Notes under the pieces: generated by a model | Told to the model about the DNA's origin: nothing | What the model saw: the letters and a program-made list of their open reading frames with translations, nothing else | Database searches by the model: none | NCBI GenBank assembly: GCA_033398695.1 | Contig: CM065804.1 | Coordinates: forward strand, 6,991,001 to 7,055,000 | DNA length: 64,000 bases | Source: Orobanche coerulescens | Taxonomy: Eukaryota; Streptophyta; Magnoliopsida; Lamiales; Orobanchaceae | Direction of reading: 5' to 3' | Position numbers and translations under genes: made by a program | Shown here: piece after piece, positions 1 to 64,000 of the stretch | How the letters are laid out: each line of letters begins with the position of its first letter | Position numbering within the stretch: position 1 is the stretch's first letter

Positions 1-397
1 AATATAAGTGTATTGACTTGGACAAGAATGTCCTCAATTACCCCTTCGGGATACACAAGGCTACGATCCGCCAATTGTATAATTATCCTTGTTTCTCGAA
101 GAGGTCCTAGATTTAAGGAGGTGTATATAGAGCGTGGCATAACATTTATTGATACTCCTAAATCTAGCATGGCTCGTTCAAAACCCATATTTCCAATTTG
201 ACAAGGAATAGCAAACATACCTGGATCTTCCCGTTTTGGTGCAATTTATTTTGGAATACAGCGGACACATTTTCTCCCATAGCCACCTTCCCATTCCCCT
301 TTAATCTCCGTTTGTTGGTGCATAAGTCTTTAAGGAACTTTGCGTATTTCGGAATTTGTTGAATTGCGTCGAGTAAGGGAATGTTGATCTCAACCTT
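1..397 (-). pseudogene. Gag C-terminus and retroviral-type aspartic protease start (A1)
   Basis: Continuation of the A1 gag frame after an in-frame TGA near 398. It encodes the conserved Athila linker with NIPLLDAIQQIPKYAKFLKD and LCTNKRRLKGNGK, then after a one-base frameshift near 245 the protease region. The core LDLGVSINVMPRS corresponds to the LDLGASINVMP signature of Athila-group proteases (family knowledge), followed by LADRSLVYPEGVIEDILVQV. The window starts inside the protease, so reverse transcriptase and integrase, if present, lie to the left. The stop and the frameshift make this copy non-functional as written; the frameshift could be a sequencing error. Confidence 0.75.
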
Positions 398-2056
398 TCA
401 AAATACGTCGAGGATTTGCTTCTCTTTATTCACGATCGCTGCCTTTTTGACCCTAGATGGAAAAGGTAACTCGTTAGTCTCAAAAGGAGCAGTTTTGGAC
501 GAATTTACCTTGCTGTCCGGCAGTTCTGCACTGGGTGCTGATTCTGCACTGGGTGTCCCAGTGTTGATCTGTTCAGTGGATTTTTCCTCCTCGTTTTCAG
601 CTTCCTCCACCTCCTTAGGCTCCTTAAGCTGCTTCCCACTCCTTAGATTTACAGCACTCACGTTATTTGGGTTCGGTTCAGGTTGGGATGGCAATTTCCC
701 ACTATTTTGGTTTTCCAAGCGGCTCACCGTGGTGGCTAGTTGACTCACTTGATTTTCGAGAATTCTGATACTCGATTTAGTGTCATGCTGGAATTGATTC
801 ATGCCATGTTGGATCTGGTTCATGCCTTGTTGGAACTGATTCATCGTGTTTTCCATGAGTGTCTTCATCATATCCTCCAAAGATTGTGTCGAATTTTCGG
901 TGGGCTGCTTGTAGAATTGTCCCCTATTCTGTGGAGGCGCCTCTTGCTGGTTTTTCCATCGAAAGTTATGGTGATCTCTCCATCCTGGGTTGTATGTGTT
1001 CGAGTATGGATCGTTCTTCCTCCCATAAGAATTTTCAGTTCCAATTGCATTGGCGTGCGCCTCGATTTCATCAAACAAAATCCGACAATTCTCCGTTGTA
1101 TGCTCCGTGGTTTTGCAAAGACGACAGGGTACGACTGGCGTGCTATTACCTGCAGCAAGTTTTATAACAAAAGTAGTTAGCTCATTCAATTTTTCCTCAA
1201 GGGACGAGTCATGGATCTCCGTCACCATCCTGATCAGTGCATCGCGACATCCAAATTGTTGTGAATTGGCCGCCATGTTGGATATGAGAGCCCTTGCGGC
1301 CGTGGGAGTTTTGTTAACTAGGGCTCCTCCACTTGCTGCATCTATCGTGTTCCGCTCCATCGGGTTAAGTCATTCGTAAAAATATTGAATAAGGAGCTGC
1401 TCGCTAATTTGATGTTGCGGGCATCGAGATACCAATTGTTTGAATCGTTCCCAATATTCATGCAACGTTTCTCCGGTCATTTGCCTTGCACCACATATTT
1501 CTTTCCTTAGGTTGGCCGCTCGAGAGGCTGGAAAATATTTTTGTAGAAATAAGCTCTCCATCTCGTTCCACGTTGTGATAGTGGCCGATGGTAAATAAAA
1601 TAACCAATCCTTAGCCGAATCTTTTAATGAGAATGGGAAGGTTCTAAGCTTGATTTGTTCTTCGGTGACACCGTTCGGCTTCATGCTTGAACAAACGACA
1701 TGAAATTCCTTGAGATGTTTGTGCGGATCCTCTCCTGATAGACCATGAAATGCAGGTAGCAAGTGAATCAACCCCGACTTCAATTCAAAGGTGTTGTTGT
1801 TGTCAATAGCCGGGATCGTGATGCACAGTGGTTGTTGAGGTAGCTCCGGGTTTGCTAATTGCTTCAGCATCTTTTCAGCGTTATTTGCCATGACTCCAAT
1901 TTCGTCCTCCGACTCACTCGGTGATGTTTCGAGGGAAAATGGTAAGTGCCCGAATGTTTCTTTGGCTTCTTTTGCTTTCCGCCTGAAAACACGATCTCGC
2001 TTGGTGATTTCTGGAAAATATTGCAAATTCTTATCTCCACGTGACCTTGTATTCAT
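398..2056 (-). pseudogene. Ty3/Athila Gag polyprotein, one nonsense codon
   Basis: Single reading frame from ATG at 2056 to 398, broken only by a TGA at about 1368-1370, in the position of a glycine codon in the A2 copy (FYE-G-LNP). The retrotransposon-gag domain spans roughly residues 80-230, with the SLKDSAKDWLFYLP and LFLQKYFPASRA blocks. It is followed by a zinc knuckle CRLCKTTEHTTENC (C-x2-C-x4-H-x4-C) and a Gln/Met-rich coiled stretch. Gag would form the virus-like particle in the cytoplasm. A2 carries the same protein with the glycine codon intact, so this is a decayed sibling. The C-terminus contains copies of the CACTGGGTG motif within coding sequence (528-568). Confidence 0.9.
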
Positions 2057-2117
2057 GTAAAGCTAAAACAAACAGATTAGTGCACAACTGATAATTATAA
2101 TAAATTTCCAGAACTGA

Positions 2118-2134
2118 CACTGGGTCACCCAGTG
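2118..2134. repeat. 17-bp dyad CACTGGGTCACCCAGTG in A1 leader
   Basis: Near-perfect inverted repeat (7-bp arms, 3-bp centre) between PBS and gag ATG. The same motif sits at the equivalent place in A2 (36110-36126), and related copies lie in both LTRs and in the gag 3' end. It is the family-A counterpart of the palindromes in the other LTR families here. Confidence 0.75.
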
Positions 2135-2188
2135 TCGAAATTGCAGAAAGTTTTTATCCCAAAATAAGTAAAATTAATTTAACATCGT

Positions 2189-2206
2189 TCCCCGGCAACG
2201 GCGCCA
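2189..2206 (-). other. Primer binding site, tRNA-Asp (A1)
   Basis: Minus strand reads TGGCGCCGTTGCCGGGGA, complementary to the 3' end of plant tRNA-Asp(GUC) with CCA. It lies 7 bp inside the LTR end. tRNA-Asp priming is typical of Athila-group elements. Confidence 0.9.
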
Positions 2207-2212
2207 AAATTT

Positions 2213-3733
2213 TGACCACGCTGTCGTGACGCGCCAAAATTAGTTATTTTTATTTTCCTCGGCTTACTTCTACTAACTAGTAGTATCGGCAAGTAAGGGT
2301 CGATCCCACGAAGAACGGTAAATCAATTATACTAATTAAGGATTAAGTACTTTGCAATAAAAAATAACGAAGGGGGGGATTTTGTTTCTGATCTTAACTA
2401 AAATAATTTGCATAAAATAAAATAAAATAAACAAAGGAAATAAAAATCGAAAATACCAATTAAAGGAATAATCTAGTCCTTAGTTCCGTTATTCACCGTT
2501 TCGAATTAATTCAAGTTTCAATGCAGCGCTTATCTCTTCTCTAATCTCATGAACTCCTATTCCGAAGCCAACAACAAGCTCTGTTGACCCCAATTATTTC
2601 TTAAGTTTATTCAATTAAAACAAGCTCTTTAATCGAACCTATCTATACAGTGGATTCAAAACAAGCTCTTCAAATCTCGCTCGCTAGATGCATTAAAAAC
2701 CAAAATAATGGAATAGGCAAGATATTAAGTTCATAAGCTCGACTTAAGGGATCTCGATTTTTTGTTACTCAATTGGGAAAAATCAATTGTTTGCTACTTG
2801 TGAAATTAAAATTGCAACAATTACGGATTACAACTCAATTTCTAGCATAAGATATAAAACTCCTAATCTAGTTGGCCAAACCAAATCAATAAATTAAATG
2901 GCATAGTCGTGAATTCAATAACACAAAAGTAATTCAAGAGAATTCGAGTTGAGAATACGCTACGGGATTAAAACATGAATAATTCAAATACAGTTTCAAA
3001 CTTCACTAAGAACTAGAATAGAAAATTAGTCGGACATGTTGGCTTTCGAAAACAGCAATTTAATGATAGACATGAAAATAAAGAAATTCAAATGGTGCAG
3101 TCTTCTTCTTCCACGTCGGAATCGGCTCGGTTGCTCCGGTGAGAAAACGGTTCGGTCGCTCCCTTTCTCCTTCTGCTCCAGCCGTTCTCCTTCTGCTCCA
3201 GCCGTGAATTGATGTTCCAAAAAACTCCATTTAATTCCATCCCTCCTCTCCTTTTCTAATTATTCCTTATCTCTAAGTTTCCTTCTTTAATTGAGACTCC
3301 TTCCTTCTTGAGTTTTAATTTCATTGGAGTCTTTCTTCCCAAATCTATTCCAATTCCCTTTTCTAGCATATGGACCAATTTATTGCCTTTTGGAACTGAT
3401 TGGGCGATTTTTGAGTCATTTCTTGGGCCCCAAGTAAGATTATTCTCGCAACAGGACTGCCACTGGGTCAGCGAACTGACACTGGTCCACCCAGTGTCGC
3501 GCGGCATTATCTTTATTTAAGCCCAAATCACTTTGGCTTGGTCCGTTTGATGATCCAAATTACTCCTTAAGCTTAAAAACTCCACCAAACACCTAAATTA
3601 GACAACAAATTGCCAAGTGAAGTAAATTGCATCCAAAATATAAATATATGGAAATTAACCAAGTGTGCCAACATAAAATCCATTAAAACCTTATAATTAA
3701 CAATGATTTTAGCACACTATTTTCGTTCTATCA
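2213..3733 (-). repeat. LTR of A1 (5' LTR, 1521 bp)
   Basis: On the minus strand it begins TGATAGAACG and ends GCGTGGTCA, aligning end to end with the A2 LTRs (34499-36032 and 40004-41543). It contains a CACTGGG-type palindrome cluster at about 3454-3500. The TATAAAAG box seen in A2 is not conserved here, which fits an older copy. Confidence 0.88.
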
Positions 3734-4896
3734 GGATTGTATGCTTGCCTTTGGAAATTCTGAGCATACGCCACTTGTTCTGGTGGTGGTGGTGACTGCT
3801 CATGTTGCACTAAGGGACAGATATTGCTGTTGTGAGTTGCTCCACAAATTTCACATGAAAAAGCTGAAACTTGTGGAGTTTGCACCGTCTTCACAGATTG
3901 AGGAGTTGAAAAAGACATTTCCTCGACTTTCTTTGATAGAGCTTCAATTTTTACCAACATAAGTGAATAAGAATCCACTTCAAAAACACCATTTGGTTTC
4001 TTTTTGATATTTCTGTCTGGCCATCTTGCACTTTGTTCACTTATGACCTCAAAAAGATTATAAGCCTCTTTCATAGTTTTGTTGCCAAGTGAGCCATTTG
4101 ATGATGAATCGATATTGGCTCGGCATGTAGGTAAAATTCCAGAATAGAAGTAATTGACTTGTGCTCCCAAATTGAAACCATGGTTAGGACATTTTCGTAG
4201 CATATCTTTGTATCTCTCCCATGTTTCGTGGAATGATTCTGAATCTTGTTGACGAAATGTAGAGATTTCGTATTTGAGTTTCGCTACTTTTATTGGTGGA
4301 AAGTATTTAGTGGTGAATTTTTGGACAAATTCGGGCCAATTTGTTATGCTTCGTGGTGGCAAAGTATCTAACCACTCTCTTGCTCTGTCCTTCAAAGTGT
4401 GCACGAAAAGTCTCATTTTGATCGCCTCGTCATTTACATTTGGATATTTAAAATTTCCACAAATCTCCACAAAATGGTTAATATGGAGATATGGATTCTC
4501 GTCGGTTCTTCCATAGAATGAGTTGTTGTTGGAGAAGAGATTGATGACATCGGGGCGAATTTAAAAATTGTCCACTCCAAATGGTGGATAGATTACACTT
4601 GATTGAACGCTCAAAGATGGGGGGTTCATGAATTCCCCAAAGAGCATGTTGTCTTCATCTATTTCCGGCACAATAGGATATTGTTGATGTTGAATGTTTT
4701 GAACATTAGGTATTCCCCCCACCGGAGGAATTTTTTCGTTATCATTTCCTTTGGGGAGACGTGGATTTAGTTCATCCGCCATTGATGGTGAAGAAATAAT
4801 GTTTTTCTTTTGTTCTCTTCGCCTTCTTCTGAATGTGGCTTCGATCTCGGGATCTAGTGAAACTAAATCGCGATTGTACGTCCTTCGCATAGACAA
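3734..4896 (-). pseudogene. Ty3-type Gag, N-terminal and capsid part (B1)
   Basis: One frame from 4896 to the A1 insertion point, interrupted by a TAA at 4563-4561 (VDNF-stop-IRPDVINLF). The N-terminus is basic (TFRRRRREQKK). Capsid-type gag blocks follow, including LKDRAREWLDTLP, FTTKYFPPIKVAKLKYEI and ESFHETWERYKDMLRKCPNHG. Near the truncation a C-x2-C-x4-H type knuckle remnant (CEICGATHNSNICP) is visible. The protein ends at QRQAYNP where the A1 LTR begins. Distinct from the A-family gag although both elements use tRNA-Asp. Confidence 0.88.
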
Positions 4897-4972
4897 GAGA
4901 ATCTACAACAAAGAAAAAAATTGTATTTATAACAATAGTTAATAATGTAATTTTTCAAATATAACTTATACA

Positions 4973-4990
4973 TCCCCGGCAACGGCGCCA
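4973..4990 (-). other. Primer binding site, tRNA-Asp (B1)
   Basis: Minus strand TGGCGCCGTTGCCGGGGA, 6 bp inside the LTR end at 4997; identical to the PBS of A1, A2 and B2. Confidence 0.9.
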
Positions 4991-4996
4991 AAAACT

Positions 4997-6580
4997 TGAC
5001 ACGTTCTTAGTGTAACTATCGCAAGTGCACGATATCGTATCAAGTAGTAAAGTGGACTTTTTGAGTCCGGTTTATCGATCCCACGCGGAAGTTTGGTTAT
5101 AATTTGAATTATACACTATTAGTCTATTTTTATAGATACTAAGATGAGTGAAACACACAATTAAAAAGTTTGGTTTAATAATTGCAAAGAAAATGCAATA
5201 ATAGTTCTAATATTTTAAGGAAATAAAAAGAATTCAATAATAATAGATTGATTAATGATAAAATAAAATAGTTGGGATTACAAACTTAGTTCGTCATTAG
5301 TTATAGAAGATGTATAGGAGATCATAAGATGAATTTACTTATTATGTTGTGTAGATTCGATTTTCCTTAAAAAGACGGTCTCTCTTTGGAACTGTAAAAC
5401 GCCCCTTACATATTGAATCAATCCACTATATTTCTATGTTGATTGGCTTCAATACATAGCATTATGATTTATGAAAATAACTCAAAGAATCATCTAAGGT
5501 CTAGAGGTATATTTCTATCCCCTAGAACAACTTAGAGTGAAGATCATTTGATCTAATCAAACATATTTTCTTTCGAAACATATGAAGACCATAAATATCG
5601 TCATTTATTGGCCAAATAAATAAAGATTGTTAAAACAATGAAAATCACACACAATAATAAGTAATTCACAATAGATCTTTATACAAACTTAAATAACATG
5701 ACTAACCTTGTTTATAATCCCAACTAAAGGTAACTTAGCCCATGAAGGGTTTAATATACATAATACAAGCTTTGGTGGTCATTATTAGTTGAATCAAGAG
5801 AAAGAATTGATCCTAACTCCCTTAGTAGATAAAGGAGATAGAAGCAATAAACTCTCTGTGCAACATATGCTATACCACACTTACAAAAATCACTCAAGAA
5901 CACAAGTGCGTTCTTCACACAAAAAGAAAAGTTTACAAAAAATGGAAAATTATAAGATGAATGACGAATGATGAAGGATCTAAGGGGTCTATTTATGCAC
6001 CTAAAGTCATCTAATAGCTCCAAAACTCCAGCCTTATTATAATAGATCGGATCAATGCCAGCCATCCCCTTAATAATACACAAAAGTATAAAAAATTATA
6101 CAAATCATAACAATCTGTCAAGAGTTACGGCCGTAACATTAAGGAGTTACGGCCGTAACATGGATGACTTACGGCCGTAACATTCTGTAGTTACGGCCGT
6201 AACTTGGATTCGTAAATTTGCTCATTGGATGCAATGATAGTTACGTTTTCAGCCCAGAATTTCTCAGACTTTGCGTTTTTGTCCCAAATCTTCTTCGGAT
6301 GATAACTTTTGATATATAACTCTGATTTTGAATGTGGAAAGACTGCTGAATTCGTCTTGGAAAGCCCTACAACATGAATATATCAAAATTCAACAAAGAG
6401 AATATTTAATAAATATGTTATTTCTTGAGTAAATCAGTTATTTAATCCGATCATCATCCGATAAAAATAAAATTATTAAAAACTAATTAATTAAAAGCAA
6501 AAAACGAGTAGACTAGCTCAATTATGGGTGAATTTTATCGATACAAACCATGGATAAGTGTACAAAACTGACACTTATCA
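4997..6580 (-). repeat. LTR of B1 (1584 bp)
   Basis: On the minus strand it begins TGATAAGTGTCAG and ends GAACGTGTCA; it is homologous along its length to 49637-51211. U3 holds the GTTACGGCCGTAAC array (6124-6203). A TATA-like CATAAATA lies near 5990 where B2 has TATAAATA. Confidence 0.88.
6124..6203. repeat. Array of 14-bp palindrome GTTACGGCCGTAAC, 22-bp pitch
   Basis: Four copies start at 6124, 6146, 6168 (one mismatch) and 6190, exactly 22 bp apart, with 8-nt spacers of differing sequence. The motif is a perfect self-complement. It lies in the U3 part of the B1 LTR, upstream of the TATA-like box in element orientation. B2 keeps the array at 50006-50084. Confidence 0.9.
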
Positions 6581-7047
6581 GTATCATGGATAAATGAATA
6601 CTTTGAAAATTATAAAGACCATCCTTGCCTTGATTTCGTGTTACATTCTGCCCCAAGTTCTCAGTAGATCTAGCGGAATTTACTACTGCCATGACAAAAT
6701 ATTTTACAGTTACGCCCGCAACTCTTTTAAATGTTGGAAATGTCCCCAACTGTTTATCTGGTTAATCATAATATTTACAAAATGAAGAGATGTAAATGTA
6801 AGATGTGAGACAAAAAGTTGGGATAATCTTTACTACTTATAAAAGTTAAAGATCTGATGACGACAAAAGTCCCTGTTAGCCCCACCAAATACGGAAAAAC
6901 TACAACATGTAAGACGGATATAATGTCGAGGGTGGTTTTTGTACTTTCCAAAGTCGGCTTTTCCCTCTAATTCGATCAAGCATAGGGTGCTTTTGCAATC
7001 GTCTCTTTAGTTAGAATGTACTATTTTATTATGGAAACACGACAGAC
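6581..7047. other. No gene recognised
   Basis: AT-rich sequence between the B1 LTR and the truncated beta-galactosidase fragment. No convincing coding segment or RNA gene. It may hold the left end of whatever captured the neighbouring exons. Confidence 0.5.
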
Positions 7048-8312
7048 CGGAAGACCGAAAGATACGCTCAAGAGAGAAATTTTGTTGACTCCAACTCTTA
7101 GATTCACAGCTTGATTAAAAGCCAGTTTGGGGTGATCAGGGCCTCCATAGGCAGTTCCTGCAAGAAATTGTGTATGTTTATGATTATTCCCCTTGGAACC
7201 CAACATGAAAACCATGCACGTAAAAGAATAGAAATATGTCTCTTCGACTGGGATAAAATTATATTTCGGAAATGAACTCTTCAATAAATATATAAGTATT
7301 ATCTTTTGATAAGAAAAGTATCAAGTAAGGCCGAGTGTTTTCTACTGCCCATCAAGCTAGATAAGTATATTTTAGGTATAATTACCAATTTGATCCTTGA
7401 GGTTTAACATAATTAAATAAGAAACTCGACTATACTTCGGAAGTCACAAATACACCCTTGACATGTCTTACTATTTTACAAACTGTCATATACAATGCTC
7501 AAGGGGGTATCTGTAATACCCGAACAAGGCTACAACCAACTATAGGCGGGACAAACGAACGTCCAGAGCCTCACTTTATGCGAGGCCTCAAAAATGTTTT
7601 TTTTCTTCTTTTTGTTCTTTCTCTTTGGCAAGTTTGTAGAAATAGTGGATTATACGAGTTCGATTAATACATTTACATATAAAATTCCGAGATGAGTCAT
7701 TTTTTAGTAGTCTGTAGTTTGGTTAACGTTGTTTTGTTATGTTTATTTAATTTTATATTATTATGAGAGTTTGCTTCTTTTAGGCCTCAAATTCTTTTTT
7801 TCCGCCTATAGCCTCTTGCATCACAACTACGGCCCTGAACATGTAAATTTAGAAGATAATTGTTCTTTTTTTTAATAAGATAAACCTTAGGGTAATAGCC
7901 AACCTGATAATTGCCCATTGATGAATACATGCAAGCCATCACCCGTCGATTCGACCATGAGAACAGGCCACTTCCCGACTTTTAAAAGCCCTTCCTTAAA
8001 ACCGATCTTCAAACTACAAATAACCGAAATATAACTTTGTTTAGATAATGTGGGAATGTCGAAGGTGAATAATATCAGTATATATAAGGTAATACACTTA
8101 CTCCGTCGTGTACCACAGATAATCAGTGTTGTCCCGGGTCGTATTGAGCTGGTCAAGCAATTCAACCTTTGTAAACGAGTGGTGGTCGTACGGGGACGAT
8201 GCCTCTTCGGTGTACGACTTCCATTTCATTAGACCCGTAACAGGGTTCGTCGTCATTTTAACACTTGGAGCACTAATCTTCACACCACATGTATATTCAG
8301 AGCAATATTAGT
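7048..8312 (-). pseudogene. Beta-galactosidase (GH35) fragment, three exons with introns
   Basis: Three minus-strand segments match the middle of plant secreted beta-galactosidases (BGAL). Exon 1 (about 8312-8102) includes SYTEEASSPYD and QLNTTRDNTDYLWYTT and ends at a GTAAGT donor. Exon 2 (8013-7904) carries KVGKWPVLMVESTGDG then HVFINGQLSG, with a TTTGTAG acceptor and GTTGGC donor. Exon 3 (7157-about 7048) follows a CTTGCAG acceptor with [19 protein letters not shown] then [16 protein letters not shown]. Homology then stops abruptly. The catalytic N-terminal domain and the C-terminus are missing, so it cannot be an active enzyme. Intron 2 is about 750 bp and AT-rich. Retained introns indicate DNA-level capture or truncation, not retrocopying. 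The upstream synaptotagmin exon is in the same orientation. Confidence 0.8.
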
Positions 8313-8322
8313 AACATTTTCT

Positions 8323-8555
8323 AGAGCTGTCGAACGGGCCGGACCATGCCGGAGAGAAAACTCGGGCTTGGCCTGAAATTCCTTCGAAGGGTTCATTTTG
8401 TAGCCAGGCCAATGTTTGAAGAAAAAGAGTTAAAAAGGCGACAGGGCCGCCGAATCAAATGGGCCGGTCCGAAATGCCCGGTTCCTTCTGGGCCTAAAGA
8501 GTTGTAGCCTGATCCATTTCTATCACCGGGCCGGTCGGTCAGACGGGTTTCTGAC
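8323..8555. mobile_element. hAT-like GC-rich remnant
   Basis: A segment rich in GGGCCGG/CCGGGCC lies between two gene fragments. It starts TAGAGCTGTCGAACGGGCC and ends near CCGGTCGGTCAGACGGG, in poor inverted-repeat relation. It resembles the hAT-type element at 23250-23909 in composition. No clear target duplication was found. Confidence 0.35.
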
Positions 8556-8641
8556 TTTAACATTTTCCATGGCTACAGGTGTTTGTGAATGAATAACTAG
8601 ATAGACATTCTTAGATAGTGTTTGCAAAAGCTTAAAGATAC

Positions 8642-8760
8642 CTGGACAGTAGCTTTCAAGCCAAATGCCTTGGCAGCAACAAGGATGTTAGGATTGGCAG
8701 CCCACTTTAAGCCTAGTTCCATTATCAATTCCTTTTCCTCAGTGTTGTATACTTTCATTC
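8642..8760 (-). pseudogene. Synaptotagmin (SMP domain) exon fragment
   Basis: One 119-bp minus-strand exon encodes MKVYNTEEKELIMELGLKWA followed by ANPNILVAAKAFGLKATVQ, the lipid-binding SMP-domain region of plant synaptotagmin-1-type proteins (ER-plasma membrane tethers). It is flanked by a CTACCAG acceptor and a CAG|GTATCT donor. No other synaptotagmin exon is visible in the window: it is an isolated exon about 330 bp upstream of, and in the same direction as, the beta-galactosidase fragment. Two unrelated gene pieces in one orientation suggest transduplication. Confidence 0.72.
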
Positions 8761-9298
8761 CTGGTAGATTATGCGTTCGCCGTTAAAACAAATAATGATA
8801 CAAGGAGAGGGAGAGAGATAAAAACAGAAATACATGCATTCTTCTTTCTTTAGAAATCAATAATTTCAAAAGGAAGATAAATTAACTGAAAAAACATAGG
8901 AGGGTTTTGGATCCAGGAGTTAGATGTATGTAAAAAGGACACTTCAGAATGTATATGAATACAGATGCATAAATGTATGTCATTTTTGTCAATAAGGAGA
9001 TTACTGTTGTACTTTCAAAACACTATAACGTTCCTGGATAATTACCTGTTCATTGACACCAAATAGTGAATTATAACAGCGAACTCAACTAGATAAAGTA
9101 AAAGAAAGATAATGTAAAAAATGCACAATCAATAATATCCATTTAAAGACAAAAAAAATACAAAGTGAAGGTAGAAAGACCTTCAAAAGTAGGCAGCAAA
9201 TAGCATTCTCTCACACACAGAATTCCACAGCTCCTCACCAAACGGATGTCTATCCTGTTGTTAAATAGGATCGGTATTTCTTGCATTTCGACAAAACT
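8761..9298. other. Non-coding flank; possible third exon
   Basis: Mostly AT-rich. On the minus strand about 9262-9185 a short open stretch (HPFGEELWNSVCERMLFAAY) lies between a CAACAG acceptor-like site and an AAG|GTCTTT donor-like site. I do not recognise it, and call it only a candidate exon. Confidence 0.3.
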
Positions 9299-9962
9299 TT
9301 CGGACTCAAAAACTCGATCTACACCGGTGAAAAGATTTGCCCAATAGCTACCAAGCTCTTGTCAAAAGATCACGACGATCCGACCGATAAATCTCCGGGA
9401 AATTGAAGAAATGTATTTCTCTCTTTTGTTTCTCTCTCTATCTCTCTCTTGTTCTTCTCTCAAAGTGTATGGATGAAGTGATGAAATACCGTCTGAAAAA
9501 TCTGCATAAAAATATACACTTTTGCAGGGCTGACCCGTGTGCCGCGGCCCGGCCCAAGTGTGTCGCGGCACACAGCACAAAAACTGCCAAGGTTGTCGAG
9601 CAGGGGCCGCGGCCCAGAGTACAGGCCACTTTGGCCTTGTGAAGCAAAATGCCGGGGCCGCGGCTCGGCAGGGATGTGCCGCGGCCCCAAGTGATTCGGC
9701 AGGGGTGCTCGGTAGGGGCTCGGCAGAGGCACTCGGCAGGGGCTCGGCAGGGCGCTCGGCGGGGTGATCGGCAGGGCGATCGACAGGAGCCGTTCAGCCA
9801 TATTAAAGGGTGCTCGGCAAGGCGATCGGCAATTTGCTTTCACCTGCTCGGCAAGGACTTCACCGCTCAACAGGCGATCGGCACCGCTCGGTAGGGCGAT
9901 CGGCACTGCTTCTACAGTGTGCAAGGTGAGAAAATGACTTTATTTTGGAAATTACTCCTACA
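9299..9962 (-). repeat. 3' LTR of F, truncated
   Basis: Matches 14419-15130 of the 5' LTR, including the GC-rich repeat block; the counterpart of 14006-14418 is absent. On the minus strand it starts TGTAGGAGTAATTTCC directly after the PPT. Confidence 0.88.
9640..9915. repeat. GC-rich tandem repeats in F 3' LTR U3
   Basis: Degenerate 12-bp units of the CTCGGCAGGGG / GATCGGCAGGG type, with GCCGCGGC palindromes just left of them. Same block as 14660-15085. It generates long Arg/Ala/Pro-rich spurious ORFs on both strands. Confidence 0.8.
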
Positions 9963-9975
9963 AATCTCCCCCTTT
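9963..9975 (-). other. Polypurine tract (F)
   Basis: Minus strand AAAGGGGGAGATT abuts the 3' LTR start TGTAGG at 9962; it is the expected plus-strand primer position. Confidence 0.8.
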
Positions 9976-10401
9976 CCGGAATATAGGAAGAGTTCGCCAT
10001 CTCGGCGATCGAACAACACACTTTCACCTTCTCTCTACTCAACGCCTTGGTTAACATATCGGAACCATTATCATCGATATGAACTTTATTAAGTTCAAAC
10101 AAACCATCCTCCAATGCATCTGGGATCCAATGGTACCTCACATCGATATGTTTAGTTCTCTTGTGAAAAGTCGCATTCTTAGCCAAATGAATCGCACTTT
10201 GACTATCACAAAGAACCACGTAATGTCGTTGTCGGAAGCCTAGCTCTCGTAAAAACATTTTCAACCATAAGAGATCTTTGCTCGCTTCCACCGCTGCAAT
10301 ATACTCGGCCTCCGTTGTAGACAAGGCAACACACTTTTGCAATCTTGATTGCCATGACACGGCTCCCCCTGCGAACGTCATCAAATAACCGGAAGTGGAT
10401 T
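9976..10401 (-). pseudogene. Copia RNase H domain (F)
   Basis: After the TGA at 10404-10402 the frame reads KSTSGYLMTFAGGAVSWQSR, then the RNase H signatures STTEAEYIAAVEASKDLLWL, LCDSQSAIHLAKN, and the terminal HIDVRYHWI...LTKAL block. RNase H removes the RNA strand during reverse transcription. It is the C-terminal part of the same polyprotein as the RT to its right. The stop replaces an Arg-type codon (DN-stop-KSTSGY). The reading frame runs on into the PPT and LTR with no meaning. Confidence 0.9.
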
Positions 10402-10402
10402 T

Positions 10403-11990
10403 TCAGTTATCTTCATTACCGGCCATATCCGAATCGGAATATCCAACAAGCATTGCTTTCCCGTTTCCAAACGTAATCCCCAATTTGGAAGTACCCTGCA
10501 AATATCTAAATATCCATTTTACGGCTTCCCAATGCTTTTTACCCGGATTCGATAGAAACCGGCTCACCACTCCCACAGCATGAGCAATGTCGGGCCTAGT
10601 ACATACCATAGCGTACATCAAACTCCCGACCGCCGAGGCATATGGAATTTTATCCATATCCTCAATCTCCTCCTTCGTCTTAGGGCAATCTTGGCTCGTC
10701 AATTTAAAATTGTTAGTAAGAGGCGAACTAACAACTTTAGCTTTGTCCATGTTGAAACGTTAAGCACCTTCTCGATATATTGCTCTTGCGACATGTGCAA
10801 TTTTCGGACTGCTCTATCCCGAGTGATTCTTATTCCAAGAATTTGTTTAGCCGCCCCCAAGTCTTTCATGGCAAAAGACTTACTCAATTCTTCCTTCAAG
10901 TTGGTAATCCTCTCGGCATTCTTGCCAACGATCAACATGTCGTCCACATAGAGCAATAAGATGATAAAGTCATCATCTCCGAATTTCTTGAAAAATACGC
11001 AATGGTCGAGAGTCGTCTTCCGGTAGCCTTGCTCCCCCATAACCGACTCAAACTTCTTGTACCATTGCCTTGGTGCTTGTTTCAACCCGTATAAACTCTT
11101 CCGAAGTTTACACACATAATCCTCTTTTCCTTCGACCTCAAATCCTTCCGGTTGCTTCATATAAATTTCTTTGTCAAGGTCTCCATGAAGAAAAGCCGTC
11201 TTGACATCCATTTTCTCAACCTCAAGATCAAGGCTAGCCGCAATACCAAGGACCAGTCGAATCGATCCTATCTTCACAACCGGAGAAAAAAACTCGTCAA
11301 AATCAATGCCCTTCTTTTGACTAAATCCTTTCACCACGAGTCTAGCTTTGTATCGGGGCAACGAGGTATGCTCCTCCGACTTCACCCGATACATCCATTT
11401 GTTTCTCAAAGCCCTCTTGCCTTTCGGCAACTTCACCAACTCATAAGTGTTATTCTCATGCAAGGAACTCATCTCGTCTTGCATGGCATCCATCCATTCC
11501 TTCTTCTTTTCATCCTCCATAGCCTCTGCAAAATATTCGGGCTCTCCCTCATCGGTGAGCAAGACGTACTCATCGGCCGAATAACGAGTGGAGGGATGAC
11601 GGTCCCTCGTCGACCGCCTATGTGGAACAAAAGATGGCATGTTCGTCACGGGTAGCTCGGGATGAGCTCCATCGGTGTCATCTTGCCTCAATTCATCGTT
11701 CTCACCATCATCATGTTGCTCATTATTTTGGACGTCATCTCCAATGGGTGTCTCAACATTTTGTGGAGGAACGGGGTCTAAATCAATAAGATCATAGTCG
11801 TGTTGCGGAGCCGACTCTCCATTCTCAACATCTTTCACTGTTTGATCTTCAACAAAAACAACGTCTCTCAACCGAACAAGTCTCTTTGTCACCGGGTCAT
11901 ATAATCTATACCCGAACTCGTCAAGCCCGTAGCCAATAAAAATACACGGCTTTGTCTTGGAATCAAGCTTTGATCTCTCATCATTCGGAA
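10403..11990 (-). pseudogene. Copia reverse transcriptase (F)
   Basis: Two frames joined by a one-base deletion near 10752. The first, 11892-10699, has the Copia RT blocks NKWMYRVK, YKARLVVKGFSQKKGIDFDE, DVKTAFLHGDL, SLYGLKQAPRQWY and the catalytic LLYVDDML (YVDD at residues 315-318 of this ORF). The second, 10750-10403, continues KAKVVSSPL and PDIAHAVGVVSRFLSNPGKKHW (written here as two joined blocks, PDIAHAVGVV and SRFLSNPGKKHW) to the connection with RNase H. An acidic linker precedes RT. A further frameshift near 11990 separates it from integrase. It would synthesise cDNA in the particle; as written it is inactive. Confidence 0.93.
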
Positions 11991-13320
11991 TGGAACAAAA
12001 GCTTTACATCCGAAGACCCTCAAGTGGCAGTACGAGATCTCTTTACCGCTCCAAACCTTATCCGACACATCAAATTCCAAAGGGACACACGGTGTCAAAT
12101 TAATAACATGAACCGCCGTGTTCAAAGCTTCTCCCCAAAACGACTTTGGCAATCCGGCATGTGAGAGCAAACAACGAGCTCTCTCGACCAAAGTCCGGTT
12201 CATTCTCTCCGCCAAACCATTGAGTTGCGGAGTCTTCGGAGGCGTCTTTTGATGTCGGATCCCTTGCTCTCGGTAATATTCATCAAAGGGTTCGATGTAC
12301 TCTCCACCATTGTCCGTCCGGATACACTTTAACTTCTTCCCGGTCTCTCTTTCCACCGAGGCATGAAATTGTTTGAAAGTTTCTGACACTTGATCTTTGG
12401 TCTTCAAGGTGTAAGCCCACACCTCCCTTGAGTGATCGTCGATGAATGTAACAAAATATCGGCAACCACCGAGCGTCATTGTCTTCATAGGACCACAAAC
12501 ATCGGAATGAACAAGATCAAGCACATTATCCTTCCGTGAAGGAGTATGACTCTTAAAAGTAACTCTCATTTGCTTCCCGGCTAGACAATGAGAGCATCTT
12601 TTAAGGTATACCTTGTGAACCCCGGACAACGCCTCCTTCTTCGACAATAGCGCCTTTCCTTTTTCACTCATATGACCGAGCCTCTTATGCCATAGCTCGG
12701 CCATATCATTATTGTCAATTGTGTTAACGAAATTAGTCGTGACCTTCGGAAGTGTCACGTACAATTTTCCTTCCTTTTGTCCTCTCCCGACAATCAAGGA
12801 ACCTCTAGTGAGTTTCCACAACCCCTTGCCAAAACCGCTATGATAACCGTCATCATCGAGTAAACCAACAGACATAACATTAAGCCTCATGTCCGTAACA
12901 TATTTTACATTCCTTAAAACAAGTTCCATTCCGGTGTCGAATCTCAAATGCACATCTCCCACTCCAACAATCTTGGATAACCCATCGTTACCCATCTTAA
13001 CTATGCCAAAGTCGCCCGTAGTATAAGAGGAATAAAAATCTCTACGTGATGTAACATGACACGTAGCACCACTATCGACCACCCAACTCGAATCATCTCT
13101 AGCAAGGTTGACCATATCATAGTCGCAACATATAAAGAATTCTTCGGTAGTAGTATTAACTTCGGCTTTATCATTACTATCACTTTCCTTCTTTTGTGAA
13201 TTTTCTCGGCCTTGGCGATTCTCCTTCTTCAATTGTCGGCAAAATTTCTTAGTATGCCCTTTCTTACCACAATGGTAACATTCGATATTGGCATACTTCC
13301 CCCGAGAACTACTCCTTTGT
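11889..13320 (-). pseudogene. Nucleocapsid knuckle, protease and integrase (F)
   Basis: One frame from the zinc knuckle CYHCGKKGHTKKFC at about 13280 through the protease active site WVVDSGATCHV, the gag-pre-integrase domain (LWHKRLGHM, CSHCLAGK) and the integrase core, with first Asp in HSDVCGPM, second in RTDNGGEY, and Glu in NGLAERMNRTL. All three catalytic acidic residues are present. The frame is lost near 11990, just before the GYGLDEFGYRLYDP block that links integrase to RT, because of a single-base indel. Integrase would insert the cDNA with a 5-bp duplication. Confidence 0.92.
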
Positions 13321-13945
13321 GGCCCTCCTCAAAGGAGATCCCCCCGGTAACAAGAACATCCGACTGTGACGAAGATTCTTGTGATTTTCTTCGAACCTTC
13401 TCATTCAACATGTTCCCTTTAGCTAGTTCCATCGAAATGACACCATGGGGGGCGGAGTTAGACAACAACGTTCGAAACGTCTCCCAAGAATCCGGCAATG
13501 TGCCTAACAACCACAAAGCTTGCACCTACTATTCGAATTTAATTCCTATTCCGGCAAGTTGATTAATTATGCCTTGGAATGCATTTAAATGATCCGATAG
13601 AGGAGTCCCGTCTCGAAACTTCAAATTCATCATTTGTTTAATGAGGAATAAATTATTATTCCCCGTCTTCCGAGCATACAATTGCTCGAGCTTGTGCCAT
13701 AACTCTCGAGCATCCTTCTCTCCACTAATATGGTTCAAAACGTTGTCATCCACCCATTGTCGAATATATCCGCAAACTTGGCTATGAAAAATAGTCCACT
13801 CCACGTCGGACTTCCCTTCCAGTTTATCTTTGCTAAAAACTGGCATATAATAATCCTTCACGTATAGAAGTTCTTCCATCTTCCCCTTCCATACGTGGTA
13901 GTTTAAACCGTTCAAGTTAACCATTCTACTCGTGTTGGCTTTCAT
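13226..13945 (-). pseudogene. Copia Gag (UBN2-type), two stops (F)
   Basis: Starts at an ATG at 13945 (MKANTSRMVNLNGLNYHVWK). UBN2/gag-polypeptide blocks follow: ARELWHKLEQLYARKTGNN, FLIKQMMNLKFRDG, LNAFQGIINQLAGIGI. Two consecutive TAG codons after FE (about 13531-13526) interrupt a frame that resumes VQALWLLGTLPDSWETFRTL. The nucleocapsid knuckle lies in the next frame (13320-13226). Gag here is about 240 codons, ordinary for plant Copia elements. Confidence 0.88.
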
Positions 13946-13988
13946 CTTACAATTGAGATACTTAACAACCACGAAACAACAAATCCCG

Positions 13989-14002
13989 TGGCACCAATAC
14001 CA
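13989..14002 (-). other. Primer binding site, initiator tRNA-Met-like (F)
   Basis: Minus strand TGGTATTGGTGCCA, 3 bp inside the LTR end. It resembles the usual TGGTATCAGAGCCA complement of initiator tRNA-Met with several mismatches, so priming by another tRNA is possible. Confidence 0.6.
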
Positions 14003-14005
14003 CTT

Positions 14006-15130
14006 TGTTGGGAAAAATATCGACAAACGTCACGTCACAACGAATAAAGCGGAACCTCATTTGACACATTCCCACTCTTCAATCGTAACTTTGTGGTTAC
14101 CGACGAGTAGAGCAATAATTACCACTCGATAAAATTAATACAAATGATATTCGAAAATGATAAATAACGAGACACAATTTTTAGCGTGGAAAACCCCTCA
14201 AGACGAGAGTAAAAACCACGGGACCGAAGCCGCTTAAATCCACTATCACCAATACACACAAATACACAATCGTCCCTAATACAAACTAGGAGTATACACC
14301 AATCGTCAAATACTTGGTAATAAATGTTCTTCAAGTATTTGGAATCAACAACAACAATATCGAGAAAAGAAACAACCGTAAATAGATTACACAAAGAGCT
14401 AACGAAATACCCAAACTTCCGGACTCAAAAACTCGATCTACACCGGTGAAAAGATTAGCTCAATAGCTACCAAGCTCTTGTCAAAAGATTACGACGATCC
14501 GAACGATAAATCTCCGAGAAATTGAAGAAATGTATTTCTCTCTCCTTTTTCTCTATCTATCTCTCTCTCTTGTTCTTCTCTCAAAGTGTATGGATGAAGT
14601 GATGAAATCCCGTCTGAAAAATCTGCATAAAAAGATACACTTTTGCAGGGTTGACCCGTGTGCCGTGGCCCGGACCAAGTGTGCCGCGGCACACAGCACA
14701 AAAACTGCCCAGGTGATCGAGCAGGGGCCGCGGCCCAGAGTACAGGCCACTTTGGCCTTGTGAAGCAAAATGCCGAGGCCGCGGCTCGGCAGGGCTGTGC
14801 CGCGGCCCCAAGTGATTCGGTAGGGGTGCTCAGCATGGGCGATCGGCAGGGGCTCGGCAGGGCACTCGGCAGAGGCACTCGGCAGGGCGCTCGGCGGGGT
14901 GATCGGCAGGGTGATCGACAGGAGCCGCTTGTCCATATTGAAGGGTGCTCGGCAGGGGCTCGGCAAGGCAATCGGCAGGCTGCTCGGCAAGGACTCGACA
15001 GTTGCTCAGCAGGGCGATCGTCAGTTGCTCGGTAGGGGCGATCGGCAGCTGCTCGGCAGGGGCGATCAGCAGCTGCTCGGCAGGCTGTGCAAGGTGAGAA
15101 AATGACTATATTTTGGAAATTACTCCTACA
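14006..15130 (-). repeat. 5' LTR of F (1125 bp)
   Basis: On the minus strand TGTAGGAGTAATT...CCCAACA. U3 carries the GC-rich repeat block at 14660-15085; the 14006-14418 part is absent from the 3' LTR. The flank 15131-15135 is ATTCT. Confidence 0.88.
14660..15085. repeat. GC-rich 12/24-bp repeat array and GCCGCGGC palindromes (F U3)
   Basis: Units of CTCGGCAGGGG alternating with GCGATCGGCAG. In 15010-15085 the period is 24 bp (CAG(C/T)TGCTCGG(C/T)AGGGGCG repeated). Next to it is GTGTGCCGCGGCACAC, a 16-bp palindrome, plus further GCCGCGGC cores. It corresponds in position to the palindrome arrays of the other LTR families. Confidence 0.8.
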
Positions 15131-15243
15131 ATTCTCCATTGTTTCAGAATAACAAAACTTAATTTCAGAAATTCCATTTTTAGAACCCAAAATCCAAATC
15201 AGAAAAACAGAAAACAGTAAGGTTCAGATTTATACAATCAAAC

Positions 15244-15486
15244 CTGTGACTTCTTCGGCCGTGATAACTTCACCCCTCATCCTATTGCCATCGCTGCTAA
15301 ATTCCACCAACTCCAAAACCAGGGCTCCTTTTTCCGTCTGTCGCGGGAGTCGGTTATGAGTCTTGGGGAGCCTGAACGGAACTGTTGAGTCACGGAGTAC
15401 AGCCACCACTCCGATTGGGCATGGTCACCGCTGGTGTTCTGTCGGCGGTGTCTTGCGGGTCGCGGGCGGGATTTTTCAGAACTCAT
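15244..15486 (-). pseudogene. Possible first exon of an unidentified gene, with CT-rich 5' leader
   Basis: Minus strand: ATG at 15486 (MSSEKSRPRPARHRR) preceded by a CT-rich leader (complement of the GA-rich tract 15515-15655), as in many plant 5' UTRs. The frame of the ATG stops at about 15277. An overlapping frame is open for about 70 codons and reads GALVLELVEFSSDGNRMRGE then VITAEEVT before a CAG|GTTTGA donor at 15244/15243. A single indel would join the two. I do not recognise the protein. It could be a captured gene 5' end or a chance ORF; no second exon was found to the left, where element F begins. Confidence 0.35.
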
Positions 15487-15514
15487 GCGAGAGACATAAT
15501 TTGAGGCGAGCTGG

Positions 15515-15655
15515 GCAGGAGAGAGGGAGAGAGAGAGAGAAGATGATTTAATCTCTTTTCCCTGATAATGTGTGTACGAGTGTGTGAGTGTGTGAGTTTT
15601 TGAGAGTGAAAGATAGAGAGAAGAGAGCGGAAGAGAGGGGGAGAGAGAGGAGCCG
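15515..15655. repeat. GA/GT-rich low-complexity tract
   Basis: GAGAGA runs, a GTGTGTGAGTGTGTGAG microsatellite and further GA runs. Confidence 0.8.
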
Positions 15656-15739
15656 CGATCGGAGGTGAGATTTGAGGAGATGTGCTAAAGAAAGTCAATT
15701 TGTACAGAGCAAGACTAAGACGATAAATGGCTACAAAAA

Positions 15740-17104
15740 TCAAAAATTAATCAATACATCAGATTAATTGATTAGAATAGCAGAATTTAAATTCTTAAAC
15801 TCAAATTAAAGCAAGATGAAGCAAAATATTTCAAATTTTGAAACACTATTTACTAAAGTAACGTTTTGGTTTCAAAAAAAAAAAATGAGCCAAGTGTTTT
15901 GTGGAGTCCAAATGAAAAAAATTGAACCTCAAAATATTAACTCCCGGTCTCAAGACATACACTTCGCTATTGTAAAAAGTTTTTTGATAAAAAATAAAAT
16001 TTCACACTTTTTACTTCAGTAATTATCAAACTAGCGAAGTCTTTGTAACTTAAAATTTCTAAGTAGCTCCTGTTGTTCTGTTTGGTACCATTGACTGAAA
16101 TCTATGTGTATTTTTTACTTCAGTAAATTGAAAAGCGAAGTTGTTGTTTGTTTTTACTTTGCTAATATACATTACCGAAGTGAGACGTACCGAAGTCTTT
16201 GATGTTTATTCTACTAGTGATATACTGAAATTTTCGGGACGATATCGGTATGAATTTGATTGTACCGCAAATTTCGGTACTGTATACAGTTTCGATAAAT
16301 ATTTTCGGTACGGTACGATATACCATCCCTAGTTTGTTATATCGACTATGAATCATGGTAAACCGGACATACATATAGGGTGGCCATATCCAAGCCCAAA
16401 CCTTCTATTTGTAAATATTCATAGTAGAAGGTTGTTGCTAGATTTACTGCTGGGTTGTTGCTGGTACATAGTGCACACTTTTATCCTACCAACAGTGAAA
16501 TAATTGTTGCATGTTGTATGCCCCAACGTCATCAACGGTAGATATTTGTCTAACCAGTGACCCCATGACCACACTTGCAGTACTACTGTACTACTACCCT
16601 GGATTGTCAAGTACTCATATAATTGATGAAGAAGAAGAAGTTGGGGCGTGCATGCACGTGCCGGTACCAGTATATTAATCTTAAAAGAGACACTTCATTT
16701 GTCCGGTGGTCTGCATGCACGTAAACCGTATAAATATTAGTGGTGAATGTGTGTTGGAGATTAAAAGGTAAAATTTGTCGATGGAAAGTGTGTTGGAGAT
16801 TAAGTGATATGATTGTGATTATTCGATGTGATTGTATTAGAGAGTTATAAATGTAAAATTACTGCAAAGACAAAAAATGATAAACGATAAATTTTGAACG
16901 ATTAGTTAGATGGAGCTAAGCTAAGAAGCACGTTTACAATAACAAAAGATGTACAAAAATAGAGCCAACACCTACATTCTTTAGAGAAAAAATGAATCAT
17001 TTCTGGGTAATGGATTTGATTGTTGTAGCATAGTGTAGTAGAATCTTAGGTTTATCTTTGCTATGATGTCACTTAAGAGCTTTGAAATTTCAAAAAGATT
17101 CTCA
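15740..17104. other. AT-rich, no gene; hAT-like end at 16200-16332
   Basis: No coding support. On the minus strand from 16332 the sequence begins TAGGGATGGTATATCG, the type of end seen in hAT-related non-autonomous elements, with repeated GGTACGGTAC/ACCGAAA pieces to about 16200. No matching left end or target duplication was found. Confidence 0.35.
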
Positions 17105-17531
17105 AACTCTTAGGCCTCTCTTTGCTGTTTTGAGATCATTTTCTGTTTTTATTTTCGAAAACACTAAAAACATGTTCTTTTTAGCCTTTTCGAAAATGCA
17201 TTTTGAAAAAAAAAAAAATATATTTGTACACAAAATGCAAAATGCCCAAAATCTCGTTTTGAGCGTTTTGTGTGTATTTCAACAAAAAATGTTCAAAATG
17301 CTCAAAATACATTTTGAGTTTTTTCTTTTTTTTTTGGATTATCCTAATTTGAAACCAAGTCTAAAATAAAGATTTATGAATTTAATATTAATATTACAAA
17401 AAAACTATTTTGCAAAATAAATTTAACAGAACGCGTTTTCAACAACTTTGAAAACAAAAATAAAAACAGAAAACATAAAATATTTTGCAAAATGAAAGTA
17501 CAAAACAAAATACAAACAGAACGCCCCCTTA
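17105..17531. mobile_element. MITE-like inverted-repeat element
   Basis: The left part has TTTTCTGTTTTTATTTTCG. The right part has the reverse complement (CAAAAATAAAAACAGAAAAC), and the right edge ends GAACGCCCCCTTAA against CTTAGGCC... on the left. The interior is full of CAAAATGC / GCATTTTG repeats on both strands. The superfamily is uncertain. Confidence 0.4.
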
Positions 17532-17767
17532 ATTATATGCTCCTAGTTAGCTCACAATTCATTTTTTTTAATTTATATTAATTAATTTTACACAATCAAA
17601 TCAGATAATTACAACCGCATTTACTTGATTTTCACTATATACTCACCATCGGTATCTTTTACTTTTCAATCTCAACCACACTCACCATTAATATATTCAC
17701 AAATCAAAGAATCCCATTTACGTGATTATTACACTTTTCTTCCCTGTATCAACCTTTGACTAAGATA

Positions 17768-18028
17768 TACTTCCTCCGTTACTTTATTATTGCTACGTGT
17801 TGACTATTACACTGTTCACATACTCTCTTTTGACCATCTTTTGTGATTTATACATATGAAAAAATATAGTCATGTGAGATCTTTTTACATTCATCTCGAA
17901 ATATAGTTTCAAAATATCAACGTCTTATAATTTTTAAAAATAAAGAATTGAAAATCTTAATAATCAAAGATGTGCATTGGCAAGCGTGAAAGTCCAGATG
18001 TTGCAGTTATAAAAGAACGGAGATAGTA
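17768..18028. mobile_element. Stowaway/mariner-type MITE, copy 1
   Basis: Terminal inverted repeats TACTTCCTCCGTT and (other end, complement) TACTATCTCCGTT, with TA flanks. Copy 2 at 30759-30866 shares the right half in inverse orientation. Confidence 0.7.
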
Positions 18029-18284
18029 GAATTTGAACTGTTATGCCTGTTAGAATAAAATATACTTTATTTTTTTGTATTTGTAACTTATATGTTTTCT
18101 TATTTATGTTTATTCCTTATTTGTTCACCAAGTATTGTACATTATTTGTTCTAGCGATATGCCGTTCAAACCTTAAGGGAACTACAATTAACATTGTATT
18201 AGCCTTCCATTCCTCATACCTACACAACCCCCCATTAATGCCGCACCTTCTATTTCCGTACAAGTTTACCATCCCCTCGATGCA

Positions 18285-21081
18285 TCATCCTCTTCTTATA
18301 TAAACTTCAATAGTGTCCTCTTCTTTGCAAGATTTTCTATTGTGGCCGGTTTCATTACACCTACCGCACACCTGAGGCCGTCCACCTGCAGGCAAATTTT
18401 CAACAGCGGACCGTGCACGACGCATCCTTGGTCGGCCGACTTGTCGTACCCTCTTTGGAGGTAAGCAAATGATGGATGAGATCTCTGGTGGGACATTCCA
18501 CTCATCAGGATATGGGATAGGATTAATATGCTCCTTATAAGTCTCTCTAAGGCCTTGTTGCTTGAAATAACAACTAACAAAATCATACACACATAAACCA
18601 CTGCCGGCGCGCCTGTTACAATAAGCAATTATGTCAAGAATGTGGTGTAGTATAATGTATTTTTGATATTGATGAGTATGTATTTTACTTTTTTATCCAG
18701 ATATATTCTGTTGGAAAACTGGTTTATGGTTCAGTTGGTAAATCCAGATCAGCCCTGTGTTGCACACAATGGCAGCACACGATCGTGCCCATCACGGGTT
18801 ACGATCGTATGCATCTTGCCCATGGTCATGGGCTGTTGCTGTCGTGTGCATCCTGCCATGACCATGTGCACACCATCATGCACACGATGGCAGCACACGA
18901 TCGTGTCCATCGTGGTTACGATCGTGTGCATCTTTCCCACGGCCATGATCGTGTGCACACGACAACATCAACCTGGACATTGAATGATGTGCATATTATA
19001 GCAAAACAATTACCTTATAGCGGCAAAACATGACGATATGGAATCTGATCCAAATCAAACTCACGACAACAACATGTCCAGGTTCGAAGGTCGACCTCAT
19101 AAGAAACTTTTTTTTCTTCGACTTTATAAACAAGTAGGGTGGTAGTAAGAGTCAGACTGGCTTGCACAGCGTTAGAGAGCTTTTCAAAAGTGTGCATTAT
19201 CAACCCATGGTCTCTTGATGTAGCTTCTCCCCGCTTCTCATCAAACCAATTCTCTAAAATTAGACGAAATATCTCAAGTAACGAGCAAACAGGTAAACGC
19301 CTCGCCCACAACATACGATTATTAAAGCATTCAACAGCATTGGATGTCAAGAAGTTATAGCGTCGTACCGGACACTTAGACCTAGCCCACCTCTCTAGCC
19401 TAATTTTAGAAAGGCGCCTGTGAGCCCCATTAGGGCTTTCAATATGTAGTTTCGAAAAGTAGTTTTCAAAAACTTCTTCACGATGCGTGTAGGCAGCAGT
19501 TCTAAAGAGTCCTATAGCATGAGGACCGTAGGAGGTCAGATTTTTTGCAAGATGGTGATAGCACAAGCCGTGGAATGCATTCGGATAGACAGTTCGAACA
19601 GCATTCTGAATGCTCTTATGTTGGTCACTCACAATCAGTAAATCTTCCATCGGATTGTAACATCTACGCAGGTTATACAGAAAATAAATCCATGACTCGT
19701 CGTTCTCTATCGGACCGAGACCAACTGCAAGAGGAAATACTTGCTCATTCCCATCAAATGTGACGGCCGCAAATAGAGTTCCTTTATTCCTTCCCTTCAG
19801 GTGGGTCCCATCAACTATAATCACCGGTCGAAGGCACATATCAAATGCCCTAATACTCTGTCCGATTGCAACGAACATGTGGCAAAACACTCCCTGACGA
19901 GTCGTCTGCAAATCGTAAATTGTCCCTGGATTACGCTGTTTTAACAAATACAGATAAGATGGGAGCCTCTGATACGACTCATCAAAGCCACCATATGTAT
20001 TCTCTATCGCTATATTCCTCGTCCGGAGAGCAAAAATGTATAGCATGTCAATGTCGTACTCCCTACAGATCTATGCAATCATCTCCTTTGGCCTCAAAGT
20101 GACCCCCTCACCGGTCAATCTTTTAGAAAAATAATGGGCGGCAACCTCAGAAGTGACCGACCGTGCGGCAGCACGGTTCAAATCAGGGTGACAGCTGTGC
20201 TCCAAGATCAACTTAGTAATTCACCAAATAGTTGCACCCTCAATAGCACACAACCTAAACTGACAATTGTTTCACCCACTCTTACAGACAAACACTATAC
20301 GTTTATCGGCGGAACGAGCAGTGATACACTGTAGCATGTTTTCCAAATGATACATTCCTACAGTTATCCTCAACTCTGTCTTGGACCGAAAGGTGGACCC
20401 CACCTCTAGCTGACCGGTGACCGGTGGAGTCTGCTCGACCCAACCCAAAGTCCCGGCACTACCAGGGTCCGGAAATGGAATGATCCAGTTACGCATTGAT
20501 TGTAGATACTCATGCTCGCTCGCAGATTGATGGTCGGATGAGAAGTTCCGACGACTCATAATTCTATCCATTTGGGTTGGTTGGCGAACCCAAGCAAGAA
20601 ATTCCGCAGATAGTGATTCAAGCAAGTCTTTACAACAATCTTCATCTTCGGATGTATGCACCTCCTCATCTTCCTCGTCTTCCTCATCTTCCTCGTATTG
20701 ATAATCTTTGGAAGGCATGTCATAATTTATGTTGTCGGGCTCTACTTTCGAGCTGCTACATCCCATATTAACCTCAGGAGTGAAGGAGCTGCCGTTCTCA
20801 ACATAGACCTCAGGATCCTCCTTGTATTCTACTAGTAATCGAAGTATCTCGGTATCGCCCCGTAATAGGATTTTTACTTTGTTTCCCTTGGCCATGTGTG
20901 TCAAGTACCATAATTTGTAATCGGACTCATTTGGACCACCCAAACCCTTTCTGTTAACCCCCACGAGGTTTACATGACTAACTTTGCTCGTGTCGATGTA
21001 GACAAAAAAGGAGTCCCCGTCTACATATGTCGATCGCTCCAAATGACCACCGTGATGTATCAAAATACGCTGCCACGCCAT
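18285..21081 (-). pseudogene. MULE (MuDR-type) transposase gene, decayed
   Basis: Minus strand. The N-terminal part, 21081-20272, has an acidic EEDEEDEEDEE stretch. A badly broken stretch (20271-20047) still shows HSCHPDLNRAAARSVTSEVA. The core frame 20046-19015 carries the MULE domain: VDGTHLKGRNKGTLFAAVTF (D79), LLIVSDQHKSI (D141), FHGLCYHHLAKNL, candidate E239 in SNAVECFNN, and a SWIM-type zinc finger TCCCREF...PYRH. A GTAATT donor near 19010 and a CGGCAG acceptor at 18601 bound an intron. The last exon, 18600-18285, has GLCVYDFVSCYF and a knuckle CGRCNETGHNRKSC. Damage includes a TAG for Gln before ICREYDID (about 20052) and an indel after YRHVL. The TIRs were not identified. Confidence 0.85.
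18601..19010 (-). other. MULE transposase intron with CACGATCGTG array
   Basis: The intron between the SWIM domain and the knuckle exon holds, at 18770-18965, repeated (CA)CACGATCGTGTGCA palindromes and degenerate copies. GATC centres at 18781/18803 and 18899/18920 are 22 and 21 bp apart. The reason an intron should carry this is unknown. Confidence 0.7.
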
Positions 21082-21124
21082 CTGATTACAAAAGATGAAT
21101 AACTATTCAGAAAATTAAACGAAC

Positions 21125-21370
21125 AATATTCTAAAACGGTCTGCCTTGGACACGACCGATGCACACGGTCGTATGCTACCATGTGCAGCGATCGTGTGCA
21201 AGTTTCTGGCCATGAACACGATCGGTGCACATGATTGTAGACGACCGTGTTAAACGATCGTGAACACGTCAGTTGTGAGCACGATGTCAAGGCCGTTGGA
21301 CACGACCGTTGCACACGATCGTCGCACACGGTGGCTTCCCATCGTGTGCAGCAATCGTGTCCGTAAGAAC
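21125..21370. repeat. Second CACGATCGTG palindrome array, MULE 5' region
   Basis: Same CACGATCGTGTGCA-like motif, about ten imperfect copies, upstream of the transposase ATG (21081). A TTTGTAATCAG acceptor-like site ends directly at that ATG, so the array may lie in a 5' UTR intron. Both arrays of this element would then be intronic. Confidence 0.7.
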
Positions 21371-21379
21371 TTGTCGGGA

Positions 21380-22676
21380 AAAAAAATTCCAGCGGTAAAA
21401 TATTGATGCATACCTTCTTTATGAACCCAGACACACGTAAAATGAAGTCTTATTTGAACGTCAACTTTTCTTTTCGAATAATCTTGTGATTTTTATAAGA
21501 TTTTTTAGAGACCCTTTGTCAAAAATGGTTGTGTTGTTTTGATGTATATGTTGTAGTTAAATTTTGGTTGTTGGACATTAATGATCGGCTTTGAGCAGAT
21601 GAGGAAAATGAAAAAGAAAAAAGAAAAGAAAAGTAGTTTAAATTAAATAAAATACAAAAAGAAAAGAGAAAGTCAACATTACAACTTTTCGGAGGACATT
21701 TTAGTCTTTTTAATCAAAATGGTACTAAAAACTTGTACTCTTATGAATGGACATATAAAACTTGTCAATTTTATGATTTGGTATTAAAAAATTGATTCAC
21801 ACTAATAAAAAGTCAAACACTACTATTCATTACGCAATTATAGTTTTCTTACTTCCACTATTGTGACCTCATTGAGAGTGTTGGATGGTGCGCACACGAG
21901 TAAATCCAAGCAGGTCATTCAATGGATTTATCCCAAAGTAAGTAAAATTTCAATCCCAATACCTACGTATAATTTTGTGTGATTTTATCTTGCTTGATAA
22001 ATATTCTTTTTCCAATTGTAATTTTTAATATTTCTTTTTAAATGTAATAAATAAAATGGAGGTTGGGAGTGTGGATATTATGTCATGAACTAGATGCGGA
22101 CCATAGTTCAGGCTGATATTGCAGAAAATTGGATGGAGATAAATAGATTTTTTTTAATTTTATCAAGTCAGACTAATCATATATTCTTTTTTCTGTTTTT
22201 GTACTGAAAAGTATTTCTATAAATTATATGACAGATATTTAGTGATACTCAAGTGCTTCATGAAGAGAGCATTAAAGAACTCGAACGCAATGGGCGAAAT
22301 ATTTTCTTACCAAATTTGTTTAGATGTTTTATATGATATACAAATTGTTGGTTCTTGTTATTCTCGAATTGGTAAGTTCATGAAGTTAAAACTTTCGGGA
22401 CTTTTATAAGAATGTGTATTTTTATTTTATAGTTAGTTGATAATGCTTGTTGTAAACAGTTAAGATTTAGTTACTATGTTGGGTTGGTTTTCGTTTGAGA
22501 TGTTGATGATTGGAGTGTTTGTGAACAGATATTTAGTGACATCGTTTTCTTTTAGCTTCGGTGTTTGTAGAGAGAGTATGATTTTCAACTGTATAGTTGT
22601 TAATTTGATTTATGTACTATAATAATATGCTTGTGTTGACGAACAATAATCGTTGCATTTGGATTTGTATATATTC
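21380..22676. other. No established gene; two exon-like pieces on the plus strand
   Basis: AT-rich. At about 21870-21942 a short open frame (RVLDGAHTSKSKQVIQWIYP) ends at an AAG|TAAGT-like donor. At about 22233-22322 another (IFSDTQVLHEESIKELERNG) follows a ATGACAG acceptor-like site. I do not recognise either. They may be relics of one broken gene. Confidence 0.3.
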
Positions 22677-22993
22677 TGTTGGTCCCAGAAATGATAAAGA
22701 CTATCCTCACTGTACCAACACGAGTCTTTTCTAGCGCGCTTTGTCCTCACTCACGCGCACCTGAGAAACTTCCCAGGTGGTCACCCATCCCATAACTACT
22801 CCAGGCTAAGCACGCTTAATTTTGGAGTTTCTATGAGATGGCTACCAGAAAAGAAGATGCATCTTGTTGGTATGAGTAGTCCAAATCAATTCATTTAACC
22901 ACTTTCTAGTGCAGATCTCACAGGTCGAATCGCAAGCCGCGCCTCGCGCATTTTTAAGCTCATGCAGGCAGGATGCTGGACCGAAGCCCAACA
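22677..22993 (-). repeat. Cassandra-like LTR 1
   Basis: TGTTGGTCCC...GCCCAACA, intact, 317 bp. It includes 5S-like sequence at 22764-22880. Confidence 0.8.
22764..22880 (-). pseudogene. 5S rRNA-derived segment in TRIM LTR
   Basis: The minus strand resembles full-length plant 5S rRNA: the TACCAACA...TGCAT start region, AAGCGTGCTTAGCC, and GATGGGTGACCACCTGGGAAG near the 3' end. The conserved pol III internal control region (box C area) is largely kept. Homologous copies lie in LTR 2 and LTR 3. It is a retroelement component, not a 5S gene. Confidence 0.75.
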
Positions 22994-23166
22994 ATCCTCC
23001 CAAGATCACCAAAGATCTCGGCCCATAGTCTGGAAACCTCCGCGAACTAGATTTGATCACACAACCCTCTAGCGGTTGGATTCATTCACACAGTCCAACA
23101 CTCTGACAGCCTCCACTGTAGGATACTCCGAGGGAATCCGCACTCGTTACCTGCTCTGATACCAAT
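22994..23166 (-). other. TRIM internal region 2 with initiator tRNA-Met PBS
   Basis: A 173-bp non-coding spacer ending (plus strand) CCTGCTCTGATACCAAT next to LTR 2. It lacks about 180 bp present in the other internal region. Confidence 0.75.
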
Positions 23167-23249
23167 TGTTGGTCCCAGAAATGATAAAGACTATCCCCAC
23201 TGTACCAACACGAGTCTTTTCTAGTGCGCTTTGTCCTCACTCACGCGCA

Positions 23250-23909
23250 TAGACCCGGCAAAATAAGCCTGAGGCCACCAGGCCATGGGCATTTTGGGCG
23301 GGCATATTATTAGCCCAAAAAATCGGGCCTTTTGGCCGGCCAGATTTGGCCCGCGTAGAGGCCGGCCCACATGCCCGCCTGACCCTTTTTTTTTGTAATT
23401 TATGTTACGTGTAATTATAATATTTAATTTTTTTCCTTGTTTGTTAGATTATAATATATCTATATGTTAATTATTGATGTAATTTTATTTTTTTGGGACT
23501 TTGTGATTACTTTGTAGTATCTCATATCAATAATAATATTATTTTATGATTTTATAAGAAATTAGTAGTGATAAATGATATGATGATCAAATAAAAATAT
23601 TTGTATATTTGTCTTTTGATTATGGTAGTGTAGTAAATAATGTAATTATCAAATAAAAATAGTTGTATATTTATTTATCTGATTGTGATAGTATAGTTAA
23701 TAATATAATAATTAAGGATCGAAAAATATTTGTATATTTATTTCAGAATTATTATTTCAAAAAAAACAAAAAGTCGAGGCTCGCGGGGCGGGCCACGGGC
23801 CTAATAATTTTGGCCCAGTAAAAACGGGCCTTTTTGGCCCGGCCCAAAAAAGGCCCGCCCGTTTTATGCCCGGCCCGTTTGGGCTGGGCCCACCCGTTTG
23901 CCAGGTCTA
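23250..23909. mobile_element. hAT-type non-autonomous element, 660 bp
   Basis: Ends TAGACCCGGCAAA and TTTGCCAGGTCTA are 13-bp inverted repeats with one mismatch. The flanks are a perfect 8-bp target duplication CACGCGCA (23242-23249 and 23910-23917). Subterminal GC-rich GGCCCGGCCC palindromes surround an AT-rich core. No transposase. It interrupts Cassandra-like LTR 2. Confidence 0.88.
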
Positions 23910-24221
23910 CACGCGCACCTGAGAAACTTCCCAGGTGGTCACCCATCCTATAACTACTCCAGGCCAAGCACGCTAAACTTTGGAGTTTCTATGAGATGGG
24001 TACCAGAAAAGAAGATGCATCTTGTTGGTATGAGTAGTCCAAATCAATTCATTTAACCACTTTCTAGTGCAGATCTCACAGGTCGAATCTGTTGGAATAT
24101 TTATTCCACACATTATTTAATTTATGTTTTGATGATTAAAGTTGCTAAACTACAAAACAACATCGAGGCGAAGCAAAACGGCGAAGGCATTTAAGACGCA
24201 AAAATTGCAACTGGATCGCAT

Positions 24222-24728
24222 TAGCGCACGCTAAGGGACATATGTTAGCGCACGCTAACGAGGAGTCACCGCATTCCACCTAGTATCAAGTAAGTGCAGG
24301 TGAAGTCGCAGATGGATAGCGACGCTACACTCTATTATTAGCGCACGCTACTCTCTATTATTAACGCACGCTATCGAGCCATGTTCTTTGTGGAAGATAT
24401 TCAAACAATGAATGACGTATGCAATGAAGTCATCATTAGCGCACGCTACAAAGGATGATTAGCGACGCTAAGATGTTTGAATCTAGTCAATCCGAACGTT
24501 GGGAAAAGCAGTCAAAGTCGGCATATCAAGCGGTCACTTTGACAATCCATGCAACGGATATATTGGATTAGCGCACGCTACAAAGGAAGTGGTAGCGCAC
24601 GCTAATCGTAATGGCGAGCTACCGGATCGAAATATAAAGTGATTAACGCACGCTACATGAAAGCCTTTACGACGCTAGAGCAAAAATGTGCGATAGCGCA
24701 CGCTAAGAAGGAAGGCTAGCGCACGCTA
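24222..24728. repeat. Array of TAGCGCACGCTA, 22-24 bp pitch (C 5' LTR)
   Basis: Exact 12-mers start at 24222, 24246, 24339, 24437, 24569, 24593, 24694 and 24717. Variants (TAACG..., or with CA missing) start at 24317, 24362, 24460, 24644 and 24667. Neighbours lie 22-24 bp apart within groups of two to four. The motif has 5-bp arms TAGCG/CGCTA around CA. The array ends 42 bp before the TATAAATA box. The 3' LTR equivalent is 27416-27911. Confidence 0.9.
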
Positions 24729-24769
24729 GCTAGTCATTGGCGACAACGGCTAGTAAGGAGGAAGAAGGC

Positions 24770-24777
24770 TATAAATA
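24770..24777 (+). promoter_or_regulatory. TATA box of element C LTR
   Basis: TATAAATA directly downstream of the palindrome array; duplicated in the 3' LTR. Confidence 0.65.
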
Positions 24778-25287
24778 CCAAGAAGTTGGTATTATTCCAT
24801 ACAACAACATTGAGCAAAGCATACATACGTGCTATATCATTGTAAACATTATAGTTGTTGTTCTTGAGCTTAATTAAGAGTGATTGAGTGTTATACACAA
24901 GATCATACACGAGCGATAAAAAGAAAAGATACGATTTGATTCGGTGTTATTAGGATCAAGGATCCGGCATTGTTAGAATCACAATCGCTATCTTAGTGAG
25001 GTTTATCTAGTACCCATAGAAAGCTAGAGTGGTTGATTCCTTATCCAATAGAAAAGGAAAAACGGTTTTACTCGGACCGATAGAAGACGAGCTTGTAACG
25101 GTAATCCCTCGACCGATAGAAGAGAGGCGTAGAGGTTTTGATCTTAAGCCTAAGGAAAAGATACATCGAGAGAGGACGTAGGCTTCGTTAATAGTCGAAC
25201 CTCTATAAATCCTCGTGTCCTTTATTTCCGCAATTTATTTTCGCTTCCGCATAAAACGGCGCAAATATCGATTTGGTACCCAACAAT

Positions 25288-25299
25288 TGGTATCGGAGC
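25288..25299 (+). other. Primer binding site, initiator tRNA-Met (C)
   Basis: TGGTATCGGAGC, two bases after the LTR end; one mismatch to the usual TGGTATCAGAGC. Confidence 0.8.
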
Positions 25300-25339
25300 G
25301 GTTCTCAATACGCGGCTTAACATCCGAGGAGAAAAGATC

Positions 25340-26877
25340 GATGGCGTTTCAAATGGGTCCGTCGAAGGCCTTGCTCTCAACCGACCACCATTTTTGATGG
25401 CTCAAACTTCATGACGTGGAAGAAGAAGATGTCTATATTCATCCGAGCATATGACATCGAGCTTTGGAAGGTGATTTGTCTTGGTCCGAAAATTCCAACA
25501 AATTCCAACGGTACGCTCAAAACCTTCGAAGAATATGACGATTCCGATTGGAAAAATGACCACTACAATTGTAAGGCAACTCAACTTCTCTATTGTGCCT
25601 TAAATCCGGAAGAACACAACCGGATATCATCGTGTGATAGTGCCAAGAAATCGGAAAATGCTTGAGGTAACACACGAAGGTACGTCTCAAGTTAAAGAGA
25701 CGAAGATAAACATGCTCCTTCACGATTATGAATTATTCCAAATGAAGGACGATGAATCCATCTCGATTATGCTCGACCGATTTTCGGTCATCACTAATGG
25801 ATTAGCATGTTTTGGAAAACCACTTTCAAGTAGTGAGAAAGTAAAGAAAATTCTCCGATCACTACCTCGAGAATGGGACGATGCAGTTACGGCAATAATG
25901 GAATCCAAAGATTTAAATACTCTCGATTTTAGTGCTCTCGTTGGTTCTCTTATCAACTACGAGATTGTTCTAAAATCTCGAAATGCCAAACCGAAACCGA
26001 AGGAGAGGTCGATAGCATTCAAGGCTAAAATGTCGAAGAAGAAAGAAGAAACCCGGTGGGCGAAAGTGACGAAGAAATGGCATATTATGCCAAAAATATT
26101 AATAAGTTCCAACACTTATTAAACCGGAGAAAGAAGGACATTCAAGCGGGCGAACCTAAGAAATTCGACAACACTTGTCGATTATGTGGTAAACAGGCCA
26201 CTTTGCTAAGAAGCGTCGAGTAAAGCAAAAGGAAGTTCTAATCGCAACATGGAGCGGCGAAGATCCCGATGAAGATTTTCTTGAACAAAATAATCTCGCG
26301 CTCATGGCGGAGTTCATTCGACGATAGCGGCGTCGAAAGCCAAGTAAGTAATTCCTACGACGAACTTTTTGAAGCATTCGAGTTACTACATACGGACTAT
26401 CAAAATGCTTTAAATGAAATTAAGTCCCTCAAGTCTAAATATAAAACTTTGGAAATTGAAAATTCCAAAATACTTGAAAAAGGGAAATTTGTCGAAATTG
26501 ATCATTCGAAATGCCTTGAAAATGAAAATATTTTGAAAAATGATCTTTTAAAAGTTCAAGATGAACTAAAAATTTTGACAAAGAAATTCTCGTGTGGCAA
26601 CGATAAATTTGAACAAATGTTATGTGTTCAAAAATATACTCTAAATAAAGAGGGGTTAGGATTCAAATCACGTTCGAAAAACGAATCCGTTAATTTCAAT
26701 ATACCCCATTGCGAAAAGTGTTTAAAAATCGGGCATCATATTTCCAACTGCAAAAGCCCAAGACGGACGATAAAAACTAAAAGGATTTGGGTTCCTAAAG
26801 GAACAAACGTTTCAAACATCATCTATGTTTCAAAAGAAAAACCAACTATCGGTTGGATCCCCAAAAATAAATTTTGA
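25340..26877 (+). pseudogene. Copia Gag with two zinc knuckles, frameshifted (C)
   Basis: ATG at 25340 (MAFQMGPSKA). The UBN2-type capsid follows in shifting frames: FMTWKKKMSIFIRAYDIELW (25411 frame) then MLEVTHEGTSQVKETKINML and FSVITNGLACFGKPLSSSEK (25634 frame). A first knuckle remnant (CRLCGKQ...HFAKK) lies near 26180. The last ORF, 26269-26877, has a coiled coil (EIKSLKSKYKTLEIENSKIL) and a knuckle CEKCLKIGHHISNC, ending in the GAG tail IWVPKGT...WIPKNKF. One frameshift falls where ATCTGGAAAATG is expected but ATCGGAAAATG is read, i.e. a lost base in a CTG, so it may be an assembly error rather than a real lesion. Confidence 0.85.
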
Positions 26878-27269
26878 CAAATGATATTTTACAAAGGGGG
26901 AGAAGGAAATAATATTTTCAGGGGGAGTTTATACCCTTATTAATGCATAAATTGGTATCATGCACATTTATTTCATTTGGTATCCTTTATATTTTTTGTT
27001 ATTTTTTGATGAAAACAAAAAGGGGGAGAAAGATATGAATTGAGATAAAAATGAGAAAAATCGAAGAAGTCGAAAAGAAAAAGAAAGCATACAAAAAGGG
27101 GGAGTTAAAACGAAGGAAGGAGTTGAAAAATTGAAAAATGAAGAAGTCGAAAAAGAAAAGGATTGGAGAAACTAACGAAACGATCAAAGTCGAAAACTTT
27201 GATTCGTAGAAATATACATATATTACTTCTTACAGATTATCCAATTCAAGAGTTGTTTTGTAATCATCA

Positions 27270-27282
27270 AAAAGGGGGAGAT
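27270..27282 (+). other. Polypurine tract (C)
   Basis: AAAAGGGGGAGAT immediately before the 3' LTR start TGTTGGAA. Confidence 0.85.
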
Positions 27283-28467
27283 TGTTGGAATATTTATTCC
27301 ACACATTATTTAATTTATGTTTTGATGATTAAAGTTGCTAAACTACAAAACAACATCGAGGCGAAGCAAAACGGCGAAGCAGACGAAGACGCAAAAATTG
27401 CAATCTGGACTGCATTAGCGCACGCTAACGAGGAGTCAGCTGCATTCCAGCCTAGTATCGAAGTAAGCTGCAGTGAAGTCAGCAGATGGATAGCGCACGC
27501 TACACTCTATTATTAGCGCACGCTACTCTCTATTATTAACGCACGCTATCGAGCCATGTTACTGTTGTGGAACATATTCAAACAATGAATGACGTATGCA
27601 ATGAAGTCATCATTAGCGCACGCTACAAAGGATGATTAGCGCACGCTAAGATGTTTGAATCTAGTCAATCCGAACATTGGGAAAAGCAGGTCAAAGTCAG
27701 CATATCAAACGGTCACTTTGACAATCCATGCAACGGATATATTGGATTAGCGCACGCTACAAAGGAAGTGGTAGCGCACGCTAACTGTTAATGGCAGTAG
27801 CTCTTTGGTGAAATATAAAGTGATTAACGACGCTACATGAAAGCCTTTACGTGCGCTAGAGCAAAAATGTGTGCGATAGCGCACGCTAAGAAGGAAGGCT
27901 AGCGCACGCTAGCTAGTCAAGCGGCAACGGCTAGTAAGGAGGAAGAAGGCTATAAATACCAAGGAGTTGGTATTATTCCATACAACAACATTGAGCAAAG
28001 CATACATACGTGCTATATCATTGTAAACATTATAGTTGTTGTTCTTGAGCTTAATTAAGAGTGATTGAGTGTTATACACAAGATCATACACAAGCGATAA
28101 AAGAAAAGATACGATTTGATTCGGTGTTATTAGGATCAAGGATCGGCATTGTTAGAATCACAATCGCTATCTTAGTGAGGTTTATCTAGTACCCATAGAA
28201 AGCTAGAGTGGTTGATTCCTTATCCAATAGAAAAGGAAAAACGGTTTTACTCGGACCGATAGAAGACGAGCTTGTAACGGTAATCCCTCGACCGATAGAA
28301 GAGAGGCGTAGAGGTTTTGATCTTAAGCCTAAGGAAAAAGATACATCGAGAGAGGACGTAGGCTTCGTTAATAGCCGAACCTCTATAAATCCTCGTGTCC
28401 TTTATTTCCCGCAATTTATTTTCGCTTCCGCATAAAACGGCGCAAATATCTGATTTGGTACCCAACA
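27283..28467 (+). repeat. 3' LTR of C (1185 bp), with TAGCGCACGCTA array 27416-27911
   Basis: Pairs with 24090-25285. Array copies that are garbled in the 5' LTR (GCGACGCTA) are mostly intact here (GCGCACGCTA), and the reverse in a few places, which argues that the true motif is invariant. Confidence 0.9.
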
Positions 28468-28534
28468 GAATCGCAAGCCGCGCCTCGCGCATTTTTAAGC
28501 TCATGCAGGCAGGATGCTGGACCGAAGCCCAACA

Positions 28535-28888
28535 ATCCCCCTCCCAGTACCTGCCAGCATCTCAGCCCCATAGTCTGGAAACCTCCGCGAACTAGATTTG
28601 ATCACACAGCCCTCTAGCGGTTGGATTCATTCACACAGTCCTCCAACACTTGACATCAGCATTTGTTTCAGCTCCGTTTACTTCCGCTGCGCCAGTATCT
28701 CAGTTCCAGCATACTAGATTTGATCACATAGCCCTCCAGCACCAGAAAACCTCCACCGCGCCAACATCTTAGTTCCGACCAACTGGCAACATTTGCTGCA
28801 TGCCCGCCTCTCAGTTCCAACACTCTGGCAGCCTCCACTGTAGGATACTCCGAGGGAATCCGCACCCGTGACCTGCTCTGATACCAAT
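28535..28888 (-). other. TRIM internal region 1 with initiator tRNA-Met PBS
   Basis: 354 bp, non-coding. The PBS complement CTGCTCTGATACCAAT abuts LTR 3. It contains short repeats of CTCAGTTCCA-type sequence. Confidence 0.75.
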
Positions 28889-29205
28889 TGTTGGTCCCAG
28901 AAATGATAAAGACTATCCTCACTGTACCAACACGAGTCTTTTCTAGCGCGCTTTGTCCTCACTCACGCGCACCTGAGAAACTTTCCAGGTGGTCACCCAT
29001 CCCATAACTACTCGAGGCCAAGCACGCTTAACTTTGGAGTTTCTATGAGATGGCTACCAGTAAAGAAGATGCATTTTGTTGGTATGAGTAGTCCAAATCA
29101 ATTCATTTAACCACTTTCTAGTGCAGATCTCACAGGTCGAATCGCAAGCCGCGCCTCGCGCATTTTTAAGCTCATGCAGGTAGGATGCTGGACCGAAGCC
29201 CAACA
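28889..29205 (-). repeat. Cassandra-like LTR 3
   Basis: 317 bp, TGTTGGTCCC...GCCCAACA, with a 5S-like segment at about 28976-29092. It is the 5' LTR in the minus-strand orientation. Confidence 0.8.
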
Positions 29206-29698
29206 TATTTTTTTGGTGTAGATTGGCCCAATTTTATACAGGTGGAATTGGCACATTTGATAGGGTGGAATTGGCACATTTGACAGGGTTGGAGTGAAAA
29301 ACTGAAACAAATTCACATCGGTTATAGATGTAACTGATGTTAAATTTTGGGAGCCATTTTACATCGGTTGCAAAACCGATGTAATGACAAATTTAACATC
29401 GGGTGAAAATCGATATAAAAAGTAACAAAGCATTAAAGAATTACAACTTTCACATCGGTTCCAACCGATGTAAATACACATCGATTTACAACCGATGTGA
29501 ATTACAACTTTAACATCGGTTGTAAATCGATGTAAATAGTAACAAAGCACATCGGTTTAACAACCGATGTGAATAACAAATTTTAACATTGAGTTTAAAA
29601 CTGATGTGAATTTTTACATCGGTGGATATGACATCGATTGTAAAACTGATGTGAATCGCATAAATAAATCGATATGAAATTTTATTTTCATAGTAGTG
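29206..29698 (-). mobile_element. CACTA transposon end
   Basis: Reading the minus strand from 29698: CACTACTATGAAAATAAAA, a CACTA terminal repeat. Inside it, to about 29317, are many direct and inverted ACATCGGTT / AACCGATGT subterminal repeats of the kind bound by CACTA transposases. No transposase and no opposite terminus were found. The left side runs to the Cassandra-like LTR, so this is a truncated end or a solo fragment. Confidence 0.75.
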
Positions 29699-29741
29699 AC
29701 GCCTCTTCTTCATATTTTCACCTTTAAATAAATATACTAAC

Positions 29742-30283
29742 ACCATCTCCAATAGAAGCTTTATAACTGCAAACTTCACTCTATTTTTCGTTTTTCAACA
29801 GTGTTGCCTCATATATAATGTAACATTGTTCACCGCATCATTACTGTTTCGTTTTTTTTTTTTCCTTTATGTTTTAATTGTTTTATATTAATTTTATAAT
29901 AATTCTTTTCTTTTGCAGTTCTTTCTTTTTTAGGGAATACAACTCTTTTTATATACAACTCTTTTATCAATGAAACGAAATTATTATAATAAAATTAGAT
30001 TAATAAGAAAATTACATTTAGATTGATAAAAATTATTGATGAATAAATAAATTTCATTATTAGTTAATGGAGATAAAATGCGTTTATATTTGTACAAAAT
30101 TAACATTAGAAAAAGAATATAATAGAATATCTATTTTTACTGTATTTTTGTGCAAATTATTGGAGATGCATTATTAATTGCTGTATTTTTGTGTAAGCTG
30201 TTGGAGATCCATTGTTGATTTGCTGTATTTTTGTGTTTGAAGTTGCGGTATTTTTGTGTAAATTATTGGAGATTGTCTTAGTT
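29742..30283. mobile_element. MITE-like element with ATCTCCAATA ends
   Basis: Left ACCATCTCCAATAG; right side (complement) ACAATCTCCAATAA, with further TTGGAGAT copies at about 30162 and 30199. The interior is AT-rich with repeated GTATTTTTGTG. The boundaries are uncertain. Confidence 0.4.
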
Positions 30284-30568
30284 ATCTCCCTTTTGTCACA
30301 CCATGTATCTTCCTTCAATATTTACTCCTAAAGAAATATAATTAAAAGTAACATCGTCTATTTTTCAGATATGGGTAACTGTTTACAGTAAAAATAAGAT
30401 AAAATATCTCAATTATGCAAGAACAAACATTCATGATATATACTATACTTCAAATATTAAAGAAACTGAATGCTACAACATTCTGAATTTCAAAGAACTT
30501 GGAACCCAAACATCAGTTATAATAATCAGACCGGCTCTTGGTGAAAGCAAGGACAACTTCAACCCAAT
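30284..30568. other. AT-rich, no gene
   Basis: Nothing recognisable. Confidence 0.5.
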
Positions 30569-31138
30569 TAGGGATGGCAAGAATACTCGAACTCGACGAA
30601 AAAATTCGAAACTCGGTCTTAATGATTGGGATGGGGCAGACATTATCGGATTACGGGACGGGGATCGAGGTGTTAACGGAGATTTTTTCGGGGTTCGGGG
30701 CAGTGACTGGGGTGACCGTACTCGCCCCGATATTATATATATTATTTATATTTATATATACTATCTCCGTTCTTTTATAACTGCAACATATGGACTTTCA
30801 CGCTTCCCAATGCACAACTTTGAGTATTAATATCTTCAATTCTTTATTTTTTAAATAACGGAGGTAATATATATAATTATATTTTTATATATATTCTAGC
30901 ATGCATCTTTATTTTTAGTTACACATTGTGTTTAGATTTTGATAATTGTTACCTAGCAATTTCGGGTTTTGGGACAAAAACGGAGAACGGGGTAAGGTTC
31001 GAGATAAACTGTAGTTCTAATAGGACGCCTCGATAAGTTCCCGACAAAAAACGAAACGATGACAGGACAGATTTCAAATTTCGAATTCGGGAACGGAATA
31101 ACCTGCCCCACCCCGAATCCTCCCCATTGCCATTCTTA
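30569..31138. mobile_element. hAT-type element, 570 bp
   Basis: Ends TAGGGATGGCAA and (complement) TAAGAATGGCAA, with 8-bp flanks AACCCAAT (30561-30568) and AACCCAAC (31139-31146), 7/8 identical. Contains a later Stowaway MITE. No transposase. Confidence 0.8.
30759..30866. mobile_element. Stowaway/mariner-type MITE, copy 2 (108 bp)
   Basis: TACTATCTCCGTT at the left and TAACGGAGGTA at the right. The first 100 bp match the reverse complement of the copy at 17768-18028. It is nested in the hAT element. Confidence 0.7.
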
Positions 31139-31657
31139 AACCCAACCCTAATTTGAAATTTTTATTGGATTGGGGTTTAACTATTTTAGTGCAACACTTA
31201 ATTAAATCATACAGAGAGTGAAGACGATGGCCAGAGCGTAATAAAGGTGATTAGTATTTAATTATTCTTTAGATCATGAATGAAGACAATTGTGTTATTA
31301 ATAATAATAAAAAAAAAAGCAACGGAATCTCCATTAAAAAAATGGACAGTCCATATCCATAATCGCACGTACGCGGAAACCTAGAGAGACAAACAACAGA
31401 TTGTTGTAATAATAAACAACAAAAAAGAAAAAAATATTCTGATGATAAGTTGCAAGGTGATTGAGTGAAAACAATTCGACATCGCGGGTTCGAATTTGTA
31501 TGGTGACAATACTTTGCTGAAATATTGCAAAGTTTGTTGTTGGGTTCGTGTCTCGTTGATCCTCTCACTTGTAGGACTGTCATTAGTGCACATTCCTCAA
31601 TTTAATACTCACATGCAAAATTTCTCTGTCTCTTCATTAACAAAAAAAATAATAAAC
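31139..31657. other. No gene recognised
   Basis: AT-rich flank of element G1, ending in the target site TAAAC. Confidence 0.5.
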
Positions 31658-31893
31658 TGTTCGGGAATTATTATTTCCGTGATGTGTCTTACCTAATACT
31701 GGTTGTAGATACATAGATGGTAGGTTCTAGATCATTCTAAATGTAGTAGGATCATATTAGATGTCTTACCTTATCTAGGAATCTTATGTATGAAAGGACT
31801 CTCATTGTAATGCTTATATAAAGGCCCCTCTATCAGTGTTATGAATGCAATTGATTGACTCTATTTACAGTCTTTTTACTTTCTCCTGAAACA
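31658..31893 (+). repeat. 5' LTR of G1 (236 bp)
   Basis: TGTTCGGGAATTATTATTTCC...CTCCTGAAACA, with TATATAAAGG near 31817. Matches the LTRs at 45258-45494 and 45619-45855. Confidence 0.88.
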
Positions 31894-31933
31894 CGTTATC
31901 AACACGTAGCTCAAAGAAAAAAGAAAAAAAACC

Positions 31934-32105
31934 GGCCAGCCCAGCCCGCCGTCGGACCGCCGCCGCCGCCCAGTCGCCGCCACCGTCCAGCTCCAGCCTA
32001 GCCAAGTCCGACCCGGTTCAGAACCTTGGACCAAAAACGAGATCGGATTCCTCCATCCCGTTCGCGCCCGCTGTTGATTGACCTGACCCGACAGCTGCAA
32101 CAAAT
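31934..32105. other. GC-rich variable leader insert of G1
   Basis: Between the PBS and the conserved interior (common again from about 32217), G1 has a GC-rich stretch (GCCGCCGCCGCC...) unlike the sequence at the same place in G2, which is a DUF1685 exon. Origin not identified; possibly another captured host segment. Confidence 0.45.
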
Positions 32106-34498
32106 CAGATTTTTTTTTACTCTCTCAACCATTAGAAAAAACTACAAATTTAACCGTGAAGATCTGATTCGGAACAATATTTCTCGATGAAACTGTAGGC
32201 GAAAGAAAAAAAACAGACGAGAATTTCCGCGCGTAAATTTTCTGCACAGCACATTCGTACTAAAAATATGTTTCTCGATTCGTTAACCGTCGGATCGGTG
32301 TGAAATTTTGACAGCAACTTCCCAACACAAATATCTGTATATTCAACGGTGGAGATCGGATTATGAGTAATATTGATTACTGAATCTGCCGTCGAACAGA
32401 AGTAGATTTTTACGAGGAAATTTGGAGATCCGACCTCATCCAATACCGAGCTGCTGCATCGCCGCGCTCGAGTCCTTGTTTGGCCGAATTATCGAGCCCA
32501 GTAGCCCTATCTGGGCATTTCTCAACTCTCCATCTTTTCCTAATTAATGATTCATTTGTTCATTGATTTGTACACTTATGAATCTTACCATGTTTATGTT
32601 TTACGTGCATATAGGAAAATACGTTGCTCATAATGATGTGCACGCTATGGAGAGAAGCCATATTTATTATCCCATTCAAGGATCAAAGTAAATATAGAAC
32701 GGAGTACCCACGGAAATATGTTGCTCATATGGAGAGAAGCTCCCGTTCAAGGACCAAAGCAAATATAGAACCAAGTACCCGTAAGATTTTATTAAAGTTC
32801 CCGTTTTTCAATACCTCTCTTTTGGGAAAAATTTTTTTTGGGAATTGGGTATTTTGGTTCTTTATCTCCCACGCTACTTTGCGGTGGATGAGACTATGAG
32901 AGGTGGTATCACTCTCGTATGTCGAAGTAAACTGTGTGACGGTCCTGGGGGAGTCACGGATAATTGTTGAAAGTCGATATTTGTGGTTGTTGCATACACC
33001 ACGTTTTGGGTGCGATTTGACGTCGCCGTTTTGTCGATTTTAAACCAACAATTGAAAAAAAATGAACATTGTCGGTAACGGTAAAGTTATGACTCGTTCA
33101 TGATTAGTCACGGATTTGTGACGTACAAATGGGACAAACATCGATTGTGACGGATATGTCGTGGTTAAATTCGATTTGTGACGGAATTGTCACGTTGAAT
33201 TGAGCGACCACCACGTTGGTCTTGACCCAATCCCATACTTGGAAAACTCCATCTTTCATCTTATTAAAATAAAATATTGCATATGGGTGTAGTCATGCAC
33301 CGTCTCCTTGCAATATGATATATGAAAGAATGTACGAGTAATTCTCATGAATTTTAACATGTAAAGCAATAGCATATTGCGGTAAATACATGAATTCGTT
33401 GACCTCGATTATAGTTCGTATGACTATAGGTCCGAATACTTTTCCAAGTATTTGTAAAGGCATGTGCCTTATATATTTGACTATGTTTAGTCGATCTTAT
33501 TGGATGGTCAAGACGAGTTGGTTATGGTATATTCATTATGTCTCATGGTTCAAAATGCTTAATTTTGATGCACCGCGTTGCATCCATATAACATGGCTAT
33601 TATGACGTATGCTTGCAAATTGAGAATTAAAATACTTGGTTGATTGATGCACTTTGGTGGATTTTGTCTACACTTTTGATCATGACTAGGCGCATCCTCC
33701 TTGGTATTTGTTTATGCTTTGAAAGTTCAAACGGAATCAGTGGTTTTTAAACAGCCTTAGCTGTACCGACATTCCTACTTTCTCTGCAAGTCTACCAAGT
33801 TGGAGTTACCGAAAGGATCAGTAGTCGAGATAAGAAATCGAACACACTACTGCATTTAAACGCACCTATGGCTATCATTGCCATGTTTTTGCATCAACAC
33901 TTATGCCATTGGATATGGTCTCAACCTTGTTTTCTCACTAAACTTTGGAAATACTAAAGCAGTCATTTAAAACATGCACTGTGATCTGAGTTTAATAATT
34001 CGTGTGGTGAAAAATATATGGATAGAAAGATACGGAAGTTTAGTTTCCAAAACATCTGACCGTTCGTCCATAGCCTTCCTAACAAGGGAGTTATCGTTGT
34101 TTTAGTGAACAAAGGTCAAGCTGCGCAGAATCTTATTTCGAGCGATTGTGCTAACTTTTGTCCCAACCAACTTGGTTCCCATCTTAAATTTGCAAGTGGT
34201 CTTATGACACATGTTTTTCAACCTCTTTTTGGCCAAATTTGGCACAGATGATGCGATTTTTGGTATACATTGTATGCTAAAATATCATCTCTCAAATGTT
34301 GAAAAACAGTTTCCTTGGGGAAGCCCAAAATACGCACCCTTATAAGAAGGTCGAGCGTGTGCATGGTAGTGTTACACCATGCTTGTATCGTAATTTTGCC
34401 CCTTAGGCATATAACCTTGCCATGTTATGCACTCAATATGATAGATCATTTTGATCGTATTTGGTATAAAATCTCTATGTTGTTAGAGTGTTAGCTAT

Positions 34499-36032
34499 TG
34501 ACAGGACAAAAATAGTGTGCCAAAATCATTGTTAATTATATGGTTTTAATGAATTTTATGTTGGCACACTTGATTATTTTCCATATATTTATATTTTGGA
34601 TGCAATTTATTTCACTTGGCAATTTGTTGTTTAATTTAGGTGTTTGATGGAGTTTTTAAGCTTAAGGAATAAATTGGATCATCAAACGGAGCAAGCCAAG
34701 GTGATTTGGGCTTAAATAAAGAAAATCCCAAAGACCTTTGGGTGGCCAGTGTCGATTGGCCACGATGCGATCTATTCTGAAAATAACCTTACTTGGGGCC
34801 CAAGAAACGACTCAAAAATCGCCCAATCAGTTCCACAAGGCAATAAATTGGTCCATATGCTGGGAAAAGGAATTGGAATAGATTTGGGAAGAAAGACTCC
34901 AAGGAAATTAAAACTTAAGAAGGAAAGAGTCCTAATTAAAGAAGGAAACTATGAGATGAGGAATAATTATAAAAGGGAGGAGGGCTGGAATAAAAATCAA
35001 CTTCTGGAACAGCAAATTCACGGCAGGAGCAGAATTCTAAGGAGCAATTTTCACGGCTGGACACAAAAGAAATCACGAGGGACGACCGAACCGAATTTTC
35101 GCCGGAGCAACCGAGCCAATTCCGACGTGGAAGAAGAAGACTATACCGTTTGAATTTCTTTCTTCTCATGTCTATCTTTAATTTGCTGTTTTCTAAAGCC
35201 AACATGTCCGGCTAAATTTCTATTCTAGTTCTTAGTGAAGTTTGAAACCGTATTTGAATTATTCATGTTTTAATCCCGCGGCGTATTCTCAACTCGAATT
35301 CTCTTGAATTACTTTTGTGTTATTGAATTCACGACTATGCCATTTAATTTCTTGATTTGGTTTGGCCAACTAGATTAGGAGTTTTATGTCTTATGCTAGA
35401 AATTGAGTTGTAATCCGTAATTGTTGCAATTTTAATTTCACAAGTAGCAAACAATTGATTTTTCCCAATTGGGTAACACAAAATCGAGATCCCTTAAGTC
35501 GAGCTTATGAACTTAATATCTTGCCTATTCCATTATTTTGGTTTTTAATGCATCTAGCGAGCGAGATTTGAAGAGCTTATTTTGAATCCACCGTATAGAT
35601 AGGTTCAATTAAAGAGCTTGTTTTAATTGAATAAACTTAAGAAATAATTGGGGTCAACAGAGCTTGTTGTTGGCTTCGGAATAGGAGTTCATGAGATTAG
35701 AGAAGAGATAAGCGCTGCATTGAAACTTGAATTAATTTGGTGGATAACGGAGCTAAGGACTAGATTATTCCTCAATTGATATTTTCAACTTTTTATTTCC
35801 TTTGTTTATTTTATTTTATCTTACGCAATTTATTTTAGTTAAGATCAGAAACAAACCCCCCCCTCTCGTTTTTATTTTATTTTAATTGCACAAAATATTT
35901 AATCCTTAATTAGTTTAATTGATTTACCGTTCTTCGTGGGATCGACCCTTACTTGCCGATACTACTAGTTAGTAGAAGTAAGCCGAGGAAAATATAAATA
36001 ACTAATTTTGACGTGTCACGACAGCGCGGTCA
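34499..36032 (+). repeat. 5' LTR of A2 (1534 bp)
   Basis: TGACAGGACAAAA...GCGCGGTCA, with TATAAAAG at 34968. The CACTGGG palindrome region near 34740-34775 is scrambled relative to the 3' LTR (40241-40275), while surrounding sequence is nearly identical. Confidence 0.93.
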
Positions 36033-36038
36033 AAATTT

Positions 36039-36056
36039 TGGCGCCGTTGCCGGGGA
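36039..36056 (+). other. Primer binding site, tRNA-Asp (A2)
   Basis: TGGCGCCGTTGCCGGGGA, 6 bp after the LTR end. Confidence 0.92.
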
Positions 36057-36187
36057 CGGTGTTAAATTAATTTTACTTATTTTGGGTTAAAAACTTTATG
36101 CAATTTCGACACTGGGTCACCCAGTGGCAGTTCTGGAAATTCATTTTAATTGTCAGTTGTGCACTAATCCGTTTGTTTTAGTTTTGC

Positions 36188-37681
36188 ATGAATACAAGGT
36201 CACGTGGAGATAAAAATTTACAATATTTTCCAGAAATCACCAAACGAGATCGTGTTTTCAGGCAGAAAGCAAAAGAAGCCAAAGAAGCACTCGTGCACCT
36301 ACCATTTTCCCTCGAAACATCACCGAGTGAGTCGAAGGACGAAATTGGAGTCATGGCAAATAACGCTGAAAAGACGCTGAAGCAATTATCCAACCCAGAG
36401 CTACCTCAACAACCACTGTGCATCACGATCCCGGCTATTGACAACAACAACACCTTTGAACTAAAGTCGGGATTGATTCACTTGCTACCTGCATTTCATG
36501 GTCTATCAGGAGAGGACCCGCACAAACATCTCAAGGAATTCCATGTCGTTTGTTCAAGCATGAAGCCGAACGGTGTCACCGAAGAACAAATCAAGCTTAG
36601 AGCCTTCCCCTTCTCATTAAAAGATTCGGCTAAGGATTGGTTATTTTATTTACCGTCGGCCACCATCACAACGTGGAACGAGATGGAGATCTTATTTCTA
36701 CAAAAATATTTTCCAGCATCTCGAGCGGCCAACCTAAGGAAAGAAATATGTGGTGCAAGGCAAATGACCGGAGAAACGTTGCATGAATATTGGGAACGAT
36801 TCAAACAGTTGGTATCTCGGTGCCCGCAACATCAAATTAGCGAGCAACTCCTGATTCAGTATTTTTACGAAGGACTTAATCCGATGGAGCGAAACATGAT
36901 AGATGCAGCAAGTGGAGGAGCCCTAGTTGACAAAACTCCTTCGGCCGCAAGGGCTCTCATATCCAACATGGCGGCCAATTCACAACAATTTGGTTGTCGC
37001 GATGCACCGATCAGGATGGTGAAGGAGATCCATGACTCGTCCCTTGAGGAAAAATTGAATGAGCTAACTACTTTTGTTAGAAAACTTGCTGTAGGAAACA
37101 ACAAACCAATCGTACCATGTCGTCTCTGCAAGACCACGGAGCATACAACGGAGAATTGTCGGATTTTGCTTGATGAAATTGAGGCGCACGCCAATGCAAT
37201 TGGGACCGAAAATTCTTATGGGAGGAAAAACGATCCGTTCTCAAACACATACAACCCAGGATGGAGGGATCACCCTAACTTTCGATGGAAAAACCAACAA
37301 GAGGCACCTCCACAAAATAGGGGACAATTCTACAAGCAACCCACTGAAAATTCGACACCATCTTTGGAGGAAATGATGAAGACCCTTGTGGAAAATACTA
37401 TGCAATTCCAGCATGACACTAAATCGAGTATCAAAATTCTCGAAAATCAAATGAGTCAACTAGCCACCACTGTGAGCCGCTTGGAAAACCAAAATTGTGG
37501 GAAATCGCCATCCCAACCTGAACCGAACCTAAGGAACGTGAGTGTTGTAACTCTAAGGAGTGGGAAGCAGCTTAAGGAGCCTAAGGAGGTGGAGGAAGCT
37601 GAAAACGAGGAGGAAAAAACCACCGAACAGATCAACACTGGGGCCTTGATGCAGAATCGGCACCCGGTGCGGAAGCTATGA
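36188..37681 (+). CDS. Gag polyprotein of A2 (497 codons, open)
   Basis: Longest intact ORF of the window. It starts at the ATG (MNTRSRGDKNLQYFPEITKR) 131 bp after the PBS. The N-terminal region is charged. The retrotransposon-gag capsid domain spans about residues 85-235 (HLLPAFHGLSGEDPHKHLKE, SLKDSAKDWLFYLPSATIT, FLQKYFPASRAANLRKEI, YWERFKQLVSRCPQHQISEQ). The zinc knuckle CRLCKTTEHTTENC is near residue 310, followed by a Gln/Asn-rich and coiled C-terminal part. It would assemble particles able to package gag-only RNA. The end at 37681 is a frameshift: the A1 protein continues in the homologous place, and the frame resumes at 37764. Confidence 0.9.
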   Translation: MNTRSRGDKNLQYFPEITKRDRVFRQKAKEAKEALVHLPFSLETSPSESKDEIGVMANNAEKTLKQLSNPELPQQPLCITIPAIDNNNTFELKSGLIHLLPAFHGLSGEDPHKHLKEFHVVCSSMKPNGVTEEQIKLRAFPFSLKDSAKDWLFYLPSATITTWNEMEILFLQKYFPASRAANLRKEICGARQMTGETLHEYWERFKQLVSRCPQHQISEQLLIQYFYEGLNPMERNMIDAASGGALVDKTPSAARALISNMAANSQQFGCRDAPIRMVKEIHDSSLEEKLNELTTFVRKLAVGNNKPIVPCRLCKTTEHTTENCRILLDEIEAHANAIGTENSYGRKNDPFSNTYNPGWRDHPNFRWKNQQEAPPQNRGQFYKQPTENSTPSLEEMMKTLVENTMQFQHDTKSSIKILENQMSQLATTVSRLENQNCGKSPSQPEPNLRNVSVVTLRSGKQLKEPKEVEEAENEEEKTTEQINTGALMQNRHPVRKL

Positions 37682-38036
37682 CAAAGAAGGTAAAATCGTC
37701 CAAAGCTGCTCATTTTGAGACTAACGAGTTACCTTTTCCATCTAGGGTCAAAAAGGCGCGATCGTGAATAAAGAGAAGCAAATCCTCGGCGTATTAGAAA
37801 GGTTGAGATCAATATTCCCTTACTCGACGATTCAACAAATTCCAAAATACGCAAAGTTCCTTAAAGACTTATGCACCAACAAACGGAGGTTAAAAGGGAA
37901 CGGGAAGGTGGTGATGGGAGAAAATGTGTCCATTGTATTTCAAAAGAAATTGCCACAAAAGCGGGAAGATCCAGAGCTTGAAAGAGAATTACGACGATAT
38001 ATGAGAAATTATATGGAAAAAGTGAACCAGAGTTAG
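37682..38036 (+). pseudogene. Gag C-terminal linker with pol deletion junction (A2)
   Basis: After the frameshift: KEKQILGVLERL, QQIPKYAKFLKDLCTNKRRL, GENVSIVFQKKLPQKREDP, which in A1 leads into protease. Here REDP is followed at once by ELERELRRYMRNYMEKVNQS and stop. The near-clean join marks an internal deletion of protease, RT, RNase H and integrase. Confidence 0.8.
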
Positions 38037-39990
38037 CCTTGATGAGCATCTCAAGGGAGGAAAGTTTTCAATAAACACTCAGAAAGTTTGGTGTGGTTCA
38101 AGAAGACGAGTCATCGATCGTACATCTATTGAGACCCATACCAAAACCTCCTTGATGTGTTCACTAAAAGGGAAGTTCTTCGTCGAGCCAACGTAAAAAA
38201 AAGGCGCTTGTTGGGAGGTAACCCAATCTTTTTTTACTTCTTTTATTTTTAGTCCAATTTTCTTTTTATTATTTATTATAGGTAAGTGGTAATCTATATC
38301 TTTAATTTCGTATTATATTTCTACCTTTCTTTATTTTTTATTTTATGCTATCCCTTTTATTTTTTTTCTATTCTATTATTTCCCTTATTTTTATTTTTAT
38401 TCCCTTCCTTCTCTCTTTTTCTTTTTCTCGCTCTCCGTTTCTCTCTTTCTCGGTATCTTCTTTTTACTCTGCAACCCCTAACTTCTCCATCTCTCTTTTC
38501 AATCGACATCAGCCCCAAGCGCCGCCCGTTCGAGATCGCCGTCAAGATGTTGAAGCTAATGCGACGGAAGTGCACAAGAAACATGGGATGGAGGACCGAA
38601 CCGAGCAGCAGGAAGCCCTTCTCCCCATTAGCCGGTGATTCCTACTCTAGACTTTTTACTATCTTTTATTTTTCTTTTTCTCTTCCTTCCTTTCTTTAGG
38701 GTCGTGTGCTGAATTTTAAGTTTGGGGAAATTGGAGTCGGAATGATTAATTGAATTTGGAAAGTGTGATGTAATATATTTAAAATTGTCCTTAGCTAAAT
38801 TTGTGTGATTGAATCAAGTTCGTGTATTGGGAATTTAAGTATGGTCTGACATAGGAGATGGATATGATTGACTAGTTTGATTTTAATTAGGGTAGTTCAC
38901 TATCTTGATTTTGGATTTGGATAAAAGTGTGAGGGTTTCATGGCACAAGCCCTTTTTATTCGTGAGTTTTGAGCCGTAGAGCAAAACATATATTTACACA
39001 TATATAAATAATTATACATATACATGCTCACTATTTCTTCTTGTGGGGTCGAACATGTTGTGTCCATGCTAGAACTTAATCAATTATTCATGTCAAGACT
39101 ATGTTAGTGTTCTCATGCAGTAAAGTGATAAAGGCAAATTAGGAATAACTCATTTGGCTTATATTTTCCCACCTCGACATAATCGCCATTAGAAGCCCAT
39201 TTGGACCTAAGCCTTATTCTTTGATCCAGCACATTTGATTAGTCATTATCTAATTTTTGGTGAAAATTCATCCGTTTGAACCCTTGGTCAAGATTTGGTT
39301 GTGAATTAGGTGTATAACAAGTCGAGGGAAGGACGAGAAATTATCAAAAAGTGGGTGGTGAAGTGATAAGAAAAAACAAAGTACTGAAATTGAGATGAAA
39401 AAAAAAATAAAGGCCGAAAATTAGGGGGGCGGCCGTAAAAAATACCCCCCTCGAATGTTGTTAAAGCCACTGACCTCAATTGATCTTTCGTGGCTATGCG
39501 ATTACATGTATGTATCCAAAAGGGTGCGAAAGGAAGGACGGTGATTCATTGTTTGTAGGATTTGTTATGCACTTAACTTCATGATTAGTCTTGACCAACG
39601 AATCCTTTATTCATCCTTTTTATCCTACCATACCTAAAGCCCCGTTACAACCATAAAAGTCCTTTTGATTATATGCATGAGTTCATCTAAGTAGTGGAGA
39701 TTTGATTTTTGTGCGAGTATATGGTAAGAACACACCATGTTTTGACGTGAGTGATTGCTTAATAATCCCGATATCTACTTGAGCGAGAGTGACCCCTTGT
39801 GAGGCCATTGAATTTTCTCTCACTTGATGCCAATGAAGATGTTGAGATTAGTTGAGGTACTTTAATTTTCTTCTTACTTGTTCATGATTATTTATTCTCC
39901 CTTGAATATAGCTATCATCTTGGATTTTTCAATACATTCTTCTTGAAATTCTTTCACTCGAATTATGCTTGAGGACAAGCATTGGTTTAA
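38037..39990 (+). other. Long non-coding 3' region of A2
   Basis: Begins with the conserved Athila post-pol sequence, then a pyrimidine-rich tract (38290-38700) whose hydrophobic ORF is not credible, then AT-rich sequence to the PPT. No env-like ORF recognised. Confidence 0.6.
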
Positions 39991-40003
39991 GTTTGGGGAG
40001 ATT
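39991..40003 (+). other. Polypurine tract (A2)
   Basis: GTTTGGGGAGATT immediately before the 3' LTR start TGACAGG. Confidence 0.8.
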
Positions 40004-41543
40004 TGACAGGACAAAAATAGTGTGCCAAAATCATTGTTAATTATAAGGTTTTAATGGATTTTATGTTGGCACACTTGATTATTTTCCATATATTTATATT
40101 TTGGATGCAATTTATTTCACTTGGCAATTTGTTGTTTAATTTAGGTGTTTGATGGAGTTTTTAAGCTTAAGGAATAAATTGGATCATCAAACGGAGCAAG
40201 CCAAGGTGATTTGGGCTTAAATAAAGAAAATCCCGCGCAGCACTGGGTGGCCCAGTGTCAGTTCGCTGGCCCAGTGCCAGTCCTGTTACGAAAATAACCT
40301 TACTTGGGGCCCAAGAAACGACTCAAAAATCGCCCAATCAGTTCCACAAGGCAATAAATTGGTCCATATGCTGGGAAAAGGAATTGGAATAGATTTGGGA
40401 AGAAAGACTCCAAGGAAATTAAAACTTAAGAAGGAAAGAGTCCTAATTAAAGAAGGAAACTATGAGATGAGGAATAATTATAAAAGGGAGGAGAAATTTG
40501 GAATAAAAATCAACTGACGGAACAAATTCACGGCGGAGCAGAATTCTAAGGAGCAATTTTCACTACTGGACACAAAAGAAATCACGAGGGACGAGAACCG
40601 AATTTTCACGAGCAACCGAGCCAATTCCGACGTGGAAGAAGAAGACTATACCGTTTGAATTTCTTTCTTCTCATGTCTATCTTTAATTTCTTTGTTTTCT
40701 AAAGCCAACATGTCGGCTAAATTTCTATTCTAGTTCTTAGTGAAGTTTGAAACCGTATTTGAATTATTCATGTTTTAATCCATGGCGTATTCTCAACTCG
40801 AATTCTCTTGAATTACTTTTGTGTTATTGAATTCACGACTATGCCATTTAATTTCTTGATTTGGTTTGGCCAACTAGATTAGGAGTTTTATGTCTTATGC
40901 TAGAAATTGAGTTGTAATCCGTAATTGTTGCAATTTTAATTTCACAAGTAGCAAACAATTGATTTTTCCCAATTGGGTAACACAAAATCGAGATCCCTTA
41001 AGTCGAGCTTATGAACTTAATATCTTGCCTATTCCATTATTTTGGTTTTTAATGCATCTAGCGAGCGACATTTGAAGAGCTTATTTTGAATCCACCGTAT
41101 AGATAGGTTCAATTAAAGAGCTTGTTTTAATTGAATAAACTTAAGAAATAATTGGGGTCAACAGAGCTTGTTGTTGGCTTCGGAATAGGAGTTCATGAGA
41201 TTAGAGAAGAGATAAGCGCTGCATTGAAACTTGAATTAATTTGAAACGGTGGATAACGGAGCTAAGGACTAGATTATTCCTCAATTGATATTTTCAACTT
41301 TTTATTTCCTTTGTTTATTTTATTTTATCTTACGCAATTTATTTTAGTTAAGATCAGAAACAAACCCCCCCCCCTCTCGTTTTTATTTTATTTTAATTGC
41401 ACAAAATATTTAATCCTTAATTAGTTTAATTGATTTACCGTTCTTCGTGGGATCGACCCTTACTTGCCGATACTACTAGTTAGTAGAAGTAAGCCGAGGA
41501 AAATATAAATAACTAATTTTGACGTGTCACGACAGCGCGGTCA
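40004..41543 (+). repeat. 3' LTR of A2 (1540 bp)
   Basis: Pairs with 34499-36032. It contains CACTGGGTGGCCCAGTG at 40241-40257 and a further half-copy at about 40268, upstream of the TATAAAAG box at about 40480. Confidence 0.93.
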
Positions 41544-44500
41544 GCTATGCTCATGTTTGTAAAATTTTGCAAGCGAAATTGAGTGCGTATTAAGGTATTT
41601 TCAAGGAACATGATATTTTTGGATTTCGGTTTATAAATCCATTGTGACTATGATGACTTGGTCATCACAATCAATGAGTGGTACAATGCTCAAGTTGTTG
41701 AACGCTGAATGGTATTTTCTAGTCACATATGTTCCGTAACAATTGAACCGTGTTATGACTCAATGACATATATGCCAAAGTGTATCACTCATAGCATCTC
41801 ATTGTGATTTGTGAGAAATAAAATCTTATGCATCACTTGTATTGGATATGTGAAAAGGAAAAATATTCATGAGTCAATATGGTCCGGCTTGCATCGGTTT
41901 TTGTAACCAGAAGATGTATTGGGACATTGACACATTTAGGATTTAATAGTCCCGAGTTTGGACATTGATAATCCATATACCACGGTATTATCATGGACAT
42001 CATTTTCTTTGAACAAAGAAACTAGTTGGATCAAAGACACCAAAGTAGGTTGGTGGAGTCATGAGCAGGGCTCATGACCGATGATGATATTTATGTCATC
42101 CGCGTCTTGCTTTCACAAGCATGTGTGACGCCAAAGACCCCCCCGATGATCCTTCTTAGCCATGTTCATTGATTAAAGCATATTCTTTGGCACGATTATG
42201 AGATGACACCCTCCTATGCTAAAGAGAATAATGTAGCGACTCGCATAAGCATGATGCTGAGTCCTCCCTTTTCACAGAGTCCTTATACATACATGATCAT
42301 AAGTATTAGCCTGGGTGGCTTATGATGCTATGATGATGTTCACAAATGGTCGTACTCAAGTGATAACATTTATATGTTATGTGGTCCGTTGAAAATGATT
42401 GATAAGTTGATAAAACCTCAGTTTTATGGTTGTCCAACTTGTGGACCAGTCATTTTAAAGGTCGGTTCACCCACTTTTAGACCAAGTCTTAAAGTGAAAT
42501 TTTAACGAGTACTTCCTAACATCCAAGGCTACCTTCTCACAAATTTTGGTGTCATTTGGAGACTTGGAAGGAGGTGAACCACTTAAATGAAGTTTTCACA
42601 TACCACCAGCCGTCCCAACGACCAGTTCGATGTCATTTCGACCGGTTTTTTACCACAAGGTTGATGGTTTTGTAATCCTAAACACCCGTTTATACATGCT
42701 CACGAAATTTTGAGGTGTTTGGGGCTGGTGAAGGGAGTGAAATCTTCAAGAAAGCACTAGAGGTTCGATAAAGCCAACTATCTATCATCGGTTCAATCGT
42801 TTCTTCATGTTCGATCCCGGTGGTGCATGGTGGCGGTTTTGTTGAATTCTCAAGACCAGTAGCTACGGCTATGTAGCATAGGTCAATATGTCATATTCAC
42901 CTATACCTATCATCATTCAAATACTTAGTTACGAGTGTAACAGTATGCATTTTGTTAACTGGATTATGTTAACAATGAAAACCTTTATCGTCCACATATT
43001 CATGTGCCAAAGTGCGTCACCACAACGCATTATGACGAGTTATAAATGATGAATATGACATGCGCTTTCACTCATAGTCCGCTTAAAATATACCTTGGCA
43101 GACGATCTCATAAGTCACTTTGATGAGTCAGTCTTCCCATCGTTACGGGGAGATGCGAACGATCATGTTTGAGTAGAACGACTTGGAATTGTCGTAGTTT
43201 GTCCCTACTGTCCCTCACCAAGTTCCCTAAAGTGACAAGATTAAATACATGCTGCAAACATGTCTGCAAGGATTGTGTCCGGTCATGGACGTTCGTCACC
43301 TATGAATGGTGATATGGTAACACCACAAATTGTGGTAGATGGTGTTACTAGGCCATGGATCTCATCGAGTATTGGGATGCCATTTGGTTCGATAAATACT
43401 CTCTCTAAGAATGTATGCGAGTTTGGTACATGAAACTTGATCATCTGATCAAATGAACTCATCCGTCTCATGTGATTCTGGATTATAGTCATCATTGGGG
43501 GACGCCTCAATGAATGCCAATCCATAAAGAGTACTCTATGAATAAAGCCGGTTCATGAGGATGTGGAATGTGAGTTTAATCGAACCATACTTCGTTGAAA
43601 ATCTACAACGTTGTAGCCTTGGCCTAAAATGGAAACATATGCGATTTCAGTATAAACAAAGTGATAGCCGTTTGTTGAAGTGGTGCCGACACTCCAAAGA
43701 TAAGATCTATCCGTATACTTTGTCAAAGCGAGTGAGAGAAGGAGTTAAACTCACCTCATGGCGCGAGGTTTCTCATGAAGCATCTTGGAATCGACTACGA
43801 TGACACGAAACTTAGTTGTGCTATCGTAATGGATGTTATAGCATCCACTATCTTTTCAGTTAGATAGTTTCCCAAAAACTGACGTGCAGCTTGTGGTTAA
43901 ATCTTATCTTAGTGGGGAACTAAGTTAAGTGATAAAAAGGATCTCGTGGTGGATCAGACTCAAATCAAGTGGCTCCTGACCACGGAGCGCGACGACAAAT
44001 GATTGTCGGGAACACATACTAAGTATATACTTGATTTAGAAGAGATATGAAGCTTTTGCGTGTAAAACTAAGGGTTTATAGTGATGTACTCGTGTGAGAC
44101 TAAAAGACTCCGCTAAATCCAAAGTTAAGAATGAAAGGATCTTGGGGACACTTGATGATGCGTATTCATCAATCGGTTTAAGGCAATCTAAGGGACGGTT
44201 TTCCTAAGAGACGATAAAGTAATGCCTATATGATTCCCAATGACTAGTCGAAGTCATACTCACTTAAATGATGATGCAGTCTTAAGAGAAAAGTACGGTA
44301 TTATGTACTCATGTTTGACTTGATGTACTCATTCGTAATAATCCGGTAAAGCCACTGTGATGATGGACTAGGATGCGCTCACGCAATGTCTTTGATTGAC
44401 AAGAAGCTTGAAGCTTGCTCTATCTCGATAAAAGGACACTTGAAAATTGATACCCGATTTGTCCAGAATGTATTGGTCTATCTCCCATATGACCTACAGG

Positions 44501-45257
44501 GCAGCTCGGTTGTTGGAAAATGGTGAAATTGGTACCATTGGAAAGGTTTGTGTATACTTTCCAAGGAAACCAACCATTTAATCACATCCATCATGTTGAG
44601 TGACATATGACTATGTTGCAAAGTAGGACAGGATATGTCCGGTAATTTGCTGAGTCAACTTCGATAGAGCTTTGTGATCTGCTCAGGTCGATCTAGGTTA
44701 CGTACTGTATGTGAATGAAAAGCTATGGGTGTCTAGTTTTCATAAGTTCTTACAGTTTCGTTGATGCCTATTGAATCGAAGAAGTTATGACTGATTTAGT
44801 GCATGGAGGTCAAGACTTTGGAAACTTGATAAATCTTTAGCAACTCTGCACTTTGGATGTGTCGCACTCTTTTTGTCCTTAGACCAAGGTTTGTTTTTTC
44901 TCATTGGGTTTTCACTTGGTAAGGTTTTTAACGAGGCGACCTATGAGAACATCCATACAATGATGCGTTGTACTTCTGTTCAACTTACACCAAGAGGTAT
45001 TTTTCCCACTGGGTTTTTCCTTGGTATAGTTGTGACGGCAACTTGGCATCCGACTCCTATGATCTGAGGTACTCATCAGGGGGAGTCATTACGTATACAT
45101 CAGGGGGAGTATACATGACATGTTATCTTGGTGCGTTGCAATCTTTTCCTCATCAAGCCTTTATTTTTCCCATGGGGTTTTGTTTTGGCTTGGAATAGAT
45201 TTTTGCGAAGGCAACATCTTTTGCACCATTGTTGTATTAGTGCTCGACACAGGGGAG

Positions 45258-45494
45258 TGTTCCGGGAATTATTATTTCCGTGATGTGTCTTACCTAATAC
45301 TGGTTGTAGATACATAGATGGGAGGTTCTAGATCCTTCTAGAGGTAGTAGGATCCTATTAGATGTCTTACCTTATCTAGGAATCCTATGTATGAAAGGAC
45401 TCTCATTGTAACGCCTATAGAAAGGCCCCTCTATCAGTGTTATGAATGCAATTGATTGACTCTATTTACAGTCTTTTTACTTTCTCCTGAAACA
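45258..45494 (+). repeat. 3' LTR of G1 (237 bp)
   Basis: Preceded by the purine tract ACACAGGGGAG. Ends CTCCTGAAACA, followed by target copy TAAAC. Confidence 0.9.
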
Positions 45495-45618
45495 TAAACA
45501 AGGAAAATTCCACCCCACCCCTCTCTCCTCCCAAAACCCCTTCATAAATGTAGATATAGAAACCTCCTAGACGTAGACCTTCGACAATATGCAAAATGAA
45601 AATTAACAATATAAATAT

Positions 45619-45855
45619 TGTTCCGGGAATTATTATTCCCGTGATGTGTCTTACCTAATACTAGTTGTAGATACATAGATGGAAGGTTTTAGATCCTTCT
45701 AGAGGTAGTAGAATCCTATTAGATGTCTTACCTTATCTAGGAATCCTATGTATGGAAGGACTCTCATTGTAATGCCTATATAAAGGCCCCTCTATCAGTG
45801 TTATGAATGCAATTGATTGACTCTATTTAAAGTCTTTTTACTTTCTCCTGAAACA
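45619..45855 (+). repeat. 5' LTR of G2 (237 bp)
   Basis: TGTTCCGGGAATTATTATTCC...CTCCTGAAACA, with TATATAAAGG near 45778. Confidence 0.88.
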
Positions 45856-46082
45856 CGTTATCAGCACGTAGTCCCCAACTGTTTCCCTCTCCCGTTTTTT
45901 TCTGAAAATCCGAAAAAAAAAACGAAAAAAAATTAAATTTTTTGGGAGAAACCTAATTTCCGGTCATCTTATCCACAGTCCCACCGCCACCCCAACATGC
46001 CGCAAAGCAACCCGTCTCCTGCCCGACGCGCCGCTGGAAAACCTTCTCTCAGTCCCGACCGGTCATCTCCTTCCCCGTCGCG

Positions 46083-46362
46083 AACCACCGTCTCCTGCCC
46101 GACCCGCCGCTGGAGTTGGCCCAAGACAGTGACCGAATCGTCACGGACGATGACCTCGACGAGCTTCACGGCTGCTTGGACTTGGGATTCCAATTCGATT
46201 CGCCGGATTTGGATCCGAAACTCTCGCCAACTTTCCCCGCGCTCGAGTTTTACCACGCCGTGAACAGGTAGTACGGTAGTGCTCTATCCCGATCGGTGTG
46301 GTTTCCTGATTGCGATTCAGCTGCTTCATCTGCTGAAAGCCCTAGGTCGATTATTGACCCAG
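46083..46362 (+). pseudogene. Captured DUF1685-family gene exon inside G2
   Basis: The frame from 46083 reads VTDDDLDELHGCLDLGFQFD, SPDLDPKLSPTFPALEFYHA, VNR-stop-YGS, then a Ser-rich tail. This matches the plant DUF1685 signature (DDDLDELKGCLDLGFGF...PALGLYYAVN, from memory). One in-frame TAG (46269-46271) replaces the Gln usually found after the VN(K/R) element, a C-to-T change in a CAG. The segment lies between the PBS and the conserved interior of a retrotransposon and is absent from G1, so it was acquired by this lineage. A partial direct repeat GTCTCCTGCCCGAC occurs at about 46014 and 46091. Function of DUF1685 proteins is unknown. Confidence 0.75.
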
Positions 46363-49300
46363 ACTCGACCCGGTTATTGACCCAGATCTGACCCGGTTGC
46401 TGACCCGACCCGACCCGCTCAACAGTCCCGTTTTCAGATCATTTTCGTCCAGCCGACTGTTGCCTAAAGCTGCGAACCGATCTGATCAAAGCACCGCCGG
46501 ATTGTCTTATGGTTTTATGCACGTGATATTTACTGTTTGAAAACCTAGTGCAATCGAGACAAAACCTATCAAAATCGGAAAAAAAAAACGAGAGACGAGA
46601 ATTTCCGCGCGTAAATTTTCTGCACAGCGCAGTCGTACTAAAAACATATTTCCCGATCCGTTAACCGTCGGATCAGTGTGAAATTTTGACAGAAACTTCC
46701 CAACACAAACATCTGTATATTCAACGGTGGAGATCAGATTACAAGTAGTATTGCTTACTGAATCTGTCACCGAACAAAAGCAGATTTTTATAAGAAAATT
46801 TGGAGATCCGACCTCATCCAATACCGAGCTGCTGCGCCCTATCCGGGCGTTTCTCAACTCTCTATTTTTTCCTAATTAATGATTCATTTGTACATTAATT
46901 TGTACACTTATGAATATTACCATATTTATGTTTTACGTGTATATAGGAAAACTTGTTGCTCATGATGATGTGCAAAATATGGAGAGAAGCCATATTTATT
47001 ATCCTATTTAAGGATCAAAGTAAATATGGAACTGAGTACCACGAAAATATTGCTTATATGGAGAGAAGCTCCCGTTCAAAGATCAAATCAAATATGGAAC
47101 CAAGTACCCGTAAGATTTTATTAAAGTTCCCATTTTTTTAATTTCTCTCTTTTGGGAAATTTTTTTTTTGGGGAATTGGGTATTTGGGTTCTTTATCTCC
47201 CATGCTACTTTGCGGTGAATGAGACTATGAGAGGTGGTATCACTCTCGTATGTCGAAGTAAACTCTGTGACGGTCCTGGGGGAGTCACGGATAATTGTTG
47301 AAAGTCGATATTTGTGGTTGTTGCATACACCACGTTTTGGGTGCGATTTGACGCCACCGTTTTGTCGATTTTAAGCCAACAATTGAATAAAATGAATACT
47401 ATCGGTAACGGTAAAGTTATGACTTGTTCATGATTAGTCACGGAATTGTGACGTACAAATGGGACAAACATCGATTGCGATGGATATGTCGTGGTTAAAA
47501 TCGATTTGTGACGGATTTGTCACGATGAATTGAGCGACCACCACGTTGGTCTTGACCCAATCCCATACTTGAAAAACTCCATCTTTCATCCTATTAAAAT
47601 AAAATATTGCATGTGGGTGTAGTCATGCACCATCTCCTTGCAATATAATATATGAAAGAGTGTAAGAGTAATTCTCATGAATTTCAACATGTAAAGCAAT
47701 GGCATATTGCGGTAAATACATGAATTCGTTGACCTCGATTATAGTTCGTATAACTATAAGTCCGAATACTTTTCTGAGTATTTGTAAAGGCATGTGCCTT
47801 ATACATCTGACTATGTTTAGTCGATCTTATTGGATGGTCAAGACAAGTTGGTTATGGTATATTCGTTATGTCTCATGGTTCAAAATGCTTAATTATGATG
47901 CACCGCGTTGTATCTATATAACATGGCTATGACGTATACTTGCAAATTGAGAATTAAAATACTTGGTTGATTTGATGCACTTTGGTGGATTTTGTCTACA
48001 CTTTGATTATGACTAGGCGCATCCTCTTTGGTATTTGTTTATGCTTTGAAAGTTCAAACGGAATTAGTGGTTTTTAAACAGCCTTAGCTGTACCGACATT
48101 CCTATTTTCTCTGCAAGTCTACCAAGTTAGAGTTACCGAAAGGATCATTAATCGAGATAAGAAATCGAACACCCTGCTGCGTTTAGACGCACCTATGGCT
48201 GTTATTGCCATGTTTTTGCATCAACACTTATGCCATTGGATATGGTCTCAACCTTGTTTTCTCGCTAAACTTGGGAAATACTAAAGCAGTCAATTAAAAC
48301 ATGTACTGTGATATGACTTTAAGGATCCGTGTGGTGCACAATATACGGATAGAAAGATACGGAAGTCTAGTTTCCAGAACATCTGACCGTTCGTCCATAA
48401 ACTTCCTAACAAGGGAGTTATCGCTGTTTTAGTGAACAAAGGTCAAGCTGCGCAGAATCTTATTTCGAGCGATTGTGCTAACTTTTGTCCCAACCAACTT
48501 GGTTCCCATCTTAAATTTGCAAGTGGTCTTATGACACATGTTTTTCAACCTCTTTTTGGCCAAATTTGGCACAGATGATGCGATTTTTGGTATACATTGT
48601 ATGCTAAAATATCATCTCTCAAATGTTGAAAAACAGTTTCCTTGGGGAAGCCCAAAATACGCACCCTTATAAGAAGGTCGAGCGTGTGCATGGTAGTGTT
48701 ACACCATGCTTGTGTCGTAATTTTGCCCCTTAGGCATATAACCTTGCCATGTTATGCACTCAATAAGATAGATCATTTTGATCGTATCTGGTATAAAGTC
48801 TCTATGTTGTTAGAGTGTTCGCTATGCTCATATTTGTAAAATTTTGTAAGCGAAATTGAGTGCGTATTAAGCTATTTTCAAGGAACACGATATTTTTGGA
48901 TTTCGGTTTATAAATCCATTGTGACTATGATGAATAGATCATCACAATCAATGAGCGGTATAATGCTCAAGTTGTTGAATGTCGAATGGCATTTTCTAGT
49001 CACATATGTTCCGTAACAATTGAACCATGTTATGACTCGATGATACATATGCCAAAGTGCATCATTCATAGCATCTCATTATGATTTGTGAGAAATAAAA
49101 TCTTATGCATCACTTGTATTGGATATGTGAAAAGGAAATATATTCATGAGTCAATATGGTCCGGCTTGCATCGGTTTTTGTAACCAGAAGATGTATTGGG
49201 ACATTGACACATTTAGGCTTTAATAGTCCGGAGTTTGGATAGTTTGATGATCCATATACCACGGTATTATCATGGACATCATTTTCTTTGAACAAAGAAA

Positions 49301-50005
49301 CTAGTTGGATCAAAAACACCAAAGTACGTTGGTGGAGTCATGAGCAGGGCTCAAGACCGATGATGATATTTATGTCATCCGCGTCTTGTTTTCATAAACA
49401 TGTGTGACGTCAAAGACCCCCCCCCCCCAATGATCCTTCTTTGCCATGTTCATTGATTTAAGCCTATTTTTTGGCACGATTAGGAGATGACACCCTCCTA
49501 TGCTAAAGAGGATAATGTAGCGACTCGCATAAGCATGGTGCTGAGTCCTCCCTTTTCACCGAGTCCTTATACATACATGATCATAAGTATTAGCCTAGTG
49601 GCTTATGATGCTATGATGGTGTTCACAAATGGTCGTTGATAAGTGTCAGTTTTGTACACTTATCCATGGTTTGTATCGATAAAATTCACCCATAATTGAG
49701 CTAGTCTACTCGTTTTTTGCTTTTAATTTATTAGTTTTAATAATTTTATTTTTATCGGATGATGATCGGATTAAATAACTGAATTACTCAAGAAACAACA
49801 TGTTTAATAAATATTCTCTTTATTGAATTTTTATATATTCATGTTGTAGGGCTTTCCGAGACGAATTCGACAGTCTTTCCGGATTCAAAATCAGAGTTAT
49901 ATATCAAAAGTTATCATCCGAAGAAGATCTGGGGCAAAACGCAAAGTCCGAGAAATTACGGGCAGCGTAACTATCCAAGCTTCAAATGAGCAAATTTACG
50001 TTCGA

Positions 50006-50084
50006 GTTACGGCCGTAACATTCGGGGGTTACAGTAGTAAGTCACCTAGTTCTGGCCGTAACTCCTGAATGTTACGGCCGTAAC
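50006..50084. repeat. GTTACGGCCGTAAC array in B2 LTR
   Basis: Copies start at 50006, 50028 (degenerate), 50049 (two mismatches) and 50071: spacing 22, 21, 22 bp. The first and last are perfect. Same layout as B1 although the spacers differ, so pitch is conserved between copies. Confidence 0.85.
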
Positions 50085-50208
50085 TCTTGACAGATTACTA
50101 TGATTTGTCTAATTTTTATACTTTTGTGTATTATTGAGGGATGGCTGGCATTGATCCGATCTAATGTAATAATGCTGGAGTTTTGGAGCTATTAGATGAC
50201 TTTAGGTG

Positions 50209-50216
50209 TATAAATA
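50209..50216 (+). promoter_or_regulatory. TATA box of B2 LTR
   Basis: TATAAATA, 125 bp after the palindrome array. Confidence 0.6.
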
Positions 50217-51217
50217 GACCCCTTAGATCCTTCATCATTCATCATTCATCTTATAATTTTCCATTTTCTTGTAAACTTTTCTTTTTGTGTGAAGAACACA
50301 CTTGTGTTCTTGAGTGATCTTTGTAAGTGTGGTATAACATATGTTGTTCAGAGAGTTTATTGTTTCTATCTCCTTTATCTACTAAGGGAGTTAGGATCAA
50401 TTCTTTCTCTTGATTCAACTAAACATGACCACCAAAGCTTGTAATATGTGTAATAAACCCTTTATGGGCTAAGTTTCTTAAGTTGGGATTATAAACAAGG
50501 TTAGTCATGTTATTTATGTTTGTATAAAGATATATTATGAATTACTTATTATTGTGTGTGATTTTCATTGTTTTAACAATCTTTATTTATTTGGCCAATT
50601 AATAAAGATATTTATGATCTTCATATGTTTCGAAAGAAAATATGTTTGATTAGATCAAATGATCTTCACTCTAAGTTGTTCTAGGGGATAGAAATATACC
50701 CCTAGTCCTTAGATGATTCATTGAGTTATTTTCACAAATCCTAATGCTATGTATTGAAGCCAATCAACATAGAAATATAGTGTATTAATTCAATATGTAA
50801 GGGACGTTTTATAGTTCGAAAGAGAAACCGTCTTTACAAGGAAAATCGAATCTACACAACATAATAAGTAAATTCATCTTATGATCTCCAATACATCTTT
50901 TATAAGTAATGACGAACTAAGTTTGTAATCCCAACTATTTCATTTTATCATTAATCAATCTATTAATATTGCAATCTTTTTATTTCCTTATAATATTAGA
51001 ACTATTATTGCAATTTCTTTGCAATTATTAAACCAAACTTTTTAATTGTGTGTTTCACTCATCTTAAGTATCTATAAAAATAGACTAATAGTGTATAATT
51101 CAAATTATAACAAAACTTCCTTGTGGGACCGATAAACCGGACTCAAAAAGTCCACTTTACTACTTGATACGATATTGTGCACTTGCGATAGTTACACTAA
51201 AAAGCGTGTCAAGTTTT

Positions 51218-51235
51218 TGGCGCCGTTGCCGGGGA
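51218..51235 (+). other. Primer binding site, tRNA-Asp (B2)
   Basis: TGGCGCCGTTGCCGGGGA, 6 bp after the LTR end. Confidence 0.92.
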
Positions 51236-51460
51236 AGTATAAGTTATATTTGAAATCTTACATTGTAAACTATTTTTGTAGGTACAAATTTCTCGACGTT
51301 GTAATTTAGTACTAAATTGTGTTTGTCCGGTCAAGTGGCGGATTACGGTACTCCGTGACTATTAAAGTCGGATTTTTCAGTTTCCCACAACAACTGATAT
51401 TTGTAAATATTTTATTCAATTATTTTCATTGTCTTTTTATTTTTATTTTTATTTTTTATC

Positions 51461-52006
51461 ATGGACGAAACATTGTTTAAAATTGAAAAAAGATTTCCCT
51501 TTCTAAGCAAAAATGCAATTTTAAAAATTTACAAGACAAGGCTTGAAAGGATGAGGTTGCTTACGAATAAAAGCATACCTTTTGACATAAGATTCATTAT
51601 CGAAGCTAAAGTAAGAATAGAAGGTGAATTCACAGAAACACCAACTAGATTTTTACCAGGGCTTGGAAAAAGTTCATATGCCAAGAAACGACGAGCAAAG
51701 ATACTAGCCGTTTGCTATAAATGTGCTAGATGGAACTGTAATGCAAAATGTCGATCTTTAGGAATTCCATCTACAAACAGAGAAGATAAAATTCAGTTCA
51801 TTAATGATGGTCTGAATAAGGAGAATTTAGATAATATCGAAATTTATCTTGACACGCATCCTAGTGGACTTGTGTATTACGGAATTCAATGTTTGTGGAA
51901 TAAATTCAAACCAGAATATGAACAACGTCTTGGGAATCTGACGTTAAAAGACCCTGTTTGCCAATTTGTAAGAAAATTGGATGGGAAGCTTCTCCCCGAC
52001 TCATAG
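51461..52006 (+). CDS. Unidentified 181-aa basic, Cys-containing protein ORF
   Basis: Intact ORF from ATG at 51461 to TAG at 52004-52006, 225 bp after the PBS, where gag is expected. I do not recognise it as Gag. Visible features: an N-terminal half rich in Lys/Arg and Ile/Leu, a basic patch YAKKRRAK (residues 73-80), and directly after it a cysteine cluster CYKCARWNCNAKC (C85, C88, C93, C97), a possible zinc site of C-x2-C-x4-C-x3-C type. An acidic/aromatic C-terminal half follows (IYLDTHPSGLVYYGIQCLW). A basic patch followed by a CxxC cluster is reminiscent of the cysteine-rich nucleic-acid-binding proteins of some filamentous plant RNA viruses, but the spacing of the second cysteine pair is shorter and length is greater, so this is only a lead. 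The ORF is free of stops, unlike most ORFs nearby. Confidence 0.6.
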   Translation: MDETLFKIEKRFPFLSKNAILKIYKTRLERMRLLTNKSIPFDIRFIIEAKVRIEGEFTETPTRFLPGLGKSSYAKKRRAKILAVCYKCARWNCNAKCRSLGIPSTNREDKIQFINDGLNKENLDNIEIYLDTHPSGLVYYGIQCLWNKFKPEYEQRLGNLTLKDPVCQFVRKLDGKLLPDS

Positions 52007-52229
52007 AAGGCGTTTAGGCCGTTTCTGAACGTAAAATTAGAGGAAGATGTGAGCCACAATCACAACTACTGTACATACGCGTAAGTATCTTTTATTTTTG
52101 TCGTGTGGTGAGATTTTCTGAATAAAAAATGTGATACGCGATAAAAGCATTCATTATTCTATTGAGTAGTTGAAGCACAATCAAACGCAATCACAAACTT
52201 GTTAAACAATTTTTACCTTCTTTTTCTTC

Positions 52230-52237
52230 TATAAATA
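52230..52237 (+). promoter_or_regulatory. TATA box of the LOG-like gene
   Basis: TATAAATA 85 bp upstream of the ATG at 52322, followed by a CT-rich 5' leader, as in an ordinary plant promoter. It suggests the fragment was taken with its own promoter. Confidence 0.5.
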
Positions 52238-52321
52238 AACTTTCTACTGGTTTCTTTCATTCATCCCTCAGACTTGCACTTTTCTCTGTTTCTCTCTAAA
52301 AAAATTTTTTTCTTTTCAAAA

Positions 52322-52529
52322 ATGGAGTCATCATCTTCAACAAAAAAATTTAACACAGTATGCATTTTTGGTGGAGCTAATTCTGGAAAAGAGGCATGCT
52401 TTACTGAAGCAGCCCACAACTTGGGTCGTACCTTAGGAGAAAAATACATTCATGTAGTTTACGGAGGAAGAAGTCTAGGATTAATGGGACGAGCTGCTAC
52501 TTCTGCCTATATGGAAGGAGTAAGAGTGT
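52322..52529 (+). pseudogene. LOG-like cytokinin-activating enzyme, first exon, cut by D
   Basis: ATG at 52322 opens 69 codons: KFNTVCIFGGANSGKEACF, EAAHNLGRTLGEKYIHVVYG, GRSLGLMGRAATSAYMEGVR. This matches the N-terminal Rossmann part of LOG (cytokinin riboside 5'-monophosphate phosphoribohydrolase). The family normally has VCVFCGS and YGGGS; here FGGAN and YGGRS, so it is a divergent member. The catalytic PGGYGTxEE motif lies further on and is not in the window because the D element inserted at 52529/52530 after VRV. The frame before the break is intact. It belongs either to B2 cargo or to a host gene captured next to it. Confidence 0.75.
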
Positions 52530-52680
52530 TGTAATACCCGAGATTTCTGTTATGTAGTTGGAACTTGTGATATTGTAATGATTGTACTTGATTTGAGTAT
52601 TATTTTCCGTATTTCATAATCCGATGTTGTCGAGCGTTTAATTCCGTGATTTGGAATTAAAGATTGTAAATCTGCGCATG

Positions 52681-52972
52681 TAGCGCACGCTATCAGCTAT
52701 GTTTAGCGTGCGCTAACGTGGGTTCATAGCGCAGGCTACTGAGTGTCCTTAGCGCACGCTATGCGCGGTCAAATTGATTGAGACGTGCGGTAGGTGAGAG
52801 CTGGCCGGGACCCTGTCGGTTGGTGTCGGGATGTACCAGGACGTCTTTCGGGGAAGAGCCGAGTCAACGCCTTAGCGCACGCTACTGGTATATGCGTAGC
52901 GCACGCTAAGTGCCGAGTCTGCTTTAGCCTGATGAGCCGTTAGCGCACGCTACGAGCGAGTCTAGCGCGCTA
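52681..52972. repeat. TAGCGCACGCTA array 1 in D LTR, quartet at 23 bp
   Basis: Starts 52681, 52704 (TAGCGTGCGCTA), 52727 (one change), 52750: exactly 23 bp apart, with unrelated 11-nt spacers. After a 111-bp gap ending GAGTCAAC come 52873, 52897, 52941 and 52963. The array ends 12 bp before TATAAATA (52985). The 3' LTR copy is at 58216-58513. Confidence 0.92.
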
Positions 52973-53650
52973 ATAGCCATTTATTATAAATAGAATGACA
53001 TCCTATTCGTGATTTGATTCTCTCTTCTCCCATTACCCGAGTTCCTACACTTAGAACATGTCTTCCTTCATCCTAAACATCTCATATCAACATCCTGATT
53101 TGTGATTGAAGATCATTTATCATTGGAGATTGTTGTTCAAGCTTTCGGTGTCGGATTGCTTCATTTTCCTCCGTGTTCTTTACTACTTGAGGTAGGTGAT
53201 TCTTCACTAATGTTAGTAATGTTCTTAAAGACGTCGATCATGCTTAGATAGCCGCTATTTCGTTTATGATCGGTCATCACATGATAGAAGGATACTTTGA
53301 CGTATCGGCACTATCTATCTTATGAACCTTTGAACCATCTTAGTAGATTGGACTCTAAGCGTTTTCAAATCAATTTATGATCGATGTCGGATATTACCCG
53401 GTTGCTACGTTGTACACATTGGAATCATGTGTTTTGGGACTTGGAATAATCGGAACTTAGAATACTTCTGAAGATCTTAGAAAAGATATGATATTGAGAT
53501 GACTATCCGTATATTTGTATTTCACGATCATAAATCTTCCACAAACCTTATTAGCATGATTTGCCGAAGATAACTTGTATTATCACGGTAGAATTCATGA
53601 GTTCTTCACCATTCAACCCATTTTCGGGTTGTAGTATTGCCATGCAATAT

Positions 53651-53840
53651 TAGCGCACGCTAACACATGTGAGTTAACGTGCGCTATCGGGGTCGATTAA
53701 CGCCAAAGCGTCGTAGCGTACGTTATGAGACCAGCCAGTCGATTGCCCAGGCCGTGGCTAGCGCACGCTAGTCTTACACGATAGCGTCACGCTAACAAGC
53801 TCGCTTAGCGCCGCGTTACGTGAAATCGTAGCGCACGCTA
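53651..53840. repeat. TAGCGCACGCTA array 2 in D LTR
   Basis: Starts 53651, 53675, 53714 and the quartet 53759, 53782, 53806, 53829 (23, 24, 23 bp). It lies about 660-850 bp downstream of the TATA box, i.e. in the transcribed part. The 3' LTR copy is at 59202-59391. Confidence 0.88.
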
Positions 53841-55779
53841 AGCAGTTCAAGCAGATTGTATTTTATGAACTTTTGACCGTGAATCAAATTGTTAAACATT
53901 CATGCGACGTGAGATAAATTCTATATCATTTCTTTTGTTAAGGTTTGGCCTCGTTACGTGATTGATTGAGGAGGACGACCGTCGAGTGTTCATTTCCATG
54001 GAAGTATTGTTATTATCTTCAAATCGAGGCAAGTACCTTGATATACGAATTATAATTACGTTGAAATCATTGTTGCTGAAGTATATGAATTATGTCATGA
54101 ATATCTGTATTTATATTATATATATATATATATGTGTGTGGATATTTATGTAGTATTAATTGATAGAGTTGAAGGCCTGATGTGCAAAGTCTTGATGAAT
54201 AACGTGTGAGTTATTGTTTATTCTGCGTAGTTGCGTACTGGCGATTAAATTATGTGGATTGATGAACTGATTTGATAATTGTGGAAACGATTATTTGTGT
54301 GCTTGGTATTTGTAATAATGTGAATACTTGTTATGAGAGACGTCATATCCGGGTACCTCGAGGCGGGCGTGCACTCCGGCTGTTATGCTGCAATGAGCGG
54401 CTCCATATGATTGGTGAACACCGGTGTTACTTAATGCGCGAGCAAGGCGCTCTGTGGGAGTGAACGCCCGCGGTGACATGTGCAATGGGCGGCCAATATA
54501 GTGGAGTGAACGCCGGTACACAGGTGTGCAAGGGAGGCGCCTGGCAGGCTTATTGGTAACGGATATTTGAGTGATAGCTAAGACCCCGTTACCAAATGAT
54601 TTTCGAAATTTAAATCCTTGCAACTTGCTTTTAATGTTGGTCTTGATGTAGACCGCGGATTGTGTTTCTGGAGTTCGTTCCAACTCGTTTTAAATGTTGG
54701 TATCAGAGTTAATTAACCAAGGATATTTGACGAGATCTCCGAGGGTTAATTAACCAGGGGTCTTGAGCAGGATTTGTCGAATGAGAGGCTGTGCCTTTGA
54801 TTGTACTGTGTTGATTATTCTGTGTATTGGGTCGAGGACCCCGTGAGATGTTGAGATTTTATCTCGTGATGATATTATTTGGTTGGGCCGAGAACCCCGT
54901 GAGATGTTGTAATGATTCACTTGTGATAGTGTTTTATCATTTGGGTCGAGGACCCCGAATAACGTTGTAATGGTTTTCTTGCAAATTGTTTTCCACATGC
55001 TGGGTCAAGGACCCGAGAGCTTTTGAAGTATTTTCTAAAATATATTTCCATCTGATTTTCAAAATCCCAAGATGGCCCGAGTCAATATTAATGTGTTCGA
55101 ACTTTCTTATCAAAACACTTTTCATTTTATTAAAAGGGAATTTTCTGACTCCTTGGGCTCGTTTAAAGTTTCATTTGTGTTATGTTGCAGACGGAGAATA
55201 TGACAATGTGATTATCTTTCACCTTGTGTATGTAATACTATTACGTGTTAGCGATTTGAATGTGTGGGTTGTGTTAAGGTTTCACATTTGTTGAGTTTGT
55301 GTTATTATTATTCGTATATCTTGTGTGTTATGTACTTGCACTAGCAAAATTCCGGTTGCTAACCCCGAAGTTTTCGGGGTGGGTGCACATTATGCGCTCG
55401 AGTTTTGGCGGCTCGGGAGCGATCATAGGATTGGTGGGAAGGAGATGGAGGACAATGATACTAATCACACCGAGTTAGAGTCTTTTCTTTTGTTTCATTT
55501 TGGTCGGTATTTCTTTGTCGTTCGAGTATTCACCCTTGCATGGGTGTAGTTTTCATTTATTAAATTGAATTGTCGTTCTTTTCGTGTTCATCTTTATTTT
55601 CATCATTGAGATGTAAAGTTCATTTGTTTGAATTGTTTAATGACCTTGTCGATCTGTTGTATTTAGATTGACCCCGGTCGGTCGGTCATTTTGTAGTCTA
55701 GTAGAGTTTAGCCTTGTAGATCCTTGTAAGAAGGGCTACGGCGTGTAACATTCCGGATGTATTCGGGGTGTTACAAATA

Positions 55780-55791
55780 TGGTATCGGAGC
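55780..55791 (+). other. Primer binding site, initiator tRNA-Met (D)
   Basis: TGGTATCGGAGC, 4 bp after the LTR end. Confidence 0.8.
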
Positions 55792-56792
55792 TTAGGTTGG
55801 CGAAAAACCTAGGCCGTTGGGTCAAGTCCATGTCTTGTGTAAGTCGCGCGTCAAAGTTGTGATTAGTATCGTGGGTCCAACATCATCTTCTAGCTTTCCG
55901 TGATGGTAAGCCTTCCGAATTGTAAGTCCCCTTATATACGTATTTGATTATATTGTGCTTAACGTGAACCTAGGATTTGAACTTGTTAGAGATTATATTG
56001 TTTTACGATATCACTGCGTATACGGTTCGAGTGAGAATGGTTATGTAGTATACTTCGGTAGTCGAACATATTTATCGGTTTCTACATTTCAGTAGGATAA
56101 ATCTTTGAGTGTTAATTTTATCCATTGCGTGAGTATTTTGAAATGACTCTTGACATTTTGGCATTTTTAGTCTTGCACATTTTAACGGTATTTTTATGAC
56201 GGTATTTAATATTTTACAAATGATTTTGTAAGTTTTGGAAAATGCTACCGTAAATCGGCTTTTGGCATATTTTGGAATGAATTTAAATGGTTTTTAGCAC
56301 GGTAGGTTCCGGCACAGAATCCCCGGCATGTGATATTTCCGGGCCGAATTACGAACATTTCAAAGTAGTGTTTTAAAATTTTCCTAGCATTGTAAACCTC
56401 ATGATTTAATGTAGTCGTGTCGAATAGTCACGTATTTTGGTAAAAAGTTCTTTCGAATAAACATTTTGGTAGAAGAGGAAGGATTTTCAAAATTGTGGTA
56501 TTTGGGACTCAACACTTTTGAAATATTTTAAATTAGTTACAATTCGAATTTCAATTTTCTTGTAAGCATTACTCGAAAATAAATTTTTTAGAGTCATTGT
56601 ATAAACTTCCTCTTCCAAAACAAAGGACAGTATTTACAAGTTTTGAGCACAACGTGATTCGACTTTTGTTTCAAATTTTTTTAAAAAAAGCATACGCATA
56701 ATGATCGTCCTGGACGAAGGACTGGAAGTTGATTTCAGAAAATTTCGTGCTTTACGATATTACCGTTATTCTAAGGATGCTAATTAAACCTT
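55792..56792 (+). other. Non-coding leader of D
   Basis: No credible ORF. Contains a short segment CCGGCATGTGATATTTCC and AT-rich sequence; a decayed capsid-coding region is possible but not recognisable. Confidence 0.5.
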
Positions 56793-57377
56793 ATGTTGAT
56801 AATTGTGGTATACCGTACAACCGACTATGTGATAACAATAGACGGTACTATCTGCATTAGCATGACGAGCCCTGGCGGATGTAAACATAATATAGGAAGC
56901 GGAAGAGGTGAAGTGGTTCGTACGACAACGATTCATGTTACGGTGAAGGAATATCAAGATCAGACGATAACCTATGAAACCTCCTCAGTGACCGAGCCAA
57001 CGAGCGGAGAAAAGAGACCGAGGACATCTGGAAAATTTTTGGGCGGTGAAGAGATTAAGGTTCTCAAACCCCCACGTCGTTCGAATACGTCATCTTTGCG
57101 GTCGAGAATGAGCATCGGGAATCCCCAGCCAGCATCGGTGACTCCCGGTAAGAAGAGAGTGTGCTTCAACTGCAACCGTACGGGACATATCCGTGTAAAC
57201 TGTACCTCCCCACTCTTGACTTGTCATCGGTGCGGGTGTGAAGGCCATCGGGAGAAACATTGTGAGATAATTTCCGATTTGGCAAAGAATGCTACTCTGT
57301 CGGTGAGCAGAGCAAGTGGATGGAGAATGACCCGAAACCTTATGTCTTCTGCTGAAGAGCCTATCATAGGCGAATGA
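56793..57377 (+). CDS. Gag nucleocapsid-like protein with two CCHC knuckles (D)
   Basis: 194-codon ORF. The first 40 residues are probably not original coding. Residues 75-115 are Ser/Arg-rich. Two zinc knuckles follow: CFNCNRTGHIRVNC (C124, C127, H132, C137) and CHRCGCEGHREKHC (C144, C147, H152, C157). This is the RNA-binding nucleocapsid end of a Ty3-type Gag without the capsid domain. It could bind element RNA and help packaging by a helper Gag, or be a passive relic. The stop at 57377 precedes a 690-bp non-coding stretch to the PPT. Confidence 0.75.
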   Translation: MLIIVVYRTTDYVITIDGTICISMTSPGGCKHNIGSGRGEVVRTTTIHVTVKEYQDQTITYETSSVTEPTSGEKRPRTSGKFLGGEEIKVLKPPRRSNTSSLRSRMSIGNPQPASVTPGKKRVCFNCNRTGHIRVNCTSPLLTCHRCGCEGHREKHCEIISDLAKNATLSVSRASGWRMTRNLMSSAEEPIIGE

Positions 57378-58050
57378 AGATTTTGTGCCGTGTTCTAGTC
57401 GTTGCTATTTCCAACAATCGTGACTTTGATTGTTTTTCATTTTAATTGCTTTTCGTTTCCAACTCCTGCTGTTTTAAGTTTCGTGGCTGACATGTCTTCT
57501 TAATACGGGGACACGTAGTAACCGTGCTCTTCTTAGTATTTCCGATGTTAGGAGACTTTCATTGTTGATGATTCATCTGTGATTCTTTTGACAATTTCAA
57601 ACTACCATGTTCTACGAACCTACCATCATTCGAACGAATTTCAGAACCGATTTGTTAGACTCTTTGAATTATTGTGGTCTATTCACATCTGAACTTAATC
57701 TTTGCAGAATTTTGTTCGAAACTATTTGTTCCCATTCGTATGGTTAATATTTCCAATGTGTTATGAACTTGAATACGGTGGGTCGAGCTCGACACGCGAT
57801 TTTGGTACATCTGAGCCATTTGTGAATTTCCTTAATTCCGTGAGCTTCTACTTCTCCACTCTAACTTCTCGTGTACGCGTATAACTTATTGCCTCAATTG
57901 ACGTGCCTGATACTTCCTAAGTCTGATCATCGTATTTCTTTTTGAACCTTGCATTCGCGCATCGCTCGTGATATTTTGGGGTTGAGCAAGTAGATACTTT
58001 TCCTTGGTTGTTCCACCACTCTACTTTAAGTTTCGGGACGAAACTTCTTT

Positions 58051-58064
58051 TTAGGGAGGAAGGA
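58051..58064 (+). other. Polypurine tract (D)
   Basis: TTAGGGAGGAAGGA directly before the 3' LTR start TGTAATACCC. Confidence 0.85.
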
Positions 58065-60906
58065 TGTAATACCCGAGATTTCTGTTATGTAGTTGGAACT
58101 TGTGATATTGTAATGATTGTACTTGATTTGAGTATTATTTTCCGTATTTCATAATCCGATGTTGTCGAGCGTTTAATTCCGTGATTTGGAATTAAAGATT
58201 GTAAATCTGCGCATGTAGCGCACGCTATCAGCTATGTTTAGCGTGCGCTAACGTGGGTTCATAGCGCAGGCTACTGAGTGTCCTTAGCGCACGCTATGCG
58301 CGGTCAAATTGATTGAGACGTGCGGTAGGTGAGAGCTGGCCGGGGGACCCCTGTCGGTTGGTGTCGGGATGTACCTGGACGTCTTTCGGGGAAGAGCCGA
58401 GTCAACGCCTTAGCGCACGCTACAGGTATATGCGTAGCGCACGCTAAGTGCCGAGTACAGTTTAGTCCAGTGAGTCGTTAGCGCACGCTACGAGCAGGGT
58501 CTAGCGCGCGCTAATAGCCATTTATTATAAATAGGACAGCATCCTATTCGTGATTTCAGTTCTCTCTTCTCCCATTACCCGAGTTCCTACACTTAGAACA
58601 TGTCTTCCTTCATCCTAAACATCTCATATCAACATCCTGATTCGTGATTGAAGATCGTTTATCATTGGAGATTGTTGTTCAAGCTTTCGGTGTCGGATTG
58701 CTTCATTTTCCTCCGTGTTCTTTACTACTTGAGGTAGGTGATTCTTCACTAATGTTAGTAATATTCTTAAAGACGTCTGATCATGCTTAGATAGCCAGTT
58801 ATTTCGTTTATGATCGGTCATCACATGATAGAAGGATACTTTGACGTATCGGCACTATCTATCTTATGAACCTTTGAACCATCTTAGTAGATTGGACTCC
58901 TAAGCATTTTCAAATCAATTTATGATCAGTAATCGGATATTACCCAGTTGCTACGTTGTACACGTTGGAATCATGTGTTTTGGGACTTGGAATAATCGGA
59001 ACTTAGAATACTTCTTGAAGATCTTAGAAAAGATATGATATTGAGATGACTATCCGTATATTTGTATTTCACGATCATAAATCTTCCACAAACCTTATTA
59101 GCATGATTTGCCCGAAGATAACTTGTATTATCACGGTAGAATTCATGAGTTCTTCACCATTCAACCCAGTTTTCGGATTTCAGTATTCTGCCATGCAGTA
59201 TTAGCGCACGCTAACACGTGTGAGTTAACGTGCGCTATCGGAGTCAGTTAACGCCCGAAACGTACGTAGCGTACGTTATGAGACTAGCCGAGTCGATCGC
59301 CAGACCGTGGCTAGCGACGCTAGTCTTACACGATAGCGTCGCTAACAAGCTCGCTTAGCGCCGCGTTACGTAGAGTACGTAGCGCACGCTAAGCGAGAGC
59401 AGATTGTATTTTATGAACTTTTGACCGTGAATCAAATTGTTAAACATTCATGCGACGTGAGATAAATTCTATATCATTTCTTTTGTTAAGGTTTGGCCTC
59501 GTTACGTGATTGATTGAGGAGGACGACCGTCGAGTGTTCATTTCCGTGGAAGTATTGTTATTATCTTCAAATCGAGGCAAGTACCTTGATATACGAATTA
59601 TAATTACGTTGAAATCATTGTTGCTGAAGTATATGAATTATGTCATGAATATCTGTATTTATATTATATATATATATGTGGATATTTATGTAGTATTAAT
59701 TGATAGAGTTGAAGGCCTGATGTGCAAAGTCTTGATGAATAACGTGTGAGTTATTGTTTATTCTGCGTAGTTGCATACTGGCGATTAAATTATGTGGATT
59801 GATGAACTGATTTGATAATTGTGGAAACGATTGACTGTGTGCTTGGTATTTGTAATAATGTGAATACTTGTTATGAGAGACGTCATATCCGGGTACCTCT
59901 GAGGGCGGGGCGTGCACTCCGGCTGTTGTCTGCCTGATGAGCGGCTCCATATGATTGGTGAACACCGGTGTTACTTAATGCGCGAGCAAGGCGGCTCTGT
60001 GGGAGTGAACGCCGCGGTGACATGTGCAATGGGCGGCCAATATAGTGGAGTGAACGCCGGTACACAGTGTGCAAGGAGGCGCTGGCAGGCTTATTGGTAA
60101 CGGATATTTGAGTGATAGCTAAGACCCGTTACCAAATGATTTTCAAATTTAAATGCTTGCAACTTGATTTTAATGTTGGTCTTGATGTAGACCGCGGATT
60201 GTGTTTCGGAGTTCGCTCCAACTCGTTTTAAATGTTGGTATCGAGTTAATTAACCAAGGAAAATTGACGAGATCTCAGGGTTAATTAACCAGGGTCTTGA
60301 GCGGGATTTGTCGAATGAGAGGTTGTGCCTTTGATTATCTTGTGTTGATTATTACGTGTATTGGGTCGAGGACCCCGTGAGATGTTGAGATTTTATCTCG
60401 TGATGATATTATTTGGTTGGGCCGAGAACCCCGTGAGATGTTGTAATGATTCACTTGTGATAGTGTTTTATCATTTGGGTCGAGGACCCCGAATAACGTT
60501 GTAATGGTTTTCTTGCAAATTGTTTTCCACATGCTGGGTCAAGGACCCGAGAGCTTTTGAAGTATTTTCTAAAATATATTTCCATCTGATTTTCAAAATC
60601 CCAAGATGGCCCGAGTCAATATTAATGTGTTCGAACTTTCTTATCAAAACACTTTTCATTTTATTAAAAGGGAATTTTCTGACTCCTTGGGCTCGTTTAA
60701 AGTTTCATTTGTGTTATGTTCTGTACGGAGAATATGACAATGTGATTATCTTTCACCTTGTGTATGTAATACTATTCTGTGTTAGCCATTTGAATGTGTG
60801 GGTTGTGTTAAGGTTTCACGACTGTTGAGTTTGTGTTATTATTATTCGTATATCTTGTGTGTTATGTACTTGCACTAGCAAAATTCCAGTTTGCTAACCC
60901 CCGAAG
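58065..60906 (+). repeat. 3' LTR of D, interrupted by E
   Basis: Pairs with 52530-55367. Differences concentrate at CAG/CTG and CG sites. It carries both TAGCGCACGCTA arrays (58216-58513, 59202-59391). Confidence 0.9.
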
Positions 60907-61150
60907 TGTAATATCCGGAATCTCTACTACTGATGTTTAATATTATTTTATCCGAGTTATGTTGTACAGCGTGGAATCTGTACAGTATGGATAAAATAAT
61001 GAAGGACTGAGATGTCAGTATTGGTATAATTGTCGTACTTGGTCGACAATTGGATGTAAGAAGTATATGTATTCAGTATGTCGTATGTTCGTATTCTGTA
61101 TGTTGAGACATTGGACAAGAATAGCTGAAAATGGCTAAGTGTAACATTAT

Positions 61151-61647
61151 TAGCGCACGCTAATAATCATGAGTAGAGCACGCTATCGTGCAGGTTTAGC
61201 GCACGCTACGGATATAAGATAACGCACGCTAATGCAGTCAGATCGGAAGGAATCTGCGTGTGGACCAGGCCACTTTCGACGCACATTCTGATAAGTCAAC
61301 GGATGTTGTAATGTAGTGATAGCGCACGCTAATGCATGTTGATTAGCGCACGCTAACTGTATATCGGACAAAAAGGAATCTTATCCTCGTCAGCACTTTC
61401 GGCGTGTGGACCTGTCTTCGGAAGCATACAGAGAAACGAGTCAACTATGAGTATCGCACGCTAAGGTAGGACACTTGCGTACGCTAAATAGAGGCATTTA
61501 CGTACGCTATTGCATGGGCATTGCGTACGTAAATCACTTCATGCAGTAAGACAGTTGCCTCTGGACTTCGATAGCGCACGCTAACAAAGACAATTAGCGC
61601 ACGCTAAGTGTGTAACGTACGTTAACTGAAGATGTTAGCGTACGTTA
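61151..61647. repeat. TAGCGCACGCTA / TAGCGTACGCTA arrays in E, exact 23-bp quartets
   Basis: Quartet 1 starts 61151, 61174, 61197, 61220; pair 61320, 61344; quartet 2 starts 61452, 61475, 61498, 61521; then 61572, 61595, 61613, 61636. Within quartets the pitch is exactly 23 bp. Some copies are TAGCGTACGTTA-type, closer to a perfect palindrome. Gaps between groups (about 90 bp) share AAGGAATC, GTGTGGACC, CACTTTCG and AGTCAAC, so the array has a higher-order repeat. Confidence 0.92.
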
Positions 61648-62398
61648 GTAATGTACAGTATATATATAAGTGCAGTTGGCCATTATTCGTCATTTCCGTC
61701 CATTTCTTCATGTGAACCGATAGAGAGAGGTCTTAGAAAGAAGTTGAGGTTCCAAACACTTGAGTTGATCATTCCTAACAACATTTGAAGCTTGGAAGTG
61801 ATTGAAAACGGATTCAACCTTGGGATTCAATCCATTCCTTCAAAGAGGTAATTACTCTCCACTTTGGGATTTCATTTTGGATTGTATATTATGTTCTTGA
61901 GTTGATGATCGTCATGTTTATGAGTTGATGAGTATGGTTATGAGATGGATTCTTGAGTTATGTTGACAATATGGTTGATATGCGGATATTGATATGATTC
62001 GTGTGGTTTTGAACGGTGTTGTTTTTCTTCAAGAGATATGTTGGTTAATATCTCCCTTCATTTCGGGTTTTTAATGTTGTTGTTATTGTTTACTTCGTAT
62101 GTTGATGAACATGCAAGTGATTATGATTCTTGGTGTATATGATATGATTAAGAAGACTATATGTTGAAATGTTAGTGGAAATAAGATTTGGACACTTGTT
62201 TGGAAAGTAATGTGTATAAGGTTCGACTTTGGAAAATCACCACCGATTCTTGAAAACTCCAAAAATTCTGAAACATAACAGTATAATAGAGCATCGAGTT
62301 AGCTTTCTAATGGTTCAAACGGTGAGTTAATCGGAGTCCGGATGATTGAGTTATGCTCAAAATGGCAAAAGCTATACTGTCTGTATTCTGGGAACAAG

Positions 62399-62432
62399 TA
62401 GTGCACGCTATTGATGAAGTTAGCGTACGCTA
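62399..62432. repeat. Pair of TAGCG(C/T)ACGCTA-type motifs downstream in E
   Basis: TAGTGCACGCTA at 62399 and TAGCGTACGCTA at 62421, 22 bp apart, about 740 bp after the TATA box. This parallels the second array of D. Confidence 0.75.
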
Positions 62433-63639
62433 ACATGCCTGGGCGTATAAAAACGTAAAGCAGTCGGGAATTTCATTTCCCAACCCATCCTAAACGATCC
62501 CCTTTCGTCCCAAATCACCTAAACTCGATTTTTAACCCCTAAACCTCAGCTTTTGAGTTGGTTTATCAAGTGATAACATCTAGGAAAGCTTGGAACAAGG
62601 ATTATAACATCATTATTGATTCTTTCGCCGGATTGAAGGTAATTGGCTTGAACTCTAATATTTTGGGATGTTTGAGATTCTTGATATATTTTGGTGGTTT
62701 AGTTCGTATCGATGGCTAGAATCATGTAATGTTGAAGGATATATATGTTTGTGATTATGTTCTTCGTGTTCTTGATGTGGTTGGTGTTTGTTGATTGATT
62801 ATTCGAACATACCTTTGAATTCCGCCTTCAAGGTGTTTGATTGAAGTTTTGAAAGAGAAATTGATTGGAATATTTCGGTTAAGTTTGTATACTCGCCTTA
62901 TCGAATCGATATGTGGGCTTTGTGGAATCATGGGAATGAATTCGTAATTGTTTGAGTTAGATTGTTCGGACTTGTGTTTAATCGAGATATTTTGGAATCG
63001 TTGGGTTTGTGGATTAGTTATATCGATTGTTGATTGTTATCGAATGTATGTTAAATCTATTATTGTAATAGGTTGAGATTATTGATCGATGTTTAGAACC
63101 ATGCTTTGCGGTCGTATTCAAGAATGTTCGTAGATTGCTTTGATCAGGGCCGAGGGACATGTAGACGACGGCAAGGAATTGGTAACGGCTTCATTGGTAT
63201 CGAGGCAAGTTATTACTTGCTCAGTTTATAATATTTAATGAATGGTTTCAGTTTCATTCGTTTATAATTCGTATCGCAATGTTTATAAATCGTAATCACA
63301 GGAGAGTTGAGATTATAGGTTGTATTTGAGTTTTGGGAATTAAATCATAATGTATATGATTTACATTATTGTTGGCATACTTGGTATCGAGGATACATCA
63401 TGCTATAGACAAAGGCGTGAATTATTTACCATCCATGACATTTCGGATCGTCGAATATTCAGAATAAATGTTTGTGATGGTCTGGACATCGAGATTGCTC
63501 TCGAAGGACTCGGGGCAAGTACTCTAATCATTTTTGTCATTTCATGTCGATCATGTTGTGATACATGCGTGTATCGTTGTTGTCATGCATTGTGTATCAT
63601 TGTTATATGCATTTGTACGTTGTTGTTGTATGTCCACCT

Positions 63640-63758
63640 CGGGTTGGTCCGACGGGATCATCGGGGGATCTATGCTAGCGTGCGCTGGATCAACGGACGG
63701 GTTTTCCACCTCGGGTTGGTCTGACGGGATCATCGGGGGATCTAGGCAGTGAACGCTG
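63640..63758. repeat. Direct repeat of about 68 bp in E LTR
   Basis: CCACCTCGGGTTGGTC(C/T)GAC followed by GGGATCATCGGGGGATCTA occurs at 63640 and 63708. A TAGCGTGCGCT motif follows the first copy (63676). Confidence 0.85.
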
Positions 63759-64000
63759 GATTATCGGATTGCCATGTATTGTTGTTGTGCATATGTATAT
63801 TATGGGTTTGCCATAAGTATACATTGTCGTTATTGTTGTGATCATATTGACGTTGTCATATGAGTATGCATTTGTAGGTCTTGTGTTAGGACCATGTCCG
63901 TATGTTATGTTGATCTGATCTCGGATTAGACTGACGTGGTTGTCATGGTATTTCGTATCTTGAGGTATGTTCCGTATTTCCTTGGTACTTGTCTTTGATG

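What the first reader, a model, noticed from the sequence alone, without database searches (positions are those of the whole stretch)
24222..61647. Phased quartets of a 12-bp dyad motif at a fixed 22-24 bp pitch in LTR promoters
In LTRs of C, D and E the near-palindrome TAGCGCACGCTA recurs with 11-nt spacers of unrelated sequence. In E two quartets are spaced exactly 23, 23, 23 bp (61151/61174/61197/61220 and 61452/61475/61498/61521); in D 52681/52704/52727/52750 likewise. The motif and the spacing are conserved while spacer sequence is not, unlike simple tandem duplication. Arrays end 12-42 bp before a TATA box. Inference: a phased binding platform for a dimeric or multimeric protein on about two helical turns, acting in transcription, silencing or both. 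I know of no description of it, but I cannot search.
Basis: partly seen in the sequence, partly recalled or inferred. Interest (0 to 1): 0.92.

Follow-up and report, generated by a model that had tools for sequence, protein, structure and literature searches.

The report
Shared promoter lattice in broomrape retrotransposons
In what appears to be a broomrape-family plant, jumping elements of both main LTR classes carry the same 12-base near-mirror motif every 23-24 bases in front of their TATA box, often with the TATA box in the next position of the series, which likely lets one shared DNA-binding protein switch them on.

Summary
The window lies in a 3.65-Gb plant genome whose plastid matK matches Orobanche best. 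Pairs of the dyad TAGCGYRCGCTA with 8-14 bp spacers occur 448,933 times, reversed control 0; 268,679 have 23-bp pitch, only 16,228 have 22 and 17,059 have 21. Spacers within arrays are no more alike (33.3%) than spacers of different families (33.0%). Arrays occur in copia and gypsy LTRs and before the internal TATA of one copia ORF2. Of 32 arrays, 22 have a TATA within 60 bp on exactly one side, none on both; read towards TATA, 177 of 220 dyad centres are CA, 10 TG. In 100 listed places dyad-to-TATA distances are 21-25 (53) or 44-47 bp (44), i.e. the lattice pitch. I read it as a transcriptional platform for a dimeric protein shared by many LTR families; the protein is unseen. A hint of slower CpG decay in dyads is weak and confounded. 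My paper searches found no description. New variant of a known kind: hijacked LTR promoter sites.

The parts
24090..25285 (+). Element C (copia-type), first LTR
   Evidence: self-comparison 24090-25285 / 27283-28467, 93.6%; PBS-like site at 25288; copia gag PF14223 between the LTRs
24222..24728 (+). Dyad array in LTR 1 of C (10 dyads at up to 1 mismatch, all CA centre)
24770..24776 (+). TATAAAT of C LTR 1, 53 bp from the start of the last dyad
27283..28467 (+). Element C, second LTR
27416..27911 (+). Dyad array in LTR 2 of C (10 dyads at up to 1 mismatch)
27951..27957 (+). TATAAAT of C LTR 2
52530..55371 (+). Element D (gypsy-type gag), first LTR as far as it is repeated; the LTR may run on to about 55779, where a PBS-like site follows (inferred)
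   Evidence: gag-level match to gypsy-type gag of L033 and L049
52681..52952 (+). Promoter array of D LTR 1, including the quartet 52681/52704/52727/52750
52985..52991 (+). TATAAAT of D LTR 1
53651..53840 (+). Second dyad cluster of D LTR 1, downstream of the TATA, mixed centres, no TATA of its own
58065..60907 (+). Element D, second LTR (95.4% to the first), possibly cut at 60907 by E (inferred)
58216..58513 (+). Promoter array of D LTR 2
58526..58532 (+). TATAAAT of D LTR 2, 24 bp from the start of the last dyad
59202..59391 (+). Second dyad cluster of D LTR 2
61151..61647 (+). Promoter array of E (F3 family), quartets 61151-61231 and 61452-61532
61659..61669 (+). TATATATATAA of E, 23 bp from the start of the last dyad
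62399..62432 (+). Second dyad pair of E (22-bp pitch)
62446..62452 (+). TATAAAA 25 bp after the start of the second dyad of that pair: possible second promoter unit

Best explanation
The arrays are promoter-proximal modules of LTR retrotransposons, and they likely work as a lattice of sites for one dimeric, sequence-specific activator shared by copia and gypsy families. Shown from sequence: 12-bp dyads at 23-24 bp pitch with unrelated spacers, mostly directly upstream of a TATA box, with the TATA box often in the next lattice register; a preferred direction (CA centre read towards TATA); the same module before an internal TATA and ORF2 in one copia element. Inferred: each dyad is bound by a dimer; neighbouring dimers contact each other at the fixed pitch; the last dimer helps to place TBP and the initiation complex one pitch away. 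The factor is more likely a host transcription factor than a product of one element, because both superfamilies and elements without visible pol (C, D) carry the sites; this step is untested. Birth is inferred to be by short duplications (still visible in C and L033), after which spacers drift and dyads are kept by selection among active copies.
For: Genome-wide pair counts with reversed controls of 0; spacers 8-14 make up 448,933 of 542,294 pairs with spacers 4-34, 83% where 7 of 31 (23%) would be flat. Sample of 20 10-kb stretches at round coordinates: 128 dyads (up to 1 mismatch), neighbour distances 23 (26) and 24 (26), next 21 (7); 59 other dyads made of the same letters reach at most 1 exact hit against 79; 124 of the 128 dyads lie in arrays, in 9 of the 20 stretches. 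Spacer identity 33.3% within arrays (192 pairs) against 33.0% between families (3,159). TATA on exactly one side in 22 of 32 arrays, on both in 0, on none in 10, where a random 60-bp stretch has one in 9%. Dyad-to-TATA distance in the first 100 listed places: 53 at 21-25, 44 at 44-47, 3 at 38-43. Genome-wide 108,885 CA-dyad/TATAWAW places against 14,045 for the AT-matched ATTAWAW; 44,832 places match with a gap of 10-12. Copia: gag or RT in C, L031, L040, L044. Gypsy: in L049 the arrays are followed by a PBS-like site and by gag, protease, RT, RNase H and integrase of gypsy type on the same strand; the D gag matches gypsy-type gag of L033 and L049 (E 1e-13 and 2.5e-12). Between diverged copies dyads keep 86.6% identity against 57.3% for spacers and 61.0% for flanks; 130 of 151 dyads kept. 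No RNA fold signal on one quartet (z -0.08).
Against: No binding, expression or methylation data. Pair counts are inflated by copy number: they are copies of an unknown, smaller number of families. The 9 promoter clusters are not 9 independent origins: D shares stretches with L041 and L049, and E shares stretches outside its array with L041, L047 and L049, so D, E, L041, L047 and L049 may be one gypsy lineage with diverged promoters. 10 of 32 arrays have no TATA within 60 bp on either side. The F1 copia cluster is out of register (gaps 16, 16, 38, 39, 41). Polarity is weaker next to TATA genome-wide (CA 108,885, TG 40,457) than in the sample (177 to 10), and absent in L041/L049 (4 CA, 4 TG) and in the internal promoter (no CA of 5). 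One search lists only the start of C1 and counts some TATA boxes from two dyads. The contrast is partly an effect of aligners anchoring on repeated motifs.
Confidence: 0.62

Rival explanations
1. A VANC-like anti-silencing platform: an element-encoded protein binds the arrays and removes DNA methylation; the candidate here is the ORF2 product (PF20167) of the L044 copia element, whose own gene has an array in front of it.
For: Same design as VANDAL21 motif arrays: short motif, same orientation, high density, non-coding (passages of PMC5735166). ORF2 has an array plus TATA in front, has 26 homologs, all named Orobanche, a basic start and a predicted C-terminal helix of 50 residues, and 7,253 candidate places in this genome, of which 100 were scored. 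In 9 putative LTR pairs, isolated CpG decay is 7 of 197 in dyads, 32 of 352 outside arrays, 13 of 118 in spacers.
Against: No known DNA-binding domain or fold match (model pLDDT 63). The CpG difference is small (p 0.015), the context-matched control is only 5 of 52, and the LTR-pair data are disturbed by CAG/CGA runs that may be base-calling errors.
Confidence: 0.22
2. Docking site of a host repressor or silencer: the host protein recognises the dyads and the elements fail to lose them.
For: A platform could serve silencing as well; sequence alone cannot tell activation from repression.
Against: Elements would be selected to lose such sites; instead dyads are kept while spacers drift, arrays sit in register with TATA, and they recur in both superfamilies and at an internal promoter.
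Confidence: 0.07
3. RNA-level element (packaging, polyadenylation or hairpins), because U3 of the 3' LTR is part of the element RNA.
For: Neighbouring dyads can pair; D has a second cluster downstream of its TATA.
Against: The E quartet folds no better than shuffles (z -0.08, 88 of 200 shuffles as good, one stretch only); the preferred CA centre gives two mismatches when dyads pair with each other; arrays are tied to TATA.
Confidence: 0.04
4. Ordinary minisatellite or assembly artefact.
For: Two units of C are alignable tandem copies; some LTR copies show CAG/CGA runs that may be sequencing errors.
Against: Spacers do not align elsewhere; pitch, TATA link and polarity recur in promoters that do not align; 448,933 pairs across the assembly.
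Confidence: 0.02

Closest known systems
VANC-target motif arrays of VANDAL DNA transposons, Arabidopsis (PMC5735166, passages read; PMC10398659, abstract and outline read)
   Same: Short motif, repeated at high density, same orientation, non-coding, evolving by tandem-repeat formation.
   Different: There the arrays belong to DNA-transposon families and their own VANC proteins; here they sit in LTR promoters of copia and gypsy families, with a dyad motif, a 23-24 bp pitch and a TATA box often in register; no binder is known.
ONSEN heat-response elements bound by HSFA2, Arabidopsis (PMC3907296, passages read)
   Same: A dyad-like site in the LTR recruits a host multimeric factor to the element's promoter.
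   Different: One family and a known factor; here LTRs of both superfamilies share one motif in long arrays.
Tnt1 BII boxes in the LTR, tobacco (PMC3316501, passages read)
   Same: Boxes in the element's promoter region that bind host factors.
   Different: The passages seen report no sharing of the boxes with other families and no pitch in register with TATA.

Membership tests
LTR promoter with hijacked host-factor sites (ONSEN / Tnt1 type) | Binding-site-like motif in U3 upstream of TATA | tested here: met
LTR promoter with hijacked host-factor sites (ONSEN / Tnt1 type) | A host factor binds the motif and raises transcription | not testable with these tools
   no binding or expression data
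VANC-type anti-silencing system | Dense same-orientation motif array in non-coding parts | tested here: met
   (mixed orientation in some arrays); reference feature from PMC5735166
VANC-type anti-silencing system | Motif confined to the element family that encodes the binder | tested here: not met
   copia and gypsy LTRs carry it; no binder identified
VANC-type anti-silencing system | Loss of DNA methylation at the array | tested here: inconclusive
   LTR-pair CpG decay 7/197 in dyads against 32/352 outside, confounded
Minisatellite | Units alignable over their whole length, spacer included | tested here: not met
   spacer identity 33.3% within against 33.0% between families; exceptions in C and L033
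RNA structural element | Fold better than shuffles | tested here: not met
   z -0.08 on the E quartet, one stretch only

The most novel reading that the evidence does not exclude
A genome-wide selfish regulon: LTR retrotransposon families of both superfamilies in one parasitic-plant lineage converged on, or traded, the same directional dyad lattice whose last register is the TATA box, so that one trans-acting protein drives, and perhaps keeps unmethylated, a large share of the repeats of a 3.6-Gb genome.
Probability: 0.37. Interest if true: 0.92.

Novelty: new variant of a known kind. Interest (0 to 1): 0.77.

Why it matters
Retrotransposon families are usually thought of as regulated each by its own U3. 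One lattice shared by copia and gypsy elements, often in register with TATA, would mean that one factor controls much of a plant genome's mobile content. It would make directly testable how element families share activators, whether shared arrays protect from methylation, and whether such a regulon helped a broomrape-type genome to grow.

Tried and rejected
Raw CpG decay between LTR copies looked spectacular (0 of 120 in dyads against 65 of 522 elsewhere, 5 pairs) but shrank with 9 pairs (9 of 247, against 45 of 422 outside and 40 of 210 in spacers) and with a filter for isolated changes (7 of 197 against 32 of 352, p 0.015; context-matched non-dyad sites 5 of 52). The reason is clusters of CAG/CGA-type differences; kept only as a hint. 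One search failed on a BLAST setting.

A recurrent deletion at the dyad centre (TAGCGACGCTA), suggested by the alignments, is 4 in the window but 1 in the 200-kb sample; dropped. A first idea that polarity varied by family came from misreading L037, where the array belongs to an LTR beside another element; TATA orientation settled it.

An earlier count said 23 of 31 arrays; a recount gives 22 of 32, used here. Not counted: clusters with fewer than 3 dyads.

The pattern, meant to catch promoters with a given start-codon context, found another repeated family (52 + 56 places) and says nothing on ORF2. One viral contig and one bacterial contig hold a pair; not followed, taken as near chance. Candidate plant factors whose cores resemble the dyad (NAC, BZR, CAMTA types) were considered from memory only. 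Exact 12-mers in print: 5 papers, unrelated by title; other searches without a description of this: (listings and abstract starts seen). One search, on the PF20167 protein, was uninformative.
Full report
Setting. The window is G000:C4:6991001-7055000 of a 3.646-Gb assembly. Its plastid-type matK (contig C258) has Orobanche as best matches: 92% to a cluster named after O. hederae, 89% to O. austrohispanica (best 120 of 3,206 listed).

Observation. The dyad occurs 61 times in the window at up to 2 mismatches, 2.65 expected, and the quoted positions are right, the 61521 copy being degenerate. In 20 stretches of 10 kb at round coordinates on C1-C8 there are 79 exact and 128 near (up to 1 mismatch) dyads, while 59 other dyads made from the same letters have at most 1 exact hit each; 9 of the 20 stretches hold arrays of at least 3, and these contain 124 of the 128 dyads. 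If that sample is fair, the genome holds about 2.3 million near dyads (extrapolation).

Pitch. Genome-wide there are 448,933 pairs with spacers 8-14 and 542,294 with spacers 4-34, both with 0 for the reversed control. Pitch 23 has 268,679, pitch 22 16,228, pitch 21 17,059; the remaining 146,967 are pitches 20, 24, 25 and 26, and in the first 100 listed pairs these are 3, 36, 0 and 0. Distances of 60-400 bp keep a phase near 23.5 bp (R 0.20, n 520, distances not independent). These are counts of copies, not of independent origins.

Spacers. Within arrays, spacer pairs are 33.3% identical (192 pairs); between families 33.0% (3,159 pairs). At 70% identity or more: 1.6% within, 0.4% between. The exceptions, in C and L033, look like young duplications. 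Between diverged copies in seven pairings (three of them within the E family), dyads are 86.6% identical, spacers 57.3%, flanks 61.0%, and 130 of 151 dyads are kept; the aligner favours repeated motifs, so this is an upper contrast.

Promoter link. Of 32 arrays of at least 3 dyads (window, sample, merged C1 loci), 22 have a TATA within 60 bp on exactly one side, 0 on both, 10 on none; a random 60-bp stretch has one in 9%. The gap from last dyad to TATA is 10-12 bp in 12 of 22; the other ten are 16-41: five of the F1 copia cluster, D LTR 1, C1_538074, L041, L049 and the internal promoter. Genome-wide, 108,885 places have a CA dyad followed by TATAWAW within 6-35 bp, against 14,045 for ATTAWAW, a control that partly overlaps TTATAAAT; 44,832 places match with a gap of 10-12. 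In the first 100 places, all near the start of C1 and some of them the same TATA seen from two dyads, the distance from dyad start to TATA start is 23 (25), 24 (21), 46 (10), 47 (22); 53 of 100 lie at 21-25 and 44 at 44-47, where the search ended. Thus TATA often takes the next register of the lattice.

Polarity. Read towards TATA, the centre is CA 177, TA 20, CG 11, TG 10, CT 2 of 220 dyads. It holds in most promoter clusters but not in L041/L049 (4 CA, 4 TG) or the internal promoter (none CA of 5). Next to TATA genome-wide it is weaker: 108,885 CA, 40,457 TG. The sites are therefore directional in most arrays, although their arms are symmetrical; flanks add T before (68 of 128) and A after (68 of 128).

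Which elements. C, L031 and L040 have a copia gag and align to each other. L049 has, on the strand of its promoter array, a PBS-like site at 6039 and then gypsy-type gag, protease, RT, RNase H and integrase zinc domain. The D gag piece matches gypsy-type gag of L033 and L049 (E 1e-13, 2.5e-12). E belongs with L037 and L047 and shares LTR stretches outside the array with L041, L047 and L049, so it is probably of the same gypsy lineage. Masked promoter regions form 9 clusters without alignable sequence between them, but these are fewer than 9 lineages; the copia and gypsy superfamilies remain two. In L044 a copia element has, in order, RT (PF07727), a dyad cluster, TATATATA, ORF2 (PF20167, E 2.9e-10, 40.8 bits, below that family's cut-off of 45), a purine-rich tract (by eye), and an LTR with 16 dyads and TATAAATA. 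E has a second dyad pair with TATAAAAA 25 bp on.

ORF2. It has 26 homologs at E 1e-5, all named Orobanche (minor, hederae, gracilis), a basic start and a long C-terminal helix (22 of the 26 aligned), but no recognised DNA-binding fold (pLDDT 63; no PDB match at E 0.001). It is a candidate binder, no more.

Methylation hint. Between LTR copies of 9 putative pairs, isolated CpG changes are 7 of 197 in dyads, 32 of 352 outside arrays, 13 of 118 in spacers; non-CpG changes are 5 of 754, 48 of 6,242 and 32 of 1,699 (flank 3). This would fit protected dyad CpGs, but CAG/CTG sites differ most (35% against 7% overall outside arrays), with local CAG/CGA swaps that look like base-calling trouble. I give it little weight.

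RNA. The E quartet folds no better than shuffles.

Interpretation. The geometry (directional dyad, 23-24 bp pitch, TATA often in register, unrelated spacers, two superfamilies) fits a protein lattice in transcription best. That a dimer binds, that neighbours touch, and that it activates are inferences. Activation is preferred to repression because elements keep the sites. A host factor is preferred to an element-encoded one because both superfamilies, and elements without visible pol in the window (C, D), carry the sites; a VANC-like system remains the main rival.

Known relatives. VANC arrays (PMC5735166, passages; PMC10398659, abstract and outline) resemble it in density and orientation, ONSEN (PMC3907296, passages) and Tnt1 (PMC3316501, passages) in using promoter sites in the LTR. 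None of my searches (listings and abstract starts) showed this motif or a lattice shared across LTR superfamilies; subscription papers and preprints were not searched.

Noticed in passing
window 51407-52003 (+): 199-aa reading frame with Carla_C4 / Viral_NABP similarity; 141 homologs at E 0.001 (120 listed), including Orobanche minor (84%), a 109-member O. gracilis cluster, Populus, Acer and Xanthoceras: a virus-like nucleic-acid-binding protein spread in plant genomes, lying just upstream of D.
   Followed up: partly
LTR pairs C, D, L031 and six pairs on C1: Array spacers differ about three times more between the two LTR copies than the rest of the LTR (non-CpG 149/2390 against 138/7151), and CAG/CTG sites differ most: base-calling errors at methylated CHG, local hypermutation or conversion.
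   Followed up: partly
window 62399-62452: Second dyad pair in the E LTR followed by TATAAAAA in register; possible second promoter.
   Followed up: no
L044 7375-8481 (-): PF20167 ORF2 between RT and LTR of a copia element; 7,253 candidate places in the genome, 100 scored.
   Followed up: partly
window 53651-53840 and 59202-59391: Second, mixed-polarity dyad cluster in the D LTR about 0.7 kb after the TATA, with flanks shared with L041 and L049; role unknown.
   Followed up: no
window 19015-20070 (-): MULE transposase reading frame (PF10551, E 3.3e-20).
   Followed up: partly
window 4175-4281 (+): snoR71 plant C/D snoRNA above Rfam gathering score.
   Followed up: no
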